A stretch of DNA of 28,096 nucleotides, from the IMG/VR virus record IMGVR_UViG_3300019776_000345, positions 1 through 28,096 of that record. One strand, 5' to 3'. The position numbers were made by a program, and so were the translations under genes. The notes beneath the pieces were generated by a model. The model did no database searches and was not told the DNA's origin. It saw only the letters and a program-made list of their open reading frames with translations. Source of the DNA: a virus. Positions 1 to 28,096 of this stretch are shown piece after piece (position 1 is the first letter of the stretch; each line of letters starts with the position of its first letter).

Positions 1-1
1 A

Positions 2-121
2 GCTCCTGCAGCACCTGTAGTGCCGCTGTCTCCTGTCGAACAGAAGATGACGCCTAAGCAGCTTGAGCTCTACAACCGCCTTAAACCTTCCAACCGATTT
101 ATTGGGGTTGGACCACGATAA
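2..121 (+). CDS. C-terminal end of an internal virion protein (partial)
   Basis: An open frame runs in from the left edge and stops at TAA 119-121, giving 39 residues that end in LYNRLKPSNRFIGVGPR. The start is outside the window. It lies 14 bases before the large internal virion protein gene, the position of T7 gene 15 relative to gene 16, so a gp15-like internal core protein is the likely identity. That assignment rests on gene order; the visible tail is Pro/Ala-rich and then basic, with no catalytic motif. Confidence 0.6.
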   Translation, partial: APAAPVVPLSPVEQKMTPKQLELYNRLKPSNRFIGVGPR

Positions 122-135
122 ACTAAGGAACCCAC

Positions 136-3100
136 ATGGAAGACATTCAGTCCCTGCTTCAGCAGCTAGAGGACGCTGATGCCGCTGGCGACACCGCCAA
201 GGCTACTGCTATCGCTGATGAGATCAGCAAGCTCGACGCCCAGACCGCTGCCCAGGCAGGGCCTGATGTCACTAACACCGCTACCGCTGGTGACCAGGCT
301 CCTGCACAGACCAACACTCCCGCAGCTCCTCCTGTAGACCCTGTTCTACAGGGGGCGCTCACCTCTATGGAAGAGGCAGACGCTGCATCTGCTACAGACC
401 CTCTTGAGAAGATGCGGGCTGAGGAGATCGCCAAGCGCATTGAACTTGGCACCCCAGCCGCCCTCAAGAAGGCAGACTTCACGAATGACGTTGAAGTCCC
501 TGAGTTCAAGTACGTCCCACATGACGTAGTGAACCCAAACAAGTTTCGTTACAACTACCAGACCCCTGGCCCCAATGTGGAACAGTCTACTCTCAAGGAA
601 GAGGACCTGATCCACGATCCCAACTGGCTGGCGTCTGCACGTATCCTCTACAAGATGAACAAGGGCTACGAGTTTGAAGGCTCCGACCAGGACCTCCACA
701 ACTACGGCCTCATGGTCTCATCCACCCTCAACAACAACTTCGCTGCCATCGGTCAGGCCTATGCCTACTACAAGGGAGCGAACCCCAAGGCCGTCAAGGC
801 CCTCATCTACAACATCGAAGCTGGTCAGGCCACTGACACCAACTGGTCAAACACTGGTCGCGCTCTTGGAGCTCAGCTTGGAGACCCGTCCAACTACATC
901 GGCGGCTTTGCCCTCAAGGCAGTCGCTGGTGAGGCCATCAAGGTCAGCAGTGTCGTCGCCCTCAAGCAGCTCCTCAAGCGTGAGCTCCTCCTCGCCTCTG
1001 GTACTGAAGGTGCCGTCCTTGCCTCTGGCATGGGTGGACAGGACGTAGCCAAGCAGGACCTCAAGGTTGACGCTGGTCAACAGGAGGCTATCGATTGGAC
1101 CCAGGCTGCCCTGCAGGCTGGTATCGGTGGTGCTGCTGGTATGGGCCTGAGTGCCCTTGGTGCTGGTGTGGGTGTCCTCATGTCCAAGGAAGGACGTGCT
1201 GCCCTCACTCAGTGGATCGATGATGCCAAGAATGCAGGCTGGGAAACCAGGACTGACATTGGCAACGATATCCCCATGGGTGACGGATGGCGATCCGCCT
1301 ACATCGATGAGAACGGCAACGAGGTCATGGAGCCCCCTCAGGGGACGATGACCAAGGTGATCGACGCCAATGGCAACGAAAGTGCCCCTGACGTACAGCC
1401 TGGTGGCCTTCGTGACCAGTTCCTCAAGAACCCTCCCCAAGCCAAGCCTCAGGCCGCTGGGGACCTCAAGCCTGGAGACGCTCGTAGCGACTTCATCTTT
1501 GGTCCTCCCGCCCCTAGGGCTGCCGCTGACCTCCAACCTGGAGATGCCCGTAGTGCCTTTCTAAGAGGTGCTACAGAGGCTCCTACTGATCAGGCTACTA
1601 CCCCCGCCTGGACCACCAAGATTGCCCTGGACGATGGCTCTGAGGTCGATGTACCCACATGGGAGAAGATGATGGCCGAAGGGGACAAGCGGGCAGACCT
1701 GACCCGCCCCATTGAGCCCCCTGAGGAGACCCTGACGCCCAAGGCGAAACAGGAGAGAGCCGCTGGGGACAAGGCGCGAACCAACAAGATGGCCTCTGGC
1801 ACTGCCAAGGATGTCGAGACTGGTATCAGCGAGATCACCCAGATCGTCAAGAATGAACGCTTCGACAAAATCCCTGGGAACCATGCAGAGGCGACTCGAG
1901 TCGTGGCCAGGATCGTTGAGCCCATCCTTGAGGTCTTCAAGCGTGGCGTGGACGACGAGATTGGCGATGTCCTCATGGACCCTGTCAAATCTAACGATCT
2001 CCTAGCCATCAAGGACGCGGTGACCACCGTCATGTCCAAGGTGAAGGCTGAAGCCCTCAAGGCCTCCGAGAGCTACCAAGCTGCCAAGTCAGCCGCTGAG
2101 TCCTCCCCCACCGTAACCAAGGACATGGTCGATAGGCTCGACACCTTGGAAGCCGAGTGGAAGAAGTGGACCGACCTGTCTGACAAGGTACAGCCTGTGT
2201 ACAACAAGCTGGGCTCGTTCGCTGGTCTCCTCCTCAACCACTCCCAGATGGTCCAAGATGGCATTGGTGCTGCAGCCCGCAGGATCAGCTTCAAGGAGCT
2301 CAGGGAGAAGGGCTTCAACGAGAATGAGGTGATGAGCGCCTTCATCCAGGCAGCCCAGCTTGCCCACAAGGCAGCCAATGAGTCCAAGCTCTACAGGAGC
2401 ATCAAGAGGGACTACTTCAAGGCCCTTGCTGAGGGCAACATGACTGCACTCGATACTCTGGCCAAGAAGCTGGAGAAGGAGCTGCAGCGTCAGGCCAAGC
2501 TCAAGGGACAGAAGACCTACTCGTTCTTCAGCAACCTCACCCGGGGCATCATGGAGTACTACACGAACTCCCTGCTGTTCAACTTCAAGACACTTCAGAT
2601 CAACGCCATGACCGCCTGGGCAGAACATGCTCTACGCGGTGCGTATGGTCGAGTTGGTGGTATCCTCTCGATGAACGCTGGTCACGCCATTCGACGTGGT
2701 TCGATCATGAGGCAGGCCATGCGCCAGTCTCGGTCCACTGCGCGATCCATGGCATTCAAGGCGCTCATGGAGGACTTCACTGACCATGGGGCACGATATG
2801 CTGACATGGAACACAATGTCATCCCTGGGAAGCTCGGTAAGACCGTCCGTATCCCAATGCGTATCATGGCACTCACTGATACCTTCACTGCACACCAGAG
2901 CTACATTGCTGAGGTGGCTGCCACATCGGCTGACCAGTTCGCTGCTAGCCACGCTGGTAGGATTGCAGATGTGAAGGCGCTACTCGCCAAGGCAGATGCC
3001 AAGGCCAAGCCTAAGCTGGAAGCTCGACTGAAGAAGCTCAATGAGGGCTACGATGAGAAGCTGAAGGCATTCGTTGAGAAGCGTATTGATGAGGCCTTCG

Positions 3101-4518
3101 ATGAGAAGGGAAACCGCACCAACACTGCAGCCATCACGGCCTCTGAGGACGTACTGTTCAAGCGTGAGTTTGACAGGACCTCTGTTGTCGAGGGCTTCTT
3201 TGGACGCGGTGAGGACATCCTTAGGGCTGCTCCCCTTCTCCGCATCCTCGTTCCCTTCTACCGCACCCCGATCCGCGTGGTCGAGGCTGGTATCAAGTAC
3301 TCCCCCGGTGTGAACCTCCTGCTTCACAAGACCTTCAGGGAAGACTTCCTTGGTCGCAACGGCACATACGCTAGAGACGTAGCCCGGGGTCGAATGCTGT
3401 TCGCCACGTCACTTATGTTGACTACGTATGGCTGGGCAGCCTCTGGGAACATCACTGGTGGTGGCCCGCTGGACCCTGCAGCCAAGAAGTCCCTAATGGA
3501 CACTGGTTGGAAGCCGTATCACATCCGTCTCCCTGGTACTGACACCTGGCTCGACTATTCACGTATGGACCCCATTGCCTTCCCAATGAAGCTCATTGCG
3601 AACTTCAGTGAGAGGCACCGCATGTATCAGTCTCGTGCTGAGGCAGGCGAGAAGGAAGACAGCAGCGAACTCGCTGACTACCTCCTGATGGGTGCCGCAT
3701 CATTCGCTGGTGCTGTGAAGGATATCAACATGCTCCAAGGGCTGAACAAGTTCTTCAACATGTGGGAGATCGCACAGCAGGATGAAGAGTGGGGCATCAA
3801 GCGTGACCAGATGGGTAAGGAACTCGCACAGCTCATCCAAGGCTTCGTCCCCAACTTCGTTAGGAAGATTGGAGATGCAGTCGAGCCTGATCGTGTCGAT
3901 CCTCAGACCTTGAATGACATCATTCGAGCGTCACTCCCTGGGGCTCGAGGCCCTGTGAACCTCTCCTACACCATCACTGGTAAGGTGAGGACCATTGGTA
4001 ACCCTGTAGAAGGCTTCGTGTGGCTCCCGTGGGGCGGTGTCAATGATACCCCTGATGGGCGTGAGAACTACGTCTACTCGGAGCTGGCTATCGCTGAGAT
4101 GGTCACTGGTAAACCCCTGCGGCTCCCGTACACCCATCCTGACTACGCTGGCCTGGACCTCCGCACTGTACGCACTTCTGACAACTCGATGTCCATGTAC
4201 GACCTGTACAACCGAGTCCTGTCGAACACCACGTACAACGGTGTCACCTTGCAAGACGCTCTCTACAAGGAGCTGAAGCGGAATGACTCCATCGGACAGA
4301 CCAGCCCAGGTAACTCAAGGTACATCTCTGATCGCACCAAGAACATCAAGGCGATCTTGAACCAGTACCGTGACATCGCCTGGGAAAAGGGTGTGCGTCC
4401 AGAGCTGGAGAAGAACGAGGTGATGAAGGCCCGCAAGCAGCATCTCGACATGCTCAAGGGACAGGCTAACGAACCCTTCAAATATTCAATCGAACAACTA
4501 CTTGGACCCAACAGATAA
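136..4518 (+). CDS. Large internal virion (DNA-ejection) protein, T7 gp16-like position
   Basis: This 1460-residue protein is the largest in the window and sits directly before the tail fibre, as T7 gp16 does. In T7, gp14-gp16 form the ejected inner core that lets DNA cross the cell envelope. The N-terminus (about 1-110) is Ala/Glu/Asp-rich. A Gly/Ala-rich hydrophobic stretch lies near residues 320-350. A Pro-rich linker with three repeats of a PGDARSxF-type motif occupies about 419-476. Helical, charged segments follow, and an aromatic/hydrophobic patch at about 796-835 (FFSNLTRG, LLFNFKTLQINAM) could contact membrane. I see no lytic transglycosylase motif like that at the N-terminus of T7 gp16. 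The ATG follows a TAAGGA ribosome site by 8 bases. The stop overlaps the next ATG (TAATG). Function is inferred from size and position. Confidence 0.8.
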   Translation: MEDIQSLLQQLEDADAAGDTAKATAIADEISKLDAQTAAQAGPDVTNTATAGDQAPAQTNTPAAPPVDPVLQGALTSMEEADAASATDPLEKMRAEEIAKRIELGTPAALKKADFTNDVEVPEFKYVPHDVVNPNKFRYNYQTPGPNVEQSTLKEEDLIHDPNWLASARILYKMNKGYEFEGSDQDLHNYGLMVSSTLNNNFAAIGQAYAYYKGANPKAVKALIYNIEAGQATDTNWSNTGRALGAQLGDPSNYIGGFALKAVAGEAIKVSSVVALKQLLKRELLLASGTEGAVLASGMGGQDVAKQDLKVDAGQQEAIDWTQAALQAGIGGAAGMGLSALGAGVGVLMSKEGRAALTQWIDDAKNAGWETRTDIGNDIPMGDGWRSAYIDENGNEVMEPPQGTMTKVIDANGNESAPDVQPGGLRDQFLKNPPQAKPQAAGDLKPGDARSDFIFGPPAPRAAADLQPGDARSAFLRGATEAPTDQATTPAWTTKIALDDGSEVDVPTWEKMMAEGDKRADLTRPIEPPEETLTPKAKQERAAGDKARTNKMASGTAKDVETGISEITQIVKNERFDKIPGNHAEATRVVARIVEPILEVFKRGVDDEIGDVLMDPVKSNDLLAIKDAVTTVMSKVKAEALKASESYQAAKSAAESSPTVTKDMVDRLDTLEAEWKKWTDLSDKVQPVYNKLGSFAGLLLNHSQMVQDGIGAAARRISFKELREKGFNENEVMSAFIQAAQLAHKAANESKLYRSIKRDYFKALAEGNMTALDTLAKKLEKELQRQAKLKGQKTYSFFSNLTRGIMEYYTNSLLFNFKTLQINAMTAWAEHALRGAYGRVGGILSMNAGHAIRRGSIMRQAMRQSRSTARSMAFKALMEDFTDHGARYADMEHNVIPGKLGKTVRIPMRIMALTDTFTAHQSYIAEVAATSADQFAASHAGRIADVKALLAKADAKAKPKLEARLKKLNEGYDEKLKAFVEKRIDEAFDEKGNRTNTAAITASEDVLFKREFDRTSVVEGFFGRGEDILRAAPLLRILVPFYRTPIRVVEAGIKYSPGVNLLLHKTFREDFLGRNGTYARDVARGRMLFATSLMLTTYGWAASGNITGGGPLDPAAKKSLMDTGWKPYHIRLPGTDTWLDYSRMDPIAFPMKLIANFSERHRMYQSRAEAGEKEDSSELADYLLMGAASFAGAVKDINMLQGLNKFFNMWEIAQQDEEWGIKRDQMGKELAQLIQGFVPNFVRKIGDAVEPDRVDPQTLNDIIRASLPGARGPVNLSYTITGKVRTIGNPVEGFVWLPWGGVNDTPDGRENYVYSELAIAEMVTGKPLRLPYTHPDYAGLDLRTVRTSDNSMSMYDLYNRVLSNTTYNGVTLQDALYKELKRNDSIGQTSPGNSRYISDRTKNIKAILNQYRDIAWEKGVRPELEKNEVMKARKQHLDMLKGQANEPFKYSIEQLLGPNR
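1390..1563 (+). repeat. Three-copy degenerate repeat inside the internal virion protein
   Basis: Residues 419-430, 443-454 and 465-476 share the pattern D-[VL]-[KQ]-P-G-x-x-R-x-x-F-[LI], spaced 24 and 22 residues apart and separated by Pro/Ala linkers. Copies two and three are closest: both read PGDARS, with AAGDLK and AAADLQ before it. At the DNA level the last two copies are diverged tandem duplicates 66 bases apart. The repeats may be short linear motifs in a disordered linker; no function can be assigned. Confidence 0.7.
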
Positions 4519-7310
4519 TGAGCTACTCCGTCTACACAACGAACGGTGACGGTACGACTAAGTCGTTCGGCATCCCCTTCGACTACATCAATCCCACCGA
4601 TATCTCTGTGAGAGTAGGTGGAGTAGTCACATCGTTCACTTTCCTAACGTCCAACATGATTGAACTGGCCACGGCCCCTGCAAATGGGGTCGAGGTCGAG
4701 ATCAGGCGTGTTACTCCTATCGATGAGCCTGAGGTCACCTTTGGTGGCCCAGGTGCTCTCAATCCTGAACTGCTTAACAGGAACACCAAGCAGAACCTCT
4801 ACTCAATTCAGGAAGCCCATGACGATGTCGTGGACTACACTGCTGAGTACACCTCGCTCTACGAGGCAACCCTAGCTGCACAGCTTGCAGCCCAGGAAGC
4901 TGCCGCTCTTGCTGAGGCTATCTACAATGCCCACGCTGATGAAATCTCGGCGCTGGCTGGCTATCGTGACTTTGACACGTTCACTGTCCTCGCTGCCAAC
5001 ACTACCCTGTCCTACAGCGGCACTGTCCCCAGCCTCGTTACGGTTGGCCAGTTCATCCGCCTGAGGGACAGCGGTATCGTCTACCAGGTGCAGGCCATCG
5101 GCTCTGCATCCTACCACCTCGCTACGGCTGGCGGTGTGCTGCTCAAGCAGCTCCCTGGTATCCGTGGGTATAACGTGAAGGGCTTTGGTGCCAAGGGTGA
5201 CGACTCGACTAACGACACGGCTGCCATCACGGCTGCAGTGGTCGCTGGTTGGACTGATCGCATCCCTGTGTACTTCCCTGCAGCTACCTACAGGGTCAAC
5301 CTGAACCTCACTGCTACACACGGTACTGCCTCTTCCCGCATCTTCTGGAAGGGCGATGGGCGACATACCACTGTCCTCAAGTCGTTCGACACGGCCCAGG
5401 ATACGATCAAGTGGAACATCGCAGACTACGTGACGCGAGTCTCATTCGAGGGTATCCAGTTCAACGGTAACGGCTCGACCACCAAGCGGGCCTGGTACTC
5501 CACTGCTATCCACTACAGCCGCTTCATCGACTGCCAGTTCACCAATGCGTGGGTGGCCCACCTGATGAACCCTGGCTTTGGTATCACCTACGACAACTGT
5601 CTGTTCAACGGCACCAAGTATGATGCTGGCACAGGTACGGTCAACGGTTACGGATATGTAGGCATCGGCACCTCAGGTGCATATGCTGGCTGGAACCAGT
5701 TCCTCAATGGGTGCGCCTTCACTGGCGGCAAGGTGTCCTACTTCGTAGACAACCTGAATGCTCCTGCTGGAGAAGGTAACGGCAACCTCCATGAGCGCAG
5801 CGACTTCGAGGCCATCACTGGTCTCTCTGTGTTCATCCGTAACCAGTCTGGTCAGCCTGAGCAATGGCGTAACACCTGGTTCGAAGGTAATGCCACGTCT
5901 GGCACGGTTGACGTGTCTGACCTCCCTGCCCCCTCGAATGCCATTGGCACACTGACGATCCCCAAGAGTGGTACAATCATTCACTCTGGTACTGCATCGT
6001 CTACCACCTACAAGAAGACTCGACTCATCGTTGAGGGTGTCTTCGTCGGTGCTGACTGCCTTGGTGACGTGGAGATCAGGGCGGATCGCCTTGGTGGGCC
6101 TGTTAACAAGCTGTCTGCAACTCCTGAGGCTATCGTCAAGTGTACTGCTCGGATGTTCGATCCGTTCCAGCCCACCACTGAGTATGCCATCAGCGAGGCT
6201 GTCGTAGACCAGCTCGACTACTTCAACGGCGTTGCTAACGCTGGTGCCTACAGCTCGTATAGCGTTGGTGCTCAAGGTGTTCACAAGGATCACATTGAGT
6301 ACAACCCGAGCAACCCCAACCGTATCCTTGGCGCTAACATCGACTCCAACGGTGTTGCCAACGGCTTCGTGTTCTCGGGGGCTGGCACTGTAGCCTTGGA
6401 TAACTCCAGGGGCGGTGTCCTTGGTCGCTCCTATGCTATCACCCTTAACCCTGGTGAGAGCGTGGACATCAAGGGTACTGGTACGTCCAACTCTATCGTG
6501 GGCTACAACTCTCCCACTGGCGTGTCGTTCGCTATCATGCACGGCACCACTGGTGAGATCGCGCTCGATGTAGAGAACGTGACTGTCGGTGTGTCTCGCG
6601 GCGTCTTTGGCTCTGTCAAGGTTCGCAACGAGTGGAAGACCTACAACATCCTGTCGTTCAACCAGCTCTGGCGTCCTGCCATCAAGAACAACACGGCATC
6701 TGCTGTCACGTTCTACCTGACGGACCTCCAGGGTATCGCTGGTCTCGGCGGCAGTGGCACCCGTATCCAGAACCACAACCTTGTCATCAAACACCTGTGC
6801 TCTGGCAAGCTGGCTGGATCGCTCACCACTGGTGTACAGATCAAGCCGTTTGTCCTCCCCTACATCTTCGACCAGAAGTACGTCAACCTCAGCGTTGGCG
6901 CAGTCACTACTGAGCAGGTCCTCGCTACGCTAACCATCCCTGGTGGCGCTGTGGGTCCCAACGGTAGCGTCGAGGTCTACACGGTGTGGGAGACGAACAG
7001 CAACGCCAACAACAAGTACGCAATGGTACGAGCTGGTGGTGCTGCTGGTGTGCAGTACATGTACTTCACATTGAACAGCCACGTTGGCCTTGCTCGAAAC
7101 TGTATGATCAGCAACAACAACTCGCAGTCCTCGCAGACCAGTGATGCCCCTGGTGGCTCTACTGGTATCGGCTCGTTCACTGCGGGCAACGTGTCGTCCT
7201 CTGTGAACACGGCTAACAATTGGGACATCGTGATCTCCGGTCAGAAGACGAACTCTGCTGATACCCTCATACTCAAGCGTTACAAGGTTGTAATCAACTA
7301 CGGCGCATAA
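4518..7310 (+). CDS. Tail fibre / tailspike with T7 gp17-type N-terminal adaptor and pectate-lyase-like domain
   Basis: This 930-residue receptor-binding protein has three recognisable parts. Residues 1 to about 110 match the T7 tail-fibre N-terminal domain: SFGIPFDYINPTDISV, then EVEIRRVTPIDEPEVTFGGPG and LLNRNTKQNLYSIQEA in short blocks. This part attaches the fibre to the tail. An Ala-rich helical neck follows (about 110-155). From about residue 217, NVKGFGAKGDDSTNDTAAI is the usual opening of a right-handed beta-helix of the pectate-lyase superfamily, so the protein is more a tailspike than a thin fibre and may bind or cut surface polysaccharide. The last 130 residues or so are rich in Ser, Asn, Gly and beta-branched residues and probably form the trimeric tip. 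The start overlaps the previous stop. Catalytic residues cannot be named from sequence alone. Confidence 0.9.
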   Translation: MSYSVYTTNGDGTTKSFGIPFDYINPTDISVRVGGVVTSFTFLTSNMIELATAPANGVEVEIRRVTPIDEPEVTFGGPGALNPELLNRNTKQNLYSIQEAHDDVVDYTAEYTSLYEATLAAQLAAQEAAALAEAIYNAHADEISALAGYRDFDTFTVLAANTTLSYSGTVPSLVTVGQFIRLRDSGIVYQVQAIGSASYHLATAGGVLLKQLPGIRGYNVKGFGAKGDDSTNDTAAITAAVVAGWTDRIPVYFPAATYRVNLNLTATHGTASSRIFWKGDGRHTTVLKSFDTAQDTIKWNIADYVTRVSFEGIQFNGNGSTTKRAWYSTAIHYSRFIDCQFTNAWVAHLMNPGFGITYDNCLFNGTKYDAGTGTVNGYGYVGIGTSGAYAGWNQFLNGCAFTGGKVSYFVDNLNAPAGEGNGNLHERSDFEAITGLSVFIRNQSGQPEQWRNTWFEGNATSGTVDVSDLPAPSNAIGTLTIPKSGTIIHSGTASSTTYKKTRLIVEGVFVGADCLGDVEIRADRLGGPVNKLSATPEAIVKCTARMFDPFQPTTEYAISEAVVDQLDYFNGVANAGAYSSYSVGAQGVHKDHIEYNPSNPNRILGANIDSNGVANGFVFSGAGTVALDNSRGGVLGRSYAITLNPGESVDIKGTGTSNSIVGYNSPTGVSFAIMHGTTGEIALDVENVTVGVSRGVFGSVKVRNEWKTYNILSFNQLWRPAIKNNTASAVTFYLTDLQGIAGLGGSGTRIQNHNLVIKHLCSGKLAGSLTTGVQIKPFVLPYIFDQKYVNLSVGAVTTEQVLATLTIPGGAVGPNGSVEVYTVWETNSNANNKYAMVRAGGAAGVQYMYFTLNSHVGLARNCMISNNNSQSSQTSDAPGGSTGIGSFTAGNVSSSVNTANNWDIVISGQKTNSADTLILKRYKVVINYGA

Positions 7311-7313
7311 GGA

Positions 7314-7326
7314 CTACACAAGTGAA
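7314..7326 (+). promoter_or_regulatory. TTACACAAGTGAA-type site over the endolysin start
   Basis: CTACACAAGTGAA differs from the best copy in this genome (19302) at the first base only. The GTG start codon of the endolysin gene is inside the site, so a protein bound here would cover the ribosome start region in DNA. AAGGA just upstream serves as ribosome site. Role as an operator is inferred. Confidence 0.5.
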
Positions 7327-7723
7327 ACTCTCGCCCACAAGCGAGGGTCGGCTCAAAGGCGTCCACCCTGACCTCGTTCGGGTGGTACGCCGAGCTGCCG
7401 CCGATTGGCACGACGACAACCTCTCCTTCATTGTCACATGCGGTCTCCGCACCTTGGCAGAACAGAAGGTACTCGTTGCCAAGGGCGCATCCAAGACCCT
7501 CAACTCTCGACACATCCCAGGCAAGGATGGCTATTCCAAAGCAGTGGACCTCGCAGCGATGCTCAATGGTAAACTGAAGTGGGACTGGCCGCTCTATGCC
7601 AAACTGGCTGCATCCATGAAGGCTGCGGCTGCTGCTGAGAAGGTCACCATCGAATGGGGTGGTGACTGGCGCACGTTCAAGGACGGCCCGCACTTCCAGC
7701 TCCCAAAGAAACTCTACCCGTAA
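7322..7723 (+). CDS. Endolysin, M15-family (D-Ala-D-Ala carboxypeptidase / L-Ala-D-Glu peptidase type)
   Basis: The 133-residue protein has the hallmarks of zinc M15 peptidases that cut peptidoglycan cross-links: SRH at 62-64 and VD at 75-76 for the first two zinc ligands, then E111, D115 and PHF with H124 near the C-terminus. Eight or so residues between His64 and Asp76 make this loop longer than the common HxxGxAxD pattern. No signal peptide or membrane anchor is seen, so it should need a holin, and the next gene fits that. The start is GTG, after AAGGA. It takes the lysis role that T7 gives to its gp3.5 amidase, and no amidase gene is present between the endonuclease and primase genes. Cleavage specificity is uncertain. 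Confidence 0.88.
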   Translation: MKLSPTSEGRLKGVHPDLVRVVRRAAADWHDDNLSFIVTCGLRTLAEQKVLVAKGASKTLNSRHIPGKDGYSKAVDLAAMLNGKLKWDWPLYAKLAASMKAAAAAEKVTIEWGGDWRTFKDGPHFQLPKKLYP

Positions 7724-7730
7724 AGGAACC

Positions 7731-7743
7731 TTACACATGTTTA
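7731..7743 (+). promoter_or_regulatory. TTACACA-type site over the holin-like start codon
   Basis: TTACACATGTTTA matches the 13-bp motif at 10 positions. Its ATG is the start codon of the holin-like gene. AAAGGA lies 8 bases before the ATG, so the conserved TTACACA fills the spacer between ribosome site and start. Confidence 0.4.
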
Positions 7744-7928
7744 AGGGCTACCGTACCTACATCCTCGCTGGTGTCGCCGTGATCTCGGCTGTCGCTGGCT
7801 ACCTCGTTGGTGATCTCTCGGTCACTGAGGCCTCTCAGCTCGTGCTGACTGCTGTCCTTGGTGCCACCATCCGCTCTGGTGTGAACACCGCTGCTGAGAA
7901 GGCAGTCGATAAGGCATCGAGCAAGTAA
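7737..7928 (+). CDS. Holin-like small membrane protein
   Basis: The 63-residue product begins MFKGYRTYILAGVAV. It has a hydrophobic segment at about 8-25 and a second, weaker one at about 35-47, then a charged C-terminus ending EKAVDKASSK. Size, topology and position between endolysin and terminase match T7 gp17.5 holin, which makes the membrane lesions that release the endolysin. The open frame extends upstream, but this ATG has AAAGGA at good spacing and avoids a large overlap with the endolysin gene. The stop overlaps the next start (TAATG). It could also be a pinholin or an antiholin; no experiment-independent sign separates these. Confidence 0.7.
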   Translation: MFKGYRTYILAGVAVISAVAGYLVGDLSVTEASQLVLTAVLGATIRSGVNTAAEKAVDKASSK

Positions 7929-8176
7929 TGACCTACTGGCTGCTACTCGCGGCTGGTGTGATTGGATTGGGCGTGGGCGGATACTTTGTTGTTCGCTCAC
8001 CGTCCTTTTGGATCGCCCTCGTTACAGAGGCAGCCAAGGTCATCACGCCAGCACTACAAGAACTAGGGAGGCGTCTTGCACGTCCCCTAAGCCCTGAGGA
8101 CCAGAAGAAGTACGAACAGTCGTACCGTAGGGCTCAGGAGTGGGACAATTTCAGGAAGAGGCCCAGGGATCGATGA
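7928..8176 (+). CDS. Small membrane protein of the lysis cassette
   Basis: The 82-residue product has one N-terminal hydrophobic segment (about 3-23, WLLLAAGVIGLGVGGYFVV), an amphipathic middle and a very basic, helical C-terminal tail (PLSPEDQKKYEQSYRR, then EWDNFRKRPRDR). The single N-terminal anchor with a charged extramembrane helix is what inner-membrane spanins look like, and T7 has Rz/Rz1 (18.5/18.7) near here. However, the tail is short for a spanin and no lipobox-bearing outer-membrane partner is seen. A holin partner is the alternative. Starts overlap both neighbours, so it is translationally coupled. Confidence 0.7.
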   Translation: MTYWLLLAAGVIGLGVGGYFVVRSPSFWIALVTEAAKVITPALQELGRRLARPLSPEDQKKYEQSYRRAQEWDNFRKRPRDR

Positions 8177-8385
8177 CCTCCCCAGAAGAACGAATTGCAG
8201 TACTAGAAACCAAACACACAACTGTGGAACAGGACATCGTAGAGCTGAAGGCTGATGTACGCATCATTAGAGACACCCTCCTAGAGGCTAGGGGTGGATG
8301 GAAGCTCTTCATGATGGTCGGTGGCTTCTCTGCCGCTGCTGGAGCCATGGTTGGCAAGTTCCTCCCCTACATCTGGAAGGCATAA
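8173..8385 (+). CDS. Coiled-coil, tail-anchored small protein (XhlA-like)
   Basis: The 70-residue product starts MTSPEERIAVLETKH. Its first 45 residues show heptad spacing of Ile/Leu/Val (VLETKHTTVEQDIVELKADV), predicting a coiled coil, and a C-terminal membrane segment (about 50-65) ends at WKA. This layout resembles XhlA-type holin accessory proteins and other tail-anchored lysis helpers. The ATG overlaps the previous stop (ATGA); a longer in-frame start at 8140 would overlap the previous gene by 37 bases and has a poorer ribosome site. Lysis role is inferred from neighbours. Confidence 0.7.
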   Translation: MTSPEERIAVLETKHTTVEQDIVELKADVRIIRDTLLEARGGWKLFMMVGGFSAAAGAMVGKFLPYIWKA

Positions 8386-8387
8386 CC

Positions 8388-8606
8388 ATGGCAGACCACC
8401 GTGCTACCGAAGATACCCTTGGTATCATCCACGAGAGGCTTGCTCTCAAGTTCATTAACATCCTCGAAGGCGAACCAACGGCTGCAGAGCTGGGTGTGAT
8501 CGCCAAGTTCCTCAAGGACAACAACATCACGGCCAAGGCCACTGCCAATAATGCCCTAGGGGCGCTCATTGGTAAGCTCCAGGCCACCATGGAAGACGCG
8601 GATTGA
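8388..8606 (+). CDS. Terminase small subunit (T7 gp18-like)
   Basis: The 72-residue, mostly helical product MADHRATEDTLGIIHERLAL... lies directly before the large terminase gene, the T7 gene 18/19 arrangement. The segment with LKFINILEGEPTAAELGVIA and KFLKDNNI is typical of small terminases of T7-like phages, which recognise concatemer DNA and assist the large subunit. It is a little shorter than T7 gp18 (89 residues). ATG at 8388 follows GGAAGG with a short spacer; the frame is open upstream but that part overlaps the previous gene. The stop overlaps the TTG start of the large subunit. Confidence 0.8.
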   Translation: MADHRATEDTLGIIHERLALKFINILEGEPTAAELGVIAKFLKDNNITAKATANNALGALIGKLQATMEDAD

Positions 8607-10303
8607 CCAAGTCTAACGAAGAAGCACTCGATATCCTGAGGGGAGACTTCAAGCTGTTCCTGGCAATGACCTGGGACTACCTGAACCTCCCCTCCCCCAC
8701 CCCTCTCCAGTACGACATCGCTGACAGATTGGCCAATGGTGAGACTAAGATCGCCATTGAGGCCTTCCGTGGTGTCGGTAAGAGCTTCCTCACGTCTGCC
8801 TATGTGGTCTGGGAGCTACTAAGGGACCCCCAGAAGAAGATTTTGGTGGTCTCTGCATCGAAAAACAGGGCCGACAACTTCACCACGATGACCATGGGCC
8901 TCCTACAGATGCCTGCGGTACGACACCTGATCCCCAAGGAGGGACAGAGGCAGTCCAAGGTGGAGTTTGATGTCGCCCCTGCGATCATCGACCAGTCTCC
9001 AAGCGTCAAGAGCGTAGGTATCACCTCCCAGATCACTGGTACTCGTGCTGATATCATCGTCGCTGATGACGTGGAGGTGATGAACAACAGTGCTACCAGC
9101 GATATGCGCGAGAAGCTGCTTGAGAGGACCAGGGAGTTCTCTGCTATTCTCAAGCCGCTGCCTAGTGCGAAGACGATCTACCTGGGTACGCCTCAGACAG
9201 AGGACTCGATCTACAACAAGCTGCCTGAGACCTTCAAGGTTTACATCTGGCCTGCCCAGATACCCACGGCTGAGGAAGCCGAGAAGTATGGCGACAGGCT
9301 AGCCCCGTACATCAGGAAGCTCAAAGGGGCTCCAGGTGATCCCACTGATCCAAAGCGGTTCACAGCGACTGACCTGTTGGACAGGAGACTCGAGTATGGT
9401 GCCTCTGGGTATCAGCTCCAGTTCATGCTCAACACCCAGCTCAGTGACGAGGACCGCTATCCCCTCAAGATCAGGGACCTCATCATCGCTGATACGAACA
9501 GTGAGACGGCTCCTATGGTCTATCACTGGATGCCTGACCCTGATCGACAGTGGAAGGACCTGCCTAACCTGGCAATGCACGGGGATAGGTTCTATGCCCC
9601 AATGTCTGTCTCTAAGGACTTCGCTCCCTACACAGGCTCAGTCATGGCCATCGACCCTAGTGGCCGTGGTAAGGACGAGACTGGCTATGCAGTCGTCAAG
9701 ATGCTCAATGGCTACCTCACTGTACGAAGGTGCGGTGGTCTCCAAGGCGGCTACGATACCAAGACCCTCCAGGGTTTAGCCATGATCGCCAAGGAGGAAC
9801 AGGTGAACCACATTGTCTACGAGAGCAACTTTGGTGACGGTATGTGGGGTGAGCTCTTCAAGCCTGTCCTCGCCAAGGTCCACCCTTGTATGGTCGAGGA
9901 GGTCAAGCACTCTGCACAGAAGGAGCTGCGGATCATCGACACCATCGAACCAGTGATAGCTAGGCATAGGCTGGTGGTCGATAAGAAGGTGATCGAGGAT
10001 GACCACAGGTCTGCCCAGCAGTACGATGCTGAGAACAGGTACACCAAGACCCTCATCTACCAGATGACCAGGGTGACCAAGGACAGGGGAGCCTTGAAGC
10101 ACGACGATAGACTCGATGCCCTGGCGATTGCCTTGGCTTACTGGGTCGAACAGATGGCCGTGGATGACAGGAAGGGCCTCAAGGATCGTCGGCAGGAGCT
10201 GATGGACCTGGAGCTGGAGCGGTTCATGGAACACGCTATTGGCATGGGCAACCAAGGGTATGCAAGGTCATCCAATAGCTGGATAGGCAATAGGGGCCTC
10301 TAA
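8603..10303 (+). CDS. Terminase large subunit (T7 gp19-like DNA packaging ATPase/nuclease)
   Basis: The 566-residue packaging motor has an N-terminal ATPase with Walker A at 54-61 (AFRGVGKS) and Walker B at 151-157 (IIVADDVE, D155/D156). Its C-terminal RNase H-like nuclease shows acidic residues at D351 (MAIDPSGRGKDETGY) and D501/D502/D505 (HDDRLDALA). Length and motif order match T7 gp19. The start is TTG overlapping the small-subunit TGA, so it is probably coupled to upstream translation. It is the last structural/packaging gene before a long gene-free stretch, as in T7 near the right genome end. Two short hairpins follow the stop. Confidence 0.95.
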   Translation: MTKSNEEALDILRGDFKLFLAMTWDYLNLPSPTPLQYDIADRLANGETKIAIEAFRGVGKSFLTSAYVVWELLRDPQKKILVVSASKNRADNFTTMTMGLLQMPAVRHLIPKEGQRQSKVEFDVAPAIIDQSPSVKSVGITSQITGTRADIIVADDVEVMNNSATSDMREKLLERTREFSAILKPLPSAKTIYLGTPQTEDSIYNKLPETFKVYIWPAQIPTAEEAEKYGDRLAPYIRKLKGAPGDPTDPKRFTATDLLDRRLEYGASGYQLQFMLNTQLSDEDRYPLKIRDLIIADTNSETAPMVYHWMPDPDRQWKDLPNLAMHGDRFYAPMSVSKDFAPYTGSVMAIDPSGRGKDETGYAVVKMLNGYLTVRRCGGLQGGYDTKTLQGLAMIAKEEQVNHIVYESNFGDGMWGELFKPVLAKVHPCMVEEVKHSAQKELRIIDTIEPVIARHRLVVDKKVIEDDHRSAQQYDAENRYTKTLIYQMTRVTKDRGALKHDDRLDALAIALAYWVEQMAVDDRKGLKDRRQELMDLELERFMEHAIGMGNQGYARSSNSWIGNRGL

Positions 10304-10307
10304 CTCG

Positions 10308-10347
10308 GCCTCTAGGAGGCGCTAGGAAGCCCAAGGAAGCCCCTTGG
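10308..10347 (+). other. Two hairpins just after the terminase gene
   Basis: GCCTC-TAG-GAGGC (10308-10320) and CCAAGG-AAGCC-CCTTGG (10331-10347) are perfect stem-loops starting 5 bases after the terminase stop. Neither is followed by a T-run, so a factor-independent terminator is not supported. They could protect mRNA ends or belong to the packaging/cleavage region. Confidence 0.4.
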
Positions 10348-10539
10348 TGGGTCTGGGCTACATGGGTAGCTTGAGGTCTGGCAAGGGGCTCCTACGTGGC
10401 TCTCTGGTGATCCTAGGGGGTGCTAGAGGGCTACAGGAGGGCTACGACCATTTTGTAGGAAAAATCTGTGAGCCTATATGCGCTAGAGTCGCGGCTGGTT
10501 TCCCCCCGTGGCCCCCTAGGCACCCCGATAGGATTAAAT

Positions 10540-10549
10540 TCACTATGAC
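10540..10549 (+). promoter_or_regulatory. TCACTATGAC element near the presumed right genome end
   Basis: This exact copy of the early-gene start element has no ribosome site in front. It opens a 35-codon frame (10545-10652) of odd Trp/Cys/Pro-rich composition that I do not accept as a gene. Upstream is GATTAAAT and downstream GGGGG. The CACTAT core and G-rich downstream bases recall T7-family RNA polymerase promoters (CACTATAGGG). It may mark a phage promoter like T7 phi-OR, but the spacing to the start G differs by one base from T7. Confidence 0.3.
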
Positions 10550-10794
10550 GGGGGTGGGCCGCTGGGCCTGCCCTTGTGTGCCATGGTGTGACGTGGTCTG
10601 GCGAGGGCCGGACTGGATAGGCCAGCACCAGCAACCACATGGCAGGGATTGATAGTCCCTTGCATGGCCAATGGGCTGGGGGCTGCAGGGTGGCGCAAGG
10701 GGCCGGACCATGGGCGGAGGCGATAGGTAAGCATTGCTGACCTTGTTCGTTCTGCCCTAGGTTTTTCGAATTGTCTAGTAAGCCTGTCGAGTAT

Positions 10795-10818
10795 GCTTAT
10801 TAGTGAAATCTAATATGC
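10795..10818. repeat. Imperfect inverted repeat in the AT-rich island
   Basis: GCTTATTAG, six bases TGAAAT, then CTAATATGC pair with one mismatch. The core TATTAG/CTAATA is perfect. An operator or early-control site is possible. Confidence 0.55.
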
Positions 10819-10933
10819 TCACTGGCGGCCCTCTCGTAGCTCTAGGTAGCCAAGTAGCCCTCAGAAAACCTGCCGTCCTAGGCCCCTCCTAGGCCCAGCA
10901 AATGGCATTCTAATGTGCTGCACTGCACAATAG

Positions 10934-10951
10934 GTAAAGAAATTTCTTTAC
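10934..10951. repeat. Perfect 18-bp palindrome
   Basis: GTAAAGAAATTTCTTTAC reads the same on both strands with no spacer. It lies in the AT-rich part of the genome-end region, upstream of the early genes, where a dimeric regulator could control early transcription or where a cleavage or replication protein could act. Confidence 0.75.
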
Positions 10952-10959
10952 TCATATAT

Positions 10960-11039
10960 CCCATTGGTTGACCCAGGCTGCCCATTTTTACACCTATCTA
11001 AAGGTGTATATGTTGCAATGCACTGTCGCCCATTGGTTG
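10960..11039 (+). repeat. Direct repeat CCCATTGGTTG, two copies 69 bp apart
   Basis: CCCATTGGTTG occurs at 10960-10970 and 11029-11039. Each is followed after three to four bases by a related CA(G/T)GGCTG sequence, so the similarity extends over about 21 bases. The interval holds the 10989-11008 inverted repeat. Short tandem repeats next to the terminal repeat are known in T7, but function here is unknown. Confidence 0.6.
10989..11008. repeat. Inverted repeat TACACCT/AGGTGTA
   Basis: TACACCT, six bases, AGGTGTA pair perfectly. The left arm begins TTTACAC and the right arm ends GTGTA, echoing the half-sites of the TTACACAAGTGAA motif seen elsewhere but with a wider spacer. It may be a stronger binding site of the same or a related protein near the expected early promoters. 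Confidence 0.5.
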
Positions 11040-11070
11040 CACATGGCTGGGCCTAGGCTCTCCGCTTCGC

Positions 11071-11080
11071 TCACTATGAC
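11071..11080 (+). promoter_or_regulatory. TCACTATGAC element near the presumed left genome end
   Basis: A second copy outside a recognised gene start. It opens a 39-codon frame (11076-11195) without ribosome site. Its place, ahead of the early genes, is that of T7 phi-OL. As at 10540, a phage-polymerase promoter is possible but unproven. Confidence 0.3.
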
Positions 11081-11395
11081 GCCATGCCCTCCACTCATAA
11101 ATACACACGGGGCAAGCCATGCGCTGTGTGCATGGGTGCTATGCACATTCAATCGTTGCACATCTGCAGGGGTTACGCCATATTGGGGTCACTGAACGAG
11201 ACCAGACAGGCGTCACCCCGGCAACGGCCCTCGCGGCCCTCTTTGACCCGGGCGGAAGCAGCCCCGCTCTCAATCTTTAGCGACCCAGCCCGTCTGCCGG
11301 GAGTCAAACCGCCACTATCACCCTCGCAAGCTAGGAACGCTGAGGGGCGGTCACTGGAAAGGGTCCAAACCCCGCCACAGGATGTGCGGGCACGA

Positions 11396-11436
11396 CTAGC
11401 TAGAGATTAGCTAGGCCCCTGCTTAACGGTAGGGGC
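11396..11436 (+). other. Tandem hairpins in the leader of the first early gene
   Basis: CTAGCTA-GAGAT-TAGCTAG (11396-11414, perfect 7-bp stem) abuts GCCCCT, ten bases, AGGGGC (11415-11436). They end 22 bases before the ribosome site of the 11470 gene. There is no T-run. Tandem stem-loops at early-gene borders could be RNase III-type processing sites, as in T7 early mRNA, or an mRNA-stability leader. Confidence 0.5.
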
Positions 11437-11469
11437 TCACTAATCCCTTGCAACCTACGGAGAACGACA

Positions 11470-11634
11470 ATGCTTCAAGACCCCAAGGTATACGCCGCAA
11501 CGCTGATGTATTGCTGCAACTACAACATGGCTGACGCAATCAAGATGGCTGTGGAAGCGCAAGCCAAGTTTCCCGGCATGTCTGACGGGTATCTCGTTGA
11601 CGTAATCATCGCTATCACTGAAGCAGGAAGGTAA
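11470..11634 (+). CDS. Hypothetical early protein, 54 aa
   Basis: First gene after the gene-free region. ATG follows GGAGA by 6 bases. The product (MLQDPKVYAATLMYCCN...) is probably helical: one segment around 17-33 (NYNMADAIKMAVEAQAK), another around 39-53 with Ile/Val. I do not recognise a family. Being first in line from the expected host promoters, it holds the place of T7 gene 0.3 (anti-restriction), but it does not resemble Ocr and has no strong negative charge, so no function is claimed. Confidence 0.6.
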   Translation: MLQDPKVYAATLMYCCNYNMADAIKMAVEAQAKFPGMSDGYLVDVIIAITEAGR

Positions 11635-11638
11635 TCCC

Positions 11639-11740
11639 ATGCACCCCAATATGAAGCGCCTCCTTGGTCTCGATGGTGTGAAGCCTGTCCTTCACGACAA
11701 GACATGGCCCACACCCGTCGATATCCCTGTGAAGGACTAA
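11639..11740 (+). CDS. Hypothetical early micro-protein, 33 aa
   Basis: ATG at 11639 follows GAAGG by 7 bases and starts 4 bases after the previous stop. The product is MHPNMKRLLGLDGVKPVLHD followed by KTWPTPVDIPVKD, soluble and Pro-rich at the end. No family is recognised. It is supported only by ribosome site, tight spacing and strand. Confidence 0.45.
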   Translation: MHPNMKRLLGLDGVKPVLHDKTWPTPVDIPVKD

Positions 11741-11745
11741 GACCA

Positions 11746-11766
11746 TGCCTCGCCATGTGCGGGGCA
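11746..11766 (+). terminator. Hairpin between early genes, terminator-like
   Basis: TGCCTCGC-CATGT-GCGGGGCA forms an 8-bp stem with one G-U pair, followed by TTCCTTAATCC. The tail is only partly T-rich, so it may attenuate or process the early transcript rather than stop it. A 9-codon frame starting at 11744 overlaps it and could be a leader peptide, but I have no evidence that it is translated. Confidence 0.4.
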
Positions 11767-11775
11767 TTCCTTAAT

Positions 11776-11808
11776 CCTTACACAAGCGAAAGGTTTTCAC
11801 TATGACGC
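11776..11808 (+). promoter_or_regulatory. Early-gene leader repeat, copy 1
   Basis: CC-TTACACAAGCGAAAGG, four bases, then TCACTATGACGC; the ATG is the start of the 259-aa gene. TTACACAAGCGAA (11778-11790) matches the dispersed 13-bp motif at 12 of 13 positions and GAAAGG is the ribosome site. Copies 2 and 3 are at 12586 and 13759, so a whole leader cassette seems to have been copied among early genes. Confidence 0.7.
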
Positions 11809-12581
11809 GCACCCCTGTTGCCAAGTCTTCCATCATCTATCGTGGCCCCTCGCTTATCGATGGCGCACCCATTGTGGTGGTGGCCAAGGTCTCAGCCTCT
11901 CGCAACGCTAAGACTGGCCCCATGATCCAGACCTACATCATTCGCGAAGACATGAGCCCCTTGGAGGCATCCAAGACAGGCCAGGACTATTCGATCTGCG
12001 GCACCTGTCCCTTGCGTGGCAACGCAACCAATGATCCCAAGCGTAAGCAGGCTGAGGGACGGCGCTGCTATGTGGTGCTGGGCCAAGGTCCCCAAGGTAT
12101 CTATAAGGGCCTCAAGCGCGGCATCTATCCCACGGTCTCAGGCCATGGCGCTATCGCTGCCCTTGGCATTGGTCGCATGGTGCGCCTTGGCACCTATGGT
12201 GACCCTGCTGCTGTGCCCAGCTACATCTGGGAAAGCCTCGTATCCCTCGCCAATGGTCGCACCGGGTACACCCATCAATCGGGTGTGGCTGGTGCTGATG
12301 TGCGCCCCGACCTGACCATGGTCTCGGCTGATACCCTTGAGATTGCACAGGCCGCATGGGCCAAGGGCAATCGTACCTTCCGGGTCATCAAGTCCATTGA
12401 TGAAATCGTGAAGGGCAAGGAAATCAATTGCCCTGCATCCGCTGAGGCTGGGTTCCGCACCACATGCAACGAGTGCGGCCTGTGTGCTGGCAACACTGTC
12501 AAGGCCAAGTCCATCGCCATTGTCGATCACGGCCCCATGAACCGCAAGGCTGTGTTCAATCGTGTCAAGGCAATCGCTTAA
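11802..12581 (+). CDS. Early cysteine-cluster protein, 259 aa, function unknown
   Basis: The product has two cysteine groups: C66-x2-C69 with C89, and C210 followed by C222-x2-C225-x2-C228. A C-x11-C-x2-C-x2-C pattern can hold an iron-sulfur cluster or zinc. Between them lies a mixed alpha/beta region with Gly-rich turns (GHGAIAALGIGRMVRLGTYG at 114-133). I know similar Cys-rich proteins only as uncharacterised phage proteins. ATG at 11802 follows GAAAGG by 8 bases within the shared leader repeat. As the largest early gene it may act on host metabolism or nucleic acids, but that is a guess. Confidence 0.75.
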   Translation: MTRTPVAKSSIIYRGPSLIDGAPIVVVAKVSASRNAKTGPMIQTYIIREDMSPLEASKTGQDYSICGTCPLRGNATNDPKRKQAEGRRCYVVLGQGPQGIYKGLKRGIYPTVSGHGAIAALGIGRMVRLGTYGDPAAVPSYIWESLVSLANGRTGYTHQSGVAGADVRPDLTMVSADTLEIAQAAWAKGNRTFRVIKSIDEIVKGKEINCPASAEAGFRTTCNECGLCAGNTVKAKSIAIVDHGPMNRKAVFNRVKAIA

Positions 12582-12585
12582 CAAT

Positions 12586-12618
12586 CCTTACACAAACGAA
12601 AGGAAATCACTATGACGC
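12586..12618 (+). promoter_or_regulatory. Early-gene leader repeat, copy 2
   Basis: CC-TTACACAAACGAAAGG, three-base spacer AAA, TCACTATGACGC. Nearly identical to copy 1 over 33 bases except within the spacer and one base of the 13-bp motif (12588-12600). It begins 4 bases after the previous stop, so it is the entire intergenic region. Confidence 0.7.
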
Positions 12619-12809
12619 TCTCCCTCTTTTCTGTTGTCGAACGTCCTGAACTGTACATCAGCCGAGAGACCGCCAGCGAGGTGGCCAAGGTCGTCCGTTC
12701 GTGGGGCTATCGCGCCACCGTGTGGCACAAGGCTGAACGTGATGAACGGGGCTTCGCTGTGGCTGTGTCGTCTAACAATGGTTTTGAGGGTTATGCCCAT
12801 GCGCTGTGA
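12612..12809 (+). CDS. Hypothetical early protein, 65 aa
   Basis: Product MTLSLFSVVERPELYISRET... is predicted as a small alpha/beta fold: helix about 19-31 (TASEVAKVVRSWG), strand with TVWHKAE, strand with FAVAVSS. ATG lies in leader repeat 2 with GAAAGG as ribosome site. The stop is 11 bases inside the next gene, which suggests coupling. No family is recognised. Confidence 0.65.
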   Translation: MTLSLFSVVERPELYISRETASEVAKVVRSWGYRATVWHKAERDERGFAVAVSSNNGFEGYAHAL

Positions 12810-13029
12810 ATATGACGCCCTCATTGAGGCAAGCCGCAAGGCATACGATGCGCCCATCTATGCGCGGGGCATGAGCGTCGAACGCGATTGGTCGGCGGAT
12901 GGCCGCGAGCTACTGAGCGATGCTCGCTGCCCCTATACCAAGGTTCGCTTTGTCCCTGTCTACGATGCAGCCGCATGGCTGCGCGATGGCAGCATGATCA
13001 AGACAGGCATCAAGGCTGAGGCTTGGTGA
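12799..13029 (+). CDS. Hypothetical early protein, 76 aa
   Basis: Product starts MRCEYDALIEASRKAYDAPI. I chose ATG 12799 because GAGGG is 8 bases upstream; ATG 12793 is too close to it and the longer open frame would overlap the previous gene by more than 170 bases. Central part is charged and the C-terminus ends KTGIKAEAW. No recognised domain. It overlaps the previous gene by 11 bases. Confidence 0.6.
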   Translation: MRCEYDALIEASRKAYDAPIYARGMSVERDWSADGRELLSDARCPYTKVRFVPVYDAAAWLRDGSMIKTGIKAEAW

Positions 13030-13034
13030 TCACT

Positions 13035-13142
13035 ATGACACTCTTCCTATCGGCCAGCCTCATTGTCGGGGCTGGTCCTGCATTCGTCCTTGGGGTCGCA
13101 TACATGCTGGCCCCTATCGTCAACCAGTACCGGAGCAACTGA
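13035..13142 (+). CDS. Small single-span membrane protein, 35 aa
   Basis: A frame missed by length filters. Product MTLFLSASLIVGAGPAFVLG then VAYMLAPIVNQYRSN has one hydrophobic span (about 3-28) and a short polar tail. The start carries the TCACTATGAC element that marks five other early genes. Ribosome site is weak (GAGG 13 bases upstream). One base separates its stop from the next ATG. Function unknown. Confidence 0.55.
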   Translation: MTLFLSASLIVGAGPAFVLGVAYMLAPIVNQYRSN

Positions 13143-13143
13143 C

Positions 13144-13461
13144 ATGACTGAAGCAGAAATCGATGCTGCCATGTGCATGTGGGAAGCGGTGCTGTGCGCT
13201 GAAAGCACAGACAGCGCACCCGAGTGGTTCAAGGTCTACCGTGAAGAGAATGGCGTTTGTGGAGCCCGCCACCTAATCAGGTCGCTGGCCCCGGACATTG
13301 AAGCCCTGTGGCTGTCAATGGATGCTGATGATCCGAGTGCTGTCTGTGGTGCATTCGATTGGGAGTTCTGCCCTGCGGTGCTGGACCTGATGCACAACCA
13401 CTACACCCTGCCAACCAAGGAAGAGCTTCTCGCTCACTTCAACTTCATCGCCGGAGAATAA
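13144..13461 (+). CDS. Hypothetical acidic early protein, 105 aa
   Basis: Product MTEAEIDAAMCMWEAVLCAE... is acidic and helical, with several Cys and Trp residues (W14, C18, C40, C70, W75) and a C-terminal TLPTKEELLAHFNFIAGE. ATG 13144 follows GGAGCAACTGAC and sits just after the previous stop; the frame is open further upstream but that part overlaps the 35-aa gene. No enzyme motif is seen. Acidic small early proteins often bind host enzymes in T7-like phages, which is only a general hint. Confidence 0.65.
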   Translation: MTEAEIDAAMCMWEAVLCAESTDSAPEWFKVYREENGVCGARHLIRSLAPDIEALWLSMDADDPSAVCGAFDWEFCPAVLDLMHNHYTLPTKEELLAHFNFIAGE

Positions 13462-13463
13462 CC

Positions 13464-13754
13464 ATGTCTGAAGATAGCAAGATCGTCGTCAACAAGGGCA
13501 TCGCCACGGCCTACATCGGCCACGATGCTACCCAGCTCTTCAGGGTGAAGATGCTGCGGTCCTCCATCAACCTCCACATGAAGACGGGCATGATCCCTAC
13601 TCGTGGGGTCACGATCACCAAGATGTTCAAGATGGCCACCACGTACACTGGCCAGACCTACAAGCGGGGCGAACACTCCAGGGCGATTGCTGACCTTGAG
13701 GTCTGGATCAGCACCATGATGAGCGCCCTGCCCATCGAACACGCCGATAAGTAG
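13464..13754 (+). CDS. Hypothetical early protein, 96 aa
   Basis: Product starts MSEDSKIVVNKGIATAYIGH and is basic in the middle (RVKMLRSSINLHMKTG, TITKMFKMATTYTG). It has a strand-rich first half and helical C-terminus (AIADLEVWISTMMSALPIEH). ATG 13464 follows CCGGAG by 8 bases; the larger frame upstream overlaps the previous gene. No family recognised; a small nucleic-acid-binding protein is possible from charge but unsupported. Confidence 0.65.
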   Translation: MSEDSKIVVNKGIATAYIGHDATQLFRVKMLRSSINLHMKTGMIPTRGVTITKMFKMATTYTGQTYKRGEHSRAIADLEVWISTMMSALPIEHADK

Positions 13755-13758
13755 CCAA

Positions 13759-13792
13759 CCTTTACACATATCAAGAGGTTTCACTATGACGC
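13759..13792 (+). promoter_or_regulatory. Early-gene leader repeat, copy 3
   Basis: CC-TTTACACATATCAAGAGG, two bases TT, TCACTATGACGC. It is more diverged than copies 1 and 2 and one base longer; the 13-bp motif at 13762-13774 matches 10 of 13. AGAGG is the ribosome site of the kinase gene. Confidence 0.65.
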
Positions 13793-14466
13793 TCTATGCC
13801 ACCATCCGTCACGATCTTGCAGAGCCTGCATTTATCCCGCCCAAGCGCAAGCTGCGCCCTCTCACAAGGGATAGCCGGGTAAACAAGAACAGGGCTCAGT
13901 CCCACTACATGCGGCTGGCCAAGGCTGTGACCTTGGGCTCCGGGGCATATGGGATTGCACTGACGCACCCCAAGGACGAGACCAAGGTCATCAAGATTGG
14001 ACCCTTGGATGACGGGTGGCTCATCTGGGCTGCCTACTGTCAGGTCAAGCGAGGAACCTCCCCGCACCTCATGAAGGTCTACAGCATCAAGCGTTGGGAG
14101 AAGCACGGTATCTATGTGGCCGTCATCGAGCGCCTGAAGACTGAGATCACCCATACCCCATATCGTAGTGAGTGGAGCAAGCTCATCCGCGATGGGTTCA
14201 ATGGGCGCTTCATCGAGTTCGATGTGGTTGGCGACTACATGGACGTTCCTATCGCTGAGGCTGAGAACTTCCTCCGCGATGCGAAAAACGAGAGCCTCAT
14301 GGAGGTGCTCCTGTCTGTCCAAGGCTTCGCCAAGGATAACGGCCTGTGCCGCGACATGCACAGCGGCAACGCCATGCTGCGCGAGGATGGCACCATCGTC
14401 ATCACTGACCCCTTCAGCTCAAACAGCGCGAAGGCCTTGGAAACCCTCAAGGCAATGGGAGTGTAA
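13786..14466 (+). CDS. Protein kinase homologous to the catalytic domain of T7 gp0.7
   Basis: The 226-residue product has a kinase signature: glycine loop LGSGAYGIA (50-58) followed by VIKIG with Lys70, catalytic loop CRDMHSGNAML with Asp190 and Asn195, and metal-binding ITDP with Asp208. It resembles T7 gp0.7, whose corresponding segments are LGNGHFSAAYSHP, RVIKVG, FDMHSGNIMF and YITDPVSF. T7 gp0.7 is an early Ser/Thr kinase that phosphorylates host proteins including RNA polymerase and RNase III. The protein ends about 18 residues after Asp208, so it lacks the roughly 130-residue C-terminal part of T7 gp0.7 that mediates host transcription shut-off. Start and ribosome site are in leader repeat 3. 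Place in the early region agrees with T7 gene 0.7. Confidence 0.88.
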   Translation: MTLYATIRHDLAEPAFIPPKRKLRPLTRDSRVNKNRAQSHYMRLAKAVTLGSGAYGIALTHPKDETKVIKIGPLDDGWLIWAAYCQVKRGTSPHLMKVYSIKRWEKHGIYVAVIERLKTEITHTPYRSEWSKLIRDGFNGRFIEFDVVGDYMDVPIAEAENFLRDAKNESLMEVLLSVQGFAKDNGLCRDMHSGNAMLREDGTIVITDPFSSNSAKALETLKAMGV

Positions 14467-14472
14467 ATCACT

Positions 14473-14550
14473 ATGACGCCTTTCCTACTCATTGGATGTG
14501 CTGCGCTGCTGGCCATCATGATCATCGCCTTCATCCAGATCAACAGATAG
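14473..14550 (+). CDS. Tiny single-span membrane protein, 25 aa
   Basis: Product MTPFLLIGCAALLAIMIIAF then IQINR is almost entirely one hydrophobic span with a basic end. The start lies in a TCACTATGAC element with GGGAG 11 bases upstream. It fills the space between kinase and the next gene. Too short for a family assignment; a membrane-active micro-protein such as an exclusion or lysis modulator is conceivable. Confidence 0.5.
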   Translation: MTPFLLIGCAALLAIMIIAFIQINR

Positions 14551-14560
14551 TAAGGAAACT

Positions 14561-14573
14561 TTACACATGAGAA
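14561..14573 (+). promoter_or_regulatory. TTACACA-type site over the 14567 start
   Basis: TTACACATGAGAA matches 11 of 13 bases of the dispersed motif and contains the start codon. AAGGAA is upstream. The arrangement (ribosome site, CTTTACAC, ATG) is the same as at the holin-like gene 7737. Confidence 0.45.
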
Positions 14574-14737
14574 GCGACCTTCCCTACCGCGCAGAGCTTC
14601 ACGGCACTGGCGGCATCATCGCCATCCTCGAGCACACTAGCCTCGACTACATCAAGGCCGTGGTTGCGCGTGAGTGGCTCCCCACCATGCAGCATGGCGA
14701 CACGCTGAAGATCATCGAAACCGCTCACGAGGTATAA
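14567..14737 (+). CDS. Hypothetical early protein, 56 aa
   Basis: Product MRSDLPYRAELHGTGGIIAI continues LEHTSLDYIKAVVAREW and ends in ETAHEV. It looks like a small beta-alpha-beta unit. AAGGA precedes ATG by 11 bases. It is followed after four bases by the next gene. No family recognised. Confidence 0.6.
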   Translation: MRSDLPYRAELHGTGGIIAILEHTSLDYIKAVVAREWLPTMQHGDTLKIIETAHEV

Positions 14738-14741
14738 CCAC

Positions 14742-14990
14742 ATGTCTGACCAAGAAGTCTGGATCACCATCCGCATCAAGTCCTCGCTCGACATGGAGAA
14801 GGACGCCATCGAGTTCGGCAAGGGACTGGCCAACCGCATGCTGCAGTGCCTCCCGCTGAAGAAGGATCAGAAGCAGTTCATGGATGACGCCCATGAAGTC
14901 GAGGTGATCGAAGTCACTGAGGAGCGGCACATCTACAGCGCCGAATGTCTGGAAGACGACGACAAGCCCTACAAGCTGGTGGAGGAATAA
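14742..14990 (+). CDS. Hypothetical acidic early protein, 82 aa
   Basis: Product MSDQEVWITIRIKSSLDMEK... begins with a beta strand, has a central helix (DAIEFGKGLANRMLQCL) and an acidic C-terminal half (HEVEVIEVTEE, then ECLEDDDKPYKLVEE). ATG follows CACGAGG. No catalytic motif. It lies just before the peptidase gene with six bases between, so the two are likely co-expressed. Confidence 0.65.
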   Translation: MSDQEVWITIRIKSSLDMEKDAIEFGKGLANRMLQCLPLKKDQKQFMDDAHEVEVIEVTEERHIYSAECLEDDDKPYKLVEE

Positions 14991-14996
14991 ATCACT

Positions 14997-15503
14997 ATGA
15001 CGATTTCCTACTTGGAGCGGATGCTCAACAACCTGATGAACGACAGGCCCCTCAGCCAGCGCACAGCAAGGCCCAGGCCTACCCCTGTGGTCAGTCATGG
15101 TGAGCGGCCCACTGGCTTCTCTCTCCCTCAAGGGTCTCGCAGCGGTCCTAACTGTGGCGTCACCGCCGTGGCCATCATCTGTGGTCTGACGTTCGATGAC
15201 GCATGGAACAGGCTGCGCGGGAAGCGCAACGCCAACTGGAAGGGAAAGACAACGGTCAGGGACTGGATCGCTGTCCTCGAACAGCTTGGCGTCAAGCATG
15301 ACCTCAGGACGGTCACAGGTATGACCCTACAGACCTTCGTGCAGACCAAGGCACGAAAGGGTGTGCGCTACATGGCACGTACCTCAGGTCACGTACAGGT
15401 CGTGCAAGATGGATGGGTGATCGACCAGATGGGAGCGAAGCACATCAGTCAGTTCTGGGGACGCAGGAAGCGCCTGACCCACATCATCGAGATCATGGAG
15501 TAA
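14997..15503 (+). CDS. Predicted papain-like/C39-like cysteine peptidase, early protein
   Basis: In this 168-residue protein the segment SGPNCGVTAVAIICGLTFDDAW (49-70, shown here as a short block around Cys53) has the nucleophile-helix pattern of papain-fold peptidases. His132 in SGHVQVVQDGWVIDQ and Asp143 complete a plausible catalytic triad with typical spacing. The first 45 residues are a basic, Pro/Arg-rich arm that may be disordered. C39-like domains cut peptides after double-glycine or act as deubiquitinase-like folds; the substrate here cannot be told. The start has GGAGG plus the TCACTATGAC element. A host-takeover protease is one option and phage protein processing another. Fold assignment is from motif only. 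Confidence 0.65.
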   Translation: MTISYLERMLNNLMNDRPLSQRTARPRPTPVVSHGERPTGFSLPQGSRSGPNCGVTAVAIICGLTFDDAWNRLRGKRNANWKGKTTVRDWIAVLEQLGVKHDLRTVTGMTLQTFVQTKARKGVRYMARTSGHVQVVQDGWVIDQMGAKHISQFWGRRKRLTHIIEIME

Positions 15504-15506
15504 CCA

Positions 15507-15689
15507 ATGCCACGCATCGACTACCGTATCGAGTGTAACACTGAGGCAGACGCCATCAAGGTGAAGGAGGACATTGAGGGCCAGTACCCTCCCCCAGGAT
15601 ATGGGACCTATCTCAAGGTCTCGTGCATGAGCGTAGAGCTGACCCCTGTGTGGGTGGTGGAGGGATATCGCTATGACAGTTGCGACTAG
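15507..15689 (+). CDS. Hypothetical small protein, 60 aa
   Basis: Product MPRIDYRIECNTEADAIKVK, then EDIEGQYPPPGYGTYLKVS, ending VVEGYRYDSCD. It looks like a ferredoxin-like beta-alpha-beta fragment: strand, helix (TEADAIKVKEDIEG), strand (TYLKVSCM), strand (PVWVVEGYR). GGAG lies 7 bases before the ATG. It overlaps the next gene by 17 bases. No family recognised. Confidence 0.6.
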   Translation: MPRIDYRIECNTEADAIKVKEDIEGQYPPPGYGTYLKVSCMSVELTPVWVVEGYRYDSCD

Positions 15690-15864
15690 ACGTGCAGCAG
15701 AGGTCAACACCCTCACCACCAGTCAAGACATGGATCACTTGTGGTCTGAGTTGCACAAGCTGCGGGCCGGGTCTGCATCCGTGAAGGTGGACAAAGAAGT
15801 ACTGACGAGGCTACTTCTGGACCACGGCAAGTTGTTGAACTTCTACGAGAAGAACTCACGGTAG
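15673..15864 (+). CDS. Hypothetical small helical protein, 63 aa
   Basis: Product MTVATRRAAEVNTLTTSQDM... is mostly helix with a leucine-rich C-terminal half (EVLTRLLLDHGKLLNFYEKN). The start context GCTATGAC is a diverged form of the early TCACTATGAC element; GAGGG lies 9 bases upstream inside the previous gene. It is the last early gene before the regulator-integrase block. No family recognised. Confidence 0.6.
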   Translation: MTVATRRAAEVNTLTTSQDMDHLWSELHKLRAGSASVKVDKEVLTRLLLDHGKLLNFYEKNSR

Positions 15865-16146
15865 ACGCGAATTTAATTTGACTGACCTTAGCGTCAACTA
15901 GTAGACACAAGAGCCGCCAGCGAACACGCAAGCACGGCATGCCATGTCCGGAGACAGGCACCCATGCTGATCTGGCAACCGACACAGAGAGACCCAAATC
16001 AGGTTCGTGAAGGGTCCAAATATTGCGGAAGTGTAGAAATTGACCATTTGCATGGGAAAGAGTTTTGAACTAGATGTACAACCGTTCGGGGTCTACCTTC
16101 GTATCGGCAGCCATGACTGGTTCTTCGAACTACAGAGGCAAAGAAA
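15865..16146 (+). promoter_or_regulatory. Intergenic region upstream of the MarR-like gene
   Basis: These 282 bases have no gene. At 15864-15896 are overlapping inverted repeats: GACGC...GCGTC and TTGAC (15878-15882)...GTCAA (15892-15896). Two -35-like hexamers, TTGACT at 15878 and TTGACC at 16040, have no good -10 partner at 17 bases. AGAGG at 16134-16138 is the ribosome site of the next gene. A separate promoter and an autoregulatory operator for the regulator would be expected here. Confidence 0.4.
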
Positions 16147-16533
16147 ATGAAACAGGGCGACACCATGTTCGACATTGCTAACTTCTTGAGCGGCGCTGAG
16201 GCCTTCTATGCCATCAGTGACCAAATGCCTGTGAGCTACATCCTCACCCTCTTGTGGGTGGCACAGAACCCTGATGGCAACCAGCTCGATCTTGAGAAGT
16301 ACCTAGGCAGCTCCAACGCCACCGCGTCTAGGGCTGTCAAATACTGGTCCAAGTGGAAGTCACCACGGCAGGGTGGCACCCACGGGGCTGACTACATCGA
16401 CATCTATCAAGACCCTGCAGACCGTAGGTACAATCGGCTGAGGCTCACGCCTACTGGCAAGATGTTCATCGCCAACTTGAAGGAGAAGTTCAAATGGCAA
16501 GGCAACACAGGGACGGCTGGCAAGCAGACGTGA
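16147..16533 (+). CDS. MarR-like winged-helix transcriptional regulator
   Basis: The 128-residue protein has the MarR fold pattern: N-terminal helices, VSYILTLLWVAQ (29-40), a helix-turn-helix with recognition helix about SSNATASRAVKYWSKW (55-70), and a wing with DPADRRYNRLRLTPTGKMF (89-107), close to the MarR consensus DxRDRRxxxLxLTxxG. Such dimers bind palindromic operators. Its 3' end overlaps the integrase gene by 40 bases, so the two are co-expressed, and this is the best candidate for a lysogeny repressor or an integration/excision control protein. AGAGG is 8 bases before ATG 16147; ATG 16165 is an alternative. No other repressor-like gene (CI type) is present in this window. Confidence 0.75.
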   Translation: MKQGDTMFDIANFLSGAEAFYAISDQMPVSYILTLLWVAQNPDGNQLDLEKYLGSSNATASRAVKYWSKWKSPRQGGTHGADYIDIYQDPADRRYNRLRLTPTGKMFIANLKEKFKWQGNTGTAGKQT

Positions 16534-17465
16534 TCCACGAGGGGAAGCGGCTGCGAAAGCAGTTCGCTACCCAGCTAGCTGCAGAACAGTGGGAAGACTC
16601 GTATCGCATCGGTTCCCCTGACAAGACCAAGCCCACCTTGCTGGACTACGTGAAGCCCAGGATCGACATGATCTGGGAACGAGGGTCTAAGCATGGCGAC
16701 AAGCAGTTTCGTCATCTGCGATACATGCACAAGTTCATCGACTGCCCAATGGAGGACATTACACAGCTCAAGGTCAATGAGCTCATCTCTGGTCTACAGA
16801 AGCAGGGCGACACTGGCGGCACCATCAACAGGAAGCTGGCCGCGCTATCCAAGGCCCTCAAGTATGCCAAGCACGAGGGTGCCTACTCTAGGGAGCTGCC
16901 TAGGTTCACACGTCAGCGTGAGCCCAAGGGCCGCATCCGTTACCTTGAGTGGGACGAGGAGAAGCGCCTGTCTACCGAGCTGGCCAAGTTCAACCCGCGC
17001 TACCCTGACTTCGTCGCCTTCATGTGTGACACAGGGGTGCGCTGTAGCAACGGGGTGGACCTCCTGTGGAAGGACGTGAAGCTACCTGTCGGCAATGGTC
17101 GAGGACAGATCACCTTGTGGGAAACCAAGCAGGGTGAGCCCCAGACCGTACCCCTGACCGCCCGTGCGGTCGAGGCCCTACAGCGGCAAGACAAGAAGGC
17201 CACAGGCCCTTGGAAGTGGCTCAACCCTTGGACCCTACGCAAGCACATCAAGGAGGCGGCGATAGCGGCTGGCCTTGGGGATGAGATCGTGATCCACACC
17301 TTCAGGCACACCTGTGCATCCAGGCTTGTGATGAAGGGGGTAGACATCAGGAGGGTCCAGAAATTCATGGGCCACAAGACAATCACTATGACACTGAGGT
17401 ACGCCCACCTCGCTCCCAAGGAACTGGAGAGCTGCGTGGATGCCCTCGATATGATGGGAGTGTGA
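16494..17465 (+). CDS. int: Tyrosine integrase (site-specific recombinase)
   Basis: The 323-residue protein has an N-terminal arm-binding-like part (DGWQADVIHEGKRLRKQFAT), a core-binding SAM-like region (about 50-140) and the catalytic domain with Arg183, Lys212, His268-x2-Arg271, His294 and nucleophile Tyr303 in TITMTLRYAHL. All catalytic residues are present, so the enzyme should be active. It would insert the phage genome into the host chromosome at an att site. The gene lies upstream of the RNA polymerase gene, the place of int in T7-like cyanophages such as P-SSP7, and about 400 bases before a tRNA-Cys-like sequence. It starts within the MarR-like gene. TCACTATGAC at 17387-17396 inside it encodes the ITMT of the conserved motif and is probably chance. 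Confidence 0.95.
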   Translation: MARQHRDGWQADVIHEGKRLRKQFATQLAAEQWEDSYRIGSPDKTKPTLLDYVKPRIDMIWERGSKHGDKQFRHLRYMHKFIDCPMEDITQLKVNELISGLQKQGDTGGTINRKLAALSKALKYAKHEGAYSRELPRFTRQREPKGRIRYLEWDEEKRLSTELAKFNPRYPDFVAFMCDTGVRCSNGVDLLWKDVKLPVGNGRGQITLWETKQGEPQTVPLTARAVEALQRQDKKATGPWKWLNPWTLRKHIKEAAIAAGLGDEIVIHTFRHTCASRLVMKGVDIRRVQKFMGHKTITMTLRYAHLAPKELESCVDALDMMGV

Positions 17466-17468
17466 GAT

Positions 17469-17666
17469 ATGACGGATAAGATCAAGCCTGAGATGGTGCC
17501 GCTCGCAGTCCTTCGCGCCTATTCCAAAGCCCTTGGGGAGAACGGAGAACCGCGTCACGCCATCGCTGCCGCGCTCAACGCATGGCCGGGGATGCGAGTT
17601 AGGCTGAGGTACTTCCATCCGACCAAAGAAATCATCCTCACGACACAACTGGAGGACAACACATGA
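17469..17666 (+). CDS. Hypothetical small protein, 65 aa
   Basis: Product MTDKIKPEMVPLAVLRAYSK then ALGENGEPRHAIAAALNAWP, then a strand-rich, basic end (RVRLRYFHPTKEIILTTQLE). GGGAG lies 8 bases before ATG, and the gene begins three bases after the integrase stop. An excisionase is often found beside int, and size would fit, but I see no clear winged-helix or MerR-like Xis motif. Function unknown. Confidence 0.6.
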   Translation: MTDKIKPEMVPLAVLRAYSKALGENGEPRHAIAAALNAWPGMRVRLRYFHPTKEIILTTQLEDNT

Positions 17667-17767
17667 ACTGGCCCAGCTTCTTAGGGGTACTGACTGGTGG
17701 TGTATTCATTGGGCTCTGGCTCTCCAGCCACCTCATTGATCCTCGACGTAGGGACTGGTGGGACTAG
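17663..17767 (+). CDS. Small single-span membrane protein, 34 aa
   Basis: Product MNWPSFLGVLTGGVFIGLWL then SSHLIDPRRRDWWD has one span (about 5-21) and a basic/Trp-rich tail after it. ATG overlaps the previous stop (ATGA) and GGAGG is 9 bases upstream. It is the last gene before the putative attP. If attP is correct, it would sit at the prophage edge; superinfection exclusion is one idea without direct support. Confidence 0.55.
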   Translation: MNWPSFLGVLTGGVFIGLWLSSHLIDPRRRDWWD

Positions 17768-17780
17768 GGTAGTCCCTTGC

Positions 17781-17839
17781 GTGACATTTCACCTTGTCAC
17801 ACCCGTGACACACGGCTATACCAGTCACGCCCCAGTCAC
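17781..17839. repeat. Cluster of GTCAC/GTGAC repeats beside the putative attP
   Basis: GTGAC or GTCAC occurs at 17781, 17796, 17805, 17824 and 17835. TGTCAC-ACCC-GTGACA (17795-17810) is a perfect inverted repeat. CCAGTCAC is directly repeated at 17821 and 17832, exactly 11 bases, about one helical turn, apart. Between integrase and attP core, such helically phased repeats suit arm-type integrase or excisionase binding sites. Confidence 0.55.
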
Positions 17840-17861
17840 CTAAGTGTCTGATATTACTCAC

Positions 17862-17914
17862 GGCCTCGTGGTAGAGTGGCTATACAGAGGACTGCAAATC
17901 GGTTCTCGAGCTCC
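17862..17914 (+). other. tRNA-Cys(GCA)-like remnant, putative attP core
   Basis: The sequence starts like a tRNA: acceptor-like GGCCTCG, a D-arm GTA...TAC with GAGTGGCTA, and an anticodon loop CTGCAAA (GCA, Cys) preceded by GAGGA. After CAAATC it loses tRNA form: the 3' anticodon stem does not pair well, variable loop and most of the T-arm are missing, and it ends in GAGCTCC, reminiscent of an acceptor end with a small deletion. It cannot be a working tRNA. Phages with tyrosine integrases commonly carry part of a tRNA gene as attP, with crossover at the anticodon loop. Its place downstream of int fits. The matching host tRNA-Cys would confirm it. Confidence 0.45.
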
Positions 17915-17926
17915 TACACAAGTCAA
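17914..17926 (+). promoter_or_regulatory. 13-bp motif copy at the edge of the tRNA-like element
   Basis: CTACACAAGTCAA matches the best copy at 11 of 13 positions and follows the tRNA-like sequence directly. It is not near a start codon, so it cannot be explained as a translation signal. Confidence 0.5.
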
Positions 17927-17949
17927 GACACTTCCAACACGCTGATAAT

Positions 17950-17976
17950 AAAGGCCCATACTGCTTGGGCCTTTTT
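17950..17976 (+). terminator. Strong factor-independent terminator
   Basis: AAAGGCCCA, seven-base loop, TGGGCCTTT forms a perfect 9-bp GC-rich stem with A-run before and T-run after (TTTTT then GTTTT). It stops early/integrase transcription before the RNA polymerase gene. In the circular or prophage form with attP at 17862-17914, it would lie between the attachment site and the RNA polymerase gene. Confidence 0.92.
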
Positions 17977-17990
17977 GTTTTCCCTATAGA

Positions 17991-18003
17991 CGCACTTGTG
18001 TAA
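17991..18003 (-). promoter_or_regulatory. 13-bp motif copy on the - strand after the terminator
   Basis: The reverse strand reads TTACACAAGTGCG, 11 of 13 matches. Together with 17914-17926 it flanks the terminator in opposite orientation. Confidence 0.5.
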
Positions 18004-18052
18004 TCCCTGTAGACCAGCCTGGCACTCCACAAATCAAGGGGTTACAGCATGG

Positions 18053-18081
18053 TTGACAGGGAATATTGTGGTTTATCAATA
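18053..18081 (+). promoter_or_regulatory. Possible host promoter for the RNA polymerase gene
   Basis: TTGACA at 18053-18058 is a perfect sigma-70 -35 box. Downstream candidates for -10 are weak: TATCAA at 15 bases, ATCAAT at 16, TCAATA at 17. Because a terminator lies just upstream and RNA polymerase must be made by the host enzyme, some host promoter is needed in 17977-18280. A second option is TTAACA 18252 with TATACT 18273 (15-base spacer). Confidence 0.35.
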
Positions 18082-18204
18082 GGTTCTAGAAATACCCGCC
18101 ACTAACGCTAATACGCACCAATCCTGCCCTACGTGACAGCTCCCCAGCCGTCATGAGGGGGTAAGGGGGTGTGTAATACAAGGTAACTCTATATGTATAA
18201 CTGG

Positions 18205-18278
18205 AGTATAACTCTAGTTAAACTGGTATTAATAGGTGATAGTAGGCACCCTTAACATCAGTTAACTAGAGTTATACT
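18205..18278. repeat. 17-bp inverted repeat immediately upstream of the RNA polymerase gene
   Basis: AGTATAACTCTAGTTAA (18205-18221) and its exact complement TTAACTAGAGTTATACT (18262-18278) are separated by 40 bases; CTG/CAG extends the match after a one-base gap. Further partial copies, GTAACTCTA at 18183 and GTATAACTGG at 18195, lie just upstream. The right arm ends two bases before ATG 18281 and contains a -10-like TATACT. As DNA it looks like a set of operator sites allowing looping; as RNA it could form a long stem covering the start. Confidence 0.85.
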
Positions 18279-18280
18279 TT

Positions 18281-21088
18281 ATGTCTTCCTCTTGTCTTCC
18301 TGTGTCACACAGCGACGACTTGGGAGAATACTATCCTTCGACTCAATCGCTATACACTGGCTCACAAAAGGATACGCCATTGAAGATTGACATGACTGAG
18401 CGTCAGGTCGCCCTAGAAGCGGCGAACCTGGAGCAGTTTCGAATGGTAAGGGATAGGCGTCTGAGGTCTGATATCAAGTCGGGTCGCTACGCTGAAACGA
18501 TGGAAGGTAGGTCGATCTCCAGCCTCCTTCTGTCTCCCTTGTCCCAGGCCCTAGAGGACTACCGTGCTAAGACCGTAGAAGGTCGTGTCGGGGTCAAGAG
18601 GGATGAGGTCGCTGCACACCTGATTGGTGAGCTGACCCCTGAGGTCACCGCCCTGATCTTCCTGTCTACCCTGTTGAACCTTCTCTCCATGGTCGAGCGG
18701 GGGCAGCCCAAGCCTGTGATGCTGTCGGCGTTCTGCCGCCACTTCGCTGGCAACTGCCTCGATGAGCTGGCCGTGCGCGAGGCCTTCGCTATCCGCCCCA
18801 AGATGGTCAAGGCCATGATGGCTGACGCCAAGTCCAAGGCGTCTCCGCGCCTGTGGACCAAGAGGGCCATGGGAAACTACGTGAACTTCAAGCAGCCCGC
18901 CTTCGTCACACGCTTCAAGCACGTCGAGGGGTTCTGGGGTAACATTGGCGCTGCCGTGCTTGAGGTCGCCTCTGCCCTGCACCTCGTGCAGATCGTGACG
19001 ATCTACAAGGACAAGCGGTCCTACTACCACGTATACCCGACCAACGGCCTCGTTCTCCTGATGGAGGAAGCGGCCCGCAAGGGTAGGCTCGTGTCTACCG
19101 ACTATGACCCCATGGTCTGCCCTCCCCGCCCTTGGGGATTGGATGCCAAGGGTGCTGCTGGTCGTGAGTACGGCGCTGACTTCTTCGTCGGCGGCTACCT
19201 CACTGGTCACATCAGGCCGTACCCGTTCGTCAAGGCGAAGGGGCAGTCTCGTAAGATGGTGAAGGACGTTCGTCGCAAGTCTGCCGACATGAGGACACTG
19301 CTTACACAAGTGAATGCCCTGCAGAACACCGCGTGGCATGTCAACCCTGTGATCCTCAGCGTGATGGAAGAACTCTGGTTCAACCGTCGAGGCAACATTG
19401 CAGGACTACCGAATGCCGTGACCTTGGAAGAGAAGCTAGCGGGTGGCCATGTGCTGCCTGATGACAAGCTGTCTCGGTTCAAAGAGATCGATGAGGACCG
19501 GAGGAACCTATCCCTCAGGCTCTACATCAATCGCATGATCGCCAAGGCCAAAGCGTTTGGTCACTATGACGAAATCTACATGCCCTATTCCGTTGATAGC
19601 CGTGGGAGGGTTTATGCGATCCCTGTAGCACTCAACCCTCAGGGACCGGACTATCAGAAAGCCCTCCTTGAGTTCGCTCAAGGGAAGCCTATCAGCTCCA
19701 GGGATCGTAGCTGGTACTGGCTGGCTGTCGGTATCGCTAACACCTACGGCAAGGACAAGCTCTCGCTTGATGACCGTGTCGAATGGGTGAAGGCGAACCA
19801 AGACCTGATCCTCAGCGTGGCTACTAATCCACTCACCGACCTTCGCTGGACCACTGTGTCTGAGCCGTGGCAGTTCCTCCGGGGATGTCTCGACTGGAAG
19901 GGCTGGAAGGATCAGGGTGACGGCTTCCTGTCTCATTGGGCAGTTGCTGTCGATGCCACATGCTCTGGACTACAAGTCTACTCCATGCTGTTCAAGGATG
20001 AGGTAGGTGGGCGATCTGTCAACCTAGTTCCTGGTCTTGAACGACAGGACATCTATGGCGATGTGGCCAATCGAGTGAAGGACCGTCTTCGCGAGATACT
20101 GGTGACCTCTACACTTGTGCAGAGGAAGCAAGAAGCTCGTGAGGTATGGAATGACGCTATCGCTGTGTTCAAAGCCCAAGGGTTCGACATGCAGCTCCTT
20201 CGTCCCACCGTGTTCAACATGGCGACCAAGGATTTGCTGGAGAGCTACAAGGGTGAGGATGCACTGATCGAAGCGCTGACCCAAGCGAAGAAGGCTTACA
20301 ACAAGGTTCGCCGCATCTTAGGTAGGGCCAACATTGCTAGGCACCTTCTAACATGGGACTTTGACCGTAGCGCCACGAAGCGCCAGGTGATGACGCTGCC
20401 ATACGCGGCAACACAGAGGTCGTGCTTTCTTTACACTCGCGATTACCTAAGCGAACGCATCAAGTCTGGAGAGGCCCTGCCACACGGCTGGTTCAAGAAG
20501 GACTTCGATAATCACGCCATGTTGCTCAGTGATAACATCTGGGCTGCCATTGGTGAGGTCGTGGTAAAAGCGAAGGAAGGGATGACTTGGTTCCAAGCGT
20601 CCATCCGTGAGTATGTGAAGAAGAACCCTGACAAGCCGTTCGGCTGGTACGCACCTGACGGACTGTTCTGCTTCCAAGCGAAGTGGGACATGGACACTCG
20701 CCGTGTAGAGACGTTTCTCAATGGCGAGATGATCAAGCCTTCGTTCGAAGTCGAGACTGATGAGGTTGATCCTAGGGGCATGGCGCAAGCCGTGGCTCCA
20801 AACATCATCCACTCAATCGACGCTGCGATACTCAGGGCTGCCACTGGTAAGGCAATCACACGACAAGAACCACTGAGGCACTTCGCGTTCATTCACGATA
20901 GCTTTGGTGTTCACGCTGCAGACATGGAGGTCTTCTTGAACGAGTGCTTGAAGCCCGCGTTCGTAGAGATATTCAAGTCTGACATTCTCTCCTCCTTGAA
21001 AGACTCGTTTGGCACTGAGCTGCCGCCTCCCTCTCAGGGCAACCTGGATTTGGATGGCGTCCTCTCTAGCCAGTTCTGCTTCTCCTAA
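18281..21088 (+). CDS. Single-subunit DNA-dependent RNA polymerase (T7 gp1-like)
   Basis: The 935-residue protein aligns along T7 RNA polymerase (883 residues). Catalytic Asp558 is in DATCSGLQ, Lys700 and Tyr708 in RSATKRQVMTLPYA, and Asp873 in FIHDSFG; the C-terminus is GNLDLDGVLSSQFCFS against T7 GNLNLRDILESDFAFA. It transcribes middle and late phage genes from its own promoters. The start is uncertain: ATG 18281 gives an N-terminus of T7-like length but lacks a ribosome site; TTG 18380 has AAAAGGA 7 bases upstream; ATG 18392 begins MTERQVAL. If the TATACT at 18273 is a -10 box, the shorter starts are right. The gene follows a terminator and an inverted repeat, so it seems to have its own controlled promoter. 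An exact 13-bp motif lies at 19302 inside it. Confidence 0.97.
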   Translation: MSSSCLPVSHSDDLGEYYPSTQSLYTGSQKDTPLKIDMTERQVALEAANLEQFRMVRDRRLRSDIKSGRYAETMEGRSISSLLLSPLSQALEDYRAKTVEGRVGVKRDEVAAHLIGELTPEVTALIFLSTLLNLLSMVERGQPKPVMLSAFCRHFAGNCLDELAVREAFAIRPKMVKAMMADAKSKASPRLWTKRAMGNYVNFKQPAFVTRFKHVEGFWGNIGAAVLEVASALHLVQIVTIYKDKRSYYHVYPTNGLVLLMEEAARKGRLVSTDYDPMVCPPRPWGLDAKGAAGREYGADFFVGGYLTGHIRPYPFVKAKGQSRKMVKDVRRKSADMRTLLTQVNALQNTAWHVNPVILSVMEELWFNRRGNIAGLPNAVTLEEKLAGGHVLPDDKLSRFKEIDEDRRNLSLRLYINRMIAKAKAFGHYDEIYMPYSVDSRGRVYAIPVALNPQGPDYQKALLEFAQGKPISSRDRSWYWLAVGIANTYGKDKLSLDDRVEWVKANQDLILSVATNPLTDLRWTTVSEPWQFLRGCLDWKGWKDQGDGFLSHWAVAVDATCSGLQVYSMLFKDEVGGRSVNLVPGLERQDIYGDVANRVKDRLREILVTSTLVQRKQEAREVWNDAIAVFKAQGFDMQLLRPTVFNMATKDLLESYKGEDALIEALTQAKKAYNKVRRILGRANIARHLLTWDFDRSATKRQVMTLPYAATQRSCFLYTRDYLSERIKSGEALPHGWFKKDFDNHAMLLSDNIWAAIGEVVVKAKEGMTWFQASIREYVKKNPDKPFGWYAPDGLFCFQAKWDMDTRRVETFLNGEMIKPSFEVETDEVDPRGMAQAVAPNIIHSIDAAILRAATGKAITRQEPLRHFAFIHDSFGVHAADMEVFLNECLKPAFVEIFKSDILSSLKDSFGTELPPPSQGNLDLDGVLSSQFCFS
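19302..19314 (+). promoter_or_regulatory. Reference copy of the 13-bp motif inside the RNA polymerase gene
   Basis: TTACACAAGTGAA, used as the reference because the half-sites TTACAC and GTGAA are most nearly symmetrical with a two-base centre. It codes for LHKxx-free residues (the reading frame gives L-T-Q-V-N), so position inside the gene does not depend on a protein motif I recognise. An intragenic site in the polymerase gene is what a roadblock (stoperator) would look like. Confidence 0.45.
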
Positions 21089-21091
21089 CCC

Positions 21092-21104
21092 TTACACTTG
21101 TGAA
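21092..21104 (+). promoter_or_regulatory. 13-bp motif copy after the RNA polymerase gene
   Basis: TTACACTTGTGAA has the same arms as the reference with the central AA replaced by TT, as expected if either strand orientation of a near-palindrome is allowed. GAAGGA, the ribosome site of the next gene, overlaps its end. Confidence 0.5.
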
Positions 21105-21112
21105 GGACATAC

Positions 21113-21313
21113 ATGAACAAGAATACTGAACTCGACCAGCTCCCGTCGATCCACGACATCGTGCGTGGCCACATCGTGAAGACCGGCTCTCACTACGGAT
21201 ACTCGCTCGGTGACTTCGATGCTGTGTTCGCTGGCTTCCGCGACGACGAAGCGATGAAGGAGAACTTCCTTCAGGAACTCTATGACGCTCTGCCAACGGA
21301 CGAAACGAAGTGA
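21113..21313 (+). CDS. Hypothetical protein, 66 aa
   Basis: Product starts MNKNTELDQLPSIHDIVRGH and ends FLQELYDALPTDETK; acidic, probably helical at the C-terminal half (DEAMKENFLQELYDAL). GAAGGA precedes ATG by 6 bases. It follows the RNA polymerase gene in the place of T7 genes 1.1-1.2. Not recognised. Confidence 0.7.
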   Translation: MNKNTELDQLPSIHDIVRGHIVKTGSHYGYSLGDFDAVFAGFRDDEAMKENFLQELYDALPTDETK

Positions 21314-21507
21314 GGAGTGTCGGCTGGATCATCTGGAACACGGTGACTCAGACCAGAGGCAAGACTGGCCCCGGTGGTTACACATGGAGACGGACCAAAG
21401 GGACCACCAAGGTCTACCGCTCTGAAAAAGTCTGCGCGAACTACTGCAAGGCAGACGAAGAGCCCCGTGAAGTTTTCATCAACATGGAGAACGAGACTAA
21501 TGGTTAA
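21310..21507 (+). CDS. Hypothetical protein, 65 aa
   Basis: Product begins with GTG (MRSVGWIIWNTVTQTRGKTG) overlapping the previous TGA. It is basic, with aromatic strand-like segments (GWIIWNTVTQ, GYTWRRTKGTTKVY) and C-terminal ENETNG. The ribosome site is weak, so coupling to the upstream gene is likely. A small beta-rich nucleic-acid-binding protein is possible from charge, but no family is recognised. Confidence 0.55.
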   Translation: MRSVGWIIWNTVTQTRGKTGPGGYTWRRTKGTTKVYRSEKVCANYCKADEEPREVFINMENETNG

Positions 21508-21955
21508 GTTCAAAGTAGGCGACCTCGTAGTTCGCAAGCTCGATGGTAGGGCTTCGAAGCACTGGCATAACGACAACGGACCTTTCAGGGTCGTGTGGGC
21601 TAGAGCCTTCTCAAACAGCATCGAGCTTCACCGTGTGCCTAAGGGTATCAAGGACAACTACTTCTCGGAAAATAGCTTCGAACCCTACAAGGCCCCTGCG
21701 AAGAAGGCAGTCGCACCTGTGGCACCCAAGGTAAACCGCAAGGTCCCTGGTCACACCGACTACTACATCATCGTCCTCAAGAAGGGTGATGGCACTCTCG
21801 CTCCAGCCGATACCCCTGCCGTCTACACTAGCGAGGCCCAGGCCAAGAGTGTCGCAGCCATCATGGCAGAGCGTCACCCTGGTGAAGAGTTCATCATCTT
21901 CGAGGCCATGGGTACTGCCAAGGCCTACAAGGCAAGCGTCGAGATGTTCTACTGA
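21500..21955 (+). CDS. Hypothetical two-part protein, 151 aa
   Basis: N-terminal part (about 1-60) reads like a small beta-barrel: VKFKVGDLVVRKLDG, then GPFRVVWARAFSNSIELHRV. An Ala/Pro/Lys linker (about 67-83, KAPAKKAVAPVAPKV) leads to a C-terminal alpha/beta part with YYIIVLKKGDGTLAP, a helix EAQAKSVAAIMAERHPG and EEFIIFEAMG. ATG 21500 was chosen because GGAGA lies 9 bases upstream; the longer frame overlaps the previous gene. SH3-like KVGD starts are frequent in nucleic-acid or protein-binding barrels. Role unknown. Confidence 0.7.
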   Translation: MVKFKVGDLVVRKLDGRASKHWHNDNGPFRVVWARAFSNSIELHRVPKGIKDNYFSENSFEPYKAPAKKAVAPVAPKVNRKVPGHTDYYIIVLKKGDGTLAPADTPAVYTSEAQAKSVAAIMAERHPGEEFIIFEAMGTAKAYKASVEMFY

Positions 21956-22218
21956 TGCAGCCATGTGTCGTCCTCGTCGAGGATGAACACAACATCATGG
22001 ACACAGGGACGACACGCATCGTCTACGACCCGGAACACGATGGCTTCTTCGTCCAACAGGGCGAAGAGGTCAACGATGATCCTGAATGTCCAGTTGATGG
22101 TTCTATCTTCCTCTCACTCCCGCAGCTCATGCAAATCTACGGGATCATCCAACACTCTGACTTCATCAACGCCATGCAGATGGCGAGGCGAAGCTATTCA
22201 GAAAGGCACTTCCATTGA
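21955..22218 (+). CDS. Hypothetical acidic protein, 87 aa
   Basis: Product MQPCVVLVEDEHNIMDTGTT... is acidic with strands in the first half and a helix in the second (LPQLMQIYGIIQHSDFINAM), ending RRSYSERHFH. ATG overlaps the previous TGA. No motif recognised. It lies in a run of coupled genes leading to the single-strand binding protein. Confidence 0.65.
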   Translation: MQPCVVLVEDEHNIMDTGTTRIVYDPEHDGFFVQQGEEVNDDPECPVDGSIFLSLPQLMQIYGIIQHSDFINAMQMARRSYSERHFH

Positions 22219-22448
22219 TCACCAAGTCGATCACCTACGTGAATGACTACGGCAACGGCTTTGAAGCTGTTGTCGGTATCAACGCCATGGGGTCTCGAGT
22301 TGACCTCGACCTCAACTACATCGCTGGCGGCGAAATCACTGATGACAGCATCGGCATCTGTATGACCGCTGAAGCTGCCTTCGCCCTGGCCGACATGCTG
22401 CGCGACTTCGCATACAAGCTCAACAACGATACTGGACCCACCATCTAA
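22215..22448 (+). CDS. Hypothetical protein, 77 aa (TTG start)
   Basis: Product MITKSITYVNDYGNGFEAVV... starts with TTG, overlapping the previous stop, with AAAGG 8 bases upstream. Strands VVGINAM and DLDLNYIAG precede a C-terminal helix (TAEAAFALADMLRDFAYKLN). The stop overlaps the next ATG (TAATG). Not recognised. Confidence 0.65.
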   Translation: MITKSITYVNDYGNGFEAVVGINAMGSRVDLDLNYIAGGEITDDSIGICMTAEAAFALADMLRDFAYKLNNDTGPTI

Positions 22449-23092
22449 TGGCTAACAAGAAAGCCCCCGAGCAGTTCACGTTCCCCAAAGGTGAAGCCCT
22501 CTTCGCCCGTCTCGACCAGCCCTACACTTTCTCCAAGCGGGACAAGCGCACCGTTGCGTGTCGCCCGTCTGACAATGGCGCTGCCTATTCGATCAGCATC
22601 AAGCTGCCGAGCAAGGAGGCCAATCCGATCATCAAGAAGATCAAGGACGCTTGGAAGGAATACAACTCTGAAGAACAGCCGGAGAACTGGCCGTTCATGA
22701 ATGAGAAGGATCGTGAGACTGGTGAGGCCACTGGCAACATCATCTTCAAGACCAAGTTCAACGCATCGTGGACCAACAAGGACGGCAGCTTCGCTACTGT
22801 TCCGATCTACGATGCCAAGGGCCACAAGCTCCCCCAGAAGTTCGACATCGGCAACGGCTCCATCATTCGTGTTGGCGTCCAGCTCGTCCCGCATGACATG
22901 CAGGGCGGTGGTATCTCCCTGCGCCTCAAGGGTGTCCAGGTGATCACCCCGAATGGCTCTGGCTTCGACTCGATGTTCAACGAGGAAGACGGCTACGAAG
23001 GTAGCTCTTCGTCGGCTGATGAGGACGATGAGGCTGAAGATCAGACCAACGATAACTCGTCGTCTGACCTCGATGAGGACATCCCGTTCTAA
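22448..23092 (+). CDS. Single-stranded DNA-binding protein (T7 gp2.5-like)
   Basis: The 214-residue protein has an OB-fold-like body (ISIKLPS, WTNKDGSFATVPIYDAKG, IRVGVQLVPHDMQGGGISL, LRLKGVQVI) and a long acidic Ser/Asp/Glu tail ending SSDLDEDIPF. The acidic tail with terminal Phe is the T7 gp2.5 feature that docks onto DNA polymerase and primase-helicase. Length is close to gp2.5 (232 residues). It coats ssDNA and coordinates replication and recombination. Position before the endonuclease matches T7 2.5-3 order. Confidence 0.92.
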   Translation: MANKKAPEQFTFPKGEALFARLDQPYTFSKRDKRTVACRPSDNGAAYSISIKLPSKEANPIIKKIKDAWKEYNSEEQPENWPFMNEKDRETGEATGNIIFKTKFNASWTNKDGSFATVPIYDAKGHKLPQKFDIGNGSIIRVGVQLVPHDMQGGGISLRLKGVQVITPNGSGFDSMFNEEDGYEGSSSSADEDDEAEDQTNDNSSSDLDEDIPF

Positions 23093-23095
23093 TCT

Positions 23096-23512
23096 ATGGC
23101 ACGTTCAACAATCTGGAAGCCCGTTCGCGAGGACGGGTTTCGCTCTGGCTTTGAAGCGAGGATCGCTGAGGAGCTGACTGCAAAAGGTGTTCACTACGAA
23201 TACGAGAGTGAACTCATTCCCTACATCAAGCCTGCCACCAAGGCGACCTATAAGCCTGACTTCGTGTTTCTGAAGAAGGACGGCGGCTGGATGTACATCG
23301 AACTGAAGGGCCGCTTCCTCTCTGCTGACCGCAAGAAGACGCTACTCATTCTCGACCAGTACCCTGACATCGATCTGAGGTTCGTGTTCTGGCGAATGAA
23401 TGACCGCATCTCCAAGCAGTCCAAGACCACATACGCAATGTGGGCTGAGAAGAATGGCATCAAGTACGCTCAATCACACATCCCTGATGAATGGCTAGAT
23501 GAGGTAAAATAA
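23096..23512 (+). CDS. Endonuclease I, Holliday-junction resolvase (T7 gp3-like)
   Basis: The 138-residue protein aligns with T7 endonuclease I: FRSGFEAR with Glu20, TYKPDF with Asp55, and YIELKG with Glu69 and Lys71 for the metal site, then DRKKTLLILDQYPDIDLRFV against T7 DRKKHLLIREQHPELDIRIV. The C-terminus ends IPDEWLDEVK. It resolves branched replication DNA and in T7 helps degrade host DNA. Ribosome site is weak (3-base gap after the previous stop). No T7 3.5 lysozyme gene follows: the primase begins two bases later. Confidence 0.95.
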   Translation: MARSTIWKPVREDGFRSGFEARIAEELTAKGVHYEYESELIPYIKPATKATYKPDFVFLKKDGGWMYIELKGRFLSADRKKTLLILDQYPDIDLRFVFWRMNDRISKQSKTTYAMWAEKNGIKYAQSHIPDEWLDEVK

Positions 23513-23513
23513 T

Positions 23514-25118
23514 TTGGAACGTCACGACGACTCAGACTTTGTAATGCACATCCCGTGCGAGAACCCGGAGTGTGGGTCGTCGGACGCCAACGCTCTGTAT
23601 ACTGACGGTCACACCTATTGCTTCGCCTGTAACACCCACGGCAAGGGTGGCGACACTGCTACTCAAGTCGATCCTCCTGAGGATGACAACGAGACATTCA
23701 AGGTGCAGGGTGTAATCAAGGCGCTCTATGCCCGCCGTATCGACCAAGACACCTGTGATCACTTTGGCTACAGGGTTGGCAAGTACAACGGTAAGCCCTG
23801 TCACTTCGCTTATTACTATGACGACACTCGCAAGCCCATTGCTGCGAAGCTGAGGTTCGAAGACAAGTCGATGACCACCATCGGCCAGTTCAAAAAGGTT
23901 GGCCTGTATGGTCAGCACCTCTGCAGAGACAAGGGCAAGATGCTTGTCGTGACAGAAGGCGAGATTGACTGCCTCACCGTTGCACAAGTGCAGGGCCTGA
24001 AGTGGCCTGTGGTCTCCATCCCCAATGGAGCTGCTGGTGCCGAGAAGTCATTCAGGAAGAACCTTGCGTTCCTTGAGGGCTTCGAGAAGGTCGTCATCAT
24101 GTTCGACATGGATGACCCAGGTATCGAAGCGGCCAAGGCTGCAGCACGAGTACTGTCCCCTGGTAAAGCCTACATCGCCTCGCTGCCCCTGAAGGACCCC
24201 AACGAGATGCTTCTCGCTGGCCGTCGATCAGAGATCATCGATGCGATCTGGTCTGCCAAGGCCTACCGCCCTGATGGCATCATCAGCGGCCAGGACATGT
24301 GGGCAGAGCTCAGTGACACCACTGTAGTCAAGTCTATCCCCTATCCCTTCCCTGCCCTCAACGACAAGACGTGTGGCATCAGGAAGCGTGAGCTGGTCAC
24401 GATCACCGCTGGTACTGGTGTAGGCAAGTCAGCCTTCATCAGGGAGGTGGCCTACGATCTGCTGACCAACCACCACATGAAGGTAGGCATGGTGATGCTT
24501 GAGGAGTCCCCCAAGCGCACGATGCAAGGCCTGTGTGGCATCGACATGAACAAGCCCATCCACTTGGGTGTGCCTTATGATCAAGAGGAGTTACGGTCTT
24601 CATTCCAAAAGCTCACCAACGAAAATCGCTTACACTTGTATGATGGTTTCGGCTCCCTCAACGGGAACGATCTAGTAGACAGGCTGCGGTACTTCGCAGT
24701 TGGTCTCCAGTGCGACTTCATCTTCCTAGACCACCTCAGCATGGCTGTGAGTGGCCTGGAGATGCAGGATGAACGCAAGGCCATCGACATCCTAGTCACT
24801 CGTCTGCGTACCCTCGTGGAAGAAACTGGTGTCGGCCTTCTCATGGTGTCCCACCTCCGTCGAGTAGATGGAAACAAGGGCCACGAGAATGGCATTGAAG
24901 TTGGCCTGAACCACCTGCGTGGATCACAGGCTATCGCACAGCTCTCCGATCTGGTCATCAGCCTTGAGCGTGACCAGCAAGGTGAGAACCCCAATGAGAC
25001 AAAGGTCCGTGTTCTGAAAAACAGGTTCAGCGGTGCCACTGGCGTTGGCTGCACCTTGGAATACGACATGGACACTGGTCGGCTTACACAAGGAGTACTG
25101 AATGACTCTCCGTTCTGA
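23514..25118 (+). CDS. Primase-helicase (T7 gp4-like)
   Basis: The 534-residue replicative protein has an N-terminal zinc finger (C15-x4-C20 and C36-x2-C39; T7 has C17-x2-C20), a TOPRIM primase core with VVTEGEIDCLTV and MFDMDDPG, and a RecA-type helicase with Walker A GTGVGKS (Lys305), FIFLDHLSMAV and arginine-finger region VRVLKNRFSGATG. It unwinds DNA at the fork and primes the lagging strand. The start is TTG, with GAGG 9 bases upstream; ATG 23544 (MHIPC) would leave the zinc finger intact as well. It is shorter than T7 gp4A (566), mainly at the C-terminus: it ends LNDSPF, less acidic than the T7 tail but still with terminal Phe. Confidence 0.95.
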   Translation: MERHDDSDFVMHIPCENPECGSSDANALYTDGHTYCFACNTHGKGGDTATQVDPPEDDNETFKVQGVIKALYARRIDQDTCDHFGYRVGKYNGKPCHFAYYYDDTRKPIAAKLRFEDKSMTTIGQFKKVGLYGQHLCRDKGKMLVVTEGEIDCLTVAQVQGLKWPVVSIPNGAAGAEKSFRKNLAFLEGFEKVVIMFDMDDPGIEAAKAAARVLSPGKAYIASLPLKDPNEMLLAGRRSEIIDAIWSAKAYRPDGIISGQDMWAELSDTTVVKSIPYPFPALNDKTCGIRKRELVTITAGTGVGKSAFIREVAYDLLTNHHMKVGMVMLEESPKRTMQGLCGIDMNKPIHLGVPYDQEELRSSFQKLTNENRLHLYDGFGSLNGNDLVDRLRYFAVGLQCDFIFLDHLSMAVSGLEMQDERKAIDILVTRLRTLVEETGVGLLMVSHLRRVDGNKGHENGIEVGLNHLRGSQAIAQLSDLVISLERDQQGENPNETKVRVLKNRFSGATGVGCTLEYDMDTGRLTQGVLNDSPF

Positions 25119-25482
25119 TGACGCTCTCACTCACGACGACAACATCCACGAGATGGATGAACTGTTCACCGTGCTTGCCACGCGCAACCACGATTGGATG
25201 GGGCTGCACAAGTACTTCGCCTCTCAGACTGCCAAGCTCGAAAACAATGGAAGGTATCGCCCTATGGGTTCCTCGCAGATCACGAAGCTCCTCGCTCACT
25301 TCAAGAAGGCTGGCTCTATCACTGTGCGTGAAGCACTGATCGAGTACTCCATCCAGTCGCTGACCAAGCGCATTCAGGAAATGCGTGACATGGGCTACAA
25401 CATCCAGTCCATCCAGCGGCGTCACCCTGTGACCAAGCAGCGGTACGTGCGCTATCATCTCATCAGCGAGAAGGTGGTCTAA
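25102..25482 (+). CDS. Helix-turn-helix protein (HTH_39-like)
   Basis: The 126-residue protein has helices around 30-90 and the C-terminal segment SITVREALIEYSIQSLTKRI QEM...GYNI with basic RRHPVTKQRYVRYHLI, resembling the small winged HTH domain (HTH_39) found in phage proteins; the pattern is 'A-hxxYxIxxLxxRIxxLRxxGYxI'. It probably binds DNA. AAGGAG is 8 bases upstream of ATG. The gene starts inside the primase-helicase gene and a TTACACAAG copy (25084) lies just before its ribosome site. A repressor for the dispersed motif could be this protein as well as the MarR-like one. Confidence 0.7.
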   Translation: MTLRSDDALTHDDNIHEMDELFTVLATRNHDWMGLHKYFASQTAKLENNGRYRPMGSSQITKLLAHFKKAGSITVREALIEYSIQSLTKRIQEMRDMGYNIQSIQRRHPVTKQRYVRYHLISEKVV

Positions 25483-25655
25483 TGTCCTGGCTTGCTCTCG
25501 CACTCTATGTGTTGGGCCTAGTCCTCATGTTCACGCTGTTGATCGATGACGACTACCCGGAGCCCTTGGGCATCAACCTAACCATTGCAATCCTGTGGCC
25601 GCTCTTTGTGCCACTATTCATCATCTGGCCGTTCCTTGAAAGGAAGACCGATTAA
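25482..25655 (+). CDS. Small two-span membrane protein, 57 aa
   Basis: Product begins MSWLALALYVLGLVLMFTLL, has an acidic loop (IDDDYPEPLG) and a second span (INLTIAILWPLFVPLFIIWP) before FLERKTD. The start overlaps the previous stop (TAATG). Between primase-helicase and polymerase T7 has several small genes (4.3-4.7) but none is clearly related. Membrane role unknown. Confidence 0.65.
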   Translation: MSWLALALYVLGLVLMFTLLIDDDYPEPLGINLTIAILWPLFVPLFIIWPFLERKTD

Positions 25656-25665
25656 AGGAGACCTA

Positions 25666-27507
25666 ATGCGGTTCATCTTCGACTGCGAGACTAACGGCCT
25701 TCTAGACGAACTGAACTGCATACACTCTCTGGTACTCAAGAACATCGACACGGGGGAGAAGCACTCCTTCTCTCCCGGCTCCATTGAACAGGGCGTGAAG
25801 ATGCTCATGGCTGCTGACCTCATCGTAGGCCACAACGTGATCGACTTCGACGTGCCTGCTATCACCAAAGTCTATCCTTGGTTCTCTATTGCAGAGGACA
25901 AGGTGCGTGACACCCTAGTCCTATCGTACCTTCTCTGGCCTAATCTAAGTGACTTGGATAAGAGCAAGAAGAAGCAGGCTTGGCCTTCGCGCCCCCAGGA
26001 AGCAAAGCTCACTGGGTCACACTCCCTGAAAGCCTGGGGACATAGACTTGGGTTTCACAAGATCGACTACACTGGCGGCTGGTCAGCATGGTCTGCAGAG
26101 ATGCAGTACTACTGTGAGATCGATGTGGAAGTCACCGACAGGCTGTGGAAGCTAATCGAGTCGCTTACTCCTTCTGAGAAGTCCGTAGAGCTTGAACATC
26201 AGGTTCGCTGGATTGTCTCTAGGCAGGAGCGGCATGGCGTCATGTTCAACACTGAGGCAGCCAATGCTTTGGTGCGTGAACTCATGAAGCGCCGTGCAGT
26301 CCTTGAAGCAGAACTACAGGACACATTCCGCCCGTGGACTATCGAAGAGGTCTTCATCCCCAAGGTCAACAACGCAAAGCGTGGTTACGTCAAGGGTGAG
26401 CCTTTCATCAAGAAGACTACCGTGGTGTTCAATCCTAACTCACGGGATCACATCGCAGACAGGCTGATCGCTCTGTACGGCTGGAAGCCCAGGGAGAAGA
26501 CTGAAGGAGGCAAATGGAAGGTTGATGAAACCGTCCTAGGTGCGCTCCCTTATCCCCCGGCTAAGGCACTCAGTGAGATCATGCTAATCCAGAAGCGCCT
26601 AGGTATGGTTGCTGAAGGCAAGCAGGCCTGGTTCAACTTCGTTAAGAAGGGCCGCATCCATGGCCGAGTCTTGACGAACTTCGCCGTGTCTGGAAGGGCG
26701 TCACACCGTTCACCAAATCTTGCTCAGGTCACCTCTGTGAAGAAGAGCAAGGACGGTAAGGTGCTGTTGCTCGACGCTGGTGGCTATGGCTACGAGAGTC
26801 GCTCATGCTTCATGGCCTCTCCAGGTCGTGTCCTTGTCGGCGCTGACGTATCTGGTCTGGAGCTCAGGCTCTTGGCCCACTTCATGCGTGATGAGGCCTA
26901 CGCCACTGAGGTGGTGAGCGGCGACATCCACACTACCAACATGAAGGCGTTCGGCTTCTACCTCAGGGCTTCAGCCAAGACTGGCATCTACGCTCTCATC
27001 TATGGAGCTGGTGATGGCAAGCTCGGCCTCATCCAAGAGGAAGACGCTGTAGCAGCGAAGCAGCCCAAGCCTAAGGGTAACACCGCAGCACGAGGCAAGC
27101 AGATCAGGGCGAACATCATGGGCAACATTCCTGCACTTGGGAAGCTCGTGAAGAACGTCAAGAAAGCATGTCAGCGTGGTTACCTCGTTGGTCTCGATGG
27201 CAGACACTTACACATCCGTAGCGACCACTCAGCTCTCAACGTGCTGATCCAGTCTGCGGGTGCGTTGATCTGCAAGCGATGGCTTGTCGAGGTTGACCTG
27301 ATGATCAAGGCCAAGGGCTGGCACAACATGGTGCAGCAAGTCCTCTGGGTACATGACGAAGCTCAGTTCGAATGTGAACCACACATCGCAGACGAGTTCG
27401 CAAAGGAATGCCTCCTCTGCATTGAGAAGGCGCAGCACTACTTCAACATCAACGTCCCCCTCACTGGCGAAGCTAAGGTCGGGGCTAATTGGGCTGAAAC
27501 TCACTGA
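25666..27507 (+). CDS. DNA polymerase, family A with 3'-5' exonuclease (T7 gp5-like)
   Basis: The 613-residue polymerase begins MRFIFDCETNGLL, which is exonuclease motif I (Asp6, Glu8); motif II HN...D at 56-62 and motif III Asp153 follow. Polymerase motif A has Asp394 (GADVSGLEL), motif B Lys438/Tyr442/Tyr446, and motif C HDE with Asp564/Glu565. I chose ATG 25666, after AAAGGAG, because it begins at the exonuclease strand; the longer frame covers the previous gene. The loop between TFRPW (about 218) and VVFNP (about 253) is roughly half the length of the T7 thioredoxin-binding loop, about 39 residues shorter. Processivity may then use thioredoxin differently or not at all. Confidence 0.95.
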   Translation: MRFIFDCETNGLLDELNCIHSLVLKNIDTGEKHSFSPGSIEQGVKMLMAADLIVGHNVIDFDVPAITKVYPWFSIAEDKVRDTLVLSYLLWPNLSDLDKSKKKQAWPSRPQEAKLTGSHSLKAWGHRLGFHKIDYTGGWSAWSAEMQYYCEIDVEVTDRLWKLIESLTPSEKSVELEHQVRWIVSRQERHGVMFNTEAANALVRELMKRRAVLEAELQDTFRPWTIEEVFIPKVNNAKRGYVKGEPFIKKTTVVFNPNSRDHIADRLIALYGWKPREKTEGGKWKVDETVLGALPYPPAKALSEIMLIQKRLGMVAEGKQAWFNFVKKGRIHGRVLTNFAVSGRASHRSPNLAQVTSVKKSKDGKVLLLDAGGYGYESRSCFMASPGRVLVGADVSGLELRLLAHFMRDEAYATEVVSGDIHTTNMKAFGFYLRASAKTGIYALIYGAGDGKLGLIQEEDAVAAKQPKPKGNTAARGKQIRANIMGNIPALGKLVKNVKKACQRGYLVGLDGRHLHIRSDHSALNVLIQSAGALICKRWLVEVDLMIKAKGWHNMVQQVLWVHDEAQFECEPHIADEFAKECLLCIEKAQHYFNINVPLTGEAKVGANWAETH

Positions 27508-28096
27508 TGAGCAGCAAGCGTAAGAAGACCAAGTTCGATGATAACCGCGAGACCATCAAGCTCTCCCCCAAGACAGTCAAGCAGTCTGAGTACATCACGG
27601 CTCTCCTTAGAGCGGATCAGATTGTTGTCCTTGGACCCGCTGGCACTGGCAAGACCTACGTGGCTGCCACCTATGCAGCACAGCAGTACGCTGTAAAGAA
27701 CATCGACAAGATCATCCTTACGCGCCCCAACATCGCTGCAGGCAAATCCTTGGGGTTCTTCCCTGGCTCTCTTGATGACAAGATGGCCCCTTGGATGATG
27801 CCTGTGGTCGAGGTGTTGAACAAGCACCTTGGTCGTACAGTGGTGGACATCGCCATGAAGAATGGCAACATCGAACTCGCTCCATTCGAGACGATGCGTG
27901 GACGCTCATTCGAGAATGCCTTCGTTCTACTGGACGAAGCTCAGAACACCACCCTTGATGAACTGAAGATGTTCCTCACTCGAGTTGGTGAGAACACCAA
28001 GGTAATCCTCAATGGTGACGTTTCACAGACGGACCTCAAGGAGAACAGTGGGCTCAAGAAGATCATCCACATGGTCAAGTCCCACATGCTTCCAAT
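27507..28096 (+). CDS. PhoH-like ATPase (partial, cut by window end)
   Basis: 196 codons are visible. The basic N-terminus (MSSKRKKTKFDDNRETIKLS) is followed by Walker A GPAGTGKT (Lys49), ILTRPNIAAGKSLGFFPG, Walker B FVLLDEAQNTT (Asp143, Glu144) and VILNGDVSQTD. These are PhoH family signatures, a P-loop ATPase group common in marine and environmental phages; its role in infection is not settled (RNA helicase or phosphate-related functions have been proposed). ATG overlaps the polymerase stop (ATGA). In T7 small genes and the gp6 exonuclease follow the polymerase; the exonuclease may lie further right. Confidence 0.92.
   Translation, partial: MSSKRKKTKFDDNRETIKLSPKTVKQSEYITALLRADQIVVLGPAGTGKTYVAATYAAQQYAVKNIDKIILTRPNIAAGKSLGFFPGSLDDKMAPWMMPVVEVLNKHLGRTVVDIAMKNGNIELAPFETMRGRSFENAFVLLDEAQNTTLDELKMFLTRVGENTKVILNGDVSQTDLKENSGLKKIIHMVKSHMLP

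Follow-up and report, generated by a model that had tools for sequence, protein, structure and literature searches.

The analysed window, 28,096 nucleotides of the virus record IMGVR_UViG_3300019776_000345, comprises no capsid region and encodes a T7-like RNA polymerase, a tyrosine integrase and two candidate repressors (Table 1). Dispersed among these genes is a short repeat, TTACACAAGTGAA, which the preliminary description presented as a 13-bp near-palindrome; all copies listed there were recovered to within one base. The near-symmetry holds but the unit is larger: an imperfect palindrome of 18 bp, CCTTACACAAGTGAAAGG, which has the 13-mer as its core and sits in intergenic gaps, frequently a few bases 3′ of a stop codon.

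Table 1. Genes, palindromic sites and related elements of the window.
Feature	Position	Strand	Context
18-bp site GACTACACAAGTGAAACT	7312..7329	+	2 nt past stop of 4518-7310 gene; overlaps endolysin GTG start (GTG 7322); weaker, 13 bits
18-bp site CCTTACACATGTTTAAGG	7729..7746	+	8/9 pairs; 6 nt past endolysin stop; overlaps ATG 7737 of next gene
Weaker site, 14 bits	10986..11003	+	overlaps sigma70-like promoter (TTTACA-16-TATGTT) in long early non-coding region
18-bp site CCTTACACAAGCGAAAGG	11776..11793	+	5′ of phrog_2554 gene
18-bp site CCTTACACAAACGAAAGG	12586..12603	+	5 nt past stop codon; precedes early gene 12612
18-bp site CTTTACACATATCAAGAG	13760..13777	+	6 nt past stop codon; precedes kinase-like gene 13786
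18-bp site CTTTACACATGAGAAGCG	14559..14576	+	overlaps ATG 14567
MarR-fold regulator	16147..16533	+	phrog_9665, E 1.4e-18; preferred candidate repressor
Tyrosine integrase	16494..17465	+	phrog_1, E 6.4e-49
18-bp site TCCTACACAAGTCAAGAC	17912..17929	+	between integrase and RNA polymerase genes; marginal statistics; adjoins tRNA-Cys-like stretch; precedes terminator-like hairpin 17950-17974
Reverse-strand copy GATTACACAAGTGCGTCT	17988..18005	-	upstream of RNA polymerase gene
Perfect 17-bp inverted repeat AGTATAACTCTAGTTAA / TTAACTAGAGTTATACT	18205..18278		second palindrome class, directly 5′ of RNA polymerase gene
T7-like RNA polymerase gene	18281..21088 (start may be 18380)	+	phrog_414, E 1.1e-181
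In-gene copy GCTTACACAAGTGAATGC, exact 13-mer	19300..19317	+	RNA polymerase gene; score reached by best match in 1.5% of synonymous shuffles
In-gene near-palindrome CTCTACACTTGTGCAGAG	20107..20124	+	RNA polymerase gene; next-best in-gene match after 19302 copy
18-bp site CCTTACACTTGTGAAGGA	21090..21107	+	2 nt past RNA polymerase stop; counterpart of post-polymerase palindrome of relatives
TTACACAAGGAGT	25084		largely ribosome-binding site ahead of ATG 25102
HTH_39 winged-helix protein	25102..25482	+	Pfam E 5.7e-12; rival candidate repressor

A dispersed 18-bp imperfect palindrome in the window

The dispersed repeat is genuine and exceeds what composition would yield by chance: with at most three mismatches allowed, TTACACAAGTGAA has 21 matches in the window, compared with a mean of 4.6 and a maximum of 10 in 100 dinucleotide shuffles. 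In a motif search confined to gaps, a motif of the CCTTACACAAGTGAAAGG type ranked first, with an 18-mer score of 41 against 5-10 in three shuffles. When every site was withheld from its own matrix, six of the eight gap sites tested (18-bp starts 7729, 11776, 12586, 13760, 14559 and 21090) had a chance expectation of 0-0.025 over all gaps, and those at 7312 and 17912 were weaker (0.13-0.23). Twelve gap sites score above 9 bits, an 11-fold enrichment relative to coding sequence. The gap motif is palindromic, equal symmetry being reached in 0.3% of column permutations, and its left half is far better conserved than its right half (13.6 vs 8.2 bits); eight of the ten window sites share one orientation, that of transcription.

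Matches of at least 10 bits within genes number 10 (eight places, two of them counted on both strands) vs a mean of 3.8 and a maximum of 9 in 200 synonymous-codon shuffles. Individually they are mostly near chance; the exceptions are the two copies in the RNA polymerase gene, both of which are possibly real. The second of these (20109 for the 13-mer) was among the weak extra copies of the preliminary description; the others, at 24630 and 27208 (scores 11.4 and 13.4), are individually unsupported against the best in-gene score per synonymous shuffle, which averages 13.2. Equally unsupported is the supposed half-matching copy at 25084, which is probably a ribosome-binding site rather than a member of the family.

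The reported overlap with start codons applies to the 13-mers at 7314, 7731 and 14561, where the right half is accordingly part start codon, whereas at 11778, 12588, 13762 and 21092 the right half can be read as a ribosome-binding site. These coincidences would suit an element acting in RNA at gene boundaries, where a translation-initiation context or a small hairpin would adjust translation or processing, as would another repeated start context, CACTATGAC, shared by early genes of the window. Such a role is nevertheless very improbable. In folding, one of seven window sites clearly surpasses its shuffles (z -2.1) and the rest range from -1.3 to 0.5, individual sites keep about 5/9 pairs, and in three relatives (G017, G006 and G001) many copies lie at least 50 nt from any predicted start codon. 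Furthermore, two copies in Pseudomonas phage LUZ100 are located between -35 and -10 boxes and hence are absent from the RNA started there.

Site families in related T7-like phages

The comparison covers 32 T7-like genomes, 21 MarR-positive and 11 MarR-negative. Conservation of the word itself, envisaged in the preliminary description, was not borne out: its spelling differs in each relative and, judged by these sequences, what is conserved is symmetry and placement. Comparable arrangements recur in many of the relatives that have a lysogeny cassette. In a blind, palindrome-constrained motif search, in which a genome was counted if a copy of one of its top two motifs starts +2 to +5 past the RNA polymerase stop, a private palindrome family with such a copy was found in 11 of the 21 MarR-positive vs one of the 11 MarR-negative genomes, the latter being the incomplete contig G004; the remaining ten MarR-positive genomes yielded no such copy in this search (that of Pasto is at +15).

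When the post-polymerase 18-mer serves as the seed, and a genome passes if its gap family is equalled by at most two of 25 random gap seeds, 16/21 MarR-positive vs 2/11 MarR-negative genomes pass (Fisher p 0.0025; the genomes share descent, so that this and the other group tests are not independent). The MarR-positive failures are G018, HTVC200P, HTVC019P, G001 and CRP804; the MarR-negative passes are SP6 and BB8, in which no recognisable MarR gene was found. G007 also passes, although its seed is hardly palindromic (2/9 pairs) and its matches are more numerous in coding sequence than in gaps. A plain threshold of 6/9 pairs yields a weak association (10/21 vs 2/11, p 0.10). The window itself falls below this threshold, its +2 site having 5/9 pairs (6/9 at +1). 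A direct test of 84 non-redundant loci (15 MarR-positive phages and 69 bacterial-genome loci) found at least 6/9 pairs at +2 to +5 in 23 of them, against a null mean of 3.4 and a maximum of 11 in 5000.

Gap sites are enriched 3.2- to 29-fold over coding sequence in all 17 genomes scanned (the seeds for CRP118, the three HTVC phages and G004 derive either from a relative or from their post-polymerase site). Of the gap sites above 9 bits, 41/162 start +1 to +7 past a stop codon vs 7.0 expected, and 24/140 vs 6.0 with post-polymerase sites excluded. Sigma70-like promoters contain 11/199 site centres vs 104/6800 random gap positions (p 0.0003). The main motifs of CRP403, Pasto, G016, G001, G005, G006 and G017 are equalled in symmetry by 0 to 2.3% of column permutations; the top motif of G004 (63%) is not palindromic. 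In LUZ100 11/12 sites, and over ten phages 73/99, are co-oriented with transcription, several phages showing no bias, and in several relatives the palindromes on both sides of the polymerase gene form one family.

Mapped promoters of LUZ100 and the candidate repressors

Like T7-type phage promoters, the sites are repeated, gap-located and phage-specific, with one copy just 3′ of the polymerase gene, as in T7. The motif could serve as promoter for the T7-type RNA polymerase that the phage encodes, its post-polymerase copy mirroring T7 promoter phi1.1A and its spelling differing per relative, like polymerase specificity, because promoter and polymerase co-evolve; the mostly single orientation in the window would agree with this, and no clear separate promoter class was found in G001, G004, G005, G006 or the window. 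We consider this improbable, given that the mapped phage-polymerase promoters of LUZ100 (PMC10134795) constitute a separate, non-palindromic motif, whose copies 3′ of the polymerase gene lie further downstream than the palindrome. By column permutation, the palindrome of LUZ100, its second motif, falls within the 0 to 2.3% range, against 62% for the LUZ100 promoter and 32% for the T7 promoter, and a monomeric polymerase would not call for palindromy. In addition to the +2/+3 palindrome, the Limnohabitans phage and G017 likewise carry another repeated class. Strong copies in G001, G005, G006, G017 and CRP403 occupy the early and polymerase region and are rare or weak in the structural region, where in complete relatives no other late motif stood out; the late region of LUZ100 has three copies.

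Two LUZ100 sites, moreover, occupy host promoters: they lie at -29 to -12 of the mapped P1 and P2, filling their spacers (the start site being taken as the last base of the annotated promoter feature), and P3, the promoter of the MarR-integrase operon, has no site of this family. The preliminary description had also rated a T7-type promoter less likely, for which the distinct LUZ100 motif is the better argument; its own argument from sites in early genes is weak, because in LUZ100 a phage-polymerase promoter precedes the polymerase gene.

The product of gene 16147, located just upstream of the integrase gene, is predicted to adopt the MarR winged-helix fold. For its AlphaFold model (pLDDT 85, pTM 0.76), the 50 PDB matches listed are MarR-type regulators (MarR, MexR, SlyA and others) or unnamed regulators of this kind, the best with E 1.5e-5 and all with TM-scores of about 0.45 to 0.67; its match to Pfam MarR_2 (E 0.0022, 18.5 bits) is under the curated cut-off of 27. 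The HTH_39 protein 25102, with a clear winged-helix domain, co-occurs with the sites almost equally and thus remains a rival candidate: homologues are present in 16 of the 32 genomes, including Pasto and LUZ100 (gp18, annotated as a putative DNA-binding protein, E 1.3e-12), and the seed test is passed by 13/16 genomes with vs 5/16 without them (p 0.006).

The operators might belong to this protein or to a host factor, with the MarR-like protein using the repeat at 18205-18278, which is perfect, abuts the polymerase gene and could be the true MarR operator. Such an assignment appears unlikely. The pelagiphages HTVC109P, HTVC119P and HTVC201P have MarR but no detected HTH_39 protein and pass the seed test, whereas G004, the only HTH_39-positive genome without MarR, fails it; 16147 is preferred for this reason. 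In addition, 10 of 16 MarR-bearing genomes have a site at most 200 nt upstream of the MarR gene vs 4.0 expected (that of the window is weak, 10 bits), and the polymerase gene is flanked by one palindrome family in the relatives noted above. The dimeric repressor of the preliminary description would fit the palindromic gap family, the families of relatives with the cassette and the LUZ100 promoter copies, and either protein may fill the role. No immunity-repressor family is present among the PHROGs matches of the 19 window proteins scanned.

Proposed lysogeny control and known repressor systems

The palindromes bear on how a phage whose own single-subunit RNA polymerase is very active can remain silent as a lysogen; in the portion of the literature searched, proposed repressor sites are confined to the stretch ahead of the polymerase gene. 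The 18-bp palindromes probably represent an operator network of lysogeny control, with the MarR-like protein 16147 as the most likely ligand. In the lysogen, early host-type promoters, the surroundings of the RNA polymerase gene and gene boundaries would be occupied by a repressor dimer, which would silence the T7-type polymerase as well as the early, replication and lysis genes. Since many copies are far from promoters, these may plausibly act as stoperator-like roadblocks: in LUZ100, eight of the 12 sites lie >150 bp, and five of these >1.5 kb, from any mapped start site, distances that hint at a block of elongation. The palindrome a few bases past the polymerase stop provides a sequence handle for spotting temperate T7-like phages and prophages, and could be used to predict immunity groups and to examine elongation roadblocks by a MarR-type protein.

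The stoperators of cluster A mycobacteriophages (L5 type) are 13-bp asymmetric sites bound by a monomeric two-domain repressor. They resemble the present family in being numerous, short and alike, and in occurring at promoters and within short gaps between genes; their orientation tends to follow transcription, and their repressor is encoded by the phage (PMC9283540), as is proposed here. The present sites differ in being 18-bp imperfect palindromes and in belonging to a T7-like phage that encodes an RNA polymerase, and the candidates are a MarR-fold protein, which is preferred, and an HTH_39 protein rather than homologues of the cluster A immunity repressor. Operators of the MarR family are palindromes of about 16-20 bp, a length and symmetry that the 18-bp palindromes share. 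It is conceivable, although we are rather more doubtful here, that temperate T7-like phages evolved an independent stoperator system around a winged-helix (MarR-type) repressor, with an 18-bp palindrome of private spelling in each phage, at a near-fixed distance past stop codons, blocking host (perhaps phage) RNA polymerase at gene boundaries, flanking the polymerase gene and defining immunity groups.

Boeckman et al. 2022 reportedly describe MarR sites ahead of the polymerase gene. MarR-based lysogeny control of T7-like phages is proposed in the LUZ100 paper, which cites that study (PMC10134795); as here, a MarR gene lies beside the integrase gene, and the proposed sites flank the promoter that precedes the RNA polymerase gene. 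Its main text contains none of the words operator, palindrom and inverted repeat (PMC10134795), and in the parts of the paper covered no mention was found of sites in P1/P2, past the polymerase gene or genome-wide, part of which Boeckman 2022 may report. The LUZ100 sequence CTATCCACCAGCGCATAA is a candidate target of LUZ100 gp10.

Organization of the window and its 18-bp repeat

The window, a 28,096-base virus record, represents a T7-like phage. Besides the features listed in the table, it encodes a single-strand binding protein, an endonuclease, a primase/helicase, a DNA polymerase and PhoH. The RNA polymerase matched 2636 deposited phage records, every one below 60% identity (29 to 37% among the 40 matches listed).

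Genes and sequence elements of the window
Feature	Position	Remarks
Large gene	4518-7310	Late genes, left side of the window; endolysin and small terminase follow
Large terminase	8603-10303	Late genes; a long non-coding stretch is next
9-mer CACTATGAC	10540-17391	10 copies on the + strand, 0 on the - strand
Perfect 18-bp palindrome GTAAAGAAATTTCTTTAC	10934-10951	Early non-coding region; outside the TTACAC family
Early genes	11.5-15.9 kb	
MarR-like regulator	16147-16533	
Integrase	16494-17465	
tRNA-Cys-like stretch (by eye)	17862-17900	Between the integrase and polymerase genes; probable attachment site
Intrinsic terminator-like hairpin	17950-17974	Between the integrase and polymerase genes; LUZ100 has terminator T4 there
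Perfect 17-bp inverted repeat, 40-nt spacer	18205-18278	Directly 5' of the RNA polymerase gene
RNA polymerase	18281-21088	

The window contains 21 copies of TTACACAAGTGAA with at most 3 mismatches, compared to 4.6 expected, and none of 100 shuffles reaches 21, in agreement with the enrichment over shuffled sequence anticipated in the preliminary description. The same motif is the top result of a motif search restricted to the gaps between genes; k-mer searches without this restriction were swamped by codon usage. The repeat had been described as a 13-bp unit; the repeat itself stands, but upon extension the full unit is 18 bp long, CCTTACACAAGTGAAAGG. When each of eight gap sites is left out of its own scoring matrix, six stand out on their own, those at 7312 and 17912 being marginal. 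The proposed overlap with start codons holds for three sites, four others overlapping ribosome-binding sites instead, so that part of the right half has a double use. Copies within genes are few (10 hits in 8 places at 10 bits or more, versus 3.8 expected under synonymous shuffling and a maximum of 9 among 200 shuffles), and the two best of them both lie within the RNA polymerase gene. RNA structure at the window sites is mostly ordinary.

Most copies of the 9-mer CACTATGAC, which is found at the early-gene starts 11797, 12607, 13030, 13781, 14468 and 14992 as well as elsewhere, represent a uniform translation-start context of the early genes, TCACT-ATG-AC; phage CRP-403 has an analogous start context, AACACTTACC-ATG. 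The inverted repeat 5' of the polymerase gene belongs to a second palindrome class with the consensus GTTTAACTCGAGTTAAAC, 6 of the 7 hits of which fall within 18171-18277.

Placement of the sites in related genomes

Relatives were collected via the terminase (25 loci) and via an early protein (47 loci). Contrary to the expectation that the word would be conserved in related phages, it is not a shared feature: relatives sharing the terminase contain 0 to 3 + 2 copies of TTACACA, and the exact composite pattern of the repeat had no match in viral contigs. Because the spelling is private to each phage, word conservation is unsuitable as a test. An unrelated-looking locus, L072, which has only the phrog_2554 early gene in common with the window, contains TTACACA 4 + 3 times in 14 kb, a density matching that of the window (10 + 2 in 28 kb). 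De novo searches of the gaps yielded a different dispersed motif in each of six related genomes (G016, G001, G005, G006, G004 and G017), one copy of which immediately follows the stop codon of the RNA polymerase gene, and no comparable motif in G018, G007 and G012. The relatives have sites in similar places but written in other words.

This placement was surveyed with a palindrome-constrained model in 32 genomes with a located polymerase end (G002, G014 and L005, which have none, were left out). One of the top two motifs has a copy beginning +2 to +5 downstream of the polymerase stop codon in 11 of 21 MarR-positive compared to 1 of 11 MarR-negative genomes. The MarR-positive genomes in which the blind search detected no copy at these positions are HTVC019P, HTVC109P, HTVC119P, HTVC200P, HTVC201P, CRP118, G007, G013, G018 and Pasto, the last with a copy at +15. 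In the stricter seed test, the post-polymerase 18-mer serves as the seed, and a genome passes when no more than 2 of 25 randomly chosen gap seeds equal the resulting gap family. The test was passed by 16 of 21 MarR-positive and 2 of 11 MarR-negative genomes (BB8 and SP6; p 0.0025), whereas a plain threshold separates the same 32 genomes as 10 of 21 versus 2 of 11 (p 0.10, not significant). Neither these statistics nor those of the locus survey below take account of common descent.

A genome scan based on polymerase alignment added 80 bacterial-genome loci, 78 of them with a usable polymerase end and many probably prophages. After removal of 14 redundant loci, L181 and L211 (no usable polymerase end) and L244 (too short), these bacterial loci, included regardless of MarR status and taken with 7 kb on each side, and the MarR-positive phages comprise 84 non-redundant loci. 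At least 6 of 9 pairs are matched at +2 to +5 in 23 of the 84, versus a null mean of 3.4 and a maximum of 11 in 5000, and of the 40 loci with a palindrome of such quality anywhere from +1 to +39, 20 have their best one beginning at +2 or +3. Additional copies of the 18-mer (14 of 18 letters, -3.7 to +7 kb) average 1.09 in the 23 loci compared to 0.44 for control 18-mers; 17 of the 23 have at least one, several directly 5' of the polymerase gene.

Placement across the genome was assessed in 17 genomes from all gap sites scoring more than 9 bits (n=199, including 162 in gaps of at least 10 bases between predicted genes). For 41 of the 162, against 7.0 expected, the start lies +1 to +7 downstream of a stop codon, and the same is true of 24 of 140 once post-polymerase sites are removed (6.0 expected). 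Sigma70-like promoters contain 11 of the 199 site centres, one of them the window site 10986 and four in G001; of 6800 gap positions chosen at random, 104 fall in such promoters (p 0.0003). These effects are smaller than in subsets from which weaker or overlapping sites were omitted, namely 31 of 103 near a stop codon versus 4.2 (eleven phages, 116 of 139 sites) and 10 of 124 in sigma70-like promoters versus 1.3%. A site lies within 200 nt 5' of the MarR gene, as measured to the tblastn match, in 10 of 16 MarR-bearing genomes (4.0 expected), that of the window being weak. Enrichment in gaps over coding sequence ranges from 3.2 to 29-fold across the 17 genomes, some seeds being the post-polymerase site itself or taken from a relative.

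Palindromes and phage promoters

The motif could be a promoter of the phage polymerase that co-evolves with it: the T7 promoter phi1.1A likewise lies directly after the polymerase gene, the G016 motif resembles the T3 promoter, and the window sites are mostly in one orientation, with conservation less symmetric between the halves. As the control served LUZ100, a T7-like phage of Pseudomonas that carries MarR and integrase genes and whose transcription starts were mapped by ONT-cappable-seq (PMC10134795). The LUZ100 gaps contain two motif classes: the first, TTACCACACAGGTATGGA, corresponds to the mapped phage promoters, whereas the second is the separate palindrome CTATCCACTAGCGCATAG, with one copy 3 nt 3' of the polymerase stop codon. 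Given these two classes, the promoter reading was abandoned as the general explanation and is quite unlikely; it may hold for the window phage, in which no phage promoters of its own could be recognized. Searches of late regions in relatives yielded no clear phage promoter. G017 and Limnohabitans phage YIMV22061 each have a second repeated class beside the +2/+3 palindrome (TTAGGGACCACCATTGCA and TCCCCCACTAGTAGAGGA, respectively), possibly phage-polymerase promoters.

Palindromy was measured as the percentage of column permutations that are as symmetric as the motif. Promoters give 32% (T7) and 62% (LUZ100), and the site motifs 0% (LUZ100 second class), 0.3% (window) and 0.7% (Pasto); the main motifs of CRP403, G016, G001, G005, G006 and G017 are all at or below 2.3%, and the top motif of G004 is not palindromic (63%).

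With the start site taken as the last base of the annotated promoter feature, two strong palindromes of LUZ100 span -29 to -12 of P1 and P2, both of them mapped host promoters, and fill the 17 bp that separate TTGACA from TAAGAT, a location typical of classical operators. No palindrome copy is present in P3, the promoter of the MarR and integrase genes, and 8 of 12 LUZ100 sites are over 150 bp away from the nearest mapped start, 5 of these by more than 1.5 kb.

Candidate repressors and adjacent elements

The sites probably constitute an operator network of lysogeny control, with the MarR-like protein 16147 as the candidate ligand. Although this protein scores under the Pfam cut-off for MarR_2, its predicted structure is a MarR-type winged helix (pLDDT 85) whose best structural matches include MarR, MexR and SlyA. 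It is favoured because three pelagiphages pass the seed test with MarR alone, sites are often located 5' of MarR, and MarR is encoded together with the integrase. That the network belongs to another regulator, such as the HTH_39 winged-helix protein 25102, is unlikely; nevertheless, homologues of 25102 are present in LUZ100 (gp18) and in 14 others of 31 further genomes, and the gp18 homologue makes MarR less and 25102 more likely. The seed test was passed by 13 of 16 genomes with a 25102-type protein and 5 of 16 without it; the three pelagiphages, however, pass with no HTH_39 protein detected. BB8 passes with neither protein, which calls for caution. Tandem MarR-like genes are found 5' of the polymerase gene in two T7-like loci of Vampirovibrionales, three in L172 (5466-6752) and two in L194 (5931-6743).

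Most likely, repressor dimers would occupy early promoters, the surroundings of the polymerase gene and gene boundaries, and thus maintain lysogeny. Control of initiation is supported by LUZ100 P1 and P2, and the placement suggests possible roadblock action at gene boundaries; the window sites, which mostly point one way and are less symmetrically conserved, would fit a roadblock that acts in one direction or a second function as a promoter.

The terms stoperator and Autographiviridae are reportedly named together in a paper on a T1-like phage (PMC11447400), and Boeckman 2022 is the source cited for the proposed MarR control of T7-like lysogeny. The literature searched, which brought up the LUZ100 paper and papers on mycobacteriophage stoperators but did not include Boeckman 2022, does not describe a network of palindromic sites spread across the genomes of T7-like phages. 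The proposed sites of MarR control flank the promoter 5' of the polymerase gene (PMC10134795), and the stoperators of cluster A mycobacteriophages are asymmetric sites with a monomeric repressor (PMC9283540).

Neither ARAGORN nor Rfam recognized a tRNA where the window is presumed to have its attachment site; a 39-nt counterpart with 87% identity is located just 5' of a T7-like polymerase gene in Aminobacter sp. J41 (L243).

Follow-up and report, generated by a model that had tools for sequence, protein, structure and literature searches.

A tRNA-Cys 5′ half between the integrase and RNA polymerase genes as the probable attachment site of an uncultured T7-like phage

Attachment sites (attP) with which temperate phages target tRNA genes classically carry the 3′ half of the tRNA, as in many lambdoid and P2-like phages, and sequence identity to one side of the crossover regenerates the target gene. 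The locus described here, from a T7-like phage represented by an incomplete contig (an IMG/VR virus record of 28,096 bases, all of which is referred to below as the window), would regenerate its target in the same way but from the opposite side, as the element supplies a 5′ half. Such an element must also supply the transcription of the tRNA that it rebuilds. The questions are whether the 5′ half of a tRNA-Cys that lies between the integrase gene and the gene of the phage RNA polymerase (RNAP) is an attP, which host gene it would target, and what the sequences around it contribute.

The T7-like gene set of the window includes a kinase-like gene (phrog_15752), a MarR-like regulator, an integrase, two small ORFs and a T7-type RNAP, and the order around the site runs from the MarR-like regulator through the integrase, the 5′ tRNA half and a terminator to the RNAP (Table 1). 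The integrase had been predicted to be intact, and the family alignment agrees, as the R-K-H-R-H-Y catalytic set is complete (R183, K212, H268, R271, H294 and Y303). The regulator, which is likely to govern the choice between lysis and lysogeny, could be aligned with MarR-family proteins from LUZ100, CRP-171, HTVC200P, RHEph21 and two of the contigs discussed below (L128 and L129), and the order regulator, integrase, RNAP is also annotated in LUZ100, CRP-171, HTVC200P, RHEph21 and RHEph01. Searches of Pfam and PHROG with the 65-aa ORF downstream of the integrase returned no match. A further short ORF (MNWPSFLGVLTGGVFIGLWLSSHLIDPRRRDWWD, window 17663–17767), with one likely membrane helix, is located directly before the arm region of the putative attP. 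The true start of the RNAP may lie at about 18380–18392 rather than at 18281, and the match of the phrog_414 profile begins at residue 37.

Table 1. Coordinates of the features at and around the putative attP in the window
Feature	Position	Strand	Basis or detail
MarR-like winged-helix regulator	16147..16533	+	phrog_9665, PHROG E=1.4e-18
Tyrosine integrase	16494..17465	+	Pfam PF00589 E=4e-26; PHROG integrase
65-aa ORF between integrase and putative attP	17469..17666	+	ORF listing
Five GTCAC/GTGAC boxes	17781..17839	.	17781-, 17796+, 17805-, 17824+, 17835+
tRNA-Cys 5′ half, probable attP core	17862..17900	+	sequence GGCCTCGTGGTAGAGTGGCTATACAGAGGACTGCAAATC
Anticodon loop CTGCAAA	17892..17898	+	probable strand-exchange (overlap) region
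P′ side of the putative attP, unrelated to tRNA	17901..17949	+	read from sequence
Intrinsic terminator between attP core and RNAP gene	17950..17981	+	9-bp stem, 5 GC, T-rich tail
17-bp perfect inverted repeat	18205..18278 (arms 18205-18221 / 18262-18278, 40 bp apart)	.	repeat search
T7-like single-subunit RNA polymerase	18281..21088	+	PF00940 E=1e-73; phrog_414 E=1e-181

The half comprises the acceptor strand, the D-arm, the 5′ strand of the anticodon stem, the anticodon loop and the first two bases of the 3′ stem strand. Its identity to alphaproteobacterial tRNA-Cys starts at base 1, covers 35 of 39 positions and takes in the anticodon loop before it breaks off; the closest intact gene type, used for this comparison, is that of L009, L012 and L021. 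Three shuffled windows reached at best 22 of 39, and the tRNA-Cys of Shinella was matched by Blastn (E = 1e-4). The original prediction had placed a tRNA-Cys-like 5′ half at 17862–17914, which was correct as to the half and too long as to its extent, since the similarity stops at 17900. What it had taken for a damaged 3′ half is unrelated DNA: neither T-arm nor acceptor 3′ strand was found past 17900, and the P′ arm of the phage stands in their place. ARAGORN reported no tRNA anywhere in the 28,096 bases of the incomplete contig, Rfam reported none in the window, and the cloverleaf with T-arm and acceptor stem of a functional phage tRNA gene is absent from the site. An Rfam match to sR5 was rejected because it scored under its cut-off.

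All four differences from the intact gene fall on the D-stem (linear positions 11, 12, 22 and 23) and make up both members of two base pairs, with C11:G24 replaced by U:A and G12:C23 by A:U, which gives a stem of GTA/TAC (GGCCTCGTGGTAGAGTGGNTATACA). Four changes that amount to two compensated pairs are not expected from random drift, which argues that the copy, or the host gene from which it came, has been selected as a tRNA.

Single-protein searches of IMG/VR with the integrase or the RNAP of the window gave no matches, and an alignment of the integrase family was needed; the scan with this alignment provided a set of 80 integrase loci, some of which are near-duplicates. In 39 of the 80 loci, a structural search placed a tRNA 5′ half directly behind the integrase, where shuffles of the whole set would give 0.8; 17 of these halves belong to whole tRNAs (ARAGORN), about 20 are half-only, and one or two are doubtful. 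The isotype at the integrase–RNAP site is mostly Leu, and Cys, Gln and Arg occur too. On the integrase tree, half and whole must have replaced one another at least five times and the isotype must have changed at least five times, both being raw counts with no null model. In the window as in many relatives, the identity to tRNA ends no more than 2 bases 3′ of the anticodon loop.

Three other uncultured T7-like contigs from IMG/VR (L213, L128 and L129) share the gene order of the window and carry a tRNA-Cys 5′ half that ends in CAAATC. L213, the closest relative, the terminase region of which has about 50% amino-acid identity to that of the window, encodes a MarR-like ORF, an integrase, a thyX-like ORF, the tRNA-Cys 5′ half and an ORF that is the RNAP by position. 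It differs from the window in the thyX-like gene before the attP and in a quite different integrase, and its half is identical to that of the window at 36 of 39 positions. Over 13 kb of L213 there are just three DNA-level matches to the window, among which the non-coding half is the most identical, and the half of the window is better conserved than most of the genome. The thyX-like gene itself (a FAD-dependent thymidylate synthase at 11535–12257 of L213, between integrase and attP) was recognised by eye only. L128 and L129 have the order MarR, integrase, 5′ half, RNAP and carry a different tRNA-Cys (GGCGGCATAGCC...) that is cut at the same base, which indicates that the half follows the host tRNA and not an RNA of the phage. 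In L129, a complete tRNA-Met gene is found about 110 bases past the tRNA-Cys half, before the RNAP. One further candidate, L212, was rejected, as its 18 shared bases are a chance match.

These comparisons make it highly improbable that the phage merely acquired a tRNA-Cys gene whose 3′ half then decayed, with no role in integration. Some relatives do have a whole tRNA-Leu, or in L168 a tRNA-Cys, at the same place, as this account would have it, but even phages that are unrelated have the cut at the anticodon loop, whether the isotype is Leu, Cys, Gln or Arg, and decay would produce neither D-stem pairing that is kept by compensatory change nor a half that is better conserved than most of the genome. 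We give the least credence to the half being a functional RNA of lytic growth, either a tRNA-half decoy or a leader that ends at the terminator. It does lie on the sense strand with a strong terminator 50 bases further on, yet its sequence tracks the tRNA type of the host instead of a phage-conserved RNA, the folding of 17862–17976 showed no significant structure against shuffles (z = -1.3), and the terminator is missing in most relatives. As a separate observation, L131, L132, L134, L148, L168 and others have a complete tRNA (Leu in most, Cys in L168) where other loci have only a 5′ half; it looks as though integration and excision turned one form into the other.

An attP of this form has a precedent. 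In P-SSP7, the integrase is followed by GGGAGTGTGGCGGAATTGGTAGACGCGCCGGACTTAAAA, which matches a tRNA from its first base up to and including the anticodon loop but no further, and which by its form is a tRNA-Leu 5′ half. Experiments have shown that both P-SSP7 and S-TIP37 insert into tRNA-Leu and that, in S-TIP37, int as well as attP is required for this (PMC8776855). Like these T7-like cyanophages, the window presents the integrase, then the tRNA 5′ half, then the RNAP; more specifically, a tyrosine integrase with a MarR-like regulator stands upstream of a T7-type RNAP, and a sense-strand tRNA fragment, which begins at base 1 and reaches the anticodon loop, lies between integrase and RNAP, both of which characterise the P-SSP7-type module. 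Whereas the cyanophages target tRNA-Leu in cyanobacteria, the window has a tRNA-Cys, probably of an alphaproteobacterium, together with a MarR-like regulator and a cluster of GTCAC boxes.

Considered jointly, the halves of the relatives, the enrichment of GTCAC described below and the P-SSP7 precedent indicate that the site is very probably an attP with its crossover in the anticodon loop. We assign a probability of roughly 0.9 to the reading that a T7-like phage, temperate or at any rate able to integrate, uses this site as its attP and the tRNA-Cys(GCA) gene of the host as its target. The attP reading of the original prediction is backed by independent T7-like relatives, in gene order as well as in sequence, and by the attP that P-SSP7 uses, also a 5′ half. 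The accompanying remark that similarity to the 5′ half is unusual holds for tRNA-integrating elements generally, only a minority of which use the 5′ side (9 of 88 in Sinorhizobium meliloti; PMC11476347), but not for the T7-like group, throughout which it recurs.

The core could also be used for an integration that destroys the host tRNA, with a complete phage tRNA taking over. Such tRNA-dependent lysogeny, in which the host tRNA is replaced by a complete phage tRNA, is known from some mycobacteriophages (PMC10865867) and from the Rhizobium phage vTRX32-1 (PMC8631192). RHEph01 and vTRX32-1 (Paadamvirus, Rhizobium) resemble the window in the order MarR, int, attP, RNAP, in a crossover motif, CAGATTTAGGTT, that lies in a tRNA gene, here tRNA-Leu, and in an alphaproteobacterial host; they differ in that the core is just 12 bp, the host gene is disrupted and its place taken by a tRNA-Leu that the phage carries whole (PMC8631192), and no 5′ half is rebuilt. 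Related T7-like phages with a whole tRNA-Leu near the integrase would suit a replacement of this kind, which we nevertheless regard as improbable for the window, given that ARAGORN detected no tRNA gene over the 28 kb of this incomplete contig and that homology over a whole 5′ half would be pointless unless the tRNA were rebuilt.

The five GTCAC/GTGAC boxes that had been noticed before the half were all located (Table 1). They include CCAGTCAC twice, at 17821 and 17832 and thus 11 bases apart, and the perfect inverted pair TGTCAC-ACCC-GTGACA at 17795–17810. With five boxes in 59 bp, this is the densest cluster of the window, and none of 300 Markov-1 simulations went beyond four. Among strand-collapsed pentamers in the integrase–RNAP gaps of about 47 related loci, some of them near-duplicates and the window excluded, GTCAC ranked top (99 observed against 23 expected). 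Boxes lie at -82, -70 and -61 upstream of the tRNA half in L213 and at -81, -66, -57, -38 and -27 in the window, and this similar spacing together with the enrichment across the gaps of the relatives identifies the boxes as a recurring part of these sites; they are missing in some relatives, L128 and L129 among them. The boxes are probably arm-type sites of the integrase or sites of an accessory factor.

It is possible, though we hold it for the less likely alternative, that the boxes are instead operators of the MarR-like regulator, which would be compatible with the attP reading. TGTCAC-N4-GTGACA forms a perfect 16-bp dyad as is typical of dimeric regulators, and more GTCAC boxes occur before the RNAP, at 18133 and 18304. 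On the other hand, the cluster flanks the core on the side of the integrase and contains direct repeats 11 bp apart, as is often the case for arm sites, and a better operator candidate exists nearer to the RNAP, where the arms of the 17-bp repeat (AGTATAACTCTAGTTAA and TTAACTAGAGTTATACT), unique in the window, hold two TAACTNNAGTTA palindromes. As candidate operators, the TAACTNNAGTTA pair (18205–18278) may be where the MarR-like regulator binds, in keeping with what has been hypothesised for temperate phages of the T7-like kind. A perfect inverted repeat of 8 bp, AAGTGTCT at 17842–17849 and AGACACTT at 17926–17933, is placed almost symmetrically about the tRNA half and could represent further integrase sites or chance.

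The terminator that had been predicted beside the attP was recovered by a terminator scan as a stem at 17950–17974 followed by a T-run. A terminator no more than 130 nt after the half was found in just 4 of 20 half-carrying relatives, and it was therefore rejected as a general feature of the group; the terminator at 17950 is a local feature. LUZ100 likewise has a terminator after its integrase.

Evidence on integrated forms comes from two kinds of elements. In the T7-like prophages G009, G010, G011 and G013, the integrase lies at most about 65 bp from one end and the RNAP near the other, and this placement at opposite ends is as expected if the crossover lies between the two genes. We searched the T7-like prophage records for att repeats, and tRNA junctions are not visible in them because the records are trimmed at gene ends; no prophage of the window phage and no attL/attR pair was seen. 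The second kind are alphaproteobacterial elements (L006 with L009, L055 with L034, L063 and L014), in which one end has a tRNA-Cys 5′ half that breaks off past the anticodon loop and the opposite end an intact copy of the gene, edge-cut in the case of L014. A half and an intact gene at opposite ends of an element imply that regeneration from the 5′ half occurs at tRNA-Cys in alphaproteobacterial elements. In L063, the sequences upstream of the intact and the broken copy are unrelated, which fits a new, element-borne upstream region. Such alphaproteobacterial prophages, and phage Yong-M2-251, share the tRNA gene, the 5′ half and the break with the window; they differ in not being T7-like where examined and in their integrases, which are convergent to and downstream of the half where detected. 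In about 30 more viral contigs, a tRNA-Cys 5′ half of the alphaproteobacterial type ends at a break after CAAAT(C), and several of these contigs have a convergent integrase; integration at the tRNA-Cys 5′ half looks common in Alphaproteobacteria.

The host of the window phage is probably alphaproteobacterial as to class, judging from its tRNA half. The nearest tRNA-Cys differs from this half at the four compensated D-stem positions. The exact 31-mer was absent from the genome collection scanned and an exact attB was found in no bacterial genome, so that we infer host and integration from the comparisons above.

In the mechanism that we propose, the integrase would bind the GTCAC/GTGAC boxes as arm sites as well as a core with the anticodon stem-loop at its centre, and strands would be exchanged within the 7-bp anticodon loop. 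At the integrase end, the phage-borne 5′ half would then be linked to the 3′ half of the host gene to give a complete tRNA-Cys, and the host's own 5′ half would be displaced to the prophage end next to the phage RNAP and the terminator. Integration would thereby place the regulator–integrase module and the RNAP gene at opposite ends of the prophage. After integration the terminator would halt transcription from the host tRNA promoter into the RNAP gene, and before integration it would block read-through from the integrase operon. The rebuilt tRNA-Cys would have to be transcribed from phage DNA, either by the MarR–integrase operon or from a local promoter; a promoter scan found no good promoter ahead of the half. 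A further, rather doubtful extension is that, across this group of phages, an essential host tRNA gene comes to depend on the prophage: the rebuilt tRNA-Cys would be read from the MarR–integrase operon while the native promoter fires into the terminator by the RNAP, and a single recombination would couple lysogen survival, integrase transcription and polymerase silencing.

A tRNA 5′-half attP was already known from T7-like marine phages with tRNA-Leu; new here are tRNA-Cys as the target and the probable alphaproteobacterial host. An uncultured T7-like phage in this way gains an integration site that can be put to the test and a likely host class. More broadly, the cyanophage-type tRNA 5′-half attP is widespread in integrase-bearing T7-like phages, its targets shifting among Leu, Cys, Gln and Arg, and GTCAC/GTGAC boxes recur beside such sites. 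tRNA halves are easily overlooked because tRNA finders do not report them. Fragments of this kind, 39–46 bp in length, have earlier been used for host assignment (PMC3861242), and tRNA-half attP sites could serve systematic host prediction.

At 7649–7701 of the window, 53 bases are 92.5% identical to an endopeptidase gene of the Leptolyngbya phages Lbo-JY16 and Lbo240-yong2; the phage collection gave no other near DNA match for the first 25 kb of the window. At 4001–4039 of the 'Synechococcus phage' Yong-M2-251 (L002, OM868082.1), next to its integrase, there is a tRNA-Cys 5′ half with exactly the sequence found in Shinella and in further alphaproteobacteria. This suggests that an alphaproteobacterium present in the culture, and not PCC 7002, may be what the phage really infects.

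Follow-up and report, generated by a model that had tools for sequence, protein, structure and literature searches.

The DNA analysed here, referred to as the window, is the IMG/VR virus contig IMGVR_UViG_3300019776_000345, 28,096 bases in length. The contig carries a T7-like gene set, which includes a terminase, a helicase-primase, a family A DNA polymerase, a T7-type SSB and a lysis gene. It also contains a lysogeny cassette, in which a MarR-like regulator (16147–16533, + strand; phrog_9665, E=1.4e-18) is followed by a tyrosine integrase (16494–17465, + strand; PF00589, E=4e-26) and then by a T7-like RNA polymerase (18380–21088, + strand; phrog_414, E=1e-181). Compared with the rest of its clade, the RNA polymerase has an insertion of ~54 residues (alignment columns 646–699). 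An intrinsic-terminator-like hairpin is found at 17950–17974, between the integrase region and the repeats described below, and polymerase transcription could be isolated by it from the MarR-integrase operon. Elsewhere in the contig, a perfect 18-bp palindrome, GTAAAGAAATTTCTTTAC, is present at 10934–10951 in the stretch after the terminase.

Upstream of the polymerase lies a perfect 17-bp inverted repeat, with the left arm AGTATAACTCTAGTTAA at 18205–18221 (+ strand) and the right arm TTAACTAGAGTTATACT at 18262–18278 (− strand). The arms are complementary at 17 of 17 positions across a spacer of 40 nt, as the original prediction had stated, and they form the only perfect inverted repeat of at least 14 bp with a spacer of up to 200 in the 28,096 bases. 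The number of 17-bp repeats expected by chance is ~2e-4 in the window and 4e-6 in the intergenic region, or 9e-5 in an AT-rich worst case, so the accompanying claim that chance occurrence is negligible holds. The hexamer TATACT (18273–18278) within the right arm and the two partial copies, GTAACTCTA at 18183 and GTATAACTGG at 18195, were likewise confirmed. Taken as a whole, 18205–18278 is 81% self-complementary. The palindrome TAACTNNAGTTA occurs once in each arm, and these are its only two copies in the window; the corresponding operator-like sites, to which no strand applies, are TAACTCTAGTTA (18209–18220), one of the two TAACTNNAGTTA copies, and TAACTAGAGTTA (18263–18274). A near-palindrome that is present in two copies necessarily resembles an inverted repeat, and the 17-bp repeat is therefore explained by one pair of units that occurs twice in opposite orientation. 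Promoter inversion by the integrase was set aside, because the arms are only 40 bp apart.

The arms and their satellite copies together make up an array of ~11-bp units with the consensus GTWTAACTNNA, arranged around a 28-bp core. The left cluster (18183–18227, + strand) consists of four units, GTAACTCTATAT (18183), GTATAACTGGA (18195), GTATAACTCTA (18206) and GTTAAACTGGT (18217), with start-to-start distances of 12, 11 and 11; its self-match at a lag of 11 is significant against dinucleotide shuffles (p=0.007). The right cluster (18256–18277, − strand) contains two inverted units, GTATAACTCTA (18277–18267) and GTTAACTGATG (18266–18256). Exact matches to the consensus number four in 28 kb, all of them within 18195–18277, and the densest cluster of phased GT(2-3)AC pairs in the window is this array. 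The units are one helical turn apart and therefore lie on one face of the DNA.

Promoter-like hexamers are embedded in the array. By consensus match, TTAACA (18252) and TATACT (18273), with 15 nt between them, form a candidate sigma70-type host promoter that would serve the polymerase (18252–18278, + strand). A weight-matrix scan ranks it as the top sigma70-like site of the intergenic region, and its score is not exceeded in any 755-bp window along the contig. A mirror promoter-like site, TTAATA-16-TATACT, is present on the − strand at 18205–18232 with a score nearly as good. The right palindrome spans the spacer of the candidate promoter and part of its −10. Repeated binding-site-like sequences flank a promoter-like site, itself a consensus match, upstream of the polymerase. 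The 15-nt spacer is short and poor. In addition, the GTTAACA and GTATACT units are inherently similar to −35 and −10 hexamers, and the promoter match may simply follow from that; because of this resemblance, the polymerase promoter is treated here as a candidate. A phage promoter in the core, TATTAATAGGTGATAGTAGG, was considered and rejected, the sequence has one weak match in the window (18074) and is otherwise not repeated.

The right arm had been described as touching the ATG of the polymerase. It does end 2 nt before ATG 18281, but this codon is probably not the start of the gene, which likely begins at TTG 18380. The phrog_414 profile starts at residue 37 of the open reading frame from ATG 18281, and TTG 18380 is the common start in the alignment with relatives. 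The GC content by codon position of 18281–18379 is 0.45/0.52/0.45, compared with 0.59/0.41/0.69 for the gene, and AAAGGA precedes TTG 18380. These four observations place the repeat most likely ~100 nt upstream of the gene, off the start codon.

Around 280 loci were collected through terminase and polymerase queries. The polymerase tree groups the window into a clade with 20 members (support 0.997), where its polymerase sits on a long branch with ~33–38% identity to its relatives. Phased 10–12-bp arrays of other sequence are found directly before the polymerase in six relatives, the loci L059, L060, L151, L217, L218 and L226. Tandem Repeats Finder reports a period of 11 with 3.8 copies of TGTATACACTA in L059, where more units lie to the right of an AT-rich core, and a period of 10 with 7.6 copies of the GTTAACCTAG type in L060, a locus with both MarR and integrase. 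Units like ATGTTAACAT and GTGTATACAC occur on either side of the core in L217, L226 and L218, and in L151 there are about three units in a run immediately 5' of the polymerase.

Phased GT(2-3)AC pairs, a pattern defined after some of the tested sequences had been inspected, are significant at p≤0.01 in 6 of 15 members of the clade, compared with 2 of the 201 T7-like polymerase loci outside it (Fisher 1e-6); a technical filter kept L226 out of this count, and tested separately it is significant too (p=0.003). A motif-free lag test identifies 6 of 15 clade members against 18 of 201 others (Fisher 0.003). At the strict threshold no array was detected in L221, L062, L219, L066, L228 and further clade members. 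A simple inverted-repeat test on the loci with MarR and integrase was positive at p≤0.05 in 5 of 36, which is no enrichment, so a long inverted repeat before the polymerase is not general to such phages. The phased-unit architecture is found in one subclade. Outside the clade, two palindromes or long arms are present at the same place in L042, L113 and L153. In L042 (1–5646) arms of ~25 bp, with one 1-nt indel, surround a promoter-like core ~120–240 nt before the polymerase ATG, and a terminator-like hairpin follows the arms just 5' of the polymerase ribosome-binding site, a possible attenuator.

We consider that the array is probably a DNA operator of many units that controls the phage RNA polymerase gene, and that the inverted repeat is its visible core. 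The multi-site operator had been one of the two readings offered originally, and it gains support from the phased units that flank promoter-like hexamers and from the several polymerase relatives that share this architecture with other sequence. DNA looping had been proposed along with it. Since the core between the two clusters measures no more than 28 bp, the protein could equally well bridge them or form one continuous nucleoprotein complex.

The MarR-like protein encoded upstream is a plausible binder of the array. Its AlphaFold model (pLDDT 86) has Foldseek matches to MarR family members and its sequence profile matches MarR chains in the PDB, so a MarR-type fold is predicted with confidence. 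MarR is found together with an array in L060 and with an array or weak array in L213. The closest MarR relatives, in L066, L228, L232 and L235, have ~40–44% identity and a near-identical recognition helix, and no array was found before the polymerase in these four loci. The array may therefore belong to another regulator. It is possible, although we think it doubtful, that a different phage or host protein, such as another small regulator, binds the array and that MarR acts at TTACAC-type sites. CTTACAC palindrome-like sites are present near the polymerase both in the window and in the close MarR relatives, and phased 10–12-bp arrays are typical of ribbon-helix-helix and TubR-like proteins; against this, no second DNA-binding protein was recognised among the neighbours of the array.

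The TTACACAAGTGAA element is distinct from the array, and the involvement of two regulators, as suggested earlier, is possible. This element looks like a phage promoter or a second operator before several genes. A dispersed element, CCTTACACAAGYGAAAGG, occurs on the + strand at 7312, 7729, 11776, 12586, 13760, 14559 and 21090, as well as at 17912 (+) and 17991 (−). Its copies sit just before genes, in three cases 26 nt from the start, and it is a candidate phage-polymerase promoter or second operator. Many relatives also have a CTTAC-type element after the stop codon of their polymerase gene.

The second reading offered originally was an mRNA stem that blocks translation of the polymerase. As RNA, 18202–18282 does fold strongly (z about −6), and the arrays of the relatives mostly fold better than shuffles. 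On this reading a stem-loop in the polymerase leader would block translation or be cut by an RNase. Palindromic operators, however, fold as a by-product, and the topology of the fold varies among relatives: the left array folds on itself in L217 and L226, left-right pairing is found only in some loci, and L151 has no excess RNA stability. The stem ends ~100 nt short of the likely start codon and its ribosome-binding site, and it would be mostly untranscribed if the array promoter were used. A conserved stem covering the ribosome-binding site, the mark of an mRNA attenuator or translational operator, was not found. Conservation in relatives had been proposed as a check, and its outcome is divided, the long stem is not kept but the phased-unit architecture is kept in several relatives with other letters. 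Because relatives do not keep the long stem, and because it does not reach over the likely start at TTG 18380, translational block by an mRNA stem is disfavoured and we regard it as improbable; conservation of the phased units without the stem favours the DNA operator.

Integrase arm sites are typically tandem repeats of ~10 bp to the left and right of a core, and the attP site is expected between integrase and polymerase. The array could on these grounds be taken for the arm-type sites of attP, which appears quite unlikely. It abuts the polymerase start and lies ~280 bp from a tRNA-like remnant, so that tandem repeats around an attP core overlapping a tRNA are not seen here, and the 28-bp core is too short for arm bending. 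A better candidate for arm-type sites is the cluster at 17781–17839, immediately 3' of the integrase and of the small open reading frame that comes after it. Five GTGAC/GTCAC are packed into 60 bp there, more densely than anywhere else in the window. Similar clusters occur after the integrase in L029, L064, L066, L119 and others. The cluster lies beside a remnant resembling the 5' half of tRNA-Cys (17868–17902), which is the probable attP neighbourhood. As to integration, the contig has the integrase gene and this remnant, and a prophage form of the phage was not seen. No intact tRNA was found in the window by ARAGORN; L064 has an intact tRNA-Cys between integrase and polymerase.

That the array consists of replication origin iterons or a partition-type centromere, with the promoter match incidental, is very improbable: it has phased direct units beside an AT-rich stretch and resembles plasmid R1 parC/ParR, where 11-bp units likewise form two clusters with a short promoter core between them, but its clusters are inverted, replication of T7-like phages is initiated at polymerase promoters, neither a partition gene nor a replication-initiator gene was recognised beside it, no ribbon-helix-helix protein was identified, and the proteins of the lysogeny and polymerase region had no actin-like ATPase or ribbon-helix-helix match in searches that were not specific for ParR or ParM.

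As a DNA operator, the array most likely serves to switch off the phage polymerase during lysogeny. A repressor made by the phage, with the MarR-like protein two genes upstream as the likeliest candidate, would bind the units side by side and cover the −10 and −35 of an early host promoter with a start near 18285, the polymerase would thereby be kept off in the lysogen. If repression failed or had not yet been set up, the host polymerase would transcribe a ~95-nt leader and, behind it, the phage polymerase gene with its start at TTG 18380, and synthesis of the phage polymerase would commit the phage to lysis. The differing letters of the units in each phage may give each its own repressor specificity, that is, immunity.

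A published hypothesis, as set out in PMC10134795 (citing Boeckman et al. 2022, Virology 568:86-100), places MarR sites on either side of a promoter upstream of the polymerase in temperate T7-like phages. The LUZ100-type switch (PMC10134795) has the same order of MarR-like gene, tyrosine integrase and polymerase, and its proposed repressor sites flank a promoter before the polymerase. LUZ100 has the phage promoter phi1 before the polymerase, whereas here a host-type promoter-like site lies within about six phased units, and in LUZ100 no significant inverted repeat was found within 300 nt before the polymerase. The best reading is that the present switch is a variant of the MarR switch previously hypothesised for temperate T7-like phages.

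Lambda-type operators consist of several palindromic repressor sites over an early promoter. By analogy, the array resembles such clusters in the cooperative multi-site repression of a lytic-decision promoter; the lambda operators are separate 17-bp sites, the units here are 11 bp and phased, and the repressor types are unrelated.

T7 serves as the standard example of strictly lytic phages. Relatives of T7 with integrases exist, and how their polymerase is kept off has so far been only hypothesised. The array provides a concrete operator candidate of ~95 bp and six units, and the relatives supply natural variants for binding, cooperativity and immunity specificity. A potential use is in repressible switches for phage polymerases. 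We tentatively suggest, as an idea with somewhat less than even chances, that a temperate T7-like lineage keeps its polymerase silent by means of a repressor array in helical phase, in which ~11-bp units would double as promoter hexamers and fast drift of the unit sequence would set immunity groups.
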